A stretch of DNA of 64,000 bases from Rufibacter hautae (GTDB lineage: Bacteria; Bacteroidota; Bacteroidia; Cytophagales; Hymenobacteraceae): assembly GCF_008271695.1 (NCBI RefSeq), contig NZ_VKKY01000001.1, positions 986,589-1,050,588 on the forward strand, given 5' to 3'. Made by a program: the position numbers and the translations under genes. Below the pieces are notes generated by a model. That model was not told where the DNA came from. It made no database searches and saw nothing but the letters and a program-made list of their open reading frames with translations. Every line of letters begins with the position of its first letter. Within the stretch, counting starts at the first letter, position 1. This document shows positions 1 to 64,000 of the stretch, in pieces.

Positions 1-153
1 GTAACGAAAGGCTGTTTTCTGGTTGGCTAAGATAGGCAAGCCCACCCGCGCCGGGGTACACCAAATGTTTCAAATCTGTTCCCGTTTGGTTAACCCGTGT
101 CCAGCCAGCGGTGTGTTTACTGCCTGATTGTTAGAAAACAGACATAAAACGGC
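1..153. other. Left-edge intergenic stretch
   Basis: No gene is visible here. The last bases before the regulator stop (about 126-153) resemble one degraded half of the window's palindromic intergenic repeat (a GAAAACAG-like core followed by an AAAACGG-like end). Nothing else can be supported. Confidence 0.5.
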
Positions 154-3100
154 TTAGGACTGCTTTTTTTCGTTCTCGCGGCTCTCGGCGTAATGCGAGG
201 GCAGGATGTTGTATTCCTCTTTGAAGTATTTGGTGAAGTATTTCCGGTTGTTGAAGCCCACCTTGTAGGCCACCTCGGCTACAGTCAACTGGCTTTTCTC
301 CAGGAACTGGGCCGCATGCTGCAGGCGTATCTTCCGGATGAATTCCACCGGCGACTGCCCCGTGATGGCCATCATCTTCTTATACAGGTGCACACGGCTC
401 ACGCCCAACTCCTTGCTCATCTCCTCCACCGACAGGTCTGGGTTAGACAGGTTGTCTTCCACGTATTTAATGGCTTTCCGGATGAGTTTATCGTCCAGAG
501 ACACGATCTCGTTCTCGCTGGCCTGCACGCTTATCTTCTTCTCAAACACCTTCTGCAACAGCGCCCGCTGCGAGATCAGGTTCTTGATGCGAGACAGCAG
601 CATATCAAAGTTGAAGGGCTTGGTGAGGTAATCGTTGGCGCCTACGTCCAGGCCTTTGAGTTTTTTCTCGTCTGAGGCGTGCGCGGTTAGCAAGACAAAC
701 GGAATCTGTGAGGTTCTGGGGTCGGCCTTGATCTTTTTGCAGAACTCCATGCCGTCTACCTCGGGCATCATGAGGTCGCTCACAATCAGGTCGGGCAGGT
801 GGAAGAGCGCCTTTTGCCAGCCTTCTTTTCCGTCACGGGCCTCCAGGATGTTGAAGTGCGGTTTCAGGCTGTCTTTGAGGTAGAACCTGAAATCATCGTT
901 ATCTTCCACCACCAGCACCACGGGTTTGTTGTCGGCGAAAACCGGCTTCTGGGGTTTAGAGGATTCTGCCTCGGCGGGCTGGACAGTCTCCTGGGTTTCT
1001 ACCGCAGTCTCTTGGTCGGCCTGGGCCTTGCTCCGTTCTTTCACCGGGATGGTCACGGTAAAGCAGCTTCCCTGGTTGGGGGCACTCTCCACAGTAATCA
1101 CGCCGCCGTGCAGGTTCACAAACTCCTGCACCAAGGCCAACCCGATGCCGCTGCCCTGGTTCACCATGTGGCTGGGCACCGTATCGCGGAAAAACCGCTC
1201 GAAGATCTTTTTGTGGTTCTCCCTGGCAATACCAATACCGCTGTCTTTCACCTTGATCTCCAGAATCTTGATTCCTTCTGAAGAAGAGTCATTGTTGTGG
1301 CAGTTCAGCTCTACTGAGATACGGCCGTGCTCCGGGGTGAACTTAAAGGCGTTGGACAGCAGGTTGAACAGGATCTTCTCCAGTTTATCCTTGTCAAAGG
1401 AAGTGTGCAGTTCGGGCACGGTGCTCTGGAAAGAAAGGGAAATATGCTTCTTGTCAGAAAGGTCCCCGAAAGATTGGACGGTTTCCTCTACAAAGGCCAC
1501 CACGTTGCCCTCAGAAGGAGAGAGTTTGATATCCTCCACGTCCATCTTCTTGAAATCAAGCAGCTGGTTCACCATGTTCAAGAGGCGCCGGGCGTTCTTG
1601 TTGATCATCTGGTACTGCTGGTGCACCTCAGGGTCAGAAGTGGTTTTCAGCAGTTTCTCAATGGGCGCCAGAATAAGCGTGAGCGGCGTCCTGAACTCAT
1701 GGCTCACGTTGGTGAAGAACTTGATCTTAAGGATATCCAGCTCGTGCAATTGGCGCGCCTCCCTTTTCTCCTGCTCCATCTCAAACCTGGCGATGGCTTT
1801 TTTGAGTTCTATCCGCCGGATTAGCACCAGTCCTACCACTATCACCACAGCGTACAGTAGAAAAGCCAGGGGCGTTTGCCAGAAAGGCGCCAGCACGGTA
1901 ATCTTCATGGTGGCCGGGGTTGGGGTCCAGACGCCGTCATTGTTGGCCGCCATCACCTTGAACTCATACTCGCCGGGGTCCAAGTTGGTATAAGTGATTT
2001 TCCGGTTGCCATCGGTGATGGGGTGCCACTCCTTGTCAAAGCCTTCCAGTTTGTAGCGGTAACGGTTCTTCTCGGGGTGGATGAAGTTCAGGGCCGCGAA
2101 CTCAATGGAAAACACGTTCTCGTCATGTTCCAGGGTGATTTCCTGGGTGTCAGAGATGGATTTCTCCAGAATCACGCGGTCATTGAAAGGCTGGTTGGGC
2201 TCCAGGCTCTTGTTGAACAACTGAAAATCGGTGAACACCACCTTGGGCGCTACCCTGTTCTTCTCTATGCGGCCGGGCGTGAAAAGATTGAACCCGTTGG
2301 AGCCGCCAAAGACCAACTCCCCGCGGCGGGTGACCAGGGCAGCGTTTTCATTGAAGGCTTTGCCCTGCAACCCGTCCTGCTCGTCATAGCTCCTGAAATC
2401 ATAGCGGTACCCCTGCCCCTCTTTCTTGATGATGACGTTGGCGATGCCGTTGTGGGTACTCACCCACAGGTTGCCGCTTTTGTCTTCCAGCATGGTGGTG
2501 ACGGAGTTGTTGGGCAGGCCGTCTTTGACCGTGAAATGGGTGAAGGAGTTATTGCGGTCGTTGTACAGGTCAAGGCCCTCGGTGGTGCCAATCCAGAGGT
2601 TGTTCCGGCTGTCTCTTTTTATAAAGGTGATGTTGTTGCTGAGGAGGCTCTTGGGGTTCTTGGGGTCATGGAGAAAGAAAGTGCTCTTGCCCGTTTCCTT
2701 GTTGAAAACGTCAATGCCGTAGCCGCCGCCCACCCAGAGATTGCCCTGCCGGTCCTCGGTGATGGAACTGATGTAATCGCAGTGGATGGGGAATTTGCCC
2801 GCGCCTCCTTTGGAGTGGATGAACCCGTTCAGCGCCGGATCAAAGAGGTCCAGGCCGCCCCTGAGCGTGCCAATCCAGAGGTTGCCTTGGGTGTCTTCGT
2901 AGAGTTCCCAGATGTTGTTATCGGCCAGGCTCTGCGGGTTTCCCGGCTCATTTTTGTAATGGACGAACTTCTGGCCCTCCAACCGCGAGAGGCCGCCCAG
3001 GTAAGTGCCCACCCACAGCTTCTGGTTCCGGTCAAGGAGCAGGCTCACGATGATGTCACTGGAAAGGCTGGAAGCGTCCTTGGGATTGTGCGTGTAGCGG

Positions 3101-4329
3101 GTGTACTGGCCCGTGGCCCGATCCAGATACAGCAGACCGGCGCCGTTGGTACCAATCCAGAGATTGCCTTTCGCGTCCTCGGCGAAGGCGTTCACATCAT
3201 CAAAAGGCAGGCTGCCGGGCACCGAGGAGTGGGACTTGACATGCGGAAACCGGATGATGTTCTGGTGGTAGTAGTTGACTCCTTTCTTGAAGGTTCCCAC
3301 CCAGATAATACCCTCGCTGTCTTTATATAAAGAGTGGATGCTGTTATCGGCGAGGCTCTGGTCAGAATCCCAATTGTGCCGGATGTACTGCACGGTGGAG
3401 TTCTGCTTGTCGATGACGTTGATGCCGCCGTGGTCGGTGCCCACCCAGATCTTACCCGGGGCGCCTTCAATGATGCCGCGCACCATATTGTTGTTGAGTT
3501 TCAGCCCCGGAGAGTCTTTGTGGATATGCTGGAGCGTTTTACCAGCGCTGGAGTAAAAGTAGACGCCGCCCTCCCTTTCGCGCACGTAGAGCCACAGGTC
3601 ATTGGCGCTGTCCACAGTGAGCGCGTAGTCCTGGGTTTCCTGGCTGTACTTGCGGTAGATGTCATCGTTGCGCTCTACCACCTTGAGGGTTTTGCCGTCC
3701 AGCCGCTCCAGGAGGCCGTTTTGGTGCACCATCCAGATATCGCCGCGGGAGGTCTGGCCTATGGCCGATAGGTTGTTCGTGCTCAGGCTGCTTTTGGCGG
3801 AGAACGCGTGCTTCAGGTGGATGGAAGTGCGGTTGCGCACATTGTATTTCACCAGTCCCTGGCCAGCCAACACAAACCAGAAGTTACCCTCCCGGTCTTT
3901 GAGGATGTCCTGCACCACGCTGCTCGCCGGCAGTTTGTACTGCTTCAGGAAAGCCTGCTGGTTGCGGTAAAACCGCTCGGTCTGCGGGTCAAAGATGCAG
4001 CTGCCCTGGAACGTCTGCACCCAAATGCGGCCATCGGGGCCTTCCAGCAGTTTGGTCACATCGTTGCTGATGAGGGATGTGGTGTCGTTGGACTGGGATT
4101 TGTAGACTTTGAGTTTATTTCCGTCATAGCGGTTCAGCCCGCCCGAGACGGTCCCCACCCACAGGAAACCGCGGCTGTCTTTCAAGAAACACTTCACTTG
4201 GTTGCTGGACAAGCCCTGGTCCATGTCTATCGACGAAAACCTGAACTGCCCCGGTGCCTGCGCCTGTCCCTTCCGGGCCATTGACCCCAGCAGCACCAGC
4301 ATTACCACTAACCATCTATTCAATCCCAT
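154..4329 (-). CDS. Hybrid two-component system sensor/regulator (HTCS)
   Basis: Sensor histidine kinase, receiver and DNA-binding regulator in one 1391-residue chain, the usual regulator of Bacteroidota polysaccharide loci. A signal peptide (residues 1-23) is followed by about fourteen Reg_prop propeller repeats (W(V/I)GT...GG motifs, about 30-740), a Y_Y_Y domain (about 750-815) and one membrane helix (about 819-840). The cytoplasmic part has HisKA with His877 in VSHEFRTP, HATPase (about 985-1095, GSGIGLAL), a receiver (about 1133-1250, phospho-acceptor Asp1185 in SDLMMPE, Lys in LTKPF) and a C-terminal AraC-type HTH (about 1283-1385). It is divergent from the GH3 gene, so it probably senses mannan oligosaccharides in the periplasm and activates the locus to its right. 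Ligand identity is inferred from neighbours only. Confidence 0.93.
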   Translation of the reverse strand: MGLNRWLVVMLVLLGSMARKGQAQAPGQFRFSSIDMDQGLSSNQVKCFLKDSRGFLWVGTVSGGLNRYDGNKLKVYKSQSNDTTSLISNDVTKLLEGPDGRIWVQTFQGSCIFDPQTERFYRNQQAFLKQYKLPASSVVQDILKDREGNFWFVLAGQGLVKYNVRNRTSIHLKHAFSAKSSLSTNNLSAIGQTSRGDIWMVHQNGLLERLDGKTLKVVERNDDIYRKYSQETQDYALTVDSANDLWLYVREREGGVYFYSSAGKTLQHIHKDSPGLKLNNNMVRGIIEGAPGKIWVGTDHGGINVIDKQNSTVQYIRHNWDSDQSLADNSIHSLYKDSEGIIWVGTFKKGVNYYHQNIIRFPHVKSHSSVPGSLPFDDVNAFAEDAKGNLWIGTNGAGLLYLDRATGQYTRYTHNPKDASSLSSDIIVSLLLDRNQKLWVGTYLGGLSRLEGQKFVHYKNEPGNPQSLADNNIWELYEDTQGNLWIGTLRGGLDLFDPALNGFIHSKGGAGKFPIHCDYISSITEDRQGNLWVGGGYGIDVFNKETGKSTFFLHDPKNPKSLLSNNITFIKRDSRNNLWIGTTEGLDLYNDRNNSFTHFTVKDGLPNNSVTTMLEDKSGNLWVSTHNGIANVIIKKEGQGYRYDFRSYDEQDGLQGKAFNENAALVTRRGELVFGGSNGFNLFTPGRIEKNRVAPKVVFTDFQLFNKSLEPNQPFNDRVILEKSISDTQEITLEHDENVFSIEFAALNFIHPEKNRYRYKLEGFDKEWHPITDGNRKITYTNLDPGEYEFKVMAANNDGVWTPTPATMKITVLAPFWQTPLAFLLYAVVIVVGLVLIRRIELKKAIARFEMEQEKREARQLHELDILKIKFFTNVSHEFRTPLTLILAPIEKLLKTTSDPEVHQQYQMINKNARRLLNMVNQLLDFKKMDVEDIKLSPSEGNVVAFVEETVQSFGDLSDKKHISLSFQSTVPELHTSFDKDKLEKILFNLLSNAFKFTPEHGRISVELNCHNNDSSSEGIKILEIKVKDSGIGIARENHKKIFERFFRDTVPSHMVNQGSGIGLALVQEFVNLHGGVITVESAPNQGSCFTVTIPVKERSKAQADQETAVETQETVQPAEAESSKPQKPVFADNKPVVLVVEDNDDFRFYLKDSLKPHFNILEARDGKEGWQKALFHLPDLIVSDLMMPEVDGMEFCKKIKADPRTSQIPFVLLTAHASDEKKLKGLDVGANDYLTKPFNFDMLLSRIKNLISQRALLQKVFEKKISVQASENEIVSLDDKLIRKAIKYVEDNLSNPDLSVEEMSKELGVSRVHLYKKMMAITGQSPVEFIRKIRLQHAAQFLEKSQLTVAEVAYKVGFNNRKYFTKYFKEEYNILPSHYAESRENEKKQS

Positions 4330-4437
4330 ACCTGATATTCAGCGGATATTTACCCCAATACCGTCCCCTGTCCTGAGGTTCGGTTCTTCATTTTGATCCT
4401 GCACCGGCGGGCGGCGCCTACCTCTTTTGCTTCGGCC

Positions 4438-4472
4438 TTTTAAGCCTGTTTTCAGAAAACTGGCGCTAAAAC
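4438..4472. repeat. Palindromic intergenic repeat, copy 1
   Basis: Imperfect palindrome with AAGCCTGTTTT in the left half and AAAACTGGCGCTAAAAC in the right half. It belongs to the family whose perfect copy is at 18858-18895. Confidence 0.65.
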
Positions 4473-4561
4473 AAAACCCTTCAGACTGGCAAAAGGCAGT
4501 TATCATTCTAACCCCTCCAACACAGACCAACCTTCCAAAACGTTCCTTGGCCAACCAAAGC

Positions 4562-4595
4562 TTTTTAGCCGTTTTCCAGAAAACAGGCCTGAAAC
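4562..4595. repeat. Palindromic intergenic repeat, copy 2
   Basis: Same family: left half TTTAGCCGTTTTCC, right half GAAAACAGGCCTGAAAC. It is 89 bases from copy 1 in the same gap. Confidence 0.7.
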
Positions 4596-4901
4596 ACAAG
4601 CTTGACATTTTAGGCTTTAAACTCCCAAAAGTTACGACTTTGCTAACAGAACCCCAATTTTTGCTCAGGCCGCGGAAAGAATGTCAACCACTGGGGCCAG
4701 AACCAAACCTCCCACCTGGCCAAAGGTACCGCCTTTGGCCGCGCCCCGGAAGTATCAAATGTTTCCTTTTGGTGGTTCATTTGTTAAGAATGGCCCACCA
4801 CCGCAGGACTCCTCAAAAAGATGCTTTATACTTGTACAATCCCTGTTTTTGGGCGTTCCAAGGCAGGGGATTATCTGAACAAAATCAAACAACCGAAAAC
4901 A

Positions 4902-7208
4902 ATGAGATACCTTACCCCAATGGCTTTGGTCTTGGCGTTAGGGCTGCAAGCCTGCAGTTCTACCCAGACGGGGCAGTCTGCCAAACCAGAAGCCTCTATG
5001 TCTGCGGCCACCAGCACCGCTCCGGCCACCCAAGCCCGCGACCAGCAGATTGAGGACCTGCTCTCCAGAATGACCGTGGAGGAAAAAGTAGGGCAGATGA
5101 CGCAGCTCACCATTGACCTGATCCTGAAAGACACTGAAGCGGCCACGGTAGACACCGCCAAGCTGCGCCAGGTCTTGGTGAACCACCACATCGGCTCTAT
5201 CCTGAACGTCAAGGGCCGCGCCTACACCATTGACGAGTGGCACACCGTCCTGAATGCCATCCATGACGTGACCGACAAGACCCGCCTGAAGATTCCGGTG
5301 ATCTACGGCATTGACGCCATCCATGGGAACAACTACCTGGCCGGTACTACCCTGTATCCGCACAACATCGGGATGGCCGCCACCCGTAACCCGGAGCTGG
5401 TGAACCGCCTGGCCCAGATCACCGCCCTGGAAACGCGGGCGGCCGGTATTCCGTGGAACTTTGACCCAGTGTTGGATGTGGGCCGTCAGCCGCTGTGGCC
5501 GCGCTTTGAGGAAACCTTCGGCGAAGACGTGTTTGTGGTGAAAACCATGGGCGCCGCCGCCATCAGAGGGTATGAGCAGAACGGAAAAGGCCCCGATTTC
5601 ACCGTGGCCGCCTGTATGAAGCACTTCCTGGGCTACTCCTACCCTTCTACCGGCAAAGACCGCACGCCTTCCTACATTCCGGAGCAGATGCTGCGCGAGG
5701 TTTTCCTGCCGCCGTTCAAAGCGGCCGTGGAAGCCGGCGCTTCTACCGTCATGATCAACTCCGGCGAGATCAACGGCGTTCCGGTACACGGCAGCAAGTA
5801 TTACCTGACCCAAATCCTACGGAACGAACTGGGCTTTGAGGGCGTGGCTGTCTCTGACTGGGAAGACGTGATTCGTCTGCACACCCGCCATAAAGTGGCC
5901 GCCACCCCTAAAGAAGCGGTGAGAATGGCCGTAGAAGCCGGGCTGGACATGAGCATGGTCCCCACCGATTATTCTTTCTATGACCACCTGGTGGCTTTGG
6001 TGAAAGAAGGCACCATCTCTGAAGACCGCATCAACACCTCGGTGCGCCGCATTCTGGCTCTTAAGAAAAAACTGGGCTTGTTTGAGCAAGTGAGACCAAA
6101 GGCAGCCCTCAAAACCACCATTCACAAGGCTGAGTTTGACCAGGTATCCCTGCAGTCTGCCCTGGAGAGCATCACCCTGCTGAAGAACAACAACCAGGTG
6201 CTGCCGCTTAAGAAGACCTCCAAGATTGTGGTAGCCGGCCCAACCGCCAACACCCTGGCGGCCTTGCACGGCAGCTGGTCGTATATCTGGCAAGGAACCG
6301 ATGAAACGCAATATCCAACCAAAGCCAAAACCTTGGTGCAAGGCTTGGTGGCGGAGATCGGGAAGAACAATGTGATTTCCCGTTCTGTGGCTGATTTCGC
6401 CAATGCGGCCAACTACAACGTGGCCCAGCTGAAAAGAGACGCCGCCCAGGCGCAAGCCATCGTGCTTTGCTTAGGCGAGAAAGCGTACGCCGAGAGCCCT
6501 GGCGTGATTGATGACCTTGACTTAGAGGAAAACCAACTGGCCCTGGTGAGAGCCGCCAAAGAAACCGGTAAACCGGTGATCATTGTATTGCTGGAAGGCA
6601 GACCACGCGTGCTTTCTTCGGTAGAGCCGTTAGCCGATGCGATTGTGATGGCTTACAGACCGGCTACCTTCGGGGCTGCAGCCATTTCCGATGTGCTCTT
6701 CGGGGACTACAACCCTGACGGCGTGCTGCCGTTCACGTACCCAAGATTCTCCGGCGACGTGCTGACCTACGACCACAAAGGCACCGAGATCATCCGGGAG
6801 GATATTCCTAATGCCGCCGGTAACCGTGGTTTCAACCCGCAGTGGCCGTTCGGACACGGTTTGAGCTACACTACTTTTGCTTTCTCTGACCTGCGCGTAG
6901 ACAAAACCACCTTCGGCAACAACGATAACCTGAAGGTAACGGTGAAGGTGCGGAACACCGGCAGCAAGGCTGGTAAAAAAGCGGTGGAACTCTACAGCCA
7001 CGACCAGTACGCCAGCATCACCCCGGCCGCCCGCCGCCTGAGAGCTTTCTCCAAAGTGTCGCTGCAGCCCGGCGAGGAGAAGGAAGTGAGCTTCACTATT
7101 TCGGCTAAAGATTTGGCTTTCGTGAACGAGGCCGGCAAATGGGTAACGGAGCCCGGCGCCTTCGACCTGATGGTAGGCGACCAGAAAACTGTGATAACTC
7201 TCCAATAA
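4902..7208 (+). CDS. GH3 beta-glucosidase, lipoprotein
   Basis: Exo-acting beta-glycosidase of family GH3 (beta-glucosidase type), likely removing terminal glucose or related residues from gluco- or galactoglucomannan fragments. I choose ATG 4902 (768 residues) over the longer reading at 4821 because it begins directly with a signal peptide ending in the lipobox LQAC (Cys18). The N-terminal TIM barrel has KHF in CMKHFLGY and the nucleophile Asp319 in VSDWEDV. The alpha/beta sandwich contains the LPF motif and is followed by a C-terminal fibronectin-III-like domain. It is read divergently from the HTCS and is first in the glycosidase run. Exact substrate is not visible from sequence. Confidence 0.93.
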   Translation: MRYLTPMALVLALGLQACSSTQTGQSAKPEASMSAATSTAPATQARDQQIEDLLSRMTVEEKVGQMTQLTIDLILKDTEAATVDTAKLRQVLVNHHIGSILNVKGRAYTIDEWHTVLNAIHDVTDKTRLKIPVIYGIDAIHGNNYLAGTTLYPHNIGMAATRNPELVNRLAQITALETRAAGIPWNFDPVLDVGRQPLWPRFEETFGEDVFVVKTMGAAAIRGYEQNGKGPDFTVAACMKHFLGYSYPSTGKDRTPSYIPEQMLREVFLPPFKAAVEAGASTVMINSGEINGVPVHGSKYYLTQILRNELGFEGVAVSDWEDVIRLHTRHKVAATPKEAVRMAVEAGLDMSMVPTDYSFYDHLVALVKEGTISEDRINTSVRRILALKKKLGLFEQVRPKAALKTTIHKAEFDQVSLQSALESITLLKNNNQVLPLKKTSKIVVAGPTANTLAALHGSWSYIWQGTDETQYPTKAKTLVQGLVAEIGKNNVISRSVADFANAANYNVAQLKRDAAQAQAIVLCLGEKAYAESPGVIDDLDLEENQLALVRAAKETGKPVIIVLLEGRPRVLSSVEPLADAIVMAYRPATFGAAAISDVLFGDYNPDGVLPFTYPRFSGDVLTYDHKGTEIIREDIPNAAGNRGFNPQWPFGHGLSYTTFAFSDLRVDKTTFGNNDNLKVTVKVRNTGSKAGKKAVELYSHDQYASITPAARRLRAFSKVSLQPGEEKEVSFTISAKDLAFVNEAGKWVTEPGAFDLMVGDQKTVITLQ

Positions 7209-7220
7209 CTGACTCACTGT

Positions 7221-7281
7221 AAACAAGCTTTCCGTTTAGGGCATTTTTCTAAAAAACAGCCCCAAAACGGAAAGCTTGTTT
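7221..7281. terminator. Long hairpin after GH3, built around the palindromic repeat
   Basis: Twelve bases after the GH3 stop, AAACAAGCTTTCCGTTT pairs with AAACGGAAAGCTTGTTT, enclosing a copy of the palindromic repeat (AGGGC...GCCCC). A T-rich stretch follows. This looks like a rho-independent terminator in which the repeat forms the top of the stem. Confidence 0.7.
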
Positions 7282-7316
7282 CTTTTAGCTTAAGCCTCAC
7301 CTGCCGCAGATAGCTG

Positions 7317-7350
7317 TTTCCGGGCTGTTTTCCAAAAATCGGCCTTGAAA
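7317..7350. repeat. Palindromic intergenic repeat, copy 4
   Basis: CGGGCTGTTTTCC followed by AAAATCGGCCTTGAAA. It lies 35 bases after the GH3 terminator hairpin, so the gap has two copies of the family. Confidence 0.6.
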
Positions 7351-7421
7351 CCAATAGATAAAACCGGCAGGTCACTTTTGAATCAAATCATCAAATCTCA
7401 TATCACCAATTCCCAAGAAAC

Positions 7422-8447
7422 ATGAACCCTATTAAGCATTTTTTGCGCCACACTTTCGTCCTGTTGCTGGCGGCAACCGTGTGTTTTGGGTGCAAAAGCA
7501 CCGTGCCAGACAAGCCTGCCGCGGTGCAGACGCCGGTGGAGAAACACGGGCAACTGAGTATTGTGGGCACGCACTTGGTGGACCAGAACGGAAAAGCGGT
7601 GCAGCTCAGGGGCATGTCTTTCTTCTGGAGCCAATGGCAGGGCAGTTTCTACAACCCAACTACGGTGAAGTGGCTGAAGGACGATTGGCAGAATACCGTG
7701 GTGCGGGCGGCCATAGGCGTAGACATGGGCGGTTACCTCAAGAACCCCGAGGCCGAGAAGCAGAAGGTGATCACGGTGGTGGAAGCCGCCATCAAGGAAG
7801 GCATTTACGTCATCATTGACTGGCACGACCATGAGGCGCACAAGCACACTGAGCAGGCCAAAGCATTCTTCAGCGAGATGGCCCAGCGCTTCGGGGAGTA
7901 CCCCAACGTGATCTACGAGCCGTTCAACGAGCCTCTGGAAGACGCCGATTGGGCCACCCAGATCAAACCTTACCACGAAACCATCATCCAGGAAATCAGG
8001 AAGCATGACCCCGACAACGTCATTGTCTGCGGTACCAGAATGTGGTCTCAGCGGGTAGACGAGGCCGCAGAGAACCCCATCAACGCGCGCAACATCGCCT
8101 ATACTTTGCATTACTACGCCGCCACGCACAAACAGGAGCTCCGCAACATTGCCGCCAAAGCCATCGCCAAAGGGGCGCCGCTGTTCGTGACCGAGTTCGG
8201 GACCTGCGCCGCCGACGGCAACGGAAAGGTGGATGAGGCAGAGTCTATAGCTTGGTGGGCTTTCCTGGACGAGCACCAGATCTCGTGGTGCAACTGGTCG
8301 GTAGCCAACAAAGACGAGGCCGCCTCGGCCCTGAAACCCGGTATTAACGCCCCTGGTCAGTGGGCCGAAGCCAACATCAGCGCCTCGGGGCAACTGGTGC
8401 GGCAGCAACTTCTGGAGAAAGCCAAACAGGAGAAAACGCAGCCTTAA
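7422..8447 (+). CDS. GH5 endoglucanase-like glycoside hydrolase, probable lipoprotein
   Basis: Family GH5 endo-beta-glycosidase of 341 residues, most like bacterial endo-1,4-glucanases. An N-terminal signal ends near Cys24 (CFGC), a loose lipobox. The catalytic acid/base is Glu170 in YEPFNEPL and the nucleophile Glu258 in FVTEFGT; the conserved HY pair lies in TLHYYAATH. It sits directly after the GH3 gene on the same strand and is closed by a strong terminator, so GH3-GH5 may form a unit attacking the glucose-containing linkages of glucomannan. A mannanase specificity cannot be excluded. Confidence 0.88.
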   Translation: MNPIKHFLRHTFVLLLAATVCFGCKSTVPDKPAAVQTPVEKHGQLSIVGTHLVDQNGKAVQLRGMSFFWSQWQGSFYNPTTVKWLKDDWQNTVVRAAIGVDMGGYLKNPEAEKQKVITVVEAAIKEGIYVIIDWHDHEAHKHTEQAKAFFSEMAQRFGEYPNVIYEPFNEPLEDADWATQIKPYHETIIQEIRKHDPDNVIVCGTRMWSQRVDEAAENPINARNIAYTLHYYAATHKQELRNIAAKAIAKGAPLFVTEFGTCAADGNGKVDEAESIAWWAFLDEHQISWCNWSVANKDEAASALKPGINAPGQWAEANISASGQLVRQQLLEKAKQEKTQP

Positions 8448-8470
8448 CCTGGTTGTTCGAACCAGCTATT

Positions 8471-8518
8471 AGCAGAAATCCCCACGTAAACCATTTTACG
8501 CGGGGATTTCTGCTTTTC
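8471..8518 (+). terminator. Rho-independent terminator after GH5
   Basis: A 20-bp stem with one mismatch (AGCAGAAATCCCC plus ACGTAAA paired with TTTACG plus CGGGGATTTCTGCT), four-base loop and following TTTT. It starts 23 bases after the GH5 stop. Confidence 0.85.
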
Positions 8519-8540
8519 AAGAAGAAGGCCTGCCGTTGTG

Positions 8541-8575
8541 TTTAGGGCCTGTTTTAAGAAAATCGGCCTTGAAAC
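8541..8575. repeat. Palindromic intergenic repeat, copy 5
   Basis: TTTAGGGCCTGTTTT followed by AAAATCGGCCTTGAAAC, located between the GH5 terminator and the stop of the convergent AraC gene. Confidence 0.7.
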
Positions 8576-8592
8576 GGAGCTTTGGTTTTGTA

Positions 8593-9465
8593 TTAAATAA
8601 ACACCCGAGAGCCGGAGTAGTTCTGCCGGAATTCTTTGGGCGTACAGCCGTTTTTGCGCCGAAAAATGCGGTTGAAGTAAGAGAGGTTGTTGAAGCCGCA
8701 CTTGAAAGAGACCTCCGAGATGGTTTCGGTGGTGTCAATGAGCATGCGCGAGGCGTGCCCTAGCCTGATCTCGTTCAGGCTCTCGATAAAGGTTTTTCCG
8801 GTCCGTTTTTTAATAAACCGACTGAAAGAGACTTCGGGCATGTTCACCACTTTGGCCACATCGGCGAGGGAAACCTCTTTGTCATAGTAGGTCTGCATGT
8901 ACTCAAACGCTTTCTCAATGCGCCGGCTGTAGTAGTTGAACTGGTCTGAGGTGAAGGAGCTGTTGGAGAGCGTGCGCATGTTGCGCGAGATGGACAAATC
9001 ATGCAGGATGGAGATCAGCTCCAGCACCGAGTCAAAGCCGCCTTTCTGGGTCAGTTGTTTCAGGCGGGGCCTGAACGCCTCTTTTATCTCACGGGAGAAA
9101 GAAATGCCTTTGCTGGCGCGCTCCAGCAAAGCCCTGATGAAGCTCAACTGGTTCCGGCGCAGGAATTTCTCATCCAGCAGATCGCGGTGGAACTGAATGG
9201 TGATCTCCTCAATCTCCTTGCTTTTGCACTGGTGCGTAAACCAACCATGCGGCAGATTGCTTCCCACCAAAACCAAGTCCAGGTCATCAATGATCTCCAC
9301 GTGGTCGCCCACTACCCGTTTGGCACCGGCAGCGTTGTACACAAAGTTCAACTCGAAGTCCTCGTGGTAATGAAGCGGAAAGTTGAATTCCTCCTTCACC
9401 CTGGAAAACAGGGTAAAGCAGTCGTTCTGCGTCAGAGGGGTAATCTCACGATAAATTGCACTCAT
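8593..9465 (-). CDS. AraC-family transcriptional regulator
   Basis: A 290-residue regulator with an N-terminal cupin-like sensor half (about 1-110, including LPHGWFTH) and a C-terminal HTH_18 pair (about 185-285: LADVAKVVNMPEVSFSRF and ISEVSFKCGFNNLSYFNRIF). It is encoded on the minus strand between the GH3-GH5 unit and the GH26-led run, with a 522-bp upstream region shared with GH26. It is therefore a likely local controller, in addition to the HTCS. The ligand would be a sugar, by analogy with related AraC proteins; nothing in the sequence identifies it. Confidence 0.9.
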   Translation of the reverse strand: MSAIYREITPLTQNDCFTLFSRVKEEFNFPLHYHEDFELNFVYNAAGAKRVVGDHVEIIDDLDLVLVGSNLPHGWFTHQCKSKEIEEITIQFHRDLLDEKFLRRNQLSFIRALLERASKGISFSREIKEAFRPRLKQLTQKGGFDSVLELISILHDLSISRNMRTLSNSSFTSDQFNYYSRRIEKAFEYMQTYYDKEVSLADVAKVVNMPEVSFSRFIKKRTGKTFIESLNEIRLGHASRMLIDTTETISEVSFKCGFNNLSYFNRIFRRKNGCTPKEFRQNYSGSRVFI

Positions 9466-9987
9466 AAGAACTGAATTATATGGTCAATTTACACATTTTT
9501 GCTTAAAGCCGCCTCCAGAACGTTAAAAAAATACCAGTCTGTTGACACCTTGTCACCCCCTTCAATTACCTAGAAAGCCATCACTACAGCTAAATTCCCC
9601 GAGACAACTATTTACCACCATATCTGGTCAAAGCAAAACAGACCATCAACCAACCCTTGATTTGTTTAAGCTATTAGTAAAATCAGCAACAATTAGTCAA
9701 TTTCAAGCTATTCTATTATAGTTCTTGCAACATTCAACAAAAACGCCTTCAAAAACTCCTCTTCCATAGCTGGCACATGGAAGGGCTATATTCCATCAAA
9801 TAAACGATAAAATAGTACTACAACCCTGCAGAAAAACTACCTAGTTTTGTAAAGTAGCGAAGAGCCATGCACTCGCTTAGGCAGAAATCAAGAGAAAACC
9901 ATAAAGACCTTAAACACCGGGCAAGCTCGCCGATTAAAAACCACGATTTCGGTCTTTTAAATTCAAAGCCTTTACCAAACAGAACAT
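9466..9987. other. Divergent promoter region, AraC / GH26
   Basis: A 522-bp AT-rich gap between two divergent start codons. No gene is seen and, unusually here, no palindromic repeat copy. It is the best place to look for operators of the locus, since the whole GH26-to-GH5 run begins downstream. Confidence 0.5.
9842..9849 (+). promoter_or_regulatory. Candidate -7 element upstream of GH26
   Basis: TAGTTTTG matches the Bacteroidota TAnnTTTG -7 consensus. A start about six bases on would give a leader of about 130 bases before GH26. No clear -33 TTG/TTTG is present, so this is weak. Confidence 0.3.
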
Positions 9988-11151
9988 ATGACTAGAATTC
10001 TACTGGCCTTCCTTTTTCTGTTGACTGCGCAACTCACCGCTTTAGGGCAGGCACTACCTATCAACAAGAAAGCGACCCAGGCCACCAAGAACCTGTACGC
10101 CAACCTGAAACGCCTCTCCCAGAAAGGCATCATGTTCGGGCATCAGGACGCGCTGGCCTACGGCATTGGGTGGAAATACGAGCCCGGACGTTCAGACGTG
10201 AAAGAGGTGGTGGGCGAATACCCGGCGGTAGTGGGCTGGGAACTGGGCCACCTGGAACTAGGCAAGCCCATGAACCTGGACAGCGTTCCGTTCCAGAAAA
10301 TGCGGGAGTACGCCCAGGAAGTCTACGCCCAAGGCGGCCTGAATACCTTTAGCTGGCACCTGAACAACCCCGTAGACCCGGGCAAAACCAGTTGGGACGC
10401 GGCAGATTCTACCATCCAGCACCTGTTCCAGGACAAAAAAGCAATGAAGCGTTACAAATCCTGGCTAGACGGATTGGCCGGTTACATGAAGAGCCTCAAA
10501 GGACCCAACGGTGAGCTGATCCCGGTGGTGTTCCGCCCGCTGCATGAGCACACCGGCAGCTGGTTCTGGTGGGGCCGCAAACACTGCTCCCCCGAGGAAT
10601 ACAAGCAGATGTGGCGTTTCACCGTGGATTACCTGCGGAAGAAAAAAGCCAATAACCTGCTCTTCGCCTATTCCACCGACCGGTTCACCTCCCGCGAGGA
10701 TTACCTGGAGCGTTACCCCGGCGATGACTACGTAGACATTGTGGGCTTTGACATCTACCACCGGCCGCCGGCCAACGCAGACGCCAGCCAATTGGCTCAA
10801 TCAAACCAGGCCTTTGTGAAAGAGACCCGCCAGATGGTGGAGACGCTGCGCCAGATTGGCCAGGAGAAAAATAAGGTCTGGACCCTAAGCGAAACCGGTC
10901 TGGAAACTCTGCCTGTGTCCGATTGGTGGACCAATGTGCTCGCCCCCATTGTGAAAGACGCAGGCCTGTCTTATGTCATGGTGTGGCGCAACGCCAGAAC
11001 AGACCATTACTACGCTCCTTATCCCGGCCAGAAAAGCGCCCAGGACTTCAAAAGCTTCTACCAGAACCCCAACGTATTCTTCATCAAGAAAGTAGCCCAG
11101 GAGCAACTGTACGCACCGGTTCCGCAAGAAAACCTGGGCGCCAAGAAATAG
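9988..11151 (+). CDS. GH26 endo-beta-1,4-mannanase
   Basis: Family GH26 beta-mannanase of 387 residues with an N-terminal signal peptide (about 1-22) and no extra domain. Acid/base Glu187 lies in RPLHEHTGSWFWWG and nucleophile Glu302 in LSETGLE; the WFWWG motif is typical of the family. Cleavage of mannan backbones to mannobiose is the known activity of close relatives. It opens the run of genes leading to the symporter and phosphorylase, 55 bases before the symporter start, so it probably produces the imported disaccharide in the periplasm or at the outer surface. Confidence 0.93.
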   Translation: MTRILLAFLFLLTAQLTALGQALPINKKATQATKNLYANLKRLSQKGIMFGHQDALAYGIGWKYEPGRSDVKEVVGEYPAVVGWELGHLELGKPMNLDSVPFQKMREYAQEVYAQGGLNTFSWHLNNPVDPGKTSWDAADSTIQHLFQDKKAMKRYKSWLDGLAGYMKSLKGPNGELIPVVFRPLHEHTGSWFWWGRKHCSPEEYKQMWRFTVDYLRKKKANNLLFAYSTDRFTSREDYLERYPGDDYVDIVGFDIYHRPPANADASQLAQSNQAFVKETRQMVETLRQIGQEKNKVWTLSETGLETLPVSDWWTNVLAPIVKDAGLSYVMVWRNARTDHYYAPYPGQKSAQDFKSFYQNPNVFFIKKVAQEQLYAPVPQENLGAKK

Positions 11152-11206
11152 AACCGTATTACACCGCCTCTTCTACACCAACTACAACAAACCTTCACTC
11201 TCGTCC

Positions 11207-13078
11207 ATGAAACTAACCGCGCTTGACATCGGGATCATCTTCCTCTACCTCTTTGCGGTGGCGGCCATCGGGCTGGTGCTGCAGAAGCGGGCCAAGGCCA
11301 ACAAGGAGGCGTACATGCTGGGCGGCAACACCCTGCCCTGGTACGCGCTGGGCCTCTCCAACGCCTCGGGCATGTTCGACATCTCCGGCACCATGTGGAT
11401 GGTGATGCTGGGCTTCGTCTACGGCCTGAAGAGCATCTGGATCCCCTGGCTGTGGCCCTCCTTCAACCAGATCTTCCTGATGATGTTCCTGGCCGCCTGG
11501 CTGCGCCGCTCCAACGTGACCACCGGGGCCGAGTGGATGCTCACCCGCTTCGGGCGCGGCAAAGACTCCAACAAGTCGCACGCCATCGTGGTGGCCTTCG
11601 CCTTGCTGAGTTGCCTGGGCTTTCTGGCCTACGGTTTCATCGGGCTGGGCAAGTTCGTGGAGATCTTCGTGCCTTGGGCCGTGGTGCAGCCGTACGTGCC
11701 TTTTACCGTCTCCCCTGAGTTCGTGCCGCATTTCTACGGCATGCTCTTCACCTTCTTCGCGGTCTTTTACTCCATTCTGGGCGGCATGGCCAGCATTGTG
11801 TGGGCCGACGTGCTGCAGTACGCCATCATGACCGCCGCCTCCGTGGTGGTGGCCGTGCTGGCCATGAACAACCTGGACACCGCCCCGCTCAACGTGCCGG
11901 AAGAGTGGAAGACGCCTTTCTTCGGGGCCACGCTCAACATGGACTGGACCGGCATCATCGACGACGTCAACGCCAAGATCCAGTCAGACGGATACTCGCT
12001 CTTCGGGATCTTCTTCTCGCTCATGGTCTTCAAGGGAATCCTGGCCAGCCTGGCCGGCCCTACGCCTAACTATGACATGCAGAAGATCCTCTCCTCCCGC
12101 TCGCCGCAGGATGCCGCCAAGATGAGCGCCTTCGTGTCGGTGGTCCTTATTCCTACGCGCTACCTCATGATCATGGGCTTTACGGTGCTGGCCATCCTGA
12201 ACTACGACCAACTGGACCTGCAGTCGGCCTCCGGGATTGACTTTGAGCGGATCCTGCCCGCCGCCATCCAGAAGTTCGCGCCCACGGGCATTATGGGACT
12301 GATTCTGGCCGGTCTGCTGGCGGCCTTCATCGGAACCTTCGCCGGAACCCTGAACGCGGCGCAGGCCTATCTGGTGAATGACGTGTACCTGAAATACGTG
12401 AACCCCAAGGCTTCCAACGCCACGGTGACCCGCATGAATTACGGCACCGGTATTGTGGTGGTACTGGTGAGCATGGCCCTGGGTTTCCTGGCCAAGGACG
12501 TGAACAGCCTCCTGCAGTGGATCGTGGCCGGCCTGTACGGCGGCTACATCTCCGCCAACGTGCTCAAGTGGTACTGGTGGCGCTTCAATGCCAACGGCTT
12601 CTTCTGGGGCATGTTGGTGGGCATCGTAGCGGCCCTCATCTTCCCTTACTTCACCGAGGGCCTGGACCTCTACTACTTCCCGTATCTGCTGCTCATTTCA
12701 TTGGCGGGTAGCCTCATTGGTACCTTTATGGCGCCGCCTACCGACATGGAAACCCTGAAAAGCTTCTACCGCAACGTGCGCCCCTGGGGCTTTTGGAAAC
12801 CAGTGGCCGAGCAGGTGAAAGCCGAGGACCCCTCGTTCGCGGAGAACAAGAACTTCGTGCTGGACATGTTCAACGTGGTCATCGGGGTGGTGTGGCAGAT
12901 GAGCCTTACGCTTCTCCCCATTTACCTCATCCTGACCATGTACACCGAGCTTCTGGTGACCTGCGGCATCCTGCTCGTGTGCAGCGTCATCCTGAAGAAA
13001 ACCTGGTGGGACAAACTGCCCAAAGACGGCGACTCCGTGGCCGCTACCCTCAAAAGAAAATTAGTCTCTGTTTCATAA
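11207..13078 (+). CDS. Sodium:solute (sugar) symporter, SSS family
   Basis: A 623-residue inner-membrane Na+-coupled transporter of the SSS family with about fourteen predicted helices and the opening YMLGGNTLPWYALGLSNASGMF-like region of the family. It is followed 50 bases on by GH130 and then the 2-epimerase, which act in the cytoplasm on mannobiose, so mannobiose import is the likely role. Codon usage is strikingly G/C-ending, shared with the next two genes. The solute is inferred from context, not from sequence. Confidence 0.9.
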   Translation: MKLTALDIGIIFLYLFAVAAIGLVLQKRAKANKEAYMLGGNTLPWYALGLSNASGMFDISGTMWMVMLGFVYGLKSIWIPWLWPSFNQIFLMMFLAAWLRRSNVTTGAEWMLTRFGRGKDSNKSHAIVVAFALLSCLGFLAYGFIGLGKFVEIFVPWAVVQPYVPFTVSPEFVPHFYGMLFTFFAVFYSILGGMASIVWADVLQYAIMTAASVVVAVLAMNNLDTAPLNVPEEWKTPFFGATLNMDWTGIIDDVNAKIQSDGYSLFGIFFSLMVFKGILASLAGPTPNYDMQKILSSRSPQDAAKMSAFVSVVLIPTRYLMIMGFTVLAILNYDQLDLQSASGIDFERILPAAIQKFAPTGIMGLILAGLLAAFIGTFAGTLNAAQAYLVNDVYLKYVNPKASNATVTRMNYGTGIVVVLVSMALGFLAKDVNSLLQWIVAGLYGGYISANVLKWYWWRFNANGFFWGMLVGIVAALIFPYFTEGLDLYYFPYLLLISLAGSLIGTFMAPPTDMETLKSFYRNVRPWGFWKPVAEQVKAEDPSFAENKNFVLDMFNVVIGVVWQMSLTLLPIYLILTMYTELLVTCGILLVCSVILKKTWWDKLPKDGDSVAATLKRKLVSVS

Positions 13079-13128
13079 GTCAAGGACGGCCCTGACCAGC
13101 CGTTTCAGCAACCTTTTACAAAATCCCC

Positions 13129-14349
13129 ATGGAAAACACCTTCCAGAAAAGACAGCATGCCTTGGAGCAGTTCCAGGCTGAGTTGATCACCAGAAAGAAC
13201 GAAAAGCAGCCGCTCGGCAACGGCATCTACGATAGATATAAATTCCCTATCCTGACGAACCAGCACGCGCCGCTTACCTGGCGCTATGACCTGAACCCCG
13301 AGACCAACCCCTTCTTCATGGAGCGGATCGGGATCAACGCGGCCTTCAACGCCGGCGCGGTCAAGCTGAACGGCAAGTACCTGGTGGTGGCCCGCGTGGA
13401 GGGCAACGACCGCAAGTCCTTCTTCGCGGTGGCCGAGAGCCACAACGGCATCGACAACTTCCGGTTCTGGGAGAAGCCTATCACCATGCCCGAGACCGAG
13501 GACCCGGACGTGAACGTGTACGACATGCGCGTGATCCAGCACGAAGACGGCTGGATCTACGGCCTGTTCTGCACCGAGCGCAAGGACCCCGAGGCCAAGC
13601 CCGGCGACGAGTCCTCGGCGGTGGCCCAGTGCGGCATCGCCCGCACCCGCGACCTGGTTTCCTGGGAGCGTCTGCCCGACCTGAAATCCACCTCGCCGCA
13701 GCAGCGCAACGTGGTGCTGCACCCCGAGTTCGTGAACGGCAAATACGCCCTCTACACCCGTCCGCAGGACAGCTTCATCGAGGCGGGCAGCCGCGGCGGC
13801 ATCGGCTGGGGCCTCACGGATTCCATGGAGAACGCCGTGGTGGACGACGAGTCCATCATCGACCCGAAGACCTACCACACGGTGTACGAGGTGAAGAACG
13901 GCCAGGGCCCGGCGCCTATCAAAACCGAGAAAGGCTATCTGCACCTGGCCCACGGCGTGCGCAACACCGCCGCCGGCTTAAGATACGTGCTGTACCTGTT
14001 CCTCACCGATCTGCAGGACCCATCTAAAGTCATCGCCAAACCAGGCGGGCACTTCATCGCGCCGGAGGGTGAGGAAAGGGTGGGCGACGTGTCCAACGTG
14101 ACCTTCGCCAACGGCTGGATCCTGGACGAGGACGGCACCGTGTTCATCTACTACGCCTCCTCAGACACCCGCACCCACGTGGCCACCTCCACCCTGGAGC
14201 AGCTGCTGGACTACGTGCTCAACACCCCGGCCGACGGGTTCCGCTCGGCCGCTTCCGTGGAGCAGATCAACCAACTGGTGGACCGGAACAAAGCCTACAT
14301 CAAGAGCAAGAAGCAGGCCCTGGCCCCTGAGCTTAACGGCGCGAACTAA
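13129..14349 (+). CDS. GH130 beta-1,4-mannosylglucose phosphorylase
   Basis: Inverting phosphorylase that converts 4-O-beta-D-mannosyl-D-glucose plus phosphate to alpha-mannose-1-phosphate and glucose in the cytoplasm. At 406 residues it has the length of the GH130_1 enzymes, with the five-bladed propeller motifs and Asp132 (VYDMRV) in the position of the catalytic Asp of the Bacteroides fragilis enzyme. No signal peptide is present. Its stop overlaps the start of the 2-epimerase gene (TAATG), indicating tight coupling. GC-rich codon use is extreme: almost every third base is G or C around 13500-13680. Confidence 0.93.
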
Positions 14350-15590
14350 TGGCTACCCCTCCCGATACTTCCTTAACCCGCCAGCTTTCGGTTTACCGCC
14401 AGGAGATGGAGACCGAGCTGGAAAGGATATTGGCGTTCTGGATAGAGCACACCCTGGACCACCGGAACGGCGGCTTCGTGGGGCAGATCGGGCCTACCGG
14501 TGAGGTGAACCCCGAGGCGCCCAAAGGCAGCATCCTCAACGCCCGTATCCTCTGGACGTTTTCGGCGGCTTTCCGGCAAACGGGGCAGAAAACGTATCAG
14601 GAGATCGCCACCCGCGCCTTTGAGTATCTGTGCGCTTCCTTCCTGGATTCCGCCCACGGCGGGATTTACTGGATGGTAGACGCGCAGGGCCAGCCCCTGA
14701 ACACGCGCAAACAGATCTACGCCCTGGCCTTCACGGTCTACGGCATGAGCGAGTTCTATTTGGCCACCCAGAACGAAAAGGCGCTGGAGGTGAGCCAGGA
14801 ACTATTCCGCTGGATTGAGCAGTACAGCTATGATCCGGAGCACGGCGGCTACCTGGAGGCCTTCAGCCAGACGGGCGAGCTGCTGGAGGACCTGCGCCTG
14901 AGCGAGAAAGACCGCAACGACCCCAAGACCATGAATACGCACCTGCATATTCTGGAGGCCTACGCCAACCTGTTCCGTGCCTGGCCAGACCCTTTGCTGG
15001 GGAAACAGCTCAGAGGCCTGATCGGGGTGTTCCTGGACCACATTGTGGATGCGGAGACCGGGCACCTGAGACTGTTCTTCGCCTGCGACTGGACCTCCTC
15101 GGCCAACCTCATCTCCTACGGCCACGACATCGAGGCCTCCTGGCTTCTGCAGGAAGCCGCCGAGGTGCTGGGCGACCAGGAGCTGCTTTCCCGCGTGAAG
15201 GCGCTGGCGCTCACCATGGCCCAGGCCACGGCGGAGGCCCTGCTCCCGGACGGCAGCCTGTACCACGAGCTCAACGTGGACGAGCACCACTATGACACGC
15301 ACCGCGAGTGGTGGGTGAGCGCAGAGGCCATGGTGGGGTTCCTCAACGCCTACGAGCTGACCGGCCAGGAAGCCTTCCTTCGGCACTCGCTCAACGCCTG
15401 GAGGTTCGCGCAGACCTACTTCCTGGACCTGGAGCGGGGCGAGTGGCACTGGGGCGTGCACGATGACTACAGCCTCATGTCAAAGGAGGATAAAGTTGGA
15501 TTCTGGAAGTGCCCTTACCATAATGCTCGGGCTTGCCTGGAGGTCATCCACCGCTGCCGGAAAATCATCGGCGAAGCCGTGGCGGAGTAA
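14349..15590 (+). CDS. Cellobiose/mannobiose 2-epimerase (AGE superfamily)
   Basis: A 413-residue (alpha/alpha)6-barrel epimerase without signal peptide. Conserved AGE/CE features include NARILWTFSAAF, MNTHLHILEAY, SYGHDIEASWLL and WHWGVHDD, carrying the catalytic and substrate-binding histidines. Together with GH130 it matches the described mannan pathway in which beta-1,4-mannobiose is epimerised to mannosyl-glucose before phosphorolysis. The start codon overlaps the GH130 stop by one base. An N-acylglucosamine 2-epimerase assignment is possible by family name but the partner gene argues for CE. Confidence 0.92.
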   Translation: MATPPDTSLTRQLSVYRQEMETELERILAFWIEHTLDHRNGGFVGQIGPTGEVNPEAPKGSILNARILWTFSAAFRQTGQKTYQEIATRAFEYLCASFLDSAHGGIYWMVDAQGQPLNTRKQIYALAFTVYGMSEFYLATQNEKALEVSQELFRWIEQYSYDPEHGGYLEAFSQTGELLEDLRLSEKDRNDPKTMNTHLHILEAYANLFRAWPDPLLGKQLRGLIGVFLDHIVDAETGHLRLFFACDWTSSANLISYGHDIEASWLLQEAAEVLGDQELLSRVKALALTMAQATAEALLPDGSLYHELNVDEHHYDTHREWWVSAEAMVGFLNAYELTGQEAFLRHSLNAWRFAQTYFLDLERGEWHWGVHDDYSLMSKEDKVGFWKCPYHNARACLEVIHRCRKIIGEAVAE

Positions 15591-15605
15591 CTAAAATACC
15601 TTTCT

Positions 15606-15643
15606 CGTTTTAAGGCTGGTTTGCGGAAATCGGGCTTGAAACG
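15606..15643. repeat. Palindromic intergenic repeat, copy 6
   Basis: CGTTTTAAGGCTGGTTT in the left half, AAATCGGGCTTGAAACG in the right half. It starts 15 bases after the epimerase stop. Confidence 0.65.
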
Positions 15644-15654
15644 GGAAGGAATCA

Positions 15655-15690
15655 GCTTCAGCGCCATTTCCGTGAAAATGGCCCTAAAAC
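15655..15690. repeat. Palindromic intergenic repeat, copy 7
   Basis: A degraded copy (CGCCATTTCC, GAAAATGGCCCTAAAAC) twelve bases after copy 6, before the CBM-GH26 gene. Confidence 0.55.
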
Positions 15691-15728
15691 ACTTGAAGAG
15701 GTCTTACCCTGTCACCTAAAACCCTGAA

Positions 15729-17480
15729 ATGAAAACACTGCTACCTTTGCTTTCTGGATTAAGCAAGCCCGTGCATTTGGCCTGGCTGGCGTTCTTTTTG
15801 TTTCTGGGCCTCGCGCCTGCGGCCCAAGCGGCGGACATCAAACTGGAGGCCGAGAGTGGCACCCGCAGCGGGGTGACCGTGGCGAGTTCCATGGCGGGGT
15901 ATTCGGGCACCGGGTACGTGCAGGGCTTTGACAACTCCTTCGCCAAGAATGTGAAATTCACGTTCAACCTCCCGGCTGCGGGCATCTTTGAGCTTTCCAT
16001 CCGCTACGCCACCCCTTCCGGGGAAAAAGGCTACGTGGTAGAGGTGAACGGGCAGCAGTCCTCGGGCATGTTCGCCAACGTGGCGGGCTTCGGGACAGCG
16101 CAGGGCGGCCTGGTCAATTTACCGGCGGGCACCAACACCATCACCCTGGGCGGTGGCTGGGGATACTACGTGATTGACTACCTCAACCTGGCTCCGGCTT
16201 CCATCCCGCTGCCCGCCAAACCACCCAAGACCTTAACCGATGCCAACGCCACCACTTCCACCAAAAACCTGTTCTCGTACCTGGTAGACATTTACGGTAC
16301 CAAGGTGCTGGCGGCCCAGCAGGAAACCAATGAGCTGCAGGAAATAAACTATGTGCGCACGCACACGGGCAAAGATCCGGCCGTGGGGTCCTATGACCTG
16401 ATTGAGTACTCGCCCTCGCGCATCCAGTACGGGTCCAACCCCGCCGGATTTTCTGAGAAAGCCATCCAATGGGCCAAAAAAGACCAAGGCCGCGGCATCA
16501 TCAGCCTTTTGTGGCACTGGAACGCGCCTACCGATCTGATCAACCAAGGACCAGACAAGCTTTGGTGGAGCGGTTTCTACACGCGGGCCACCACTTTCAA
16601 TTTCGCGGCGGCGCTCGCCGATAAAAACGGGGCCAATTACCAGCTCCTGCTCCGCGACATAGACGCCATTGCCGTGGAACTGAAGAAATTCCAGGCGCAG
16701 GACATTCCGGTGCTGTGGCGTCCGCTGCACGAGGCCGCCGGCGGCTGGTTCTGGTGGGGTGCCCAGGGCGCTGAGCCCTTCAAAGAACTATGGAAACTGA
16801 TGCACGACCGCCTCACCAACCACCACCAGCTGCACAACCTCATCTGGGTCTACACCGCCGAGCGCGCCAAACCAGAGTGGTATCCCGGCGACGCATACGT
16901 GGACGTGGTGGGCATTGACATCTATGAAAACACCGCCGTGGCCTCTAACCTGAGCGGCCAGTGGACCGAGCTGCAGACCCTTTTCAACGGTAAGAAACTG
17001 GTCACCCTCTCCGAGACCGGCAACCTGCCCAACCCCGAATTCATCCGGACTTACAAAACCTGGTGGTCTTGGTTTGCCGTATGGCCCGGCGCCGATTACA
17101 CCAGAAAACAACCCATCCCCCTCCTGCACGCCGTTTTCAACGACCCCGATATGATCACCCTGGACGAACTGCCCGATTGGCGAAAATCAGGCGCGGTGAC
17201 CGGCAGTGCGCTGGAACAGGCTTTGGGCCAACTCACGGTATATCCCAATCCGGCTACCGGCTCGCACCTCACCATCAAGACCACGGCCAAATCTCCGTTG
17301 AAAGCCACCTTTGCCCTGTACAACGCCAAGGGTGCCAAAGTAACGGAGGTCACCGCGCAGTTGACCAGTGGCCAGAACCAGGTGCGCCTTCCACTGCGGC
17401 AGGTGCCGGCGGGCATCTACGTGCTGTCCATCCGGAAGGGAGACGAGCAGATTTGCCGCAAAGTGGTGGTAGAAAAATAA
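15729..17480 (+). CDS. CBM-GH26 beta-mannanase with T9SS sorting domain
   Basis: A 583-residue mannanase: long signal peptide (about 1-35), an N-terminal CBM35/CBM6-like beta-sandwich (about 36-155, starting IKLEAESGTRSG), GH26 catalytic domain (about 165-490) and a C-terminal type A Por secretion domain (about 505-583, starting LTVYPNPATG). Acid/base is Glu335 in RPLHEAAGGWFWWG and nucleophile Glu429 in LSETGN. The sorting domain predicts export by the type IX system to the cell surface or medium, unlike the other mannanases of this locus. Two repeat copies separate it from the epimerase gene. Confidence 0.93.
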   Translation: MKTLLPLLSGLSKPVHLAWLAFFLFLGLAPAAQAADIKLEAESGTRSGVTVASSMAGYSGTGYVQGFDNSFAKNVKFTFNLPAAGIFELSIRYATPSGEKGYVVEVNGQQSSGMFANVAGFGTAQGGLVNLPAGTNTITLGGGWGYYVIDYLNLAPASIPLPAKPPKTLTDANATTSTKNLFSYLVDIYGTKVLAAQQETNELQEINYVRTHTGKDPAVGSYDLIEYSPSRIQYGSNPAGFSEKAIQWAKKDQGRGIISLLWHWNAPTDLINQGPDKLWWSGFYTRATTFNFAAALADKNGANYQLLLRDIDAIAVELKKFQAQDIPVLWRPLHEAAGGWFWWGAQGAEPFKELWKLMHDRLTNHHQLHNLIWVYTAERAKPEWYPGDAYVDVVGIDIYENTAVASNLSGQWTELQTLFNGKKLVTLSETGNLPNPEFIRTYKTWWSWFAVWPGADYTRKQPIPLLHAVFNDPDMITLDELPDWRKSGAVTGSALEQALGQLTVYPNPATGSHLTIKTTAKSPLKATFALYNAKGAKVTEVTAQLTSGQNQVRLPLRQVPAGIYVLSIRKGDEQICRKVVVEK

Positions 17481-17506
17481 CCAAACGCACACCTCTTGCC
17501 CAATCC

Positions 17507-17546
17507 CTGTTTAGGAGCCGTTTTCCTGAAACCGGGGCCAAAACAG
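17507..17546. repeat. Palindromic intergenic repeat, copy 8
   Basis: CTGTTTAGGAGCCGTTTTCC pairs imperfectly with GAAACCGGGGCCAAAACAG. It starts 26 bases after the GH26 stop and lies ahead of GH27. Confidence 0.65.
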
Positions 17547-17614
17547 AAGTGCGCCCAATAGAAACCAAAGCAGATAACCAAGAACCCCATACCTGACCTA
17601 ACAATCCAAACCTC

Positions 17615-18844
17615 ATGAAAAAACTATTGCTCTCCTTAGCGGCCCTCACGCTATCGGTTACGGCTTTCAGCCAGGGAAACAACTATGCCCAGAACTACAA
17701 GAAGTTCGAAGGCTTGGCCATGACGCCGCCCATGGGCTGGAACAGCTGGAACAAATTCGCCTGTAACGTAGACGAGAAACTCATCCGGGAAACCGCCGAT
17801 GCCATGGTGAGTTCCGGCATGAAAGCCGCCGGCTACACCTATATCAACATTGACGACTGCTGGCACGGCGACCGCGACAGCCTGGGCTTCATCCAGGCCG
17901 ATCCCAAGCGTTTCCCCTCGGGCATGAAAGCCTTGGCAGATTACGTGCACTCCAAAGGCCTGAAACTGGGCATCTACTCCGATGCCGGTTCCCAGACCTG
18001 CGGCGGCCGTCCTGGTAGCCGCGGCTATGAGTTCCAGGATGCGCAGCAGTACGCCAAATGGGGCATTGACTACCTTAAATACGATTGGTGCAACACCGAA
18101 GGCCTGAAAGCCGAGGGCGCCTACAAAACCATCGCGGCGGCCTTACAGAAAGCCGGCCGGCCGGTAGTATTGAGCATCTGCGAGTGGGGCAATGACAAGC
18201 CTTGGGAATGGGGACCTTCTGTTGGCCACCTGTGGCGGACCACCGGCGACATCTACAACTGCTTTGACTGCGTGGAAGACCACGGCACCTGGAAATCATG
18301 GGGCGTGATGCAGATCCTGGACAAGCAGGACGGTCTGCGCCAGTATGCCGGACCCGGCCACTGGAACGACCCAGACATGCTGGAGGTAGGCAACGGCATG
18401 CCCGTGAACGAAGACCGCGCCCATTTCACCATGTGGAGCATGATCGCGGCGCCTCTGATCGCCGGAAACGACCTGCGCAAGATGAGCAAAGAGACTGTAG
18501 CCATCCTCACCGACAAAGAAGTGCTGGCCATCAACCAGGACAAACTGGGCGTGCAGGGCCTGCGCTACACCGTGAAAGACAGCCTGGAGACCTGGGTGAA
18601 ACCCCTGGACGGCGGCAAGTGGGCGGTGGCGTTCCTGAACCGGGCCAAGAATCCGCAGAAGATTGAATTTGACTGGAAGAAGAACGTGATCAACGATGAG
18701 GTAGCCAAACGACAACTGGACGGCGGCAAAACCACCTACAAAATCCGCAATGTCTGGACGAAGAAAAGCCAGGGCACAACCAAGAAAGACTTCGAGACGA
18801 CCGTACCGGCCCACGACGTGGTCCTGCTGGTGCTGTCTGAATAG
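17615..18844 (+). CDS. GH27 alpha-galactosidase
   Basis: Family GH27 alpha-galactosidase of 409 residues with a signal peptide (about 1-20). The N-terminal barrel shows the family motifs PPMGWNSWN and YINIDDCW; the nucleophile is Asp157 in YLKYDWCN and the acid/base Asp212 in RTTGDIYN. A C-terminal beta-sandwich follows. In this locus it should remove alpha-1,6-galactose branches from galactomannan so that the mannanases can work on the backbone. It lies 134 bases after the T9SS mannanase and is followed by the window's perfect palindromic repeat. Confidence 0.94.
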   Translation: MKKLLLSLAALTLSVTAFSQGNNYAQNYKKFEGLAMTPPMGWNSWNKFACNVDEKLIRETADAMVSSGMKAAGYTYINIDDCWHGDRDSLGFIQADPKRFPSGMKALADYVHSKGLKLGIYSDAGSQTCGGRPGSRGYEFQDAQQYAKWGIDYLKYDWCNTEGLKAEGAYKTIAAALQKAGRPVVLSICEWGNDKPWEWGPSVGHLWRTTGDIYNCFDCVEDHGTWKSWGVMQILDKQDGLRQYAGPGHWNDPDMLEVGNGMPVNEDRAHFTMWSMIAAPLIAGNDLRKMSKETVAILTDKEVLAINQDKLGVQGLRYTVKDSLETWVKPLDGGKWAVAFLNRAKNPQKIEFDWKKNVINDEVAKRQLDGGKTTYKIRNVWTKKSQGTTKKDFETTVPAHDVVLLVLSE

Positions 18845-18857
18845 AGACTCCTATTTT

Positions 18858-18895
18858 CGTTTAGGGCCTGTTTTGAAGAAAACAGGCCCTAAACG
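18858..18895. repeat. Palindromic intergenic repeat, copy 9 (perfect)
   Basis: The cleanest member of the family: 17-bp arms CGTTTAGGGCCTGTTTT and AAAACAGGCCCTAAACG with no mismatch and a four-base loop, 13 bases after the GH27 stop. As RNA it would form a strong hairpin readable in both directions. Confidence 0.9.
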
Positions 18896-18961
18896 TTTTC
18901 CCCCAATTCCTTAAATTGAGGCATCGGTCACAACTGTCACGCACGCAAAAAACGAGGAAAG

Positions 18962-20380
18962 ATGCGCTTGAAATCATTTAAATCACTAGGTAAACTTTTC
19001 ATGGGTATGCTGCTGGCGGCCGGCTCCACCTCGGCGGGCGCCGTCTCGCTGCCGGCCATTATCGGCAACCACATGGTGCTGCAACGCAACGCCGAGGTCA
19101 CCATCTGGGGCTGGGGCAAAACCGGCGAGGAAATCACCGTCACCGGCAGTTGGGACAACAAACCCGTGAAAGTCAAAACCAATAACCTGGCCCAATGGTC
19201 GGTGAAACTGCAGACCTCCGGTGTGAGCGGTCCCCAAACCTTAACGGTGAAAGGCTACAACACCATTGTGCTGGAAGACGTGCTGCTGGGCGAGGTCTGG
19301 CTGTGCTCAGGCCAGTCTAACATGGAATGGAGCGCCAACGCCGGCATAGACAACGCCGAGAAACACGTGGCGGAGGCCAACTACCCGTCCATCCGTTTCT
19401 TCCAGGTAGGCCACCGCACCGCCGATGCTCCCCAGCTGGATGTGCAGGGCCAATGGGTGGTATGCACCCCCGAAACCATGAAACACTTCAGCGCCATTGG
19501 GTACTTCTTTGGGCGCGAGGTCCACCAGAACCTGAAAGTGCCCGTGGGTTTGATCAACAGCAGCTGGGGCGGCACACCCGCCGAGGTCTGGCTGAGCGCC
19601 AACGCCATCTCGGCGAACCCCGTGCTAGCCGATGCCGCCGCCAAACGCAAAGAGGTGGAATGGGGCCCAGTGCAGTCGGCCAAAGCCTACAACGCCATGA
19701 TCGCGCCGCTCATCCCCTTCCGCCTGGCCGGGGCCCTCTGGTACCAGGGCGAGTCTAACACTGATGCACCCGAGGTCTACGCCCAGATGCTGCCCGCCCT
19801 GATCCGGAACTGGCGCACCGAATGGAAAAACGAGTTCCCGTTTTACTTTGTGCAGCTCGCGCCTTACAAATACGGCGGCGCCGAGGAATGGCCTCGTTTA
19901 GCCGAAGCCCAGCTGAAAACCCTGAGCGTGCCCAACACCGGCATGGCCGTGATCCATGACGTGGGCAACGTAGACGATATCCACCCCAGAAACAAGCTGC
20001 CCGTGGGCCAACGCTTGGCCAGCCTGGCCTTGAATAAAACCTACGGCCAAAAAGACGTGCCTGCCTCCGGCCCCATCTACCGCGAGATGAAAAAGGAAGG
20101 CAACAAAATCCGCCTCTACTTTGACAACGCCGAGCAGGGCCTGGTAGCCAAAGGCAAAGAACTCACCCAATTTGAGATCGCCGGCGAAGACCAGGCCTTT
20201 GTTCCTGCCCAAGCCAAAATCGATGGCAAAACGGTGGTGGTAAGCGCCAAAGGCGTAAAGAACCCAACGGCCGTCCGGCTGGGCTGGAGCAACGCGGCCA
20301 ACCCTAACCTCTTCAACAAAGCGGGCCTGCCTGCCTCCGGTTTCAGAACCGATAACTGGACGAAGAAACCTAACCTATAG
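18962..20380 (+). CDS. Sialate O-acetylesterase (SASA) family carbohydrate esterase
   Basis: A 472-residue SGNH-fold esterase with signal peptide (about 1-24). The nucleophile is Ser119 in CSGQSNMEW; WYQGESNT and the C-terminal Asp/His pair in DVGNVDDIHP complete the family pattern. Family members are annotated as sialate esterases, but many lie in plant-polysaccharide loci. Among mannanases, removal of acetyl groups from acetylated glucomannan is the likelier role (inference). It is 581 residues of DNA away from no other esterase and is followed by a MITE-like repeat before GH5. Confidence 0.88.
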   Translation: MRLKSFKSLGKLFMGMLLAAGSTSAGAVSLPAIIGNHMVLQRNAEVTIWGWGKTGEEITVTGSWDNKPVKVKTNNLAQWSVKLQTSGVSGPQTLTVKGYNTIVLEDVLLGEVWLCSGQSNMEWSANAGIDNAEKHVAEANYPSIRFFQVGHRTADAPQLDVQGQWVVCTPETMKHFSAIGYFFGREVHQNLKVPVGLINSSWGGTPAEVWLSANAISANPVLADAAAKRKEVEWGPVQSAKAYNAMIAPLIPFRLAGALWYQGESNTDAPEVYAQMLPALIRNWRTEWKNEFPFYFVQLAPYKYGGAEEWPRLAEAQLKTLSVPNTGMAVIHDVGNVDDIHPRNKLPVGQRLASLALNKTYGQKDVPASGPIYREMKKEGNKIRLYFDNAEQGLVAKGKELTQFEIAGEDQAFVPAQAKIDGKTVVVSAKGVKNPTAVRLGWSNAANPNLFNKAGLPASGFRTDNWTKKPNL

Positions 20381-20400
20381 TTGGTTTTTGGCCGATCTTA

Positions 20401-20435
20401 GTTTTTGTGCTGAATTTTAGAAAACGGCCTTATAA
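20401..20435. repeat. Palindromic intergenic repeat, copy 10
   Basis: Weak copy: left half GTGCTGAATTTT, right half GAAAACGGCCTTATAAC, 20 bases after the esterase stop. Confidence 0.5.
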
Positions 20436-20456
20436 CACCATTATCCTTTCCTCTCT

Positions 20457-20548
20457 TTGTCATCTTGGAAAGATTTTTTGAGTGAACGGTAAAAGTGTTG
20501 TAGTAAATAATATTACCGTTCGCTCAAAAGCTCCTTTCAGGATGACAA
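20457..20548. repeat. MITE-like inverted-repeat element (92 bp)
   Basis: Two 36-bp arms (20457-20492 and 20513-20548) match at 30 of 36 positions as inverted repeats. The outer ends read TTGTCATC and GATGACAA, the inner ends GAACGGTAA and TTACCGTTC, separated by 20 bases. No open reading frame is inside. A related element is at 22005-22085. Confidence 0.75.
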
Positions 20549-20615
20549 AATGAAAGACTGCCTTTCTCTATACCTTGGTCTTTCCTTTAGTTGAGGATAA
20601 CCCACTTGAAACCAC

Positions 20616-21935
20616 ATGAAAAGAATCTATTTTCTGCTCGCGCTTCTGTGCACCGCCTTCACCCAGGTTCAGGCGCAGAAGGCTACTGATTTCGTGAAGC
20701 GTGAAGGCCAGATGTTCACCTTGGGCGGCAGGCCTTACTACTACATCGGCACCAATTACTGGTACGGCGCGCTGTTAGGTTCTACCGGTGAAGCCGGGAA
20801 CCGCGAGCGTTTACGAAAGGAACTCGACCTGCTCAAGAAAGCGGGTGTGACCAACCTGCGCGTTCTGGCCGGCGCCGAAGGACCGAACAACCAACCGTAC
20901 CGCGTGTCGCCGGGTTTGCAGCTATCGCCGGGGGTGTACAATGATACCCTGCTAGCCGGACTGGATTTTTTGCTCGCCGAGATGACCAAGCGCGACATGA
21001 AAGCGGTGCTGTACCTGAACAACGCCTGGGAATGGTCGGGTGGGTTTAGCCAATATGTAAACTGGAATACCAAGGTGCCAATTCCTTACGCCTTGGCCAA
21101 CAACAATGACTGGGCGAACTTCATGAAGTACTCGGGCCAGTTCCACCAATGCGACCCTTGTAAGCAGCAGTTCGCGGATCACGTGAAATTCATGCTGGGC
21201 CGCACCAATCAGTTCACCAAGAAGAAGTACACCGATGACCCCGTGATTATGGCCTGGCAGATTGCCAATGAGTCCCGTGCCTTTTCCATGGTCAATGTGC
21301 CGGCTTATGACCAATGGATTAAAAGCACCGCCGCGTTGATCAAATCCCTGGACAAAAACCACCTGGTGTCTACCGGCTCCGAAGGCTCCCACGGCTCTGA
21401 AGGCTCCATGGACGTGTTCAAGCAAGTGCACACCGATCCGAATATCGACTACTTTACCATGCACATCTGGCCGCGCAACTGGGGATGGTTGGACAACAAG
21501 AACCTGGCTGGCACCCTTGATGCTGCCATCACCAAAACCATGGAGTACATGGACCGCCACATCTCCTTCGCGCGCGAGCAGCAGAAGCCCATCGTGCTGG
21601 AGGAGTTCGGTCTGCAGCGGGATAACAACGAATTCAGCCCCTCGGCCAAAACTACGCACCGTGACCAGTACTACCAGCAGGTGTTTGAGCGCGTGCTCCA
21701 AAGCGCCCAGGCCAAAGACGCTCTGGCCGGGGCCAATTTCTGGGCCTTCAACGGCACGGCCCGTCCTAAACCCACCCGCCACTTTTGGAAACCTGGCGAT
21801 GACCTCATGGGCGACCCTCCCCAGGAAGAGCAAGGTCTCTACGGCGTCTTCGACACCGATTCTACCATGCCGCTGGTTGCCAAGTATAGCAAAGCGGTCA
21901 TGAAGGCAGGAAAGAAAGGAAAAGGCAGGAAGTAA
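20616..21935 (+). CDS. GH5 (subfamily 7-like) endo-beta-1,4-mannanase
   Basis: A 439-residue mannanase with signal peptide (about 1-20). Acid/base Glu219 is in QIANESRAF and nucleophile Glu330 in VLEEFGLQRD; the early motif YYIGTNYWYG and NNAWEWSGG resemble GH5_7 enzymes. It is the last gene of the mannan run and the third endo-mannanase, complementing the two GH26 enzymes. There is no lipobox or T9SS domain, so it is probably periplasmic. The lysine-rich tail (KKGKGRK) is unusual but short. Confidence 0.92.
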   Translation: MKRIYFLLALLCTAFTQVQAQKATDFVKREGQMFTLGGRPYYYIGTNYWYGALLGSTGEAGNRERLRKELDLLKKAGVTNLRVLAGAEGPNNQPYRVSPGLQLSPGVYNDTLLAGLDFLLAEMTKRDMKAVLYLNNAWEWSGGFSQYVNWNTKVPIPYALANNNDWANFMKYSGQFHQCDPCKQQFADHVKFMLGRTNQFTKKKYTDDPVIMAWQIANESRAFSMVNVPAYDQWIKSTAALIKSLDKNHLVSTGSEGSHGSEGSMDVFKQVHTDPNIDYFTMHIWPRNWGWLDNKNLAGTLDAAITKTMEYMDRHISFAREQQKPIVLEEFGLQRDNNEFSPSAKTTHRDQYYQQVFERVLQSAQAKDALAGANFWAFNGTARPKPTRHFWKPGDDLMGDPPQEEQGLYGVFDTDSTMPLVAKYSKAVMKAGKKGKGRK

Positions 21936-22004
21936 AGAGCGGGTGAAATTCTGCACCCAAGCTTTAGGTCACCTTTTCTTCGTCCTAAGATCTACCTTCC
22001 CAAA

Positions 22005-22085
22005 CTGTCACCCTGTAAGGATTTGGTTTGAAAATGCAATGGCCTTAAAGGTTACGCACTCGCTACCAGCCTCTTGCAGGGTGAC
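22005..22085. repeat. Second TGTCA(C/T)CCTG-type inverted-repeat element
   Basis: GTCACCCTGTAAGG at the left and CTTGCAGGGTGAC at the right are inverted copies (one mismatch over the outer 13 bases). The ends resemble those of the element at 20457-20548. Confidence 0.5.
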
Positions 22086-22132
22086 TTTGTTTTTAGAACT
22101 TGCCTGGGTTTAAGAACCTGAAGCACTCTCCA

Positions 22133-22167
22133 GTTCCAGCCTGGTTTCCTAGAAACAGGCCTGAAAC
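22133..22167. repeat. Palindromic intergenic repeat, copy 11
   Basis: CAGCCTGGTTTCC and GAAACAGGCCTGAAAC, just upstream of the chromate regulator gene. Confidence 0.65.
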
Positions 22168-22206
22168 GGAGACCATTTTCGCATATCTTTACCTACACCA
22201 CCCTCC

Positions 22207-22214
22207 TACCTTTG
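22207..22214 (+). promoter_or_regulatory. Candidate -7 element touching the ChrB-AraC start
   Basis: TACCTTTG fits TAnnTTTG exactly and ends six bases before ATG 22221, so transcription could begin at or next to the start codon (leaderless mRNA). No strong -33 element is visible. Confidence 0.35.
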
Positions 22215-22220
22215 CTACCC

Positions 22221-23066
22221 ATGAAATGGATTACCCGCGAGCGCCCCAAGATTGACCGGCTGGCCTGCCCGTGGCTGATCAGGCGGTTCATTGATGCCTC
22301 CGCGGAAATCATTTACGTGCCAGAAAATCAGGTGCTGGACAAGGCCAAGGAACTGGATGCCGTTCCGTTTGACATCCCCGGGGTGGAGTATTCACACTAT
22401 GAGGACCGGTGCACGTTTGACTATTTCCTGGAGAAGTACCGTCTTACTGAGCCTGCCTTGCAGACCATGGCCCTCATCGTGCGCGGCGCAGATACCGATG
22501 ACCACTCGCTGGCGGCGCAATCGGCGGGGCTGTGGGCGATCTCGCACGGCATGTCGTTCAACATTTCGGATGACCAGGAACTGCTGGAGAAAGCCATGGT
22601 GCTCTATGACGGGCTGTACAGTTGGGCCAAGCACCTGCAGAAGCAGAAGCATACCACCGAGCCCACGGAGCAGCTTTTCCTGCAGGTGTACCACAAATAC
22701 CTGCAGGAAAAGAAGGAGAACCAGCAGAAGGTCCCGGCCTGGGCGCTGCACCTGAAGGAGATCATCCAGGACCAGATAGACACCAACCTCGCGCTCAACC
22801 TGAAGGAAATTTCCGAGGCGCTGGATGTGCACCCCGCCTACGTGTCCAGGGTTTTCTCCAAATACTTTGACAACCTCTCTTTTGGCGAGTACATCCGGAA
22901 GCTACGCATAGAAAAGGCGCTGAGCCTGCTGCATACCTCGGGCTACTCCCTGGCCGAGGTGGCCTACCTCACCGGTTTCTCTGACCAAAGCCATTTCACC
23001 CGCATTTTCCGCCAGCACATGGGCCAGAGCCCCTCTGAGTACCGAAAAAATTTGCTCAAAAAGTAA
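22221..23066 (+). CDS. ChrB-domain / AraC-HTH fusion regulator
   Basis: A 281-residue protein. ATG 22221 is preferred to a TTG nine bases upstream because MKWITRERPKIDRLACPW is the usual start of the ChrB C-terminal domain. Residues about 1-170 match that chromate-resistance domain (also IVRGADTDDH). Residues about 185-280 form an AraC HTH pair (LNLKEISEALDVHPAYVSRVF and LAEVAYLTGFSDQSHFTRIF). Classical ChrB proteins activate chrA, but normally lack an AraC module. Since a ChrA transporter is 5.4 kb downstream on the same strand, I infer a chromate- or oxyanion-responsive activator. Function of the ChrB domain is not proven. Confidence 0.87.
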   Translation: MKWITRERPKIDRLACPWLIRRFIDASAEIIYVPENQVLDKAKELDAVPFDIPGVEYSHYEDRCTFDYFLEKYRLTEPALQTMALIVRGADTDDHSLAAQSAGLWAISHGMSFNISDDQELLEKAMVLYDGLYSWAKHLQKQKHTTEPTEQLFLQVYHKYLQEKKENQQKVPAWALHLKEIIQDQIDTNLALNLKEISEALDVHPAYVSRVFSKYFDNLSFGEYIRKLRIEKALSLLHTSGYSLAEVAYLTGFSDQSHFTRIFRQHMGQSPSEYRKNLLKK

Positions 23067-23582
23067 ATCAGGTTCCAAAGGTTACCTGTGTTCTAGCATG
23101 ATGCCAACGCACAGGGTAAACTTGCAGCTCCTTCCATCTCAATGGAAGCCAGGCTCCGGATGGTCGATGGTCAACCTTTAGGTAGCCTCGCAGATTACTA
23201 ATTGAACAAGAACCGCCAATAACTGACAATCTGCTTCACAATGGACTTTAAACCAGAAACCCTGGGCTCACCCTCTTTCGTCCACGTGCCAACTCCTGAG
23301 TTTCTAACAAACGTTCACCATTTACAAACTTGTAATACGCATAACAACCTGCAGATTTCTTGATACTTAGCCTAAGCCAGCACCCTGTTAAGTTATTTTA
23401 TATCATTGATTTTCAAAACGATACAAAAATAAACATGAAAATCTCCTGCTAAAATTTGCTGAAGCCGTAAAAAGCCATTCTATTTGTCTACTGATTCTAT
23501 AGGGATTAAGAGTATCAAAGAAGAGGAAGCACGCTGGAGCTTTAGGTCTTGCTTAGGAAATCTCTTTGGAGACAGGAAATCA
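23067..23582. other. Intergenic region before the tRNA-like gene
   Basis: A 516-bp stretch without a credible gene. It contains a small hairpin (CTTCCATCTCAATGGAAG near 23133-23150) and becomes AT-rich before the tRNA. No palindromic repeat copy or riboswitch was recognised. Confidence 0.4.
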
Positions 23583-23653
23583 GGTCGTGTGGCTGAGTGG
23601 CTAAGCAAAGACCCGCAAGGTTTTTTAGGACGGTTCGATTCCGTCCGTGACCG
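23583..23653 (+). tRNA. tRNA-Cys(GCA)-like gene, atypical
   Basis: The 71-base sequence folds as a full cloverleaf. The acceptor stem is GGTCGTG/CGTGACC (two wobble pairs). The D arm has a 3-bp stem and GG, the anticodon stem is AAGAC/GTTTT, the variable loop has 4 bases and the T arm is GACGG-TTCGATT-CCGTC. The anticodon at 23615-23617 is GCA (cysteine), and the D-arm layout is like Bacteroidota tRNA-Cys. Two bases are wrong for that: position 33 is C rather than the near-universal T, and discriminator base 73 is G rather than the T expected by CysRS. CCA is not encoded. It may be a diverged second copy or a pseudogene. Confidence 0.65.
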
Positions 23654-23708
23654 CAACCCTTGTTCTTTCCAGAGTGCGGCGCCGAAAGGTAAAGAGAGTT
23701 GAGCGCCG

Positions 23709-23747
23709 CGTTTTGGGGCTGTTTTATGAGAAAAGGATCTAAAACAG
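23709..23747. repeat. Palindromic intergenic repeat, copy 12
   Basis: CGTTTTGGGGCTGTTTT then GAAAAGGATCTAAAACAG; the ends pair better than the centre. Confidence 0.55.
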
Positions 23748-23772
23748 CCTGAAGGGGGAGTTTGGTAGGCAA

Positions 23773-23814
23773 GAGACAGCCCGGTCACGGTGCAAGGAAA
23801 AGCCGGGCTGTCTC
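23773..23814. terminator. Hairpin downstream of the tRNA-like gene
   Basis: GAGACAGCCCGG pairs perfectly with CCGGGCTGTCTC around an 18-base loop. No T-run follows, so termination is uncertain. Confidence 0.4.
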
Positions 23815-24130
23815 ACCTCCCTTCTAAAAAGAAGTGTGTCCCTCTGGTTTCCACCAAGAGCCTAGGCCAGACGCAACGGCAGCAGACAGGCATCCCCCAA
23901 TGCCTCTTCTGCTAAACCCGGCACCTCCACCACCCAGCTGGGATTGAGATCTGATTTACCCGGGAGCAACCCTCCCACTTACGCATTCACTTTTACCCTA
24001 TTGCCCCATGAAACCTGATGTTTTTACCAAAAGAATGAAGAAAAGCAGACCAAGTCCTTTTGCAGGCTTTGGTTGTTGTTGCCGCTAACTGCCTCCGCTC
24101 CCTTTCTCTTTAATTTTCAAAACATCAATC

Positions 24131-26998
24131 ATGAAATCAAAACTTTTACTTCTCCTTCATTTTCTATTCCTTCCACTTTTAGGCCTCTACGCGCAGGAAA
24201 CCAACTTTGTGGAAATCAACGGGCGGGTGACCGAACAGGGCACCAAAGACCCGATGCCCGGCGTGAGCGTGTACGTACGCGGCACCGTGACCGGAACTAC
24301 CACCAATGCCTCCGGGGACTTCAACCTCAAGACCAAACTGAAATTTCCGTTCAACCTGGTGATTTCCATGGTGGGGTACCAGCCGCAGGAATTTGAGATC
24401 ACCCAACCCGGCTCTCGCCTGGACATCGCGCTGGTGACGCAGACCTTATTAGGTAAGGAAGTGGTGGTAACGGCCTCCAGGGTGGAAGAAAGCATTCTTA
24501 AATCGCCGGTGGCCATTGAGAAACTAGACATCAGGGCCATCAAGGAAACAGCCGCACCCAGCTTCTATGAGGCGCTGGAGAACGTGAAAGGCGTGCAGAT
24601 GCTCACTTCCAGCCTCACGTTCAAGGTGCCTAACACCCGCGGGTTCAACGTGCCCAACAACTTCCGGTTCATGCAGCTGGTAGACGGCGTGGACATGCAG
24701 GCCGCTACCCTTGGTGTGCCGCTGGGGAATGCCATCGGGGCGACTGAGCTGGACATTGAGAGCGTGGAGATCACGCCCGGGGCAGCCTCGGCTTTGTACG
24801 GCATGAATGCCATCAACGGCATGGCCAACCTCACCACCAAAAGCCCTTTCCTGTACCAGGGACTGAGCGTCTACCAGAAAGTGGGGGTGAACCACGTGGA
24901 TGGCATTGACCGGGACCCCAGCATCCTCACCGAAACCGCCGTGCGGTATGCCAAGGCGTTCAATGACAAATTCGCTTTCAAAGTAAATTTCAGCACGCTC
25001 AAGGGCACCGACTGGGTAGCGAACGGCCTGGTAGACCAAAACCCGCAGAACCTGGCTACCGCCAACCCCAAATTCCCCGAGCTATCCGGCGAAAACAACC
25101 CCGCCCTTGACCAGTGGAGCCGCTACGGCGATGACCGCCAGGCCCGCCAGGCCATCAGCATCAATTACCAGGGCGTGAACCAGACCTTCAACGTGGCCAG
25201 AACCGGGTACCTGGAGAAAGACCTCATCTACCCATCGGTGCGGAACCTGAAGATAGACGGAAGTCTGTTTTACCGGCTGAACGAGAAACTGGAATTGTCT
25301 TACGGCTACCGCTACGGCGTGATGGACGGTATTTTCCAGCGCGGAAACAGGATTCAGCTAAAAGACGTCAAAGTCCAGAACCATAAACTGGAACTGAAGG
25401 GCACCGATCTTTTGGTGCGGGCTTATGTGCTGAAGGAAAACACAGGCAAATCTTATAACCTGAACCCTTTGGCCTACAGCCTTGACCTGAGCCATGCCAC
25501 CAACGCACAATGGGGTGGCGTTTTCAAAAACACCCTGCAAACCCAAGTAGACAACGGAGTGGATTTGGCCACGGCGATGAAAGCAGCCCGCGCCGCCGCA
25601 GATGCAGGCCGCGCCGAGCCCGGCACCCCGGAATTCGATGCCCTCAAAAACACCATCATCAACTCCAACAACTGGGACATCGCCTCGGTGGTACCAGGAG
25701 GAGCGCCCAACGGGGGTGCCGCCCTGTGGCAGTACAGCAACACCTACCACGCCGATTTCCAGTATAATCTGAGCAAATTCAAATGGGCCAACGTGTTGGT
25801 TGGCGCTGATTACCGCCGCTACGAGGTAATTCCCGATGGCAATACCTTTGTGGACCTTTCAAGACCCCTGGAAACCAGAACCGTGGCAGGCGCCAACGGA
25901 TCTTTCGGGGAGAACCAGTATTACACCAAATATGGCGGCTTTGTGCAGGCCAGCAAATTGTTTCTGAAGGACCGATTGAAGTTCACGGTGTCTGCCCGCC
26001 TTGACAACAACCCGGAGTTTAGTCCTAAGTTCAACCCCCGTATCGCGGCCGTGTACACCGCCGCGGAGAAGCATAACTTCAGGGCCTCCTTCCAGAATGG
26101 CTACCGGTTCCCGGCCTTGTTTGAGGCATTGTCCTTCCTGAACAACGCCAGCGTTCGCCGGGTAGGCGGTCTGGCCAGGGTAAATGAAGGCATCGGGTTT
26201 TTGGAGAATTCCTACACCTTGGCCTCCTATGACAAATTCACGGCGGCGGTGAATGCCGATGTTTCTGCCGGCCTGACCCGCAATGACGCCGCCCTGAAAA
26301 ACCGGGGTGTGCTGCAGGTGGCCAATCTTCCGGTCATGAAACCAGAGAGCATCAACTCCTTTGAGGTGGGGTACAAGAGTGTCTTGTTTGATAATACCCT
26401 CACCATAGATTTTGATGCCTACCATAACTCTTACAAAGGCTTTTTGGGCCAGGTAGAGGTGGCAGTGCCAAGCTCAGGTCCGGTTGGCTCAGATGCGGCG
26501 GTGCTGGACATGCTTACCCGGTCCAAGCAAAACCGTTACCGAGTGTATACCAACGCGAAAAACATCTACAACAGCTACGGATCGTCTTTGGGGTTGACCT
26601 ATATCTTCTACAAGAAATTCACCCTCTCGGGCAACGCGAACTACAACGCCTTGTCCAAGAACCCTACCCCGGATATCTTCCTGACCAGTTTCAACACGCC
26701 TAAATGGGTGACCAACGTTTCCATCAGCAACCGCGAGGTCTTCAAGAACATTGGCTTCAACGTGGTGTGGCGCTTCCAGGACGAGGTATATTGGGAAAGT
26801 ACGCTGGCCAACGGTCTGGTTCCGGCCTTCTCCACCATTGATGCCCAGGTAACCGCCAAACTCCCCACATGGAAGTCCTCGGTAAAACTGGGCGCCACGA
26901 ACCTGTTCAACAAACGCTATTACCAGTTTGCCGCCGGCCCTACCATAGGTGGCCTCTACTACGTGGCCTTGACCATAGACGGACTCCTGGCCAAGTAA
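24131..26998 (+). CDS. TonB-dependent outer-membrane receptor
   Basis: A 955-residue receptor with signal peptide (about 1-22), an N-terminal carboxypeptidase-regulatory-like domain (about 26-105), a plug domain (about 115-250, VVVTASRVEESILKSP) and a C-terminal beta-barrel finishing in an aromatic-poor strand (YYVALTIDGLLAK). It transports a ligand across the outer membrane using TonB energy. There is no SusD partner, so it is not a typical polysaccharide SusC. The next genes on the strand are DUF2490 and ChrA, and the ChrB-AraC fusion is upstream, so it may take up a metal or oxyanion compound (inference). The substrate is unknown. Confidence 0.9.
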   Translation: MKSKLLLLLHFLFLPLLGLYAQETNFVEINGRVTEQGTKDPMPGVSVYVRGTVTGTTTNASGDFNLKTKLKFPFNLVISMVGYQPQEFEITQPGSRLDIALVTQTLLGKEVVVTASRVEESILKSPVAIEKLDIRAIKETAAPSFYEALENVKGVQMLTSSLTFKVPNTRGFNVPNNFRFMQLVDGVDMQAATLGVPLGNAIGATELDIESVEITPGAASALYGMNAINGMANLTTKSPFLYQGLSVYQKVGVNHVDGIDRDPSILTETAVRYAKAFNDKFAFKVNFSTLKGTDWVANGLVDQNPQNLATANPKFPELSGENNPALDQWSRYGDDRQARQAISINYQGVNQTFNVARTGYLEKDLIYPSVRNLKIDGSLFYRLNEKLELSYGYRYGVMDGIFQRGNRIQLKDVKVQNHKLELKGTDLLVRAYVLKENTGKSYNLNPLAYSLDLSHATNAQWGGVFKNTLQTQVDNGVDLATAMKAARAAADAGRAEPGTPEFDALKNTIINSNNWDIASVVPGGAPNGGAALWQYSNTYHADFQYNLSKFKWANVLVGADYRRYEVIPDGNTFVDLSRPLETRTVAGANGSFGENQYYTKYGGFVQASKLFLKDRLKFTVSARLDNNPEFSPKFNPRIAAVYTAAEKHNFRASFQNGYRFPALFEALSFLNNASVRRVGGLARVNEGIGFLENSYTLASYDKFTAAVNADVSAGLTRNDAALKNRGVLQVANLPVMKPESINSFEVGYKSVLFDNTLTIDFDAYHNSYKGFLGQVEVAVPSSGPVGSDAAVLDMLTRSKQNRYRVYTNAKNIYNSYGSSLGLTYIFYKKFTLSGNANYNALSKNPTPDIFLTSFNTPKWVTNVSISNREVFKNIGFNVVWRFQDEVYWESTLANGLVPAFSTIDAQVTAKLPTWKSSVKLGATNLFNKRYYQFAAGPTIGGLYYVALTIDGLLAK

Positions 26999-27006
26999 TC
27001 AAAACC

Positions 27007-27038
27007 AGAAGCGGCAGGCCTAGTAACTTGCCGCTTCT
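27007..27038. terminator. Hairpin after the TonB receptor
   Basis: AGAAGCGGCA pairs with TGCCGCTTCT around a 12-base loop, eight bases after the receptor stop; followed by AGTTTA, a weak T-run. Confidence 0.55.
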
Positions 27039-27059
27039 AGTTTACATCCTCAGCCTTTT

Positions 27060-27097
27060 CGTTTAGAGCCTATTTTCCGGAAATCAGCCCAGAAACG
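27060..27097. repeat. Palindromic intergenic repeat, copy 13
   Basis: CGTTTAGAGCCTATTTTCC and GGAAATCAGCCCAGAAACG, an imperfect but complete copy. Confidence 0.65.
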
Positions 27098-27198
27098 ATG
27101 CTTTTTAGACAGCGGGTTTCCTCAGACTTTAACCAAATTCTTGCTGACAGGCTCTCTGGCTGATACAAAGCCAACCAAAGGAATAACGGACTAAATTA

Positions 27199-27384
27199 TC
27201 GTCCCCCTTTGAAGGGGGGTAGGGGGATGACAAGGCATTTGAAGAACCAGTTTGCTTTGGCTACAGAGCAAGCACTTCTATTACGCTCCTCAACCAAGGG
27301 CAACCACAAGGGATTGCCCCTACATTTCGGGAATGCCTGATCAGAAGTAGAAATCATCCCCCTACCCCCTTCAAAGGGGGACAT
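27199..27384. mobile_element. MITE-like element with CCCCCTTTGAAGGGGG-type inverted ends
   Basis: The arms at 27202-27230 and 27354-27381 are inverted copies, identical except for one extra G in the left arm. The 120-odd bases between them hold no credible gene but include an AGGGCA..CCACAAG..GCCCCTACA module (27297-27324), seen again at 36668-36695. A single arm copy is at 36124-36150. This fits a non-autonomous element needing a transposase in trans; no target-site duplication was identified. Confidence 0.65.
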
Positions 27385-27440
27385 CCGGGAATCGTCATCC
27401 ACAAGCCTTTGTCCTGAACTATTCAACATACACCTACCCT

Positions 27441-28211
27441 ATGAAACAAACTTTACGCTTTACTCTTACGCTGCTCCTCATATTTCCCTTCCAAAGCCAG
27501 GCCCAGACGGCCGAAAAGAAGGTGACGGATCGCTCTCAGGTGTGGCTGGGCTATTTCAACCAGACTCGCCTGTCAGACAAGTTCTCTTTGTGGCTGGACC
27601 TGCACGCACGCCGTACGGATTTCCTGGATCGCTGGGCGACGACCATTGTGCGGCCGGGTATCACGTACCACATCTCTGACCATACCCGCTTTACCGTGGG
27701 CTATGCTTACGCCTCCCATTGGCCTATCTCGGAAACGGATGAAACGGTACGTCCCGAGCACCGGCTCTGGCAGCAGATCAACTGGTCGGGGAAAAGCAAA
27801 CGGCTGCAGACAAACCAGTGGGTACGCCTGGAGGAGCGGTTCAACCGCAACATCGCCAATGACCAGTTGCAGGAAGGCTACCATTTCAATTTCCGAGCAC
27901 GCTATATGATTGGCCTCATGGTGCCCTTAACCGCCGATGCCATCGCCCCGGGCGTTCCTTTTCTGGTGTTCAATGATGAGGTGCACGTGAACTTCGGGAA
28001 GGAGATCGTCTACAATTACTTTGACCAGAACCGCCTTTTCGGGGGTGTGGGTTACCAGTTCAGCAAGAGCTTCAATGCGCAGTTAGGCTACATGAACGTG
28101 TTTCAGCAGACAGCCGCCGGAAACCAGTTTTTCAATACCCACACGCTTAGGCTGTTCCTCTTCCACACCCTGGATTTGCGTAAACCCAAGGCAGAACCGG
28201 TGGCCAACTAA
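27441..28211 (+). CDS. DUF2490 domain protein
   Basis: A 256-residue protein with signal peptide (about 1-21) and alternating beta-strand pattern with motifs of DUF2490 (WLGYFNQTRLSDKFSLWLD near the start; RLEERF; RARYMIGLMVPL). DUF2490 proteins are predicted small outer-membrane beta-barrels of unknown function. It follows the TonB receptor after the repeat element and precedes ChrA by 237 bases. I cannot assign a role; co-localisation with the receptor and ChrA is the only hint. Confidence 0.8.
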   Translation: MKQTLRFTLTLLLIFPFQSQAQTAEKKVTDRSQVWLGYFNQTRLSDKFSLWLDLHARRTDFLDRWATTIVRPGITYHISDHTRFTVGYAYASHWPISETDETVRPEHRLWQQINWSGKSKRLQTNQWVRLEERFNRNIANDQLQEGYHFNFRARYMIGLMVPLTADAIAPGVPFLVFNDEVHVNFGKEIVYNYFDQNRLFGGVGYQFSKSFNAQLGYMNVFQQTAAGNQFFNTHTLRLFLFHTLDLRKPKAEPVAN

Positions 28212-28318
28212 CCAATACGTTTTCCCCTTATATTGCAGAAACAGCCTTAAAACATCTATCCGTTTGTAGACGAGCAGGGCCACTAATCACTTTGCCGAAT
28301 GGCCATAGGATCTTTTTG

Positions 28319-28353
28319 GTTTGGGGCTTATTTCCAGAAAACAGGCCTAAAAA
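28319..28353. repeat. Palindromic intergenic repeat, copy 14
   Basis: GGTTTGGGGCTTATTTCC and GAAAACAGGCCTAAAAA, about 95 bases before the chrA start. Confidence 0.6.
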
Positions 28354-28448
28354 GCCGATGAAAAGTTAAAAGGATTCTAAAGGTTGCGCCTGTTCTATCT
28401 TCCTTGGGGCGCATGCCGTAGTATTGTAGAGCGTTTACACTTAGCCGT

Positions 28449-29813
28449 ATGACCCAGAAAATTTCAGTCCAACCGGAAACCCAAGCATCCCTTCCGGCTC
28501 CGGAGAAACCTTCCTTTACAGAGGCCCTGCTTTTCTGGCTGAAGTTGGGGTTCATCAGCTTTGGCGGCCCGGCGGGACAGATCGCCATTATGCACCAGTT
28601 TGTGGTGGAGCAGAAACGCTGGGTCTCTGATTCAAGGTTCCTTCACGCGCTCAACTACTGCATGCTGCTGCCGGGCCCCGAGGCGCAGCAGTTGGCCACG
28701 TACCTAGGCTGGCTCATGCACGGTGTGAGAGGCGGCCTAGTAGCCGGAATTCTGTTCGTGCTGCCCTCGGTGTTTATTCTGCTGGGCCTGAGCACCGCCT
28801 ATGTCTCCTTCGGGACTATTCCGTGGGTATCTGCGCTGTTCTATGGCTTGAAGCCGGCGGTGGTAGCCATTGTGGTGCTGGCTTTGCTGAAGATCGCCGG
28901 CAAATCTTTGAAAAGCTGGTTTCACTATACCGTGGCAGCCGTGAGCTTTGTCAGCATTTTCTTTCTGCACGTGCCCTTCCCGTTCATCATTCTGGGTGCT
29001 ATTGTCATTGCCTTCCTGCTGCAGAAACTGCACCCGCCTTTCCTGACCGAGAAACCCACCACCGCCAAAGCCCAGACCGATGAAGAAGGCTATTACCTGA
29101 ACGCCTCCAGTGAAGTGGTAGGCGCCGGGGTGAACCTGACCACCAGCGTGCTGCGGGTGATGATCACCATCGTTCTGTGGGCCCTGCCGGTGGCGCTGTT
29201 CTATTTCCTCACCCGTGACTTTGCCTTCTGGAACACCCTCATCCTTTTCTTCACCAAAGCCGCGCTTATCACCTTTGGGGGCGCCTATGCCGTGCTGCCG
29301 TACGTGGCTCAGGTAACGGTGGAGCAACTGAACTGGCTGACTAAATACGAGATGATTGACGGATTGGCCCTGGGTGAAACCACGCCGGGTCCGCTCATCA
29401 TGGTGCTGGCGTTTGTGGGGTACATGGCCGGTTACAACCATTACAGCGGTTCCCTGACCATGGGCGCGGTGGGTCTTTTTACCACCACGTTCTACACCTT
29501 CCTGCCCTGCTTCCTTTTCATCCTAGCCGGTGCGCCACTCATTGAACGCACCCGCGGAAACGCGGCCGTAAAATCGGTGCTGGGCGTGGTGACAGCAGCG
29601 GTAGTGGGTGTGGTACTCAACCTGACGGTCTACTTCGGTCAGGCGGTTCTGTTTCCCAAAGAGCTTTCCCTCTCCGGCTTAGATTATTTCGCGTTGGCCT
29701 GGACCGTGATTTCGTTTGTGGCGATGTACCGCTTCAAAATTGGTATGATCACCTGGATCATCATCAGTGCCCTAGCCGGTTTAGGGTATTACCTGGCTAC
29801 GAGTTTGTCCTGA
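28449..29813 (+). CDS. chrA: ChrA-family chromate transporter, two-domain form
   Basis: A 454-residue inner-membrane protein with about ten to twelve helices in two homologous halves, the long-chain CHR layout. The first half shows FGGPAGQIAIMH and LLPGPEAQQLATYLGW; the second repeats FGGAYAVLPYV and LGETTPGPLIMVLAFVGY. Characterised ChrA proteins expel chromate using the proton gradient, and some also accept sulfate-like oxyanions. A central loop (about 195-225) is hydrophilic. The chromate role is supported by the ChrB-domain regulator upstream. The gene ends at a very strong hairpin. Confidence 0.93.
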   Translation: MTQKISVQPETQASLPAPEKPSFTEALLFWLKLGFISFGGPAGQIAIMHQFVVEQKRWVSDSRFLHALNYCMLLPGPEAQQLATYLGWLMHGVRGGLVAGILFVLPSVFILLGLSTAYVSFGTIPWVSALFYGLKPAVVAIVVLALLKIAGKSLKSWFHYTVAAVSFVSIFFLHVPFPFIILGAIVIAFLLQKLHPPFLTEKPTTAKAQTDEEGYYLNASSEVVGAGVNLTTSVLRVMITIVLWALPVALFYFLTRDFAFWNTLILFFTKAALITFGGAYAVLPYVAQVTVEQLNWLTKYEMIDGLALGETTPGPLIMVLAFVGYMAGYNHYSGSLTMGAVGLFTTTFYTFLPCFLFILAGAPLIERTRGNAAVKSVLGVVTAAVVGVVLNLTVYFGQAVLFPKELSLSGLDYFALAWTVISFVAMYRFKIGMITWIIISALAGLGYYLATSLS

Positions 29814-29826
29814 TTATTTAAACAAG

Positions 29827-29883
29827 AGCCAGAAAGCAGTCGGGCCTTTGGGAACATCCTAAAGGCCCGACTGCTTTCTGGCT
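29827..29883. terminator. Perfect 23-bp stem after chrA
   Basis: Arms 29827-29849 and 29861-29883 are perfect inverted repeats (AGCCAGAAAGCAG... at the outer end) with an 11-base loop, 13 bases after the chrA stop; TTCT follows. Probably a strong terminator. Confidence 0.8.
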
Positions 29884-30074
29884 TTCTGCACTACCCAGAG
29901 TACACCAACGCACCCCAAGACATTCTCTGTCAAACTATTTCGGTGCCAGCCAATAATAGGTTGATAAATCAAAATTTCACAGGCCGGCAAGTAGAAGTCA
30001 GATAGCTTTTTGCCCATAAAAACCGGCAGTAATTTAGCTGACTTCTTACAAGCTGCCTGTCTCTTAGCTGATGT

Positions 30075-30548
30075 TTATGGCTTTGGCAAGGGAGCTCCAA
30101 CGGCAACGCTACAGTCATGGCCAGGTTGACCGTGCGGCGGGTTCATGCCTTGGGCGGTGACAACCGGAGGACCTACGGGAAGAACCGGCGCCGGAGGCAA
30201 GGTATTAGGTCTGGCTGCGGGAGTAGCGGTGGCCCCGGAAGCGGAAGCGGCAGTGTTACCCGGAGGCGAGTTCAAAGGAGCCCCTACCGGGATATCGCAC
30301 CGGTGCCCGGGTTGGCCGTGGGCCGGGTTCATGCCGGCCGTCACTACCGGCTGCGGAGCAGAAACGGGTTGACTCACGGTTGCCGGCTGACCAGAAACCA
30401 CTGGGGCAGAACTAGAGGAGGAAGTAGTAATCGGCAGGGAGGTGTTCTTCCCGGGCTCAGACGCAGAGGCGGCCTCTTTTTTACTATCGGTACAACCTGC
30501 TCCAAAGAGCAGCGAAGTGAGGACTAAAAGCTGAATCGTACTTTTCAT
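30075..30548 (-). CDS. Small lipoprotein with two HGQPGHxC motifs
   Basis: I start at ATG 30548 (157 residues) rather than 36 bases upstream because MKSTIQLLVLTSLLFGAGC is then a lipoprotein signal with Cys19. After a Ser/Pro/Ala-rich linker, the protein carries two near-identical segments (GMNPAHGQPGHRC and GMNPPHGQPGHDC, each followed by VGAPL) separated by another low-complexity linker. The paired His and Cys residues suggest metal or thiol chemistry, but no function is known to me. Similar motif proteins occur as hypothetical proteins in Cytophagales. It is alone on this strand, next to the four-helix-bundle gene. Confidence 0.82.
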   Translation of the reverse strand: MKSTIQLLVLTSLLFGAGCTDSKKEAASASEPGKNTSLPITTSSSSSAPVVSGQPATVSQPVSAPQPVVTAGMNPAHGQPGHRCDIPVGAPLNSPPGNTAASASGATATPAARPNTLPPAPVLPVGPPVVTAQGMNPPHGQPGHDCSVAVGAPLPKP

Positions 30549-30598
30549 TAGTAGAGTTTTGTTTTCAGAATAAAGGTAGGCCAAACGGAGCCCACATC

Positions 30599-31264
30599 TT
30601 AGTTCAACATAGGATTCTGCGGAAACTTAGAGAACTTTGATTTAGAGGCGAAGATCAGCACCTGAATCATGATCCCAATACTGATGACCAAGACAAACGC
30701 CAACTGGGTAAGAACCTCAGAGCCCGCCATCATCTGTTTGGTAGAATCATTCAACCGCTTGCCCTCGGCTACCTGTATGCGAGACAGGTGGTTCAGGTAG
30801 TTCGTGGCCAATTGGAATTTAGCGTCCAGCTTTTGCTTGGCTGGTTGCGCTGCCTCCCCTCCCACCTGTTGCAGATATTGGTTTTCCAGCGCCTGCAGCG
30901 CCTGGTGGTTCTGGTTGAAGGCCGCTAAGTACCGGGCCTCGGCATGGGTTAACTCCGTCTTGCCAAACTCCGTGAGGAGGGTGGCAATGGCCTTGTTGTT
31001 TTCCTGCAACCCAGACGCCAGCTTGCCGTCATTGCCGGCATAGAAGGAATTGTCCACCAACATTTTTTTCTGGTACAGGTGCCCCGACAATTGGTAGATG
31101 TAGCTTTCCACCAACAGTCTGTCTTCATAGACAGTGGCGAAGGAAGAGCCCAGTTTGGTGACCGTTTTGTTGTCCAGCGTATTCTTAGCCAGCACCAGCA
31201 CCATCACTACTGCCAGCAGCAGCGCGGCTTTTGTTTTATGTTTCACGCTATATACCCATCTCAT
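30599..31264 (-). CDS. Membrane protein with four-helix-bundle (MCP-like) sensor domain
   Basis: ATG 31264 gives 221 residues; the longer reading at 31480 adds a non-signal, repeat-containing N-terminus and is rejected. One helix at about 14-30, a periplasmic all-helical region of about 150 residues (4HB_MCP-like) and a second helix at about 190-212 leave only a short basic tail. Chemoreceptors and kinases have such a sensor fused to a signalling domain; here none is present and no neighbour supplies one. It may be a stand-alone sensor or a partner subunit. Function unknown. Confidence 0.72.
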   Translation of the reverse strand: MRWVYSVKHKTKAALLLAVVMVLVLAKNTLDNKTVTKLGSSFATVYEDRLLVESYIYQLSGHLYQKKMLVDNSFYAGNDGKLASGLQENNKAIATLLTEFGKTELTHAEARYLAAFNQNHQALQALENQYLQQVGGEAAQPAKQKLDAKFQLATNYLNHLSRIQVAEGKRLNDSTKQMMAGSEVLTQLAFVLVISIGIMIQVLIFASKSKFSKFPQNPMLN

Positions 31265-31463
31265 CTTTCCGGAAAGTAAGGAGTGAAAAAAACAGAAAGG
31301 GAAAGCACTTACAGAAAACAATCTCTTGCTAGCCGCAGAAGAAAGAACAAGGCTTCGCCCTGTCAGTAAGTTACGAAATTTAAACCACAAAACCGAGGCA
31401 TTTCCCTCTCCAGAAGCCAACGTCTGAAATAGCCCAAAATTACTACAGAACCAGCGCCAAAGA

Positions 31464-31507
31464 ACGTGTTTCGGGCTCATTTTCCGGAAAACAGGCCCGA
31501 AACACGT
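31464..31507. repeat. Palindromic intergenic repeat, copy 15 (extended)
   Basis: Arms ACGTGTTTCGGGCTCATTTT and AAAACAGGCCCGAAACACGT pair at 17 of 20 positions around a four-base loop; the copy starts seven bases after the SDR stop on the minus strand. Confidence 0.8.
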
Positions 31508-31513
31508 CTTGCC

Positions 31514-32257
31514 TTACGCCCAACGGGAGTTCATCTCCAGGAAGAAGGCATCGTTCTCTTTCCTAGAGGCGTTCCTTCTCACTTCAGAGGTCCCGAAGCC
31601 CACCTCCAGTTCCCCGTTGTCTATGCGCTGCATGACCGAATCTGCGAACTCATCCAGAGGCACCCCGAAGGTATGCAACCCGGTACCGCCCAAATCTGTG
31701 TTGACGGCAGGCGGCACAATCTCCACCACCTCTACATTGGACTTGGACAGCAGGTACCGCAAAGACATGGTAAAGGAATGCAGCGCGGCTTTGGTGGCAC
31801 AGTACACCGGCGCGAACACGCCCGGCGTGAAGGCCAGTCCTGAGGTCACGTTCACGATGGCCGCGTGCGGCTGTTCTTTCAGATGGTTTACAAACAGGCT
31901 GCACAGGTGAATGGGCGCCTCCAGGTTAATGGCGATTTCCTGCTGCGTTTTGCTCCATTCTTCCTGCTCCGTGACCAGGTTCACCCGCCGCTGGATGCCC
32001 GCATTGTTCACCAGCACATTCAGGGTAGGGAACTCGGCGGTGGTCCATTCCAGCAGCGCGATCCGGTCGGCCTCGCGGGCTACGTCACAGACCAGGGTAT
32101 GCAGTTCGGGGTACTTTTCTTTTGCCTCGTTGAGTTTATCTGAGCGACGGCCGCAGATGATGACGGTGCTGCCAGCCTTCAAAAAACGCTCGGCAAGGGC
32201 CAGTCCAATCCCAGAGGCGCCTCCGGTAATCAGCACTGTGTTTCCAGCTAGTTTCAT
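31514..32257 (-). CDS. Short-chain dehydrogenase/reductase (SDR), DltE-like
   Basis: ATG 32257 (247 residues) starts at MKLAGNTVLITGG, the classical SDR beginning; the upstream 16 codons are not conserved-looking. It has the cofactor motif TGGASGIG, NNAG in NVLVNNAGIQ, catalytic Ser in VTSGL and YxxxK in YCATKAAL. NAD(P)-dependent oxidoreductase of unknown substrate, cytoplasmic. The set of motifs resembles DltE-type SDR proteins of Bacteroidota. It is monocistronic with a repeat copy after the stop. Confidence 0.9.
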   Translation of the reverse strand: MKLAGNTVLITGGASGIGLALAERFLKAGSTVIICGRRSDKLNEAKEKYPELHTLVCDVAREADRIALLEWTTAEFPTLNVLVNNAGIQRRVNLVTEQEEWSKTQQEIAINLEAPIHLCSLFVNHLKEQPHAAIVNVTSGLAFTPGVFAPVYCATKAALHSFTMSLRYLLSKSNVEVVEIVPPAVNTDLGGTGLHTFGVPLDEFADSVMQRIDNGELEVGFGTSEVRRNASRKENDAFFLEMNSRWA

Positions 32258-32393
32258 CTTTTCTGTTTTGGGATAGGTGTACTTGTGTTTACTCACCGCC
32301 TGCAAAGGAGGTTCTACTTGCCTTTAAGATTTAACTGCAAAGAGGTTCCTTTGCTTCCTCCCGGATATCCATCTTTCTTCATTGGCCTGGTTG

Positions 32394-32428
32394 TTTTGAT
32401 GGTGTTTTCACAAACTCGGCCCTAAAAC
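32394..32428. repeat. Palindromic intergenic repeat, copy 16
   Basis: TTTTGATGGTGTTTT and CAAACTCGGCCCTAAAAC; the right half is well conserved, the left degraded. Confidence 0.5.
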
Positions 32429-32463
32429 AACTCCCGCGTTTCTGAGGTGTTCCTCCAAAAAGC

Positions 32464-32498
32464 AAAAGGCCTCCCCTGCATTGCAAGGGGGGCCTTTA
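32464..32498 (-). terminator. Terminator of the amidohydrolase gene
   Basis: AAAGGCCTCCCCT pairs with AGGGGGGCCTTT (minor mismatch). Reading the minus strand, the stem is followed by TTTTGCTTTTTGG, a T-rich tail, 17 bases after the amidohydrolase stop. Confidence 0.75.
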
Positions 32499-32515
32499 TT
32501 GAAGTATCAGAATAG

Positions 32516-35500
32516 TTATTCCTGAACGCCTGGTACGCCCAGTGGAAGGGCGCTGTGCCAGTCAAAGTCTGGAGCTTTCTTCTTGGTAGGAGCTAGTTCA
32601 TCCAGGGTGTTGGCATCGTACAGACGACCGTTGCGCATCACATACTTGATGGTGTTGGTGTTCCGGATGTTTTCCAGCGGGTTTTGGTCCATGATGACCA
32701 GATCCGCCAGTTTACCGTTCTGGATGGAGCCTAAGTCACCGTCCAAGCCCAGGGATTTCGCACCCAAAATGGTGGCTACTTTCAAGGCATCCAGGTTCTT
32801 CATGCCCCCGGATTGGATAGACCAAAGTTCCCAGTGGTAACCCAAACCTTGCAACTGTCCGTGGGAGCCTACGCCCGCCAAACCGCCGTCTTTCACCAAA
32901 CGGTTCACAAACTGCGCGTGCTTGTCAAAGATGTGCTCTTCTTTCATAAACCAACCAGCGCGGCGGCGAGACTTCTCATCTAGCTCCACTTTAGGGGTGA
33001 AGTAGTTCAGCTTTTTGTCGCCGGTGAGGTTCTCCGTGGCATAGTAGTAGTTCTCGGCCCAAGGTCCGCCGTAGGCTACCAACAGGGTGGGCGTGTACGC
33101 GATCTGCGACTTAGACACAAACTCCAGCACGTCTTTATACAGCGGATAGATAGGGTACGAGTGCTCGTGGCCCGGATAGCCGTCCAAAACTTCGGTCAGG
33201 TTCAGTTTGAAATCCAGACCGCCTTCGGTCGTTGGCATCAGGCCTTGCTCTTTGGCGGCCATGATGATCCACTGACGGTGCTGGCGGTTGCCCACCAGGT
33301 ACATCTTGATGGTCTTGGTGTTGTAGTAGTCTGAGTACTGCTTCAGCACGCTCTTAGCGTGGTCTAAGCTCTTCAGGTTGTATGACCAGTACCCCACACC
33401 AGGGCCGGTGGAGTACACGCGCGGCCCGATCATCTTGCCGGTTTCCACCATGTCAGCGTAGGTCAACACGTCGGTAGTAGCAGTTTGTGGGTCGCGGGTG
33501 GTGGTCACGCCGTAGGCCAGGTTAGCTGCGTATATCCATACCTGGTTCGAGTGCACGCCCCAACGTGGCCACATGTGCGCGTGGGTGTCTATGAAACCTG
33601 GGGTAATGGTCTTGCCTTTCACATCCATCACGGTCGCGTTCTGCGGAACGGTCAGCGTACCGGAAGCGCCTACGGCCTTGATACGGTTGTCCTGGATCAG
33701 GATGTCGCCGTTCTCAATTACTTCATCGCCGTTCATGGTGATGATGCGGGCGCCTTTCAACAGGATGTTTCCGGTTGGGATGTCACGCGGCACAGTAATC
33801 GCGATTCTGGTTTCTACCGGCTTGTAGCCTTCAATCTTCACGGCTTCTTTCGCGCCGGTGCTGTCTTTCTTCACCTCAGTAGCTGGCTTAGCGTCTTTCT
33901 TCAACTCCTCGGCAGCTTCCAATTCGCGTTTCTTCGCGAAGGCCTGGTCCATGTTGTAGGCGAAGAAAGCATTTCCGATAGACCAATACACGCTCTTGCC
34001 ATCAGCGGACCAGCTCGGGAATTGACCACCGATGTCAGTCAGTTTCCAGGACGGAAACTGCGAACTGGCGATGTCGGCTACGGAGATGGTTGGCGTTTCA
34101 CCGCCCACGAACGGGATGGTGACCACGTAAATCTCGTTGTTGATCAAAGCCAAAGCTTTGTCGCCTTTAGGCGCTTTGATGATGGTAGTAGCGGTAGAAG
34201 CCTGTTGCTGCGGCTCGCGCTCGTTCAGGTGCTGGTTGTGGCTCATTTCCTCCTCCAGCATATCAGCGTACGACCCGAAGGTGGTGATGCCTTTCACTTT
34301 CACGTACGGCTTCTTGTCGGTGCCATCCCAACGAATAGAAATCAACCCGTCAGAAGAGCTGTACAGGTAAATGCGGTCATCGCCCTGCACGAAGTGCGGG
34401 TTCGCGCCCAGGTTGGCTTTGGTCACAAACGTGCTGGCACCACCTTTCGCGGAGATCCAGTTGATGGTCTGGCGCGAGTCAAACGCACCCGGCCCCGCCG
34501 ATTCACGATACGTCTGCGCCGAGCCTTTCACGAACACAATCTTGTCTCCTTTTGGCGACCAAACCGGCTCCTGGAAAACAGAATTTTCTTGGCTCAACTT
34601 CACTGGTTTGGCTTTGCCGTTGGCAGCTACTTTGTAGATAGCGCCACCGGTTTTCTCGTGCCAGGTCACAAACACCAACTCCTTGCCGTCTGGCGACCAG
34701 GCGGGTTGTGCCTCGGTGAAATCATTCGTGGTCACGCGTTTTGGCGTGCCGTTCGGGTACTCCGTGATGTACAATCTGTCCAGCGCGGTGAAGGCCAGAC
34801 GCTTGCCATCCGGTGACATGGCCGCATCGCGGATCTGGGTCACCTTCATGGTTTTGTCATCGCTGATCGGGTATTTGAACTCTAGTTTCGGACCGATGGC
34901 AATTTTGGTATTCACTTCAAACGGAATCTCTTTGGCCGCTCCGCCGCTTACCGGAATGCGGTAGATTTTTCCGCCGTAAGAGGCTACCAGTTCTTTGCTG
35001 TCTGGCGTGAACGACATGGCCGGCAACACCCCAAGCGGGGCGATGGATTCCTGCTCATCGCGCTGCACCGGATAGGCCAGCCACTTCTCGTCACCAGATT
35101 TCAGGTTCTGGATAATCAAACCGGTTTCGTTGTTGTGGCGGGTTCCGTAGACCAGCATGGTGCCGTCCGGCGACAAGGTAGGCGAGAACGCCGATCCGTA
35201 GCGTGAGGTGCGGGTATCGGTCTCACCGGTTTCGCGGTCCAAGGTGGCTAATTGGTACTGCGGCAATTGTGCGTTGTAGTTCCAGCCGCCCGTGCGGCGG
35301 GAGTACCAGATATAGCGGGGGTCTTTGCCGAAGGCCGGCTCCACGGTTTTCAGGGTCTCCGGCGTTTTGATCAGCTGGGTTCCGCCGCCACTGTCTTTGT
35401 GGTACAGGTGCAGTTTCAAATTCCGACGGCCCTGTGACACTACCAGGTATTCACCATCCGGCGTCCACTCGGCGGCTTGGAAGTTCTCGTTTTTGCTTTT

Positions 35501-35938
35501 GCTGATCTGGCGGGTTTTCTTCGTAAGCAGGTCCATGACCCACACGTTGTCGTTTCCGTCGCGGTCTGAGAGAAACACAATGGATTTGCCGTCCGGACTG
35601 AATCGCGGCTGTACGTCCAGAGCCATGCCTTCGGTCAGTTGCTCGGCTTTGCCACCCGCCATGGGTAGCAGGTATAAATCACCCAGCATGCTGAAGATGA
35701 TCTGTCCGCCGGCCGGGTGCACGTCCAGCGCGAGCCAGGAGCCTTCCTTGGTGTTGATGTCAATGGTGCGGCCCGCCTCTAAGGGCAGGTCTTTCTTTTC
35801 TTCTTTTTTGGCGCCGTCTTTCTTTGCCGTAGTGGGTGCGTTCTGGGCCATAGAAGGCTCCACAAACAGGCCCAAGGTGCAAAGCAGCAACACGGGTTTC
35901 CTCCAGCCAGCGATGTGGTTGGTAAAAAACTGCTTCAT
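32516..35938 (-). CDS. TolB-like propeller / amidohydrolase fusion enzyme
   Basis: I choose ATG 35938 (1140 residues), which opens on a signal peptide (about 1-33), over the 29-codon longer reading. Residues about 60-690 contain PD40/TolB-like propeller repeats (PRFSPDGKSIVFLSDRDG, TLSPDGTMLVYG, PAWSPDGKELVFV). Residues about 720-1115 form an amidohydrolase with metal-ligand motif DTHAHMW and a late ADLVIMDQNPL. Secreted or periplasmic metal hydrolase acting on a C-N or peptide-like bond; such fusions are widespread in Bacteroidota and substrate-unassigned. It has its own terminator. Confidence 0.9.
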   Translation of the reverse strand: MKQFFTNHIAGWRKPVLLLCTLGLFVEPSMAQNAPTTAKKDGAKKEEKKDLPLEAGRTIDINTKEGSWLALDVHPAGGQIIFSMLGDLYLLPMAGGKAEQLTEGMALDVQPRFSPDGKSIVFLSDRDGNDNVWVMDLLTKKTRQISKSKNENFQAAEWTPDGEYLVVSQGRRNLKLHLYHKDSGGGTQLIKTPETLKTVEPAFGKDPRYIWYSRRTGGWNYNAQLPQYQLATLDRETGETDTRTSRYGSAFSPTLSPDGTMLVYGTRHNNETGLIIQNLKSGDEKWLAYPVQRDEQESIAPLGVLPAMSFTPDSKELVASYGGKIYRIPVSGGAAKEIPFEVNTKIAIGPKLEFKYPISDDKTMKVTQIRDAAMSPDGKRLAFTALDRLYITEYPNGTPKRVTTNDFTEAQPAWSPDGKELVFVTWHEKTGGAIYKVAANGKAKPVKLSQENSVFQEPVWSPKGDKIVFVKGSAQTYRESAGPGAFDSRQTINWISAKGGASTFVTKANLGANPHFVQGDDRIYLYSSSDGLISIRWDGTDKKPYVKVKGITTFGSYADMLEEEMSHNQHLNEREPQQQASTATTIIKAPKGDKALALINNEIYVVTIPFVGGETPTISVADIASSQFPSWKLTDIGGQFPSWSADGKSVYWSIGNAFFAYNMDQAFAKKRELEAAEELKKDAKPATEVKKDSTGAKEAVKIEGYKPVETRIAITVPRDIPTGNILLKGARIITMNGDEVIENGDILIQDNRIKAVGASGTLTVPQNATVMDVKGKTITPGFIDTHAHMWPRWGVHSNQVWIYAANLAYGVTTTRDPQTATTDVLTYADMVETGKMIGPRVYSTGPGVGYWSYNLKSLDHAKSVLKQYSDYYNTKTIKMYLVGNRQHRQWIIMAAKEQGLMPTTEGGLDFKLNLTEVLDGYPGHEHSYPIYPLYKDVLEFVSKSQIAYTPTLLVAYGGPWAENYYYATENLTGDKKLNYFTPKVELDEKSRRRAGWFMKEEHIFDKHAQFVNRLVKDGGLAGVGSHGQLQGLGYHWELWSIQSGGMKNLDALKVATILGAKSLGLDGDLGSIQNGKLADLVIMDQNPLENIRNTNTIKYVMRNGRLYDANTLDELAPTKKKAPDFDWHSALPLGVPGVQE

Positions 35939-36069
35939 AATAAAAGGGTTAGTGGTGTGATGGTTTGGGATTTGTGAAGATAAGGATTGTTTTGATAGGT
36001 TGTTGAGCTTTGAGCAGTTGACCAAGTGCTTGCGGTGTAGGGCGTATCAGCTTTTAAGGATGGCGAGGA

Positions 36070-36107
36070 CGTTTTGAGGCTGTTTTGATGAAACTGGACG
36101 ATAAACG
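36070..36107. repeat. Palindromic intergenic repeat, copy 17
   Basis: CGTTTTGAGGCTGTTTT then GAAACTGGACGATAAACG; ends pair, the inner right half is degraded. Confidence 0.55.
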
Positions 36108-36123
36108 ATTTTCAAGTATATGG

Positions 36124-36150
36124 TCCCCTTTGAAGGGGGTAGGGGGCTGA
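36124..36150. repeat. Solo arm of the CCCCCTTTGAAGGGGG element
   Basis: TCCCCTTTGAAGGGGG followed by TAGGGGGCTGA nearly duplicates the arms of the element at 27199-27384 (one C fewer and one substitution). No second arm lies nearby. Confidence 0.6.
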
Positions 36151-36606
36151 CTTCTTCTGCTGATCTTCCTTCTCTCCCTCTTTCCTGGTTCAAGTTTTCA
36201 ACTTGGACCTACCATGGTCTGCAGTTTGCAACTGCAGTGAGGCGTTAGCCTCAAACTACTACAGCACGGATGTACTTTCCTGACTTTCTACTGCCTTTAC
36301 TTTCTACTCCCTTCCTTACAACCTTTTAATTGCAGTCGCGGCCTGCGGGCGTTTGTCACTTTTCTCCTTGATGAGAAAAGTAACCAAAAGAATCAAGAAG
36401 AAAAGAAACTCGCTGACGCTCAAACAGTCTTTTCTTCAGTAAAGGTACCACCCCGCTGCCGTCCTCTGTTTCATAGCACACGTAAGCTACTGCCACTTTA
36501 ACTGTCCTTCTGTGCGGCAGCCCGTGCCTCGGCCTCACTGTAGGCCTTCGCCCCGGCCCGCCGCAGGATACGGATGTTCTTGATGTCTGCTCGGGTTTTC
36601 TGATCA

Positions 36607-36695
36607 TGTAGAGACAAGGCATGCCTTGTCTCCCACGGGTGCTCCGCACAGGGCAGGTGCTACCTGAAAGGGCACCCACAAGAGGTGCCCCTACA
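36607..36695. repeat. 89-bp TGTAG...CTACA repeat element
   Basis: Begins TGTAGAGACAAGGC, contains the perfect palindrome GAGACAAGGC/ATGCCTTGTCTC region, and ends in GGGCACCCACAAGAGG then TGCCCCTACA. The last 28 bases match the internal module of the element at 27297-27324. Confidence 0.6.
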
Positions 36696-36730
36696 TTATC
36701 CTAATCGTTCTCTCGGCAACCTCACCCGCC

Positions 36731-36754
36731 GTTGTTGGTGTTATCACCAACAAC
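36731..36754. repeat. Perfect hairpin GTTGTTGGTG...CACCAACAAC
   Basis: 10-bp perfect arms with a TTAT loop in non-coding DNA; it may be a REP-like unit. No T-run follows. Confidence 0.6.
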
Positions 36755-36820
36755 TAAAACTACGACTCGACTACCTTCTCCAACCCGGAAACAAAACTCG
36801 ACAAAAGCCCTAGAAACGCA

Positions 36821-36854
36821 TTTCGGGCCTGTTTTTGGTAAAACAGGCCCGAAA
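36821..36854. repeat. Palindromic intergenic repeat, copy 18 (perfect)
   Basis: Perfect 15-bp arms TTTCGGGCCTGTTTT and AAAACAGGCCCGAAA with a four-base loop, 27 bases past the end of the minus-strand 3-keto-sugar cluster, where a terminator is expected. Confidence 0.9.
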
Positions 36855-36881
36855 CGGTGATGGCAAAATGGATGCAGCTGC

Positions 36882-37847
36882 TTACGCGAGCAAGGTGTTT
36901 TTCACGTAGTCGCGGCTTTGCTTGATGCTTTTGAAGGGGTCCATGCCGGCGGCGAAGTTTTCCTGCTCCACGAAGATGCGGTCCAGGCCGGAGGTCTGGG
37001 CTTGGGCGAAGATGGCTTTGTAGTCCATGGTGCCGCTCCCGATCTCGGTGTTGAGGTCAGGTGAGTTTTTGTCCATGTCTTTCACGTGCCACATCACAAA
37101 ACGGCCTTTGTGCTGGTTGAACATGTCTACCGGTTTGTGGCCGGCTTTCTCCATCCAGAACAAATCGGCTTCGAAGCTTACCATCGCCGGATCGGTTTCC
37201 TTGAGCAGGATGTCATAGCCGGTGGTGTTACCGTATTGCTTGAATTCGAAATCGTGGTTGTGGTAGGCGAGCTTCAGGCCGGAGGCTTTGCAGAGCTCGG
37301 CGGCCTTGTTCACTTTCTCCGCGATGTTCTTGTAGGCATCGGCGCTGTTACGCAGCTCTTCGCCAAGGTAAGGCACCGTGATGTATTTGTGGCCCACAAT
37401 GTTGCCGGCCTCAATGTAGCGCTTCACAATGTCGGTGTTGCCGTCTTTCATGTACTGGCCAAACTCATAGTGTCCGCTGGTAGAAACCAGGTTATTGGCT
37501 TGCAGCAGTTCTTTGAATGCGTTCGGCTGAAGGCCCCAGTAGCCTTTGTCTACCGAGTAGCCGTAGGTTTCCACATCATTGTACCCGGCCTGGGCCACTT
37601 TGCCAATCACGCCTTTCACATCATTGGGCAGAAGCTCGCGCAAGGTGTACAACTGAATTCCGATATCACTGATGCGGGCATTACCGGTGCCAGTGCCAGC
37701 AGTGCTGGTATCTGTGGAGGCATCGGCGGAGGCGTTATCGGTATTGGTGGGTTTTGAGGAATCGCAGGAAGTAAGCAGCGATGGCGCGAAGGCAACGCCC
37801 GCCGACAGCAAACCTAGCTTCTGCAAAAAAGATCTTCTGTTGTTCAT
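36882..37847 (-). CDS. Xylose-isomerase-like TIM-barrel protein, Tat lipoprotein
   Basis: A 321-residue protein with twin-arginine signal (NNRRSFLQKLG) leading to lipobox LTSC, a Ser/Thr/Ala-rich linker and an AP-endonuclease-2-type sugar isomerase/epimerase barrel (about 60-320). Probable metal ligands sit in LAYHNHDFEF, VSFEADLFWMEKAG, MWHVKDMD and FVEQENF. It is the last gene of the GMC/DUF1080 cluster. Relatives in similar clusters act on 3-keto-sugars or their derivatives, but the reaction here is not established. Export as a lipoprotein is unusual for an isomerase. Confidence 0.86.
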   Translation of the reverse strand: MNNRRSFLQKLGLLSAGVAFAPSLLTSCDSSKPTNTDNASADASTDTSTAGTGTGNARISDIGIQLYTLRELLPNDVKGVIGKVAQAGYNDVETYGYSVDKGYWGLQPNAFKELLQANNLVSTSGHYEFGQYMKDGNTDIVKRYIEAGNIVGHKYITVPYLGEELRNSADAYKNIAEKVNKAAELCKASGLKLAYHNHDFEFKQYGNTTGYDILLKETDPAMVSFEADLFWMEKAGHKPVDMFNQHKGRFVMWHVKDMDKNSPDLNTEIGSGTMDYKAIFAQAQTSGLDRIFVEQENFAAGMDPFKSIKQSRDYVKNTLLA

Positions 37848-37908
37848 TTCAGTTTGGTGCTTAGTAGAAGGTTGATTGGTTTAGAATATTCTTTTGAAGG
37901 CAGCCTCC

Positions 37909-38796
37909 TCAGACATCACAGATCTGGACGGCTTGCCGCAATGATTTCAATTTGTCTTTGGCCTGCGGAATGAATTCCTGCGCCACAAACCCTTTGAAAC
38001 CCGTGTCTTTGATGGCCCGCATAATGGCCGGATAGTTGAGTTCCTGCGAATCGTCAATCTCGTGCCGACCAGGCACGCCGGCGGTGTGGTAGTGCGCAAT
38101 GTACTGGTGGTTGTCCCGGATGGTCTGGATCACGTTGCCCTCGTCTACCTGCATGTGGTAGATGTCATAGAGCAGCTTGAAATTCTCAGAACCCAGGCGC
38201 TTGGCCAGTTCGGCGCCCCACGCGGTACGGTCGCACTGGTAGTCTTTGTGGTTCACTTTGCTGTTCAGGAGCTCCATCACCAGCACCACCTTGTGTTTCT
38301 CGGCCAGGGGCAGCAACTTTTTCAGACCTTCCACGGAGTTCTTCAAACCCGTTTCATCATCCAGGCCGTTGCGGTTCCCGCTGAAGCAGATGAGGTTGGT
38401 ATAGCCGGCTTTGGCCACCAGCGGAATCATGTCTGAGTAGTTCTTCACCAGCGTGGCATGGTACTGCGGATGGTTGAACCCTTCGGTGAGGCTGATCTCG
38501 GCGCCGTTGCACATGGTGGAGATCAGGCCGTGTTTCTTCAGGGTCGGCCATTCTTTGGGGCCTATCAGGTCAATGCCTTTGAGGCCTATCTCCTTCGCAG
38601 CCACGCAGAGCTCCTCCACTGACAAATCATTGAAGCACCAGCGGCACACCGAGTGGTTGAGGTTTCCTTTCAAAGTGTAGGCAGCTTCGGTTTTAGGTTC
38701 ATTTTGGCCAAAACAGGCCAAAGGCCCGGCCGCGGTAAGGGCCGCCGTCCCAGCCAGGATTCCCTTGATGGCCGATCTTCTGTTTTTCTCTGACAT
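37909..38796 (-). CDS. TIM-barrel isomerase (hydroxypyruvate isomerase-like), Tat-exported
   Basis: A 295-residue protein with twin-arginine signal (KNRRSAIKGILAG). The barrel shows VVLVMELLNSK, LLYDIYHMQVDEGN and IAHYHTAGVPGRHEID, the metal-binding and catalytic pattern of hydroxypyruvate isomerase-like proteins. It lies 61 bases from the next TIM-barrel gene and 30 from DUF1080, so it is probably co-transcribed. Hydroxypyruvate isomerase itself is cytoplasmic; the export signal argues for a different substrate, perhaps a keto-sugar released by the hydrolase (inference). Confidence 0.88.
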   Translation of the reverse strand: MSEKNRRSAIKGILAGTAALTAAGPLACFGQNEPKTEAAYTLKGNLNHSVCRWCFNDLSVEELCVAAKEIGLKGIDLIGPKEWPTLKKHGLISTMCNGAEISLTEGFNHPQYHATLVKNYSDMIPLVAKAGYTNLICFSGNRNGLDDETGLKNSVEGLKKLLPLAEKHKVVLVMELLNSKVNHKDYQCDRTAWGAELAKRLGSENFKLLYDIYHMQVDEGNVIQTIRDNHQYIAHYHTAGVPGRHEIDDSQELNYPAIMRAIKDTGFKGFVAQEFIPQAKDKLKSLRQAVQICDV

Positions 38797-38826
38797 GGCG
38801 AATTGCTTCTGGTAAAGGTTTGGGCC

Positions 38827-39573
38827 TTATAGCCGCTTGATCATGATGTTCCGGAACCACACATCGTCGCCGTGGTCCTGAAGCGCGATCTTCCCGGATT
38901 TGAACGCCCCGAAACCGGCCATGTCTTTGAACTTGCTTCCGGCTACCATCTTTTTCCAGTTATCGTCCCAGAGTGTGGTGGTCACTACTTTGGTTCCGTT
39001 CTGGATGATCTGCAACTGGCCGTTGTTGCTGATGATCTCCACTTGGTTCCACTCGCCGGCGGGTTTAGACGTCTCCGGGCTACTGGCGATGAGGTCATAC
39101 AAATCGCCGGCGCGGTGCTTGTGGATCTTGGCATCGGGGTGGCCGGCGTTGTCCAGCACCTGCACCTCGGGGCCGGTGCTCCAGGTGTTAGGGTACTTGG
39201 TGGGCTCATCCTGCACAAACAGAATGATGCCGCTGTTGCCGTTGGCCGCAATTTTCCAGTCCAGCTTAAGATGGAAGTTGCCGTAGCTTTCCGCCGTCAC
39301 AATATCTCCGCCGTCACCCGCTTGCCACTCGTTTTTGTGGGCCGCGTCCAGGTGCAGGGTGCCGTTGTCCACTTTCCAGGCGTTGCCTACTTTGGCCTGC
39401 CCGTAGGTATGCCAGCCTTGGGTGGTTTTACCGTCAAAGAGTGGCTGCCAGGCGGCTTCAGCGGAAGAACCGCTTGTTTTCTCGTTTGCCGTCACAGAAG
39501 TCTGGGAGGTGGAAGATTGGCAGGCGCCCAATGCGCCTAAAACCAGAATGGGGAGAAGGTGGCGGAGGGTCAT
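38827..39573 (-). CDS. DUF1080 family 3-keto-glycoside hydrolase-like lipoprotein
   Basis: A 248-residue lipoprotein (lipobox LGAC, Cys18) with one DUF1080 jelly-roll domain (about 40-248). Family motifs include LFDGKTTQGWHTYG, the DLYDLI segment and FGAFKSGKIALQDHGDDVWFRNIMI at the end. DUF1080 proteins are now annotated as 3-keto-disaccharide hydrolases, which cleave or eliminate glycosides oxidised at C3. With a GMC dehydrogenase and cytochrome c in the cluster this is a coherent assignment. It lies nine bases after the cytochrome gene. Confidence 0.88.
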   Translation of the reverse strand: MTLRHLLPILVLGALGACQSSTSQTSVTANEKTSGSSAEAAWQPLFDGKTTQGWHTYGQAKVGNAWKVDNGTLHLDAAHKNEWQAGDGGDIVTAESYGNFHLKLDWKIAANGNSGIILFVQDEPTKYPNTWSTGPEVQVLDNAGHPDAKIHKHRAGDLYDLIASSPETSKPAGEWNQVEIISNNGQLQIIQNGTKVVTTTLWDDNWKKMVAGSKFKDMAGFGAFKSGKIALQDHGDDVWFRNIMIKRL

Positions 39574-39582
39574 AGCGTGACG

Positions 39583-40053
39583 TTATTTTTTAAGCGACAG
39601 GATGTACTGGGCCATTTGCTTCGCATCTTCCTGGCTCAGGTTAGGGTGCGGGGTCATCGGGATCTCGCCCCAAACGCCCTTACCACCCTGAATGATTTTG
39701 TTGGCCAGGTACTCGGTGTCTTTGTCGTTGTTCTCGTATTTCTGGGCCACCGCCTCGTAGGCCGGACCTACCAGTTTCACGTCTATTTTATGGCAACCGG
39801 TACAGTCTGAGCTGGAGATCAGTTGGGCTCCTTTCTCGTGCACCTTTCCGCCGCCAGTGCCAGCGGCGCGGTTGGTTCCAATGTCCATGCTGGCCGTGTC
39901 TGCATCGGGCTGGCGGGTGGCCGCGCTCATAGAGGCCGAGGCGGCTGAGTCTGCGTCTGTGCTGGCGACGGCTCCTTCGTTGGTGGTGGAGGAATTGCTG
40001 TTACAGGCTGCCATAAATGCGCAGCAGCTCAGGAAGAAGAATACTTTTTTCAT
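39583..40053 (-). CDS. Cytochrome c, monoheme lipoprotein
   Basis: ATG 40053 gives 156 residues; a TTG nine bases upstream is less likely. The lipobox is MAAC (Cys17), followed by a Ser/Ala/Asp/Thr-rich tether and a class-I-like cytochrome domain (about 70-156) with one CxxCH (Cys84, Cys87, His88 in DCTGCHK) and a probable axial Met133 in IPMTPHP. It probably accepts electrons from the GMC dehydrogenase and passes them to the respiratory chain on the periplasmic side. It is nine bases before DUF1080. Confidence 0.9.
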   Translation of the reverse strand: MKKVFFFLSCCAFMAACNSNSSTTNEGAVASTDADSAASASMSAATRQPDADTASMDIGTNRAAGTGGGKVHEKGAQLISSSDCTGCHKIDVKLVGPAYEAVAQKYENNDKDTEYLANKIIQGGKGVWGEIPMTPHPNLSQEDAKQMAQYILSLKK

Positions 40054-40187
40054 AGTAGGCAAGCGTAATTCTGTGGTTGTAAATTAAGTTATATAGATGC
40101 TTTGGTTAATTCCTTTGTTCATTCCCGGCCCCAATGATAGACCTTCGCCAACGTTGGTTTTCGTTGCTGCGGCAGAGCCGAGGTTCT

Positions 40188-40220
40188 GTTTTAGGCGTGT
40201 TTTTCCAAAATCAGCTTAAA
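40188..40220. repeat. Palindromic intergenic repeat, copy 19
   Basis: TGTTTTAGGCGTGTTTTTCC and AAAATCAGCTTAAA, a weak copy between the subunit-3 and cytochrome genes. Confidence 0.45.
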
Positions 40221-40240
40221 TATGGCGTTTTATCTGACAA

Positions 40241-40286
40241 TTCCCGCTTTTGACCCAAAATCTAAAAATTGGACCAAAAGCGGGAA
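40241..40286. terminator. Hairpin between subunit-3 and cytochrome genes
   Basis: TTCCCGCTTTTG pairs perfectly with CAAAAGCGGGAA (12 bp) around a 22-base loop. Nearby lack of a T-run on the minus strand makes it a weak terminator or a processing/attenuation site. Confidence 0.4.
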
Positions 40287-40341
40287 GCACCTGCCAGCCA
40301 AAAAACAACCCTCGGCTGGGCAAACAGTTTTTAATTAAGGC

Positions 40342-40905
40342 TTAGGTTGCCCAGGCTTTGTCGCCTTTTTTGTAGGGCATGCAGCCGTCATATCGCCCGG
40401 GTACCGGCAGGTAGCGCAGGGCTTGCGTGGCGCCCACCTCAGAGGTGAAGAAGCCCAGCAAGGTAAGCTCTTTCATCATCCGGAAGTAGTGGTTGGGCGC
40501 ATCCTCTTTTTTGTTTTTCTGATGGGCTTTCTGGTCGTTGTCCAGTTGGGTCAGCAGTTGGGTGCGCTGCTGCGGCGTGGCCTCCAGAAACTTCTTATCG
40601 AACCTCTTCTTGCTTTCTTCATCTACTTGGGAGATGCCTTTCATGAAGATTTTCTGGTCTTCTGGGGTGTAGCAGTCCTGCACCATGGTGGCCATGAACA
40701 TGCCAATCTTGGCCGCTTTGGCGCCGGGCGTGCTGGTAGCTGGCAAGATGGTCTCCCCTACTTCGTCCAGGAAAGTCACCTGGTCCTGGTCAAACAGCTT
40801 GTTCACCTTGGCGGCGCTGCTGGTGCAGGACACCAGGAACTCGGCCCCAATGAGGGTACCGCCCAGAATCCAGCCCACGGCGGCAATCGCTTCTCTTCTA
40901 TTCAT
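40342..40905 (-). CDS. Gluconate 2-dehydrogenase subunit 3 family protein, Tat
   Basis: A 187-residue small subunit with twin-arginine signal (MNRREAIAAVGWILGG) and a lipobox-like FLVSC. The helical domain (about 35-187) fits the subunit-3 family (TFLDEVGETILPATSTPGAKAA). Such subunits accompany FAD-containing GMC dehydrogenases and carry them out through the Tat system, because the large subunit itself has no signal. The GMC gene of this cluster (42505-44184) lacks a signal, so this is its likely partner. A repeat copy and the Gfo/Idh gene lie between the two. Confidence 0.88.
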   Translation of the reverse strand: MNRREAIAAVGWILGGTLIGAEFLVSCTSSAAKVNKLFDQDQVTFLDEVGETILPATSTPGAKAAKIGMFMATMVQDCYTPEDQKIFMKGISQVDEESKKRFDKKFLEATPQQRTQLLTQLDNDQKAHQKNKKEDAPNHYFRMMKELTLLGFFTSEVGATQALRYLPVPGRYDGCMPYKKGDKAWAT

Positions 40906-40959
40906 ATGTATTTTTCTCTTCTATGAATTTCGTTCTGATCTTTCTGTTGCGGTTAGGTT

Positions 40960-41002
40960 TCTGGTTTTGGCCTTGTTTTACCAAATCAGGCCCGAAACCA
41001 GA
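40960..41002. repeat. Palindromic intergenic repeat, copy 20 (extended)
   Basis: TTCTGGTTTTGGCCTTGTTTT and CAAATCAGGCCCGAAACCAGAA form an extended imperfect stem. It starts 17 bases past the stop of the Gfo/Idh gene. Confidence 0.7.
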
Positions 41003-41018
41003 ACACCGTACCTTGAAT

Positions 41019-42485
41019 TTACACACCCAGCGTCCAGCCGGCGCGGTAGTTGCGTTTCACAAACTGGTTCACCTCGTCAAAGTTGGTGACGCGCATGTTC
41101 TGGTTGTCCCAGAGCAGTTTCACGCCGCGGCCCGGATAGTCAAAGCCGTTGCCGGCCGCGTTGGGCCGCTGCACGTCTGTCCCCCTGATGGCGAGGTTGG
41201 CCATGAGCAGCGCCTCGGTGAGCGGACCGGCGATCTCAAACGGAGAACTTACCTCCATCTTGCCGTATCCGGCCAGGCAGGCTTCTACCCACTGGGCGTA
41301 ATGGCCTTCGGCTCCGCCGGGTACCCGGGCCAGTTTCTGTTTCACTTTTACCTCGTTGGTGCGGGAAGTAGGCAGCAAACGAGGATCGGCGCCATAGGTG
41401 CTGCACATCATCTTGCCCTTGGTACCCACAAACAGCGTTCCGTTACCGCCATCGCCAAATACTTCATTCGCACCGAGTTCCTCAGGCCGCTCCGGTTGAA
41501 TACCACCGTCCATCCAGTGGATGGTTACGGGCTTCTTGGTTTTTTTCGTTTTAGGGAACGTGAGGGTCACGTGGCTGGACGGCGGACAGCTCTCAGGGAA
41601 GTAGCCGCGCTTGAACTCGTCTACGTACACGCTGCCCACGCTGGCCTGCACATCGGTGGCGTAGGTCAAATCCAGCACCCTGAACGGCGCTTCCAGCAGG
41701 TGGCAGCCCATGTCGCCCAAGGCGCCGGTGCCGTAGTCCCACCAGCCGCGCCAGTTGAAAGGCACCAGTTTGTTCACGTATTCTTTGTAAGGGGCGGTGC
41801 CCAGCCATAGGTCCCAGTCCAGGCCCTGGGGCACATCGCCCTTGGTGGCGGGCCATTGGATGCCCTGCGGCCACACGGGCCGGTTGGTCCAGGAGTAGAC
41901 GGTGTGCACCTTGCCAATGAGGCCGGCGTCATACCACTCCCGCATCTGGCGCACGCCATCGCCGGAGGCGCCCTGGTTGCCCATCTGGGTGACTACCTTG
42001 TAGCGCTTGGCGGCCTCGGTGAGCATGCGGGCTTCGTAGATGTCGTGGGTGAGCGGCTTCTGCACGTAGACGTGCTTGCCCAGCTGCATGGCGGCCATGG
42101 TGGTCACGGCGTGGTTATGGTCTGGCGTGGAGACGGAGACGGCGTCAAAGTTTTTGGCCTCCTTGTCAAACATCTCGCGCCAGTCTTTGTAGTACTTGGC
42201 TTTGGGGAACCGTTGCCGCGAGGTGGCGGCGCGGGTGTCGTCTACGTCGCAGAGAAACGTGATGTCGGCTTTGCCGCTGTCATAGAAACTCTTGATGTCG
42301 CTTTCGCCTTTCCCGCCCACGCCCACGGCGGCAATTCTTAACCTGTCGCTGGGCGCGGTGTAGCCTTTGCCGCCCAGCACGTAGCGGGGCACAATCATGA
42401 AGCCGGCTGCGGCCAGGGCACCGGTTTTCAGGAAATTGCGGCGGGTGCTGTCCTGAGGGGCAGACTTGTTTTCTTCTTCGGCCAT
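41019..42485 (-). CDS. Gfo/Idh/MocA family oxidoreductase, Tat signal
   Basis: A 488-residue NAD(P)-dependent oxidoreductase preceded by a twin-arginine signal (DSTRRNFLKTGALAAAG). The Rossmann domain begins at LRIAAVGVGGKG and the EKP-type motif is VQKPLTHDIYEAR; the C-terminal alpha/beta domain includes NWRGWWDYGTGALGDMGCHLLEAP. Family members oxidise or reduce sugars, and several act at C3 in glycoside-cleaving pathways. Here it lies 19 bases downstream of GMC and is the second gene of the cluster, so a keto-sugar substrate is likely. Export of an NAD-type enzyme would need a tightly bound cofactor. Confidence 0.9.
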   Translation of the reverse strand: MAEEENKSAPQDSTRRNFLKTGALAAAGFMIVPRYVLGGKGYTAPSDRLRIAAVGVGGKGESDIKSFYDSGKADITFLCDVDDTRAATSRQRFPKAKYYKDWREMFDKEAKNFDAVSVSTPDHNHAVTTMAAMQLGKHVYVQKPLTHDIYEARMLTEAAKRYKVVTQMGNQGASGDGVRQMREWYDAGLIGKVHTVYSWTNRPVWPQGIQWPATKGDVPQGLDWDLWLGTAPYKEYVNKLVPFNWRGWWDYGTGALGDMGCHLLEAPFRVLDLTYATDVQASVGSVYVDEFKRGYFPESCPPSSHVTLTFPKTKKTKKPVTIHWMDGGIQPERPEELGANEVFGDGGNGTLFVGTKGKMMCSTYGADPRLLPTSRTNEVKVKQKLARVPGGAEGHYAQWVEACLAGYGKMEVSSPFEIAGPLTEALLMANLAIRGTDVQRPNAAGNGFDYPGRGVKLLWDNQNMRVTNFDEVNQFVKRNYRAGWTLGV

Positions 42486-42504
42486 GAGATTATCTATAGG
42501 GGGT

Positions 42505-44184
42505 TTAGAGGTTCATTTTCTTTAACTCGCTCACGGCGTGGTCTACCGCGCGGGCGGTCATGGCCATGTAGGTGAGCGATGGGTTCTGGCAACCTGCCGA
42601 GGTCATGGCCGCACCGTCTGTGACGTAGACGTTGGGCGCGTCCCACACCTGGTTGTACTGGTTCAGGACCGATGACTTAGGGTCGCGTCCCATGCGGGCG
42701 GTGCCCATCTCGTGGATTCCCTGCCCCATGGCGTAGCCGGCATCGTAGGTCTCCACGTTCTTGAGGCCCGCAATCTCCAGCATCTCCTTGGCGTCGTTGG
42801 CCATGTCTTTGCGCATTTTATGCTCGTTTTCCTTTATCTCGCAGGAAATGTTGAGCACGGGCAGACCCCACTTGTCTTTCTTGCTCTTGTCTAGGGTGAC
42901 CATGTTCTCATGGTACGGCAGCGTCTCCCCGAAGGCGTTGATGCCCATGGTCCACTCGCCAGGCTCGCACATGGCGTCTTTGAGGTCGCCCCCGATGCCC
43001 ATTTCCGCGATCTCGCGGCCCCAACCGGTGCGGCTGGCGCTGCCCTGGTACCCGAAGCCCCGGATGTAGTCGCGTTTGTCGCCGTTCACGTTCCGGAACC
43101 TGGGGATGTAGATGCCGTTCGGCCGGCGGCCGTAGTAGTATTTGTCTTCGTAGCCTTCCATGTCGCCTTTGGCACCGGCCCGGAAGTGGTGGTCCATGAG
43201 GTTGTGGCCCAACTGGCCGCTGCTGCTGCCCAGTCCGCCTTCCCACACATCCGTCGCCGAGTTCATGAGCACCCAGGTGGAGTTGAGCGTAGAGGCGTTC
43301 AGGAACACTACTTTGGCGAAGTACTCATAGGTTTGGTTTGTCTCGGCATCCAGCACCTCCACGCCCTTGGCTTTCTTGGTGTCTTTGTCATACAGGATCT
43401 TGGTCACGATGGAGTGCGGCCGCAGCGTGAGGTTACCCGTGGCCTCAGCCGCCGGCAACGTGGCCGACTGCGTGCTGAAGTACGCCCCAAACGGACAGCC
43501 CAGCCAGCATTTGCTGCGGTACTGGCAGTTGGTGCGGTTGTTATGCGCGGCAGTGAGGTTGGCCGTGCGGCCGATGATCATGTGCCGGTTTCCTTTGTAA
43601 TGCGATTTGATGCGGGCAGCCACGTCTTTCTCCACGCAGTTCAGCTCCATGGGCGGCAGGAACTCGCCGTCTGGCAGGTGCGGAATGTTTTCCTTTGAAC
43701 CGCTGATACCCGCAAACTTCTCCACGTAGCTGTACCACGGCGCCAGGTCTTTGTAGCGGATGGGCCAGTCCACGGCAATGCCGTCTTTGGCATTGGCTTC
43801 AAAATCCAGGTCTGATAAGCGGTAGCTCTGTCGGCCCCACATGAGGGAACGCCCCCCTACATGGTAGCCCCGGTACCAGTCAAAACGTTTGCTTTCCACG
43901 TAAGGGCTTTCCTTTTCATTTACCCAGTAGTCCAGGTTGGCCTCGTTAAGGGTGTAATCGCGTTTGAGAACCGGGTAGTTCTCTATCATTTCCTGGGTGC
44001 GGCCGCCGCGATGGGGCAGTTCCCAGGGGTTTGCATTTGCGTTGACGTAGTCTTTGACGTGCTCAATGTTGCGGCCCCGCTCCAGCATGATGGTTTTGAG
44101 GCCCTTTTCCGTCAGTTCCTTGGCAGCCCAGCCGCCAGATATTCCAGAACCTATGACAATGGCATCGTAATGATTATCGGCCAT
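42505..44184 (-). CDS. GMC-family FAD dehydrogenase (glucoside 3-dehydrogenase-like)
   Basis: A 559-residue flavoprotein without signal peptide. The FAD motif is IVIGSGISGGWAAKEL at the N-terminus, and the C-terminal GMC region has the His-containing HEMGTARM and CQNPSLTYMAMTARAV. Cys residues around CQYRSKCWLGCPFG resemble the iron-sulfur or Cys-rich region of three-subunit glucoside 3-dehydrogenases. With subunit-3 and cytochrome c in the same cluster it matches that enzyme type, which oxidises C3 of glycosides. It is first in the minus-strand cluster. Confidence 0.9.
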   Translation of the reverse strand: MADNHYDAIVIGSGISGGWAAKELTEKGLKTIMLERGRNIEHVKDYVNANANPWELPHRGGRTQEMIENYPVLKRDYTLNEANLDYWVNEKESPYVESKRFDWYRGYHVGGRSLMWGRQSYRLSDLDFEANAKDGIAVDWPIRYKDLAPWYSYVEKFAGISGSKENIPHLPDGEFLPPMELNCVEKDVAARIKSHYKGNRHMIIGRTANLTAAHNNRTNCQYRSKCWLGCPFGAYFSTQSATLPAAEATGNLTLRPHSIVTKILYDKDTKKAKGVEVLDAETNQTYEYFAKVVFLNASTLNSTWVLMNSATDVWEGGLGSSSGQLGHNLMDHHFRAGAKGDMEGYEDKYYYGRRPNGIYIPRFRNVNGDKRDYIRGFGYQGSASRTGWGREIAEMGIGGDLKDAMCEPGEWTMGINAFGETLPYHENMVTLDKSKKDKWGLPVLNISCEIKENEHKMRKDMANDAKEMLEIAGLKNVETYDAGYAMGQGIHEMGTARMGRDPKSSVLNQYNQVWDAPNVYVTDGAAMTSAGCQNPSLTYMAMTARAVDHAVSELKKMNL

Positions 44185-44284
44185 AAAAGAAGATGGTTAG
44201 CTTAGTTGTTAGTTGGGTTTTGGGTGGTGCTCTTGCTGTTGAAAAAATAGGGTAATGATAACTTGAAAGACCTTACCCCGCCCC

Positions 44285-44305
44285 TTGTTATAAGAGTAAT
44301 AACAA
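44285..44305. promoter_or_regulatory. Candidate operator, 7-bp inverted repeat
   Basis: TTGTTAT-7 bases-ATAACAA about 100-120 bases before the GMC start codon. Symmetry, length and location suit a dimeric regulator, but no such regulator is encoded nearby. Confidence 0.35.
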
Positions 44306-44547
44306 AATGGCTTTTTAATAATAAAATTTAAAAACAGCAAAAGCAAGCGCACCCCGCTAACCAACCCCAAAAAACCAAAAATTCTCTTGATACTGGTAAG
44401 ATATTAGCAGCGGACGTGCTAAAAGGATTTACCTGAGGAATACTCCTTTAAGTCTTCTTTGGCTAAAACAGGCTTAAAACGAGGACCCGCGCATCGGATT
44501 TGTCCATGGAAAGATGGGGCTACTCAGCCTATAAAAATTGCGAGAAC

Positions 44548-44582
44548 CGTTTCAGACCTTATTTTCAGAAAAGGGCTTAAAA
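44548..44582. repeat. Palindromic intergenic repeat, copy 22
   Basis: CGTTTCAGACCTTATTTTC and GAAAAGGGCTTAAAAGG. A further degraded half-copy is at 44455-44480. Confidence 0.5.
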
Positions 44583-44622
44583 GGAGGCGAAGGCCCGGAC
44601 CGACTTTACCGATAGCCCTGAA

Positions 44623-44663
44623 AGCAGAAGCGGGAATCCGATGACCGGGTTCCCGCTTCTGCT
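44623..44663. terminator. Perfect 14-bp hairpin after terC
   Basis: AGCAGAAGCGGGAA pairs with TTCCCGCTTCTGCT around a 13-base loop, 21 bases past the terC stop on the minus strand; T-rich on the plus side, so possibly bidirectional. Confidence 0.65.
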
Positions 44664-44684
44664 TTGCTTTTCTGGAAAGACCTA

Positions 44685-45473
44685 TCAGCGTCCTTGCACG
44701 GTGATGTCTTCGGTTTTGATCTCGCTCTGGCGCAACTGCACCGGGTCGGTTTTCTTGCGGAGCTTCATGTTCAGCATCTCCACCAGCAGCGAGAAGAACA
44801 TGGCGAAGTAGATGTAGCCTTTCGGGATGTGGGCATGCAGGGCCTCTACCACCAGCATCACCCCAATCATGATCAGGAAGGACAGGGCCAGCATCTTCAC
44901 GGTAGGGTGCGTGTTCACGAAATCGCTCACGTACTTAGCGAAGGCCAGCATGATGCCCATGGAGATGATCACGGCAATGATCATCACAATCACGTGGTCC
45001 ACCAGGCCCACGGCGGTCAGGATAGAATCAAAGGAGAACACAATGTCCACCATCACAATCTGCACCAATATCTTACCCATGGTAGCGGTACCGCCCGCAG
45101 TGCCATGCTCCTCTTCTTCGCCTTCCAACTTGTTGTGGATCTCGGTGGTACTCTTGGCCAGCAGGAACAAGCCCCCGCCAAAGAGAATAATATCGCGCCA
45201 AGAAACAGCAAACGGCTCATCCATCCAGGGCAGGTTCCAGGAAAAGAGCGGTTGGTTCGCGTTCACGATGTAGCTGATGAAAGACAGCAGGATGATGCGG
45301 AAAACCAGCGCCAGCATCAACCCGATGGTGCGCCCGCGGGCCTGCTGCGCTTTGGGCAGCCTTGCCACCACAATGGAGATGAACACAATATTATCAATTC
45401 CCAACACCACCTCCATGAAGGTAAGCGTGAGCAAGCTGAGCCAGACATCTGGACTGGAGAATACGTCAAACAT
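44685..45473 (-). CDS. TerC family integral membrane protein
   Basis: A 262-residue protein with about seven helices and conserved acidic residues inside membrane segments (EVVLGIDNIVFISI near the start and VDIVFSFDSILTAVG), the TerC pattern. TerC-type proteins are linked with tellurite resistance and with manganese or calcium export; which applies is not visible. It is monocistronic. Confidence 0.93.
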   Translation of the reverse strand: MFDVFSSPDVWLSLLTLTFMEVVLGIDNIVFISIVVARLPKAQQARGRTIGLMLALVFRIILLSFISYIVNANQPLFSWNLPWMDEPFAVSWRDIILFGGGLFLLAKSTTEIHNKLEGEEEEHGTAGGTATMGKILVQIVMVDIVFSFDSILTAVGLVDHVIVMIIAVIISMGIMLAFAKYVSDFVNTHPTVKMLALSFLIMIGVMLVVEALHAHIPKGYIYFAMFFSLLVEMLNMKLRKKTDPVQLRQSEIKTEDITVQGR

Positions 45474-45596
45474 AGTTTTATTTTAGATCAGGTAGTGCGT
45501 AAAAAGGCAAGATAAGGGTTTAAACGCAACCCGCTGGGCTGAGTTAACCCCTAAAACGTAGGGCGGTCTACTTCAAGTAGAACTACGTAGGTCTCT

Positions 45597-46088
45597 TTAC
45601 GATTTCATGTTCACAAACTGCAGCGGAATTCCCAACTCGGCACGGCGCAGCATGCCAATCACTTCCTGCAGGTCGTCAATCTTTTTGGCGGTCACGCGCA
45701 CCTGGTCGTCCATGATGGCGGGGGTCACTTTCAGCTTGCTGTCTTTGATGAGCTTCACAATCTTTTTGCCGTCCTCTTTGTCAAGACCGGCCCGCACCTT
45801 CACGTCTTTCTTGATCATGGGCCCGCTGGGCGATGCCTCGTTGCTGAAGTCCAGGGCGGTGGAGTCTATCTGCTGCTTTACAATCTTGCTCAGGATAATG
45901 TCTTCAATCTGGCGCAGGCGCATGTCATTCTCGGTGACAATGTGCACCAGGTTGGTTTTCTTGTCCAGCTCCACGCTGCCTTTGGTGTCTTTGAAGTCAT
46001 AGCGGGTCTGGATTTCTTTTTTAACGGTATTGATGGCGTTGTCCAGGGTCTGCGGATCAACTTTGCTCACGATATCAAATGAAGGCAT
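45597..46088 (-). CDS. yajQ: YajQ family nucleotide-binding protein
   Basis: A 163-residue cytoplasmic protein with the family start MPSFDIVSKVDPQTLDNAIN and the second domain KDVKVRAGLDKEDGKKIVK. YajQ-type proteins bind nucleotides, and some bind cyclic di-GMP, to influence transcription factors. Length and motifs are normal. A -7-like site is 59-66 bases upstream of the start on the minus strand. Confidence 0.93.
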   Translation of the reverse strand: MPSFDIVSKVDPQTLDNAINTVKKEIQTRYDFKDTKGSVELDKKTNLVHIVTENDMRLRQIEDIILSKIVKQQIDSTALDFSNEASPSGPMIKKDVKVRAGLDKEDGKKIVKLIKDSKLKVTPAIMDDQVRVTAKKIDDLQEVIGMLRRAELGIPLQFVNMKS

Positions 46089-46146
46089 GGTCGTTGTGTT
46101 AATTAAAATGACAGGTATTTATACGGTTTTTTATCACGAAGCCGAA

Positions 46147-46154
46147 CAAAGTTA
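46147..46154 (-). promoter_or_regulatory. Candidate -7 element of yajQ
   Basis: On the minus strand TAACTTTG fits TAnnTTTG. A start near 46140 would give a leader of about 50 bases; the -33 box is not clear. Confidence 0.35.
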
Positions 46155-46198
46155 CTAGTTTAGCGAAATTTTACGGAAAAGAGCTTAAAAACGCAGTC

Positions 46199-46636
46199 AT
46201 GCAAATTATTCAGCCCTCTACCTTTCACGAGTTTGAGCAGTATTACCGGTTACGCTACGAAATGTTACGCAAACCTTGGCATCAGCCCGTTGGCAGCGAA
46301 CGCGCCGAGGACGATGACCAGGCCACGCATTTGATTGCCCTGGACGAGAACACCGGCGAGATCATGGGCGGTTGCCGCGTGCACATGGAAACCGACACCG
46401 AGGCCCAGCTTAGGTTCCTGTCTGTGGCCCCCAAATACCAGAACAAACAAGTAGGCCGCCGTTTGCTGCAGGCCGTGGAGGAAGAATCACGCAAATTGGG
46501 CGCCAAGGAACTCATTGTGCAGGCCCGCGAGTACGCCAAAAACTTTTACAAGCGCAACGGGTTTACGGAAGAGTACCCCACTCACCTGCTCTTCGGCGAG
46601 GTGCAACACTACCAGATGCGCAAGCCCCTTTACTAA
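46199..46636 (+). CDS. GNAT family N-acetyltransferase
   Basis: A 145-residue acetyltransferase with the acetyl-CoA motif QNKQVGRRLLQAVEEE and downstream FYKRNGFTEEYPTHLL. The domain fills the protein and no signal is present. GNAT proteins of this ElaA-like form modify small molecules or proteins; the substrate is not readable. It lies divergent from yajQ and is followed 85 bases on by the lipocalin. Confidence 0.9.
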   Translation: MQIIQPSTFHEFEQYYRLRYEMLRKPWHQPVGSERAEDDDQATHLIALDENTGEIMGGCRVHMETDTEAQLRFLSVAPKYQNKQVGRRLLQAVEEESRKLGAKELIVQAREYAKNFYKRNGFTEEYPTHLLFGEVQHYQMRKPLY

Positions 46637-46721
46637 CAGCGCCGGGTAAAGGCATTGCTCCGCTTGCCCTCTGCCGTTTGCAGACGTATAGGAGCGGGAG
46701 CAATCTTTTATCTGCCCTGTC

Positions 46722-47270
46722 ATGAAAAAATCCCTTGTCTTTGCCGGAGTTGGCGTTGGTTTGCTGGCCATAGGTGCGTTGTACCTGGCCCTCAAACCCA
46801 AACCCGCCCCTTTGCCCACTGTCGCTTCCGTGGACCTGCAGCGCTATGCCGGTAAATGGTACGAGATTGCCGCTTTCCCCAACCGTTTTGAGAAGGGCTG
46901 CCACTGCACCACCGCCGTGTACACGCCCAAAGAAGGCTACGTGGAAGTGAACAACACCTGCCGCAAAGGCAGCGCGAACGGCAAAGACGACGGCGCCCTG
47001 GGCAAAGCCTTCCCGGTGGAGGGCAGCAACAACGCCAAGCTGCGGGTGCAGTTCTTCTGGCCCTTCAGGGGCGATTACTGGATCCTGAGCCTGGCAGATG
47101 ACTACTCCCACGTTCTGGTAGGCTCCCCAGACCGCAAGTACCTCTGGATCCTGGCCCGCTCCCGCCAGCTAGACCCAGCCACCTACCGCCAACTGGCACA
47201 GAAGGCCCAAAGTCTGGGGTTTGACACCAGAAAACTGCGCCTGGCAGACCAAAGCTGCCCAGACCGGTAA
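46722..47270 (+). CDS. blc: Lipocalin, Blc-like
   Basis: A 182-residue lipocalin with an N-terminal hydrophobic segment (about 5-24) acting as membrane anchor or signal; no lipobox is present. The lipocalin motif GKWYEIAAFPNRFEKGC and YLWILARS near the end match bacterial Blc proteins that bind lipids or lysophospholipids in the envelope. The missing lipid-modification cysteine differs from E. coli Blc. Confidence 0.92.
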   Translation: MKKSLVFAGVGVGLLAIGALYLALKPKPAPLPTVASVDLQRYAGKWYEIAAFPNRFEKGCHCTTAVYTPKEGYVEVNNTCRKGSANGKDDGALGKAFPVEGSNNAKLRVQFFWPFRGDYWILSLADDYSHVLVGSPDRKYLWILARSRQLDPATYRQLAQKAQSLGFDTRKLRLADQSCPDR

Positions 47271-47303
47271 CCCACTTCCTTTTTCCATAGGCTGCGTCTC
47301 CCC

Positions 47304-47340
47304 TATTTCAGGTCTGATTTCACCAAAACGGACCTGAAAC
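47304..47340. repeat. Palindromic intergenic repeat, copy 23
   Basis: TATTTCAGGTCTGATTT and AAAACGGACCTGAAAC, 34 bases after the lipocalin stop. Confidence 0.6.
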
Positions 47341-47589
47341 AGAATGGCATTCTATCAGCAGTCCTGAACTGCTAAACCATAGAAATCCAGAAAATCCAAG
47401 GGAATTAAGCGCCTGTTGAAGTTACCTCACCCAATCTAAACGTAAGGTGCTGGCGCTTTGCACAAACGAAACAGGCCCCTGCCTTTAAACGCACACTTCC
47501 TCTAGCGGCGGAGATTTTGCAGGGAGAAAACATAGCTTATCCGGAAGGAAAGGAGCCACCTGTTTACCAGTACGTTAGCAGGATGCTCC

Positions 47590-47633
47590 TTTTAGACTTA
47601 TTTTTCTGAAAACGCCCTGAAAACGGGCTTAAA
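47590..47633. repeat. Palindromic intergenic repeat, copy 24 (rearranged)
   Basis: TTTTAGACTTATTTTTC, GAAAACGCCCTG and AAAACGGGCTTAAAC; the right half appears duplicated. Confidence 0.5.
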
Positions 47634-47718
47634 CTGCTTCTTTAACAGGACAATATGTAACCACAGCTATATAACTGGAGTACAAGTAGCATCTCCCAAA
47701 ACTGCTACTGTATTTATT

Positions 47719-50700
47719 TTGTCTACGCATACTGTCAAGAAATATACGCTTAAGACCCTTGCCGTGCTCCTCTGGATCATTGGCGGGTTGTTGGTGCTGG
47801 TGGTGCTCCTGTTGGTGGCCCTCCAAATACCAAAGGTGCAGGACTTTGCCGCCAGCAAGGCAGAGAACTACCTGCAGAATAAGATCGGCACGGAGGTACG
47901 CATCGGCAAGTTCCGCAGCGATTTCCGGAAAGATATCCTGCTGGAAGACGTGTACCTGGAAGACCAGAAAGGCGACACGCTCTGGTACTCGCAGCGGTTG
48001 GCCGCCAACCTGGACATCCTGGGCATCCTGAAATCCAAAGTGGCGCTCAAGTCACTGGAACTGGAGAACGCCACCGCCCACATCTACCGCACCCTGCCTG
48101 ACAGCGTCTCCAACTTTGACTACATCCTGGAAGCTTTCGCCACGCCCACTGATACTACCGTTCAGGACACCACCAGTGCCGGCTTCACCTATGACATAGG
48201 CACCATCAACTTCAAGAACATCTTTCTCACCTACCGTGACGAGGTGAACGGCCAGAACGTGCGCACCCGCGTGGGCAACCTCAACGTGGAGATGGACGAG
48301 CTGGACCTCACGAAGGAAATCTACCGCATCGGCGACATCACGCTGCAAGACACCTATGTAGACATGGTGCAGACCAAGGTTCCGCCCGAGGGCGAGTCTG
48401 AGCCGTTGACCATGCAGTTCGGGCTCAAGACGGTGGCCTTGGACCGCGTGAAACTCAAGTACCGCAACGGCGTGGCCAAACAGTACATAGACGTGAACCT
48501 GGGTCAGGCCCGCATGGCTTCCGATAAAATCGACCTCATCAACTCGCGCATTGACCTGAGCAACCTGGAGCTTCACAACAGTACCCTGGCGTACGCGCAG
48601 AACGCCGAGATGCCCGCCGAGTACCGCGTGGTAAATCCGGCGGAGGCATTGGAAGCTGTAGAGGAAGCCGTTTCCAAAACCACCGGTGAGCCCGTGAACT
48701 GGGTCTTCACCCTGGACAAACTGAACGTGACCGAGGTAGACGCCGCCTTTGACAACTACGATGCGCCCAAGCAGGCCCGCGGCATGGACTACAACCACCT
48801 CATGGCCCGCAACCTGAACCTGCAACTGAACGATCTGTACTACAGCACCAACCGCACCACCGCCCAATTGGAGCAACTCACGTTCCAGGAGAAAAGCGGG
48901 TTTGAGGTAAAGCAATTCACGGCCGGCATCCTGTTTGACTCGGTTCAGACCGAGTTATCAAATTTGGAACTGGAAACGGGCCACAGCCGCATCGCGCGCC
49001 GCCTCAAAGTAGGCTATCCTTCCTTAGAGACGGCCGCCGATGACCTGAGCAAACTAACCCTTTCCGCTGATCTGCAGAACACCTACATCGGGTTCCGGGA
49101 CATTGCCTTGCTGCAACCTGCGCTGGTGAATCAGCCGCCGTTGGCCGGCAATCTGGGCCAAACCGTGCGCCTGAGCGGCCTGGTGAACGGCCGTATGGAC
49201 AACCTGCTGCTAAGCAACGTGCGCGTGAGCGGCTGGCGCAACACAGACCTGGCATTGAGCGGGCGCATCAGGGGACTGCCTAACCCAGACAACCTGGCGG
49301 CCAATATCCAGATCAACCGTTTCCATACCACCGCCGCCGATGTGGAGTCCCTGCTGCCGGCAGGCACCTTGCCGGCCAACATCACGCTGCCGCCCTCCAT
49401 GGACGTGGCCGGTTCCTTCAGCGGAAACATGAACGCCTTTGATGTGAACGCTACGGTGCGTACCACCTTCGGGAACGCCATCGCCAACATTGACATGACC
49501 CCGGGCCGCTCCAAAGGACAGGAGCGCATCAAAGGCAACGTGCGCCTCATGCGCTTTGACCTGGGCCGCCTGATGAACGATAAAACCTTGGGCAGAGCCT
49601 CCTTGGTAGCCAACATCAACGGTACCGGCATCACGCCGGAGACCATGGTAGCCAAGATTGACGGCACTGTGCAGAGTTTTGAGTACGGCGGGTATAACTA
49701 CCGGGCCATTGGGTTCAACGTAGACGCCAACCGCAACAGCTACGCCATCAAAGCCAACAGCACCCAGGACCAGAACTTAGATTTTGCCCTGAACGGCACC
49801 GTGAACCTGCGCGGCGCCCAGCCGGTTGTGGCCATGAACGCCAACCTGCGGGCCATAGACTTCCAGGCGCTGAAACTCTACCCAGAAGACCTGCGCCTGC
49901 GCGGCGACATCATCGCCAATCTGCGCGGCGGCGATGCCAACAGCCTCAACGGTTCTATCATCGCCCGCAACACCGCTCTTACCAGCAACAACCGTCCGCT
50001 GCAGTTCGATTCGCTGGCCGTTTACCTGGTGCAGAAACCCAACCAAACCGATGTGCGGGTGCTCTCTGACGTCATCACGGCCAACCTGAACGGGAACATC
50101 GGGTTGGGAGACATCGGGCCTGAGTTGATGAACCACATCAGCCGCTACTATGACCTGGGCAACGGCGGTTACAAACCCAGTGCCCGGACCCGGCAGTTTG
50201 CCTTCAACATGGCGCTGCACAAACCGCGTGTGTTCCAGGCCTTTGTGCCCGGGCTTACCCGCCTGAGCCTGGATACGCTGTATGGGAACTACAACAGCCA
50301 GACCGCCAACCTGCAGATGGTGGCCAGTGTGCCCCGCGTACGGTACACCGGCATGCGCTTAGACTCTATTTCCCTGAATGTATCGTCAGACCCCAAGCAG
50401 TTGAATTACAACGTACGGGCCGAGCGCATCCGACAAGACACTACGTTTAGGGTGAACAACATTGTGCTGGGCGGAAATGTCCAAAACAACACGGTAGCGG
50501 CGCGCGCGGCCAACCAAAGTGAAGCCGGCGAAGAGGAATCAGCCATTGGCGTTCTGCTGCGGCAAATCACCAACGGGTTTGAAGTGAACATCGCCCCAGA
50601 CTTGATCATCAACCGCGATGCCTGGGCCGTAGGACCTAACAACTTTGTGCGGTACTATACCAACAACGGGGCCGTGGTGGCCAATAACCTGCGCCTCTCC

Positions 50701-52758
50701 AATGGCCCCATGGCCATTGCCCTGCAAAGCCAGAACCCCACCGCCCAGAACTCCCCGCTTAACGTCAACCTCACCGATGTGGACTTAGGCTACCTGGCCC
50801 GCGCCATTCTGCAGGAAGACAGTCTGGTGGCCGGCACCCTGAACGGAAAGGCCACTGTGAATGACATCTCGGGCAACATGAGCTTTACCGCAGACATGGC
50901 CCTCACCGGTTTAGAGTACGAGACGTTCCCGGTGGGTGACCTTACCCTCCAGGCCAGCAACCCTACCGCCAACCGCTACAACATGACGGCCCGCCTTTCG
51001 GGTTACGGCAACAACGTGACCCTTGCCGGCTATTACCTGACTACCGAAGGCAAACCGATGTCCTTTGACCTGAACTTGGGTCAACTGAACCTGGCTAGCC
51101 TCCAGCCCTTCACCCAGGGCATGGTCAAAAACCTGGGCGGCAACTTAGGGGGCCAGGTGGCCATCAGAGGCACCATAGAAACCCCCAGCGTGGTGGGCGA
51201 CCTGCAGTTCCGCGACGCGACCTTTAACCTGGCCATGCTCAATTCCACCTTCCGGGTACCGGATGAGCGCCTGAGCGTTACCAGCACAGGCATCAGGTTC
51301 GATGATTTTGTGATGCTGGATTCTCTGAACAACCGTGCCACCGTGAACGGAGCTATCCTTACCTCCAACTTCGTGGATTACCGCTTTGACCTGCGGGCCA
51401 CCACCGAGGACTTCATGGTCATGAACAGCACCGCCGCGGACAACGAACTGTATTACGGCCGCGTGTTCCTGGACAGCGATACCCGCATCACCGGAGACCT
51501 GAACGTGCCGGTCATCAACACCACCGTGACGGTAGCGCCTAACTCCAACCTGACGTATGTGATGCCGCAGGAAGAAGCGGGCGTGAACCGCGAGGGCATT
51601 GTGGTCTTTGTGGACGCAGACAGCACCCGCAACCGCCGCATCAACCGGCAGAAGCAGATTGACACCGTAGAGGCCGAAATCCAGGGCATTGAAATGGACA
51701 TGACCCTGAACCTCACCGATGAAACCCCTATCACTGTGATCGTGGACCCAGAGGCGGGCGACAACCTCGTCATCAAAGGCGAAGCGAACCTGCGGGTAGG
51801 CTATGATGTCACCGAGAACATCACCCTCACTGGCCGCTACGACGTGACCGAGGGGCGCTACGCCATGAGCCTGTATGAACTAGTGAGCCGTGAGTTTGAG
51901 ATAGATCCTGCCAGCTACATTGTCTGGACCGGTGACATGCTGGAGGCCGATGCCAATATCACGGCCATTTACAACGTAGACGCGGCCCCGCTGGAACTCA
52001 TCCAGAGCCAGACCGCTGGCGTTGACGCCGGAACCGCACCGGGTGTCTATCGGAATAAAATGCCGTTTGACGTACGCCTGAACATGAAAGGCGAGATCAT
52101 GCGCCCTGCCATCTCTTTCAACATTGAGTTGGATCAGAAAGCCAAAGGCGATGTGGAGGAGGTACGTGCCCGTCTGGAACAGTTAAGCCAACCTACGCAG
52201 GAATCTGAGCGCACCAAACAGGTCTTCTCTCTGCTGGTGCTGGGCCGGTTCATGGCCCAGGATCCGTTGGCTTCCTCCGGCGGAGGCGGCATCAACAGTG
52301 CCCTGCGCGGCAGCGCGAGTAAGGTACTCTCTGACCAGCTCAATAACCTGACTGGCCAGTACCTGGGCGGCCTGGGAATTGAACTGGGTCTGAACTCCTA
52401 TGATGATTACTCCTCCGGTGATGCCCAGAGCCGCACAGACCTGAACGTGGCCATGCAACGCCAGCTCCTCAATGACCGCCTGACCGTGAGTTTCGGGACG
52501 GACATTCCGTTGGGTGGCGGCAATGACCAGGGCAATTCCGGCAACGCAAACAACAGCGGCAGCAATGCCTTTGCGGGAGACGTATCGGTGGAGTACTCCG
52601 TAACCAAAGACGGACGGCTGCGGCTGCGGGCTTTCCGGAACAACTCCTATGAAGGCTTCCTGGACGGGCAGTTGCAACGGACGGGGGTTTCCCTGCTGTT
52701 CGTGCGCGAATATGACAGCCTCGCAGACCTCTTTAGAAATACTGGCAAAGCAAAATAA
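47719..52758 (+). CDS. tamB: TamB-like translocation/assembly protein (AsmA/DUF490)
   Basis: A 1679-residue envelope protein with one N-terminal helix (about 12-35), long beta-taco repeats and the C-terminal DUF490/TamB domain (about 1250-1660). No ATG precedes the membrane helix, so TTG 47719 is the best start. TamB bridges inner and outer membranes and moves lipids or helps outer-membrane protein assembly. The next gene, encoding the Omp85 partner, begins at the base after the stop, so the two are certainly coupled in translation or transcription. Confidence 0.9.
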   Translation: MSTHTVKKYTLKTLAVLLWIIGGLLVLVVLLLVALQIPKVQDFAASKAENYLQNKIGTEVRIGKFRSDFRKDILLEDVYLEDQKGDTLWYSQRLAANLDILGILKSKVALKSLELENATAHIYRTLPDSVSNFDYILEAFATPTDTTVQDTTSAGFTYDIGTINFKNIFLTYRDEVNGQNVRTRVGNLNVEMDELDLTKEIYRIGDITLQDTYVDMVQTKVPPEGESEPLTMQFGLKTVALDRVKLKYRNGVAKQYIDVNLGQARMASDKIDLINSRIDLSNLELHNSTLAYAQNAEMPAEYRVVNPAEALEAVEEAVSKTTGEPVNWVFTLDKLNVTEVDAAFDNYDAPKQARGMDYNHLMARNLNLQLNDLYYSTNRTTAQLEQLTFQEKSGFEVKQFTAGILFDSVQTELSNLELETGHSRIARRLKVGYPSLETAADDLSKLTLSADLQNTYIGFRDIALLQPALVNQPPLAGNLGQTVRLSGLVNGRMDNLLLSNVRVSGWRNTDLALSGRIRGLPNPDNLAANIQINRFHTTAADVESLLPAGTLPANITLPPSMDVAGSFSGNMNAFDVNATVRTTFGNAIANIDMTPGRSKGQERIKGNVRLMRFDLGRLMNDKTLGRASLVANINGTGITPETMVAKIDGTVQSFEYGGYNYRAIGFNVDANRNSYAIKANSTQDQNLDFALNGTVNLRGAQPVVAMNANLRAIDFQALKLYPEDLRLRGDIIANLRGGDANSLNGSIIARNTALTSNNRPLQFDSLAVYLVQKPNQTDVRVLSDVITANLNGNIGLGDIGPELMNHISRYYDLGNGGYKPSARTRQFAFNMALHKPRVFQAFVPGLTRLSLDTLYGNYNSQTANLQMVASVPRVRYTGMRLDSISLNVSSDPKQLNYNVRAERIRQDTTFRVNNIVLGGNVQNNTVAARAANQSEAGEEESAIGVLLRQITNGFEVNIAPDLIINRDAWAVGPNNFVRYYTNNGAVVANNLRLSNGPMAIALQSQNPTAQNSPLNVNLTDVDLGYLARAILQEDSLVAGTLNGKATVNDISGNMSFTADMALTGLEYETFPVGDLTLQASNPTANRYNMTARLSGYGNNVTLAGYYLTTEGKPMSFDLNLGQLNLASLQPFTQGMVKNLGGNLGGQVAIRGTIETPSVVGDLQFRDATFNLAMLNSTFRVPDERLSVTSTGIRFDDFVMLDSLNNRATVNGAILTSNFVDYRFDLRATTEDFMVMNSTAADNELYYGRVFLDSDTRITGDLNVPVINTTVTVAPNSNLTYVMPQEEAGVNREGIVVFVDADSTRNRRINRQKQIDTVEAEIQGIEMDMTLNLTDETPITVIVDPEAGDNLVIKGEANLRVGYDVTENITLTGRYDVTEGRYAMSLYELVSREFEIDPASYIVWTGDMLEADANITAIYNVDAAPLELIQSQTAGVDAGTAPGVYRNKMPFDVRLNMKGEIMRPAISFNIELDQKAKGDVEEVRARLEQLSQPTQESERTKQVFSLLVLGRFMAQDPLASSGGGGINSALRGSASKVLSDQLNNLTGQYLGGLGIELGLNSYDDYSSGDAQSRTDLNVAMQRQLLNDRLTVSFGTDIPLGGGNDQGNSGNANNSGSNAFAGDVSVEYSVTKDGRLRLRAFRNNSYEGFLDGQLQRTGVSLLFVREYDSLADLFRNTGKAK

Positions 52759-55107
52759 ATGATATCGCCTTCTAGACACGTGACCTTCTCTACCTTCTCC
52801 TTTTTCAGGAGCCTTTCCTTGCTGTTTCTCCTGGCTTTGCTCGCAGGCTGCAGCAGCACCAAAAGCGTTCCGCAGGGAGACTACCTTTACATTGGCGGCG
52901 ACATCAAGGTATCTTCTCCCTATCCTGAGACCGACACGAAAGCCCTGGAACCGGAACTGACCGCTGCCATCCGGCCCCAGCCCAATACCTCTTTTCTGGG
53001 CATGCGGCCCAAGCTCTGGATCTATAACGCCATGGGCGGAGAACGCAAACGGAAAGGCATTGCCAACTGGATCAAAACCCGCTTGGGAGAGCCGCCCGTG
53101 CTGCTGAGCGAAGCGCATCCAGACCGCGTGCAAGGGGCCATGATCAACCGCTTGTACAACAACGGGTATTTCTCCCCCACCCTGGAGCACACCGTAGACA
53201 GCACCACCAAGCGCAAAATGGCCAAAGTGCATTACGCCGCCACGGTGGGCAAGCAGTACACCATTCAGCAGATTCAGTTTCCGCAGGGGAACGACAGCGT
53301 TTCCATTGCTATCAGGGAAACGGAGCCCCAAAGCCTGCTGAAGGTGAACGACCCGTACAACCTGGAGAAACTCATTGCCGAGCGCCTGCGGGTGAACGAG
53401 ATCCTGAAAGAGAAGGGCTTCTTCTTTTTTGACGAGAGCTATCTGATCTACCACGTAGACAGCACCCAGAACAACAAGGTCAACGTCTATGTGCGCTTAA
53501 AAGACACGGCTCCTGCCAAGGCCCTGATCCCGTACCGCTACAAGCAGGTGAGTATTTACACCGACTTTTCTTTGGGTGACTCCATTGGCGACAGCGAAGC
53601 ACCGGTACAGTTCAGAGACTACAAGTACTACCCAGACGAGGAAACCTTCAAGGCCAAAACCATCCTGAATGCGGTCTTCGTGGAAAACGGTGACTTGTAC
53701 AGCCGCAAACGCCACCTGCAGACGGTGAACCGCCTTATGGACTTGGGAACGTTCAAGTTTGCCGAGGTACGGTTCACGCCCCAAGACTCCATCGGGTTAG
53801 ACGGGCGCCTCAATGCGGACATCCTCCTGACCCAAGCCAAAAAGAAATCCGTTCGCGCTGAGGTCCAGACGGTGCAGAAATCCAACGGGTACGCGGGGCC
53901 GGGGATCACGGTCAGTTTCCGGAACCGGAATGCCTTGCGCGGCGCCGAGTTGCTGCTCATTAACCTGGTGGGTTCTTTTGAGTCGCAGATCAGCGGGGAC
54001 AGTGCCCGCTCGGGCCTCACGTCTATGGAGGTAGGTGCCGATGCCGAGATGCACGTACCCCGCATCATCTCGCCGTTCAACATCCGGATCGCCAGCAGTA
54101 TGTACCAGCCCAGAACGCGGTTTTCACTGGGCTTCCGGTTCATCAACCGGCAGGAATTCTTCCAGCAGAACTCCTTCAACTTTGAGTACGGCTACTCCTG
54201 GCGGCAGTACGCCACCACGGAGCTCCAGATAAACCCGGTGCAGGTTCAGTACTCGCGGCTGCTGAACCCTACCCCGGCCTTTCAGGAGGAGCTGGCGATA
54301 CGGCCTTTCCTAGCGCGGGCTTTTGACCAACAGCTCATCATTGGCGGTAATTACCGGTTGGTGTACAATACGCTGGGCATTGAAGGGCGAAGTCATCAGT
54401 TTTATATCAGCCCGGGGCTAGATTTCTCGGGTGGTTTGTGGGGGCTCTTTTACCGCGTCAAAAACGGCCAACCCGCCAATCCGGAGTTTCCTAATACCTT
54501 CCGGGGGCAGGCGCTCTCGCAGTACGCCAAATTTGACCTGGAAACCCGCTATTACTTCAACATCACCGATAAACTGGTGCTGGCCACCCGCTTTCTGGGC
54601 GGTTACGGTTTGCCATACGGTAACTCCAATGTGCTTCCGTACATCAAGCAGTACGGAATTGGCGGCCCCAACAGCATTCGGGCATTCCCGGCTCGCAGTC
54701 TGGGCCCGGGGATTTACAACCCCAGGGCTTTGCAGGAGCCCGGCAATGAAGTCTCCCAAAGCTTCTCCTATTTTGACCAGACCGGCGACATCCGGTTGGA
54801 GGGAAACGCCGAGTTCCGCTTCCCGCTGATGGACCCGTACCTGAAAGGCGCCCTCTTTGTGGATGCCGGTAATATCTGGCTCGTGAACGAAGACCCTACC
54901 AGACCAGGCGGTAAGTTCAGCGGCGATTTCATAAGTCAACTGGCCGTGGGAGCCGGGGCTGGCCTCCGGATAGACGTGCAGTTCTTCGTGATAAGGGTAG
55001 ATTTAGCCTATCCGCTCCGCGACCCAACGTACCCCAACGGCGGCAGGCCTAAATCCGGTCTCTTCGGGACGGGGGTGCTGAACCTAGCCATCGGATATCC
55101 TTTCTAG
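52759..55107 (+). CDS. tamL: TamL: TamA/BamA-like Omp85 outer-membrane lipoprotein
   Basis: A 782-residue Omp85 protein. A hydrophobic signal ends in the lipobox LAGC (Cys31), so unlike TamA it should be a lipoprotein, as described for Bacteroidota TamL. POTRA-like repeats (about 40-370) precede a C-terminal beta-barrel (about 380-782) containing GGPNSIRAFPARSLGPG, the family's lid-lock RAF motif. It is the outer-membrane half of the TamB system. The start follows immediately on the tamB stop. Confidence 0.9.
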   Translation: MISPSRHVTFSTFSFFRSLSLLFLLALLAGCSSTKSVPQGDYLYIGGDIKVSSPYPETDTKALEPELTAAIRPQPNTSFLGMRPKLWIYNAMGGERKRKGIANWIKTRLGEPPVLLSEAHPDRVQGAMINRLYNNGYFSPTLEHTVDSTTKRKMAKVHYAATVGKQYTIQQIQFPQGNDSVSIAIRETEPQSLLKVNDPYNLEKLIAERLRVNEILKEKGFFFFDESYLIYHVDSTQNNKVNVYVRLKDTAPAKALIPYRYKQVSIYTDFSLGDSIGDSEAPVQFRDYKYYPDEETFKAKTILNAVFVENGDLYSRKRHLQTVNRLMDLGTFKFAEVRFTPQDSIGLDGRLNADILLTQAKKKSVRAEVQTVQKSNGYAGPGITVSFRNRNALRGAELLLINLVGSFESQISGDSARSGLTSMEVGADAEMHVPRIISPFNIRIASSMYQPRTRFSLGFRFINRQEFFQQNSFNFEYGYSWRQYATTELQINPVQVQYSRLLNPTPAFQEELAIRPFLARAFDQQLIIGGNYRLVYNTLGIEGRSHQFYISPGLDFSGGLWGLFYRVKNGQPANPEFPNTFRGQALSQYAKFDLETRYYFNITDKLVLATRFLGGYGLPYGNSNVLPYIKQYGIGGPNSIRAFPARSLGPGIYNPRALQEPGNEVSQSFSYFDQTGDIRLEGNAEFRFPLMDPYLKGALFVDAGNIWLVNEDPTRPGGKFSGDFISQLAVGAGAGLRIDVQFFVIRVDLAYPLRDPTYPNGGRPKSGLFGTGVLNLAIGYPF

Positions 55108-55127
55108 GAAAACCTACTTAAAAGAAA

Positions 55128-55176
55128 CTCCCCGGTTTAGGGCCTGTTTTATGAAAACAAGCCTTAAACCGGGGAG
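55128..55176. repeat. Palindromic intergenic repeat, copy 25 (extended)
   Basis: 23-bp arms CTCCCCGGTTTAGGGCCTG... and its partner pair at 21 of 23 positions with a three-base loop. It begins 20 bases after the tamL stop and probably ends that transcript. Confidence 0.85.
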
Positions 55177-55244
55177 CTTACATTTACGGTAATCTGTTTC
55201 ATTGGCAGGTAGATTTTGCTCTTGCTTTACCTTCATTCTTCAGG

Positions 55245-55844
55245 TCATTTCAGCTTCACCAGGTTGAGCGCGGGCAAAGGTCCACCGGGGAATTGCTGTA
55301 GCCGTCCGCCTTCGTTCAGGGTGCCTAAATCCACGCCGGCAAAGCCGATGCGATTGATGAGATCCAGCACGGTCCTTTTCGCTTCGGCGTCATTACCGGA
55401 GTAGAAGATCACGCGGTTACCGCCTTCTTCCTGCGGGTTTGCGGCCAGAACGGCGGCCAACAATGTATTGAAGGCTTTCACCACTTTGGAGCCAGGCAAC
55501 AGGGAGGCCACCACTTCGCTGGAAGCTTGGCCATCTAGGTCGGCGGGCACAAAACCGGGCAGCACGGCATTGGTGGCATCTATGACCACGCGGTTCTCCC
55601 AAGACGGCACGTGGGCCACCGCTTCCTCCAGTTTATTCCAGGGTACGGCCAGAAACACAATGTCTGCCGCAGCGGCTTCCTGGGTTGTGCCCGCCTTTAT
55701 GCCTTGGCCAATTTCCTCCACCACAGGGCGTAATGACTCTGGTCCGCGGCTGTTACTGATGAGGGTGTCATACCCTGCTTTGGCGGCGTGCCGGGCAAAG
55801 GCTTTGCCTATTTTACCGGCTCCTATGATTCCTATTTTGGTCAT
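55245..55844 (-). CDS. F420H2:NADP-reductase-like dinucleotide-binding protein
   Basis: A 199-residue NADP-binding protein with the Rossmann start MTKIGIIGAGKIGKAFARHA and VVKAFNTLLA; it is about the length of the NADPH-F420 reductase family. In Bacteroidota, where F420 is not expected, the electron partner is probably different. It lies 30 bases after the pirin stop on the minus strand and could be co-transcribed with it. Confidence 0.88.
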   Translation of the reverse strand: MTKIGIIGAGKIGKAFARHAAKAGYDTLISNSRGPESLRPVVEEIGQGIKAGTTQEAAAADIVFLAVPWNKLEEAVAHVPSWENRVVIDATNAVLPGFVPADLDGQASSEVVASLLPGSKVVKAFNTLLAAVLAANPQEEGGNRVIFYSGNDAEAKRTVLDLINRIGFAGVDLGTLNEGGRLQQFPGGPLPALNLVKLK

Positions 55845-55874
55845 GACTTCTGATTTTTAGGCGCTAAACATTCC

Positions 55875-56749
55875 TTAGTTATGGTACACGATCTCGCCGT
55901 ACTTGCCATTGAAGAAATCTCGGTACGCCACGGCAATCTCGGTCCGGCTGTTCATCACAAAAGGACCTTCGGCCACGATGGGCTCCGTATAGCTTTCTCC
56001 CCCGAAAATGATCAGGTCAATGGCTTTCTCGGCGGGGTTGTACACGTCAATAGCGCCGTCTTTGCGGTCAAACTCAATGAACTCACCAGCCGTGTAGGCA
56101 TCTCCGTTGATGCTGACATTGCTTTCCAGCAGGAAGGCGGCATACTCTAACCCGCCTTGGGTGGCAAGAGAGAATTGCTGGCCGGCCTCTAAATGCAGGT
56201 GGTAGATGAACTGCTCTGAGTAGCTGGGGATCTGAGAAGTGAGTTCCGCGTAACGCCCGGCTACGACTTTGATCCATCCTTTGCCCTGTTCCAATTCTTT
56301 CTGCGGCACTTCTTGGGCCTGTACAGCCAGGTACTCAGGAGACTCGGCTTTGTTTTTGGCGGGGAGGTTCACCCAGAACTGCAGGCCGTGGGTGGTTCTG
56401 TTTTCCAACTGCGGATCTGGGTTCAGGTTCTCGTCATGGATGACTCCGTTACCGGCTTTCATCCACTGGATACCGCCGAGGTTACCTTGGCGTGGTGCCC
56501 GGCACTGTCAAAGTGTTCATCCTCGCCCTGGAGCAGATAGGTCAACGTGGCGATGCCTCTGTGGGGGTGCGCGCCGGTCCCGTTTTTCATTCTAGGCGCA
56601 TCTGCCGCGTGTACTTTAGGGGCGATGTGGTCCAGGAACACAAAGGGGCCCACGGCCTGCGTGTATCTGTTGGGCACAATGCGGTAGATGGTTAAATCGC
56701 CTATATCGGCCCGTTGGCCTTTGGTGGTGAAGCTTACTTCCTTTTTCAT
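55875..56749 (-). pseudogene. Pirin, split by a single-base frameshift
   Basis: Two overlapping readings together make a normal-length pirin. The first, 56749-56459, has the metal site AHPHRGIATLTYLLQGEDEHFDS; it runs to HHAKVTS then shifts. The second, 56462-55875, starts MKAGNGVIHDENL and holds the C-terminal cupin. Reading through in the second frame restores GGIQWMKAG exactly, so about one base is missing near 56476-56480. Pirin is an iron-binding cupin, often a quercetinase or transcription cofactor. It may be inactive, or the base may be a sequencing error. Confidence 0.85.
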
Positions 56750-56901
56750 GTCTGTATCGTTTTAAGGTTGAAGAAGGGCTGTTTATTTCCCTTATGAACG
56801 ATACAAAGATGCGGCCTTGCCCTGCCCAAAGACGATGAGATTTGGTAAATAAAAGCGTTGACAAATGTCAACGAAACCCGGTAAAGGCTAGCCGCAGTAA
56901 A

Positions 56902-57480
56902 CTAAAGGGAATGCTTTCTAATGCGGCTGAGGGTTTCCTTGGTGATGCCCAGGTAAGAGGCGATGAGGTGTTGCGGAAAGCGCTGCACCAACTCGGGGTG
57001 CTGGAGGGTGAAATCGGTGTAGCGTTTCTCAGCGGAGAAGCTGATGGCGGCGTTGATTCTGCGTTGGTTGGCCATGGAGTGGCGGTCATCCATCTGGCGG
57101 GCCATTTTAGTCAAGGTTGGTACCTGCTCGTAGAGTTGGAACAGGTGGGCTTTCTCCACCAGCAGCAGGTCTGTGTCTTCCCAGGCATCTATGTTAAACG
57201 CGGAGGGAGTGAGCATCAGGAAACTTTCGCGGTCGCCCACCCACCAGTTCTCAATGGCCAGTTGCACAATGTGCTCGGCGCCTTTCTCGTCTACGCTGTA
57301 CTGCCGCATGGCGCCTTTCACGATGAAGGCCATGTACCGGCAGATATCGCCGCTCTGCAACAGGTACTGCCGCTTCCGCAAGCGTTTGGGAACAAAGGCG
57401 TTTCTGATCAGTTCCTGCTCCTGGGGCGTAAGCGTGGCCTGGGTATACTGACCGATGTAGTTGAAAAGGGCTTCGTGCAT
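56902..57480 (-). CDS. Crp/Fnr family regulator (cyclic-nucleotide-binding domain)
   Basis: A 192-residue regulator with an N-terminal cyclic-nucleotide-binding domain (about 20-130, LLQSGDICRYMAFIVKGAMRQYS) and a C-terminal helix-turn-helix (about 165-190, IASYLGITKETLSRIRK). No Cys cluster for oxygen sensing is present. It sits upstream of pirin on the same strand and divergent from the NmrA gene, so it may control the redox group around it (inference). Confidence 0.9.
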   Translation of the reverse strand: MHEALFNYIGQYTQATLTPQEQELIRNAFVPKRLRKRQYLLQSGDICRYMAFIVKGAMRQYSVDEKGAEHIVQLAIENWWVGDRESFLMLTPSAFNIDAWEDTDLLLVEKAHLFQLYEQVPTLTKMARQMDDRHSMANQRRINAAISFSAEKRYTDFTLQHPELVQRFPQHLIASYLGITKETLSRIRKHSL

Positions 57481-57704
57481 GGCGTCTGAAAGCGTGCCGC
57501 AGTATACGGAAAAATCACTTGCGCCGGAAACATGCCCCAGGAAGAATCTGCTGGCAGCATGGCCTTGCCGCCGGAAAGAGCATGAGTTATTGGCCGATAT
57601 GGGAGTTGGTTTAATCTGGGGAATGTCGTGCCGTAGACTTTGCCCCCCTTCCCTAACCTTTTCCCCCGATTGCGGTTATGGTTACAATTCAAAAAGATTA
57701 AACC

Positions 57705-58640
57705 ATGTTCATTGACGGGAGCGCTGTATTGCAAGAGAAAACCATTGTTATAGCCGGTGCCACCGGAGACCTGGGTACGCGCATTGCCGGACACCTGCTG
57801 CACCGCGGAGCCCGGGTGCGGGCACTTGTGCGCCCCGGCAACACCAGCGATAAAACCGCGAATTTGCAGGCCAAGGGCGCTACGGTGATAGAGGTAGATT
57901 ACAGAAACCACGCAGAACTGGTAAAAGCCTGCGCGGGCGGCACCTGCGTGGTCTCCGCGCTATCTGGCCTGGAGGAGGTGATTTTGGATGCCCAGACGGC
58001 GTTGTTGCAGGCGGCCGTGGAAGCCGGAGTACCCCGCTTTATTCCTTCTGACTTCGCGATTGATTTCACCAAGCTGCCCCACGGCACCAACCGCAACCTG
58101 GATCTGCGGCAGGAGTTCAAAGAGCGCCTGGACAAAGCACCCATTGCGGCAACCTCAGTACTCAACGGTATGTTCTCTGACCTCCTGACGGGCCAGGCGC
58201 CGGTAGTCTTGTTTCCGCTTAAACGGGTAGTGTACTGGGAAGACGCAGACCAACCGCTGGACTTCACCACCATTGAAGACACCGCCGCGTTCACCGCCGC
58301 TGCCGCCCTGGATGCGGCCACACCCCGTTACCTGCGGATTGCAGGCGATGTGCTGAGTGCGCGGGGCCTGAAGGAAGCCGCCAGCCAGGCCACCGGAGAT
58401 CAATTCAAGTTGCTCAAGGCCGGAAAGCTGGGTCGGCTGGACAAAATCATCAAGTTCACGCGAACGGTCTTCCCGCAGAAAGAAGAAGTCTTCCCGGCTT
58501 GGCAAGGCATGCAGTACATGCGGAACATGTTCAGCGGGCTCCCCATACTAACACCGCTGGACAACAATCGTTACCCGGGCATCAGATGGACCACCGTTCA
58601 GGAAGTACTCGCGCAGCACGTTCAGCAGAACCCAAAATAA
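57705..58640 (+). CDS. NmrA-like NAD(P)-binding reductase
   Basis: A 311-residue protein with Rossmann motif IAGATGDLGTRIAGHLL and the NmrA/isoflavone-reductase pattern (PRFIPSDFAIDFTKLP). These enzymes or redox sensors use NAD(P)H; the substrate is unknown. It is divergent from the Crp/Fnr regulator with a 224-bp gap and ends before a bidirectional terminator. Confidence 0.88.
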   Translation: MFIDGSAVLQEKTIVIAGATGDLGTRIAGHLLHRGARVRALVRPGNTSDKTANLQAKGATVIEVDYRNHAELVKACAGGTCVVSALSGLEEVILDAQTALLQAAVEAGVPRFIPSDFAIDFTKLPHGTNRNLDLRQEFKERLDKAPIAATSVLNGMFSDLLTGQAPVVLFPLKRVVYWEDADQPLDFTTIEDTAAFTAAAALDAATPRYLRIAGDVLSARGLKEAASQATGDQFKLLKAGKLGRLDKIIKFTRTVFPQKEEVFPAWQGMQYMRNMFSGLPILTPLDNNRYPGIRWTTVQEVLAQHVQQNPK

Positions 58641-58669
58641 ACCTTACCAAGCATCTGTCAAGCCGGGCT

Positions 58670-58708
58670 GCTTTTGGCTTGTTTTACAGATATCAGCTTC
58701 AAAACAGC
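58670..58708. repeat. Palindromic intergenic repeat, copy 26
   Basis: GCTTTTGGCTTGTTTT and ATATCAGCTTCAAAACAGC, 30 bases past the NmrA-like stop. Confidence 0.6.
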
Positions 58709-58772
58709 TTTTAGGAGAATTCATGTTTTAGAAGCTCTTTTTGAAAAACAGGCTCAATTTGCGCTTGCTTTC

Positions 58773-58818
58773 AAAACAGAATCGCCACCCGTTGCAACAC
58801 GGGTGGCGATTCTGTTTT
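58773..58818. terminator. Bidirectional terminator between NmrA-like gene and asnB
   Basis: Perfect 20-bp arms (outer AAAACAGAATCGCC, inner ACCCGT) with a six-base loop and A-rich/T-rich flanks on both sides, suited to stop both convergent genes. Confidence 0.88.
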
Positions 58819-58838
58819 TTGGCTTTGGGTCTAAAGGC

Positions 58839-60521
58839 TTATTGCAAGACTTCCTGCTGGTACGCCTTGGCGTGGACGTTGGCCACGGCTCTACCCGAAG
58901 GATCGTTCAGGTTCTTGAAGGAGGCATCCCATTCCAGCGCTACTGGCGAACTGCAGGCCACGGATGGCACGGAAGGCACTGAGAGCGCGGCGGCATCGCT
59001 GGGGAAGTGCTTGGAGAAAATAGACCGGTAGTAGTACTCCTCTTTAGACGATGGCGTCTGGATAGGGAACCGGAAGCGGGCGTTGGCCAGTTGCTCATCG
59101 CTCACTTTGGCGTTCACCATCTCCTTGAGGGTGTCAATCCAGCTGTAGCCAACCCCGTCTGAGAACTGCTCTTTCTGGCGCCAGGCCACGCTGGCCGGCA
59201 GGTAGTCTTCAAACGCTTTGCGCAACACCCATTTCTCCATGCGTTCGCCGTTGATGAGCTTGTCCTGGGGGTTGATGCGCATGGCCACATCCATGAACTC
59301 TTTGTCCAGGAACGGCACGCGGCCCTCAATGCCCCAAGAGGCCAGGGATTTGTTCGCACGCAGGCAGTCATACATGTGCAGTTTGTCCAGCTTGCGCACG
59401 TTCTCTTCGTGGAAGGCCTTGGCGTTAGGTGCCTTGTGGAAGTACAGGTAACCCCCGAAGATCTCATCGGCGCCCTCGCCGGAGAGCACCATTTTGATGC
59501 CCATGGCTTTGATGGCTCGGGCCATGAGGTACATAGGCGTTGACGCGCGCACGGTGGTCACGTCATAAGTCTCCAGGTGGTAGATCACGTCTTTGATGGC
59601 GTCAATGCCCTCCTGGATGGTGAATTTGATCTCATGGTGCACCGTACCCAGGTGATCGGCTACCTTCTGAGCCGCCGCTAAGTCTGGGGAGCCTTCCAAC
59701 CCGATGGCGAAGGAATGCAGTTGGGGCCACCAAGCGGCCTCCTGGTCGTTGGTTTCTACGCGCCGCTCAGAGTATTTCTTGGCAATGGCCGAGGTGATGG
59801 AGGAATCAAGTCCGCCGGAAAGCAGCACACCGTAGGGCACATCGCTCATGAGTTGACGGTGCACGGCGGCTTCCAGGGCTTCTCTCAACGCCTGGATGTC
59901 TGTTTCGTTTTCGGCTACGTTTTTGTACTCCATCCAGTCGCGGTCATACCATTTCTGGTAGCCTTCTTCTTTGCTGGACAGGTAATGGCCTGGCGGGAAC
60001 AGCTCAATTTTGGCGCACTTCCCTTCCAAAGCCTTCAGCTCAGAGGCCACGTAGAACGTACCATTCTGGTCCCAGCCGATGTACAGCGGGATAATGCCCA
60101 TGTGGTCACGGGCGATGAGGTACTCGTTGTTCTCAATATCATAGATGGCAAACCCGAAGATGCCGTTGAGGTCATCCAGGAACTTGGTGCCTTTCTCTTT
60201 GTAAAGCGCCAGAATGACCTCGCAGTCAGACTTGGTCTGGAAATTATAGTTGGTGGTGAGGTTCTCACGCAGCTGCAGGTGGTTATAGATCTCGCCGTTG
60301 GCGGCCAGCACCAGTTTTCCGTCCTGGCTGAACAAAGGCTGTTTCCCCGAGATAGGGTCCACAATGGCCAACCGCTCATGGGCCAGGATCGCATTCTCAT
60401 TGCTGTAAACCCCGCTCCAATCCGGACCACGGTGCCGGATACACTTCGCCATTTCCAAAACCTGGGGCCGCAACGCCTCAGATGACTCTTTTAAATCGAA
60501 AGCACAAACAATTCCACACAC
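58839..60521 (-). CDS. asnB: Asparagine synthase (glutamine-hydrolysing), AsnB
   Basis: A 560-residue class II glutamine amidotransferase/asparagine synthetase. The start codon is GTG, placing the catalytic Cys2 (MCGIVCAF) directly after the initiator; an ATG 10 bases upstream is out of frame. The N-terminal glutaminase domain (about 1-200) has RGPDWSG and VLAANGEIYNH. The synthetase domain (about 215-520) carries the PP-loop SGGLDSSITSAIAKKY and the motif LSGEGADEIFGGY. ATP-dependent amidation of aspartate using glutamine. The last 40 residues are variable. Confidence 0.94.
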   Translation of the reverse strand: MCGIVCAFDLKESSEALRPQVLEMAKCIRHRGPDWSGVYSNENAILAHERLAIVDPISGKQPLFSQDGKLVLAANGEIYNHLQLRENLTTNYNFQTKSDCEVILALYKEKGTKFLDDLNGIFGFAIYDIENNEYLIARDHMGIIPLYIGWDQNGTFYVASELKALEGKCAKIELFPPGHYLSSKEEGYQKWYDRDWMEYKNVAENETDIQALREALEAAVHRQLMSDVPYGVLLSGGLDSSITSAIAKKYSERRVETNDQEAAWWPQLHSFAIGLEGSPDLAAAQKVADHLGTVHHEIKFTIQEGIDAIKDVIYHLETYDVTTVRASTPMYLMARAIKAMGIKMVLSGEGADEIFGGYLYFHKAPNAKAFHEENVRKLDKLHMYDCLRANKSLASWGIEGRVPFLDKEFMDVAMRINPQDKLINGERMEKWVLRKAFEDYLPASVAWRQKEQFSDGVGYSWIDTLKEMVNAKVSDEQLANARFRFPIQTPSSKEEYYYRSIFSKHFPSDAAALSVPSVPSVACSSPVALEWDASFKNLNDPSGRAVANVHAKAYQQEVLQ

Positions 60522-60692
60522 GATACTTGCATCTTTTAATTAACGATTATCAAATATGGCAGGAATAATTTAAAACAACATAAATATTCGCAACATTTTT
60601 ACCAAAACGTTGAAAAATACCTAACATTACGCTTCTACAGGTGCTTGTATTATATTAGAACAGCAGAATGGTTGTTAGTTTGGCACTAGGCG

Positions 60693-60712
60693 GATTGATT
60701 GATTGATTGATT
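60693..60712. repeat. (GATT)5 tandem repeat
   Basis: Five perfect GATT units. It is about 170 bases upstream of asnB, so copy-number change would not alter a coding frame. Confidence 0.85.
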
Positions 60713-60866
60713 GGAGATCTGGTTCCCTGCAGGTCTTCCATTCTCTTCTGCGCGAGAACAGCTTTCTGTTTCTAGTACGATTTTTTGAAAACAGCCCTAA
60801 AACTCGCATGGGGAGACTTCCCGCTTTTCAGGTGAATAACCCAACCCCTGCTACCATGTACAATTT

Positions 60867-60903
60867 GTGTTTCAGGGTTGTTCTTGGGAAAACCAGGGCA
60901 AAC
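60867..60903. repeat. Palindromic intergenic repeat, copy 28
   Basis: GTGTTTCAGGGTTGTTC and GGAAAACCAGGGCAAAC, a moderately conserved copy. A half-copy (TTTTTTGAAAACAGCCCTAA) is at 60774-60803. Confidence 0.55.
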
Positions 60904-61044
60904 CGTTGGGTTACTCTAAACTCAGGAATCATTTGACGCCGCTGGCTACAAACACGGATTCTCCGCTTGAGTGGAGCGAAGAGGGGTGTTTACACCTGCA
61001 GGCGGGTGAAGAACTCCCTCATGGCTGCAATCGAGAAGCGGCGC

Positions 61045-61443
61045 TTATGCTTCTTTGGAGAGGTCCATCAGGGCGGACAGGGCTGCCTGGGCGTGCTGCT
61101 GGTCCACAAAGATATGGTCGTGGTAAAAGGCGGCCACTACGTTGCAGCTTATCCCCTTTTCGGCGAGGGCTTGGGAGAAAGCCGCCGTTAAACCTACTGC
61201 CGCCAGCGAAGAATGGACCGTGAGGGTGATCCAGGCCGCGGTAAAGGAGTAGGAAAGTTGCCATTCATCGGCGAGTTCTTTTCTGAGAATTACGGTGATG
61301 CCTTCGGTTTCCCGAAAGGTCATGAGCGCCTGATTGAGGTCTATTTTTGCGGAATCTTGCACCACGCAGAAGACGTAATCTCCGGGGTTTAGTTTGGGCT
61401 CTAAAGTCCTCAGCATACCGGTCAAATCTGTTTCGCCGGTCAT
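61045..61443 (-). CDS. ACT-domain protein
   Basis: A 132-residue cytoplasmic protein made of ACT-like modules (YVFCVVQDSAKIDL... and AWITLTVHSSLAAVGLTAAF). ACT domains bind amino acids or other small ligands, but no enzyme domain is attached. Its first four bases overlap the end of the GNAT gene (TGA/ATG overlap), so it is co-transcribed with it. Confidence 0.85.
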   Translation of the reverse strand: MTGETDLTGMLRTLEPKLNPGDYVFCVVQDSAKIDLNQALMTFRETEGITVILRKELADEWQLSYSFTAAWITLTVHSSLAAVGLTAAFSQALAEKGISCNVVAAFYHDHIFVDQQHAQAALSALMDLSKEA

Positions 61444-61976
61444 CTGCTTGATGGGTTGGTTGGAACAGACTGATTACTGAACAGCAGCAGGTCTTCGTGG
61501 CTGCCAGGCAAACGGGTGGTTTTCTGGAGCTTCAACCCTACTTTCTCCAGCAGCCGGATGGACCTTGCGTTATTGGGGGCGGTGATGGCCAGGATGGTGG
61601 GGATCTGCAGGCGGGTGCTGGCGTCTTCCATCACGGCGCTGGCCATCTCAGAAGCATAGCCTTGTCCGCTGAAATCTGGGAGAAAAGCAAAGCCCAGATC
61701 GGGGTGGTCCAGACCGTCGCGGTTCACCAGGCCACACATGCCAATCGCCTGCCCGTCTTCTTTGCGTTCTACCAAAGACAACCCGTAGCCATGCTGCAAG
61801 TAGCTTTTCAGGGGGCCGTTCTGCAGGTAAAATAGGGCCTGCTCCTGGGTTTTCACGTTTCGGTCCCCAATGAACTGCAGCCACCCCGGGCTGTTCATGA
61901 GGGTGATGATAAAAGCCGTGTCCTGGAGCGTGAACTCCCGCAGCCTTAGTCTTTCTGTTTCCAGGAGGATTTTCAT
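61440..61976 (-). CDS. GNAT acetyltransferase, RimJ/RimL-like
   Basis: A 178-residue acetyltransferase starting MKILLETERLRLREFTLQD, as in the RimJ/RimL group. The acetyl-CoA region is LPDFSGQGYASEMASAVMED, followed by NNARSIRLLEKVGL. It probably acetylates an N-terminal amine of a protein or a small molecule. Its stop overlaps the downstream ACT gene's start by four bases. Confidence 0.9.
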   Translation of the reverse strand: MKILLETERLRLREFTLQDTAFIITLMNSPGWLQFIGDRNVKTQEQALFYLQNGPLKSYLQHGYGLSLVERKEDGQAIGMCGLVNRDGLDHPDLGFAFLPDFSGQGYASEMASAVMEDASTRLQIPTILAITAPNNARSIRLLEKVGLKLQKTTRLPGSHEDLLLFSNQSVPTNPSSR

Positions 61977-62066
61977 AAATCGTTGCTAAAGTAGAATGCT
62001 AGCAGATCGGGCTTTTATAAGGAACGCTGACGCTGTTTTTGATGGCTGCTGATTCTCACGGGCAGG

Positions 62067-62570
62067 TTAACGGACACTTTGCGCTACACTTGTTTCGATG
62101 GGCTGCGACAACAGTTTTTTAAGAAACACTATCTGGCCTAAATGGTAGTGGGCATGCTCAACCACGCCCTGAATGTTGCGGTAGTAGCTTCCGTATTTCT
62201 CCTCCACAAAGGTTTCCCACAGTTTGCATTCCGGCAACTGCTCCACCAGCAGGGCCAGGTCTTCGGCATCGGTCCAGGATTCCTGCAGCAATTTCCCCCA
62301 AGCTTCGGGTGAGTCGATGGCCGGATGGTTGAAACTGTCGGTGTCCTTGGCGTTGAGCGATTCATCCCTTAATACCCGCAACACCGCCTTTACATAGTAG
62401 TTGGTATGGTACACCAGGGCCGCAATGGTGTTGAGCGTAGAGATTTTGGCGGTAGCCTGTTGCCAGGTAAGGTCCGAAACGTTTTCCCGCATGGTGACGT
62501 CCGTCCAGTTCTCCCCGAAATGAACTTCTCTCAGGTGCCTGGCCAATTGCTGTGGTAGATTCATGGGCAT
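62067..62570 (-). CDS. DinB-superfamily (DUF1572-like) protein
   Basis: A 167-residue all-helical protein with spaced histidines that could bind metal (ALVYHTNYY and VVEHAHYHLGQIVFLKKLL), as in DinB/YfiT-type four-helix bundles. Their function in Bacteroidota is mostly unknown; some are thiol-transferases. Either of two Met codons (62570 or 62564) could start it. Confidence 0.8.
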   Translation of the reverse strand: MPMNLPQQLARHLREVHFGENWTDVTMRENVSDLTWQQATAKISTLNTIAALVYHTNYYVKAVLRVLRDESLNAKDTDSFNHPAIDSPEAWGKLLQESWTDAEDLALLVEQLPECKLWETFVEEKYGSYYRNIQGVVEHAHYHLGQIVFLKKLLSQPIETSVAQSVR

Positions 62571-62690
62571 GAGGTTTTATTGAAGTTTACAGAAAATAGG
62601 CAGAAAACACTTGAACTGGACTTTTATTTCTGCTTAGCCTTACCCCCATACTTTTATCTAGGAATTTGCTTCAGGCTTGCAAGAATTAAA

Positions 62691-64000
62691 TCATTCACTT
62701 TCACTAAAACGCACGGGCGGCTTGCGGTGCTTTGTGCCCTGCTCATACGAATACGTGAGCTTGATCAGCGTAGGCTCTGCAAACAGATCGCCCAGGAACT
62801 GCAGGCCGGCCGGCAGGTTGCCATAGGTATAGCCCATGGGTACCGTAAAGGCGGGTAAGCCGGTGTGCGGCGCAATGATCTGGCTATTGTCGCCCTTGTA
62901 GCCCTTGAAATCGCCTACTTTCGCGGGCGGGTGGTTCCAGGTTGGATAAATAACCGCATCCAGCCGGTGCTTTTTCATGGCCCCGGTCACAGCCTCCCGG
63001 AAAGCGATGCGGCGGGTATCGTGGTAGGCATCGCCGCAAGTGGTGGCATTAGCAGCCGGTGCGGTCGTCTGGCTCAGTTCGTACTCTAAGTTTTCTTTGA
63101 TGTAGGCCGAGTACTTGCCCGAGGCTGCTACTTCCTGCAAATTCTTCACCGGCGCCTTGGGTCCCAGAGAGGCCAGGTACTGGTTTATATCGTGCTGAAA
63201 AACGGAACACCACTGATCCTCGCTTACCTCCGCAAAATTCGGGACTTCAAAAGGATCCACGATCTCGGCACCCAGGCGTTTGAGGTCTGCAATGGCTTTT
63301 TCAAACAGGGCTTTTACCTGTGGGTCGGGGTTTTTGTCACTCAATATCCGCAGCACGCCAATACGGGCGCCTTTGAGGCCGTTCTTATCCAGGAATTGGC
63401 GGTAGTTGGCCGGTACCTTGCCCCGGCTGTGTTCGGTTAGTGGATCAGCTGGGTCGTGACCCGCAATTACCTCCAATATACGGGTAGCGTCTTCTACCGT
63501 CCGGGCCATGGGACCGCCCACATCGTTGCGCAGATACAGCGGCGCGATGCCCGCACGGCTGGTAAGCCCCAACGTGGAGCGGAAGCCCACCAGAGCATTG
63601 TGCGAAGAAGGACCACGAATGGAGTTGCCAGTATCAGAACCCAAACCCACGCTGCCCAGGTTGGCAGCCACCGCCGCAGCCGTGCCGCCGCTGGATCCGG
63701 CCGGTACATGCCCTAGGTTGTATGGATTCAGTGTTTCGCCCGCAATGGAACTGATGGAGACCATGGGACTGAAGGCCCACTCGGCCATGTTGGATTTCGC
63801 CAGCACCAATGCGCCAGCCTCCTGCAGTACCCGCACCTGGTAGGCATCGGTCTCCGGCTCAAAGCCTTTCATGGCCAGCGAGCCCGCGGCGGTTTGCAGG
63901 CCCTTGGTATTGAAATTGTCTTTCACAATAAGCGGAATGCAGTGCAGCGGCCGCAGTTTTTTCGTTTTCCGGTATTCTGCATCCAGTTCCCGGGCCAGTT
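62691..64000 (-). CDS. Amidase signature enzyme, 5' end outside window
   Basis: At least 411 residues, open to the right edge; upstream of the internal GTG at 63926 the frame continues as [17 protein letters not shown], so the true start lies beyond 64000. The Ser-cisSer-Lys triad is present: Lys in VKDNFNT, Ser in PAGSSGGT and GNSIRGPSS. It hydrolyses an amide, substrate unassigned. C-terminal motif [20 protein letters not shown] is normal. Confidence 0.9.

Follow-up and report, generated by a model that had tools for sequence, protein, structure and literature searches.

High-copy palindromes of bacterial chromosomes are usually interpreted as selfish REPs or as hairpin terminators. DNA-uptake signals (DUS and USS) are short and oriented, and intragenic copies of them are common. 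Noc NBS, matS and parS are palindromic chromosomal sites that are read as double-stranded DNA by a dimeric protein and are present in tens of copies. In eukaryotes, the roadblock terminators Reb1 and TTF-I are DNA-bound proteins that halt polymerase at gene ends, and we know of no general bacterial counterpart of them. REP, BIME and REPIN elements, treated in PMC3733652, are intergenic palindromes of 20-40 bp with a high copy number, most of them lying downstream of genes in tandem and convergent gaps. The same paper describes a preference for 3' ends as typical of REPs, super-families tagged with GTAG or CGTC, and 'untagged' REP-like sequences. DUS of the Neisseriaceae (PMC3630211) and USS of the Pasteurellaceae occur in thousands of copies within one group, with species dialects and with inverted pairs often at terminators. 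Here we describe a palindrome of the Rufibacter group that is attracted to stop codons.

The window analysed is a stretch of 64,000 nt from Rufibacter hautae (GCF_008271695.1, NZ_VKKY01000001.1 positions 986,589-1,050,588; genome code G000). The repeat unit is a 38-bp palindrome, YGTTTYNRGSCYGTTTT-N3/4-mirror. In the window, its half-motif, GGGCCTGTTTTC, has 26 matches with at most two mismatches; dinucleotide shuffles (n=100) averaged 9.8 ± 3.0 matches and never gave as many as 26. From 484 kb of G000, including the window, a symmetric weight matrix was trained. It revealed 35 window copies of at least 20 bits, and no copy in any of 30 sequences simulated from the dinucleotide statistics of the window (Table 1). 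An earlier round of the same model gave 249 sites of at least 16 bits in the 484 kb and 2 in the reversed sequence. The sequence-only reading had claimed about 28 copies over 4438-60903; thus, the family is real, more numerous, and wider in range (114-62609). Among the 35 copies, two are intragenic, one overlaps a predicted gene start, and one is probably a promoter element that matches by chance. Two copies had been called perfect palindromes, and they are (18858-18895, 17/17 bp; 36821-36854, 15/15 bp). Extended copies, also claimed before, were confirmed at 7221-7281, 31464-31507, 40959-41003 and 55125-55179. An Rfam scan of the window at gathering thresholds returned a single match, a tRNA, so the palindrome matches no Rfam family, and literature searches found nothing on it; the earlier statement that no named family has this sequence stands as far as searched.

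Table 1. Copies of the palindrome in the window, with weight-matrix scores (a dot marks an unstranded feature)
Position	Strand	Feature	Score
114..151	.	palindromic site	29.9 bits
4436..4473	.	palindromic site, divergent gap (this gap holds 2 sites in G014, G010, G003 and G008, 1 in G011)	33.5 bits
4559..4596	.	palindromic site, same divergent gap as 4436..4473	33.1 bits
7221..7281	+	site 7233-7269 nested in tip of terminator-like hairpin; 14 flanking bases each side identical in G014, core different	35.3 bits (7233-7269)
7315..7352	.	palindromic site	37.0 bits
8539..8576	.	palindromic site, convergent gap, near terminator hairpin 8471-8514	39.7 bits
14557..14594	.	intragenic site (doubtful)	23.3 bits
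15606..15643	.	palindromic site, 16 bp past a stop	38.0 bits
15654..15691	.	palindromic site	27.1 bits
17508..17545	.	palindromic site; gap occupied in 5/5 relatives compared	33.8 bits
18858..18895	.	perfect palindrome; gap occupied in 5/5 relatives compared	43.4 bits
20400..20437	.	palindromic site	25.0 bits
22131..22168	.	palindromic site	28.5 bits
23709..23746	.	palindromic site; right half mostly common to G014	35.4 bits
27060..27097	.	palindromic site, near hairpin 27002-27043	39.4 bits
28218..28254	.	palindromic site, 7 bp past a stop	28.1 bits
28317..28354	.	palindromic site	35.1 bits
31467..31504	.	palindromic site, extended palindrome 31464-31507; overlaps predicted start of minus-strand gene 30599-31480	39.0 bits
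32392..32429	.	palindromic site	27.8 bits
36070..36107	.	palindromic site	33.7 bits
36819..36856	.	near-perfect palindrome; GGGCCTG core also in G014, G010, G003	41.1 bits
38689..38726	.	intragenic site (doubtful)	24.7 bits
40187..40224	.	palindromic site; gap occupied in 5/5 relatives compared	31.7 bits
40959..41003	.	site 40963-40999, flanked by complementary arms	35.4 bits (40963-40999)
44444..44481	.	palindromic site	30.3 bits
44548..44584	.	palindromic site	26.9 bits
46156..46193	.	match ending 5 bp before an ATG, flanks conserved along with it; probably a promoter element, not a family member	24.4 bits
47304..47341	.	palindromic site	34.2 bits
47588..47625	.	palindromic site	32.3 bits
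55125..55179	.	site 55134-55170 nested in terminator-like hairpin, convergent gap	37.9 bits (55134-55170)
58669..58706	.	palindromic site, convergent gap	31.7 bits
58725..58761	.	weak site, near terminator hairpin 58773-58818	22.2 bits
60767..60804	.	palindromic site	33.5 bits
60868..60905	.	weak site	23.9 bits
62573..62609	.	weak site, adjoins gene ending at 62570	22.2 bits

Beyond the window, the whole G000 genome has 654 half-sites compared with 4 in reversed controls. The exact frame GTTT-N9-TTT-N3/4-AAA-N9-AAAC was found 741 times in G000 and 3 times in the reversed form. This full frame occurs 293-1654 times per genome in all 16 genomes of the genus and 0-3 times in other genera of the family, as in their controls. 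Site density was 6-14 per 20 kb (0.3-0.7 per kb) in the 15 Rufibacter-group species sampled; by extrapolation, there are about 3,000 sites per genome. Many of the stretches analysed had been picked around RAYT genes and not randomly. A simple count of 6-mer inverted repeats in 80 kb from each of five sister genera revealed no comparable family, the g3 stretches containing N runs. Within the order as sampled, the palindrome is restricted to the Rufibacter group. Even spacing along the chromosome was tested and is unsupported; the observed CV is 0.78 and counts are sub-Poisson, but the evenness does not exceed that expected from gene layout.

Sites avoid genes and follow their ends. In the 15 species, genes cover 69.5% of the sequence yet contain only 75 of 647 sites. 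Neither outcome that the sequence-only reading had named as refuting it was seen: half-sites are enriched genome-wide, and copies are scarce inside genes. Of the convergent gaps at 80-300 bp, 52 of 58 are occupied; tandem gaps are occupied in 3 of 125 cases below 80 bp and in 187 of 269 at 120-500 bp. Divergent gaps are occupied in 9 of 38 cases at 120-300 bp and in 36 of 55 at 300-1000 bp (5 of 7 at 80-120 bp, some of these being orthologous copies of one gap). Because this table includes orthologous copies of some gaps, G000 was recounted alone, with 21/22 convergent (80-299 bp), 2/61 tandem (<80 bp) and 4/12 divergent (120-299 bp) gaps occupied. In tandem gaps of 450-2000 bp, the first 160 bp past the stop contain 2.9-5.1 sites per kb and the remainder 0.5-1.4, in a count restricted to positions 150 bp or more from the next start. 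Sites are attracted to stop codons.

Constraint within the palindrome is uneven. The T-block positions 4, 5, 15 and 16 of the left half are about 95% constant, with T at 216, 214, 215 and 209 of 219 sites, respectively. The core drifts with little compensation between left and right, and core pairing is near that given by column composition. The earlier description, with one half kept and the other degraded, is too simple; the T-blocks are retained and the core varies. The centre is 3-4 nt long in 232 of 239 sites in G000, 44 of 45 in G003 and 40 of 45 in G008. Solitary halves of at least 16 bits are rare: 255 full sites are accompanied by 7 of them, and the reversed control has 1. Because of this rarity, a MITE or IS with the half-motif as terminal repeat was ruled out.

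The same pattern is observed between species. At 112 sites compared between G000 and the close species G014, identity is 0.93, 0.90, 0.92 and 0.94 at positions 4, 5, 15 and 16; it is 0.63-0.76 over core positions 7-14 and 0.714 in the intergenic flanks (n=33250). Thus, the T-frame is more strongly conserved than the flanks; compared with G011, frame conservation is weak. Among the G000 sites, 93 have flanks that can be aligned to G014; 84 of these face a site there and none faces a clean empty site, in an alignment that started from G000 sites in one direction only and left out gaps longer than about 900 bp or differing by more than 300 bp. The two species agree in the occupancy of 139 of 150 gaps and disagree in 11. 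Over all pairs of genomes, 364 comparisons are both occupied, 301 both empty and 121 discordant, the same gaps being counted repeatedly and hence not independent. Site positions are vertically inherited between close species. Species dialects also exist: the core has switched from TGTTT to TCATT genome-wide in one species. The G012 half-motif, GTTTTCGGGCTCATTT, has 2592 matches in G012 and 81 in G000; conversely, the half-motif of G000 matches 52 times in G012. In gaps common to G012 and G007, several sites lie at near-equal distances (139/139, 85/84 and 58/60 bp) with differing dialects.

The sequence-only reading had offered a bidirectional transcription-end or mRNA-stability element. A transcription-end role fits the convergent gaps and the crowding past stops. 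An RNA-level hairpin, either a bidirectional intrinsic terminator or an mRNA 3'-end stabiliser, is nevertheless unlikely for the family. Like intrinsic bidirectional terminators, the palindromes lie at convergent and tandem gene ends, and about 10% have complementary arms (21 of 219 sites, 2.0 expected); the cores of these sites have 4.29 of 7 positions paired compared with 3.11 in the others. However, the 198 armless sites show no significant excess of core pairing (3.11 of 7, 3.01 permuted, p 0.11). Over all 219 sites the excess is slight (3.22, 3.05 permuted, p 0.011), with 9 fully paired cores where 1.5 were expected. RNAalifold on 70 sites (those of the window and of L031-L038 with a 4-nt centre, 10 of 80 having been removed by hand, mostly intragenic or weak) gave 0 pairs, i.e., no consensus fold. 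Covariation in this set is weak overall (73.4% of cells paired, 71.8% shuffled, 3/500; score 0.187, 0.157 shuffled, 0/500). Unlike terminators, most copies show little pairing constraint and one sequence frame is common to the genus; the T-blocks are conserved by letter, and the centre is almost fixed. Separate terminators adjoin sites. An independent intrinsic terminator (dG <= -15) was found at 49% of convergent 3' ends in five species of the genus and at 50% in sister genera, by a lax finder whose reversed controls at such ends were 0.11 (genus), 0.18 (sister) and 0.50 (G012, whose counts were left unused). Site and terminator co-occur independently (48 with both, about 47 expected). The site thus does not simply replace terminators.

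It is rather improbable that the palindrome is a REP- or REPIN-like mobile unit spread by a RAYT (Y1 HUH) transposase, although copy number, palindromy and intergenic 3' placement are as in such elements, and RAYT-like genes are present in 15 of 16 genomes of the genus. G006, one contig and 99% complete, has no detectable Y1/RAYT gene and retains 1115 half-sites, and Y1 genes are also present in genera without the repeat. A mobile unit maintained in trans, which had been suggested earlier, is therefore unsupported, with no clean empty site among the 93 tested from G000 to G014 and largely concordant gap occupancy; dependence on RAYT is disfavoured. T-blocks and core also drift unequally. The 438 flank reads of 219 sites, compared at ten offsets, revealed no positionally fixed GTAG or CGTC tag, and the commonest 4-mer at any offset reached 23/438; GTAG was in 23 reads and CGTC in 11, compared with 26 and 38 for the reversed letters. 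The two bases adjoining the site show weak preferences only (C 45%, T 40%). The palindrome differs from the REPs described in PMC3733652 in the lack of a tag found, the conserved T-frame with drifting core, the near-fixed centre, inherited positions, and persistence without RAYT in G006.

Still more doubtful is a role in DNA uptake, in which the palindrome would be a self-recognition signal propagated by biased transformation and tolerated chiefly in intergenic DNA. Thousands of copies and genus-wide dialects recall the Neisseriaceae DUS (PMC3630211). Larger minor contigs, possibly plasmids, contain few sites (2 in 40 kb of G000 C4+C5, 1 in 40 kb of G008 C2), but two 7.5-kb minor contigs (G000 C6 and G008 C3) contain 3 sites each, G000 C6 also having 1 reversed-control match; the nature of these contigs is uncertain and all were scored with the G000 matrix, so they are weak evidence of plasmid depletion. 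Unlike DUS and USS, the Rufibacter family consists almost only of the fixed 38-bp pair concentrated at stop codons. Single oriented copies are rare, intragenic sites are few, and density peaks at stops instead of being even over neutral intergenic DNA. If the palindrome were a favoured target at which gyrase, or a different topoisomerase, relieves gene-end supercoils, the 3' and convergent placement would be the same, but gyrase is expected in sister genera too, which lack the palindrome, and a strict 38-bp target with shifting dialects would be unlikely for gyrase; we consider this very improbable. Such a role would resemble that of E. coli REP/BIME, and a link between gyrase and REPs is discussed in PMC3733652.

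The best explanation, to which we give about an even chance, is that the palindrome is the double-stranded DNA target of a putative protein marking or insulating the ends of transcription units. Letter-specific positions under purifying selection and a fixed geometry are both found, as expected for such a target, and the conservation of the palindrome suggests that a protein reads it as double-stranded DNA. We infer both the binding and the role in ending or insulating transcription from sequence. Against this reading stand the weak overall covariation, the intrinsic terminators that coexist with sites, the occupied divergent gaps, a 3'-end preference that REPs have too, a chromosomal spacing explained by gene layout, and the weak frame conservation relative to G011. 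One trans-acting, sequence-specific protein of the Rufibacter group, a dimer or tetramer, would read the site symmetrically; each half would present two T-blocks (positions 3-5 and 15-17) about one helical turn apart, and the halves would be joined across the near-fixed 3-4 bp centre. The protein would be located where transcription units end, on their 3' side, and in a convergent pair the two genes would often share a single copy. This boundary may work in both directions, as a transcription roadblock, a fail-safe terminator, or an anchor that handles accumulated supercoils. The tenth or so of sites with complementary arms may be placed within the tip of a genuine hairpin terminator.

Like Noc NBS, matS and parS, the palindrome would be a chromosomal site read by a dimeric protein, here putative; unlike them, it is tied to gene 3' ends, differs in sequence, and is far more abundant. 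The proposed halting of polymerase at gene ends by a DNA-bound protein would resemble Reb1 and TTF-I. We suggest tentatively, as a possibility that we rate on the doubtful side, that Rufibacter has a dedicated 'gene-end' DNA-binding protein, which would correspond in bacteria to the roadblock terminators or insulators of eukaryotes, and whose specificity would have shifted at least once, with thousands of sites changing dialect in place along with it. The substitution pattern points to DNA-level recognition at most gene ends throughout the genus, and at least one species has changed dialect across its whole genome. If the boundary protein is confirmed, it would be a general protein-based way for bacteria to end or insulate transcription units, and its dialects would be a rare natural experiment in the co-evolution of a regulator and thousands of its sites.

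The window (contig C1, 986589-1050588, of the 5.84-Mb genome G000) contains 35 sites at >=20 bits, as compared with 0 in 30 simulated controls. The site is a 38-bp palindrome of two 17-nt halves, and was modelled by a symmetric matrix (17+centre+17) in six training rounds on 484 kb of G000. Scanning the 484 kb with this matrix gave 249 sites at >=16 bits versus 2 in reversed sequence, which extrapolates to ~3,000 sites per genome. A contig search with the exact core palindrome returned at least 112 stretches; among the 80 matches listed, all were from Rufibacter or Sabulibacter ruber, and we take these to be the group bearing the palindrome (family Hymenobacteraceae). With up to two mismatches, the G000-type half-site has 654 matches in G000 (4 in reversed sequence), 52-2080 in 15 other genomes of the genus (2-10 reversed) and 0-16, the order of reversed controls, in 63 genomes of other genera and families. 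The bare T-frame, consisting of the T-blocks at half positions 3-5 and 15-17 and their complement, separates the genus from others more sharply: 741 matches in G000 (3 reversed), 293-1654 across all 16 genus genomes and 0-3 in the family's remaining genera. The sequence-only reading had proposed counting the copies in relatives with a profile; by the counts above, the repeat family is present in all 16 genus genomes. One genome of the same order and another family, G049, has 34 T-frame matches versus 5 reversed, which looks like a different AT-rich repeat. Most of the G049 matches listed are GTTTTTAGCCTATTTTGTCAAATAACTGGTAAAAC-type repeats, nearly identical to one another, which have the T-frame in common by chance or analogy. 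Species-specific matrices gave 6-14 sites per 20 kb in 15 species, a sample in which five species had 20 kb only and several stretches were picked around RAYT genes (encoding Y1 HUH transposases tied to REP palindromes). G006, another genome of the group, has 14 sites in 40 kb. Therefore, species vary in fit to the consensus more than in site number.

The T-blocks are nearly invariant. Among 219 sites, the left half has T at position 4 in 216, position 5 in 214, position 15 in 215 and position 16 in 209, and position 7 is without a majority base. A search with the core only recovered few sites, giving 45 matches versus 16 in the reversed control; the T letters were kept in 27/45 and 0/16 of them, respectively. 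This indicates that the T-blocks are not a search artefact. Left-right pairing at core positions 8-14 is as column composition predicts (z -1.0 to 1.4; 219 sites), and pairing exceeds that prediction at positions 1, 6 and 7 (z 3-5) and, more weakly, at a few bases outside the site. RNAalifold over 70 sites predicted zero pairs. On these 70 sites, a pair counter found a small real excess (73.4% versus 71.8% of cells paired), and the covariation score was 0.187 versus 0.157 (0/500 shuffles). Complementary outer arms are present in 21/219 sites versus 2.0 expected, and the cores are better paired there. The excess is significant over all 219 sites pooled (p 0.011) and not in the 198 sites without such arms (p 0.11); it is concentrated in a minority of sites. 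When centres of 0-15 nt were all allowed without penalty, the centre was 3 or 4 nt in 232/239 sites of G000, 44/45 of G003 and 40/45 of G008. Such a near-constant centre would be required by two protein halves on DNA and not by a hairpin loop.

The sites were compared between G000 and its relative G014 across 163 orthologous gaps; proteins of the two genomes are on average 94% identical. Among gaps of 60 bp or longer, 139/150 were concordant (90 both occupied, 49 both empty) and 9 + 2 discordant. Well-aligned flanks in G014 were found for 93 of the 112 aligned G000 sites; the counterpart was a site in 84 and non-scoring DNA in 9, and a clean empty gap was seen opposite 0/93. Identity is 0.90-0.94 at positions 4, 5, 15 and 16, 0.78 at position 3 and 0.81 at position 17, versus 0.714 in the flanks and 0.63-0.76 in core positions 7-14. 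Because sites were picked in G000 only, the search did not select for the identity seen in G014. Comparing G000 on a smaller scale with five relatives gave the same picture for G014, G010, G003 and G008, and a weak one for G011; we rely mainly on G014, since the motif partly steers alignments at lower identity. We consider it quite probable that the site has a function, is old and is recognised chiefly as dsDNA.

Species have their own dialects of the site. Most species have cGTTTt.gGcCTGTTTT, and G012 has CGTTTTcGGgCTCATTT, in copies sharper than those of most species. The G012 half-motif has 2592 matches in G012 versus 81 in G000, and the G000 half-motif has 52 in G012. These genome-wide counts are the firm evidence for dialects. 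Over 80 kb of G012 and G007, several sites lie at near-equal distance from the left gene (139/139, 85/84 and 58/60 bp), each in the local dialect. In shared gaps the own matrix fits better in 9/9 G012 and 8/8 G007 sites, a count that is biased because the sites were found with those matrices and training data partly overlap. The comparison covered 16 gaps of 60 bp or more, of which 5 were both occupied, 6 both empty and 5 discordant, so site positions are only partly common to two genomes this far apart. If mobile copies had overwritten sites repeatedly, the same positions would have to be struck. Sites that stay in position and take on a new dialect are what could result if a trans-acting reader changed its specificity. 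The dialects of DNA uptake sequences (PMC3630211) are the nearest evolutionary parallel.

A REP-like unit maintained in trans was one of the alternatives offered by the sequence-only reading. Y1_Tnp or a closer RAYT query found genes in 15/16 genus genomes (two in G000). However, neither query found a gene in G006 (single contig, 99% complete), which keeps 1115 half-sites. Genera that lack the repeat commonly have Y1 genes as well. RAYT may have had a part in the origin of the palindrome family, and is unneeded by it in G006 today. By appearance, the nearest class is the 'untagged' REP-likes, whose partners are given as unknown in PMC3733652; according to the same paper, tagged REPs prefer tandem and convergent gaps, as the Rufibacter palindrome does. 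A REP-type tag was looked for at the palindrome and none was found. PMC5217627 lists spaced palindromes of different kinds, in 52 and 57 copies, that lie close to the ends of genes in bacteria of other groups. No Rufibacter or Hymenobacter palindrome was found described in the literature searched.

Other elements lie in the same DNA. The 16-mer CCCCCTTTGAAGGGGG of a second repeat family has 30 matches, both strands counted, across 1.81 Mb sampled from the genus, as compared with 0 across 0.4 Mb from sister genera. The GTCATCCTGAAAGG motif of a 94-bp inverted repeat, perhaps a small mobile element, occurs 15 times and 0 times in stretches of these sizes, respectively. The gap between the DUF520 and GNAT genes is 108-115 bp in 14/14 relatives compared; a site-like sequence right before the ATG, conserved along with its flanks in several relatives, is probably a promoter or leader element.

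Features of the window and of L011, a G000 stretch
Feature	Position	Remarks
Classic hairpins near sites	8471-8514, 27002-27043, 58773-58818	
Site within tip of terminator-like hairpin	7221-7281	14 flanking bases per side exact in G014, inner core different
Site within tip of terminator-like hairpin	55125-55179	
Inverted repeat, 94 bp	20456-20549	ends TTTGTCATC/GATGACAAA
tRNA gene	23583-23653	long gap before 24131
Second repeat family, around CCCCTTTGAAGGGG	starts 27203, 27365, 36125	
Gap, DUF520 (YajQ-like) / GNAT acetyltransferase genes	46089-46198	
RAYT-like gene, 196 aa	L011:9684-10274, minus strand	HxH motif by eye

Sites are placed mostly by gene ends. Genes were called by a simple codon-usage caller, which agrees well with long ORFs and may miss small genes. 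In 15 species (647 sites; some gaps are orthologous copies), sites occupy 52/58 convergent gaps of 80-300 bp, 3/125 tandem gaps below 80 bp and 187/269 of 120-500 bp, and 9/38 divergent gaps of 120-300 bp and 36/55 of 300-1000 bp. G000 alone gives 21/22 (convergent, 80-299 bp), 2/61 (tandem, <80 bp), 46/67 (tandem, 120-299 bp) and 4/12 (divergent, 120-299 bp). In tandem gaps of 450-2000 bp, density at positions 150 bp or more away from the following start is 2.9-5.1 sites/kb up to 160 bp from the stop versus 0.5-1.4/kb farther. Long convergent gaps have ~4 sites/kb, dropping to <2/kb past 80 bp, and a weaker rise is seen 80-200 bp upstream of starts. This long-gap profile makes attraction to 3' ends, beyond mere promoter avoidance, likely. 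In five genus species, 49% of convergent 3' ends have an independent terminator (dG <= -15), versus 50% in sister genera; for tandem gaps of 120 bp or more, the shares are 26% versus 41%. A hairpin is nested around the site at 16% of convergent and 6% of tandem ends. Since the presence of site and independent terminator is uncorrelated (convergent, 48 with both versus ~47 expected), the site is a layer added to terminators and not a plain substitute. Roadblock, fail-safe and supercoil-handling versions are inseparable by the present analysis. Positive supercoiling was reportedly the subject of a GapR-seq study (PMC8360656). Whichever version applies, we hold it about equally probable that the job of the site is bounding or ending transcription as that it is something else.
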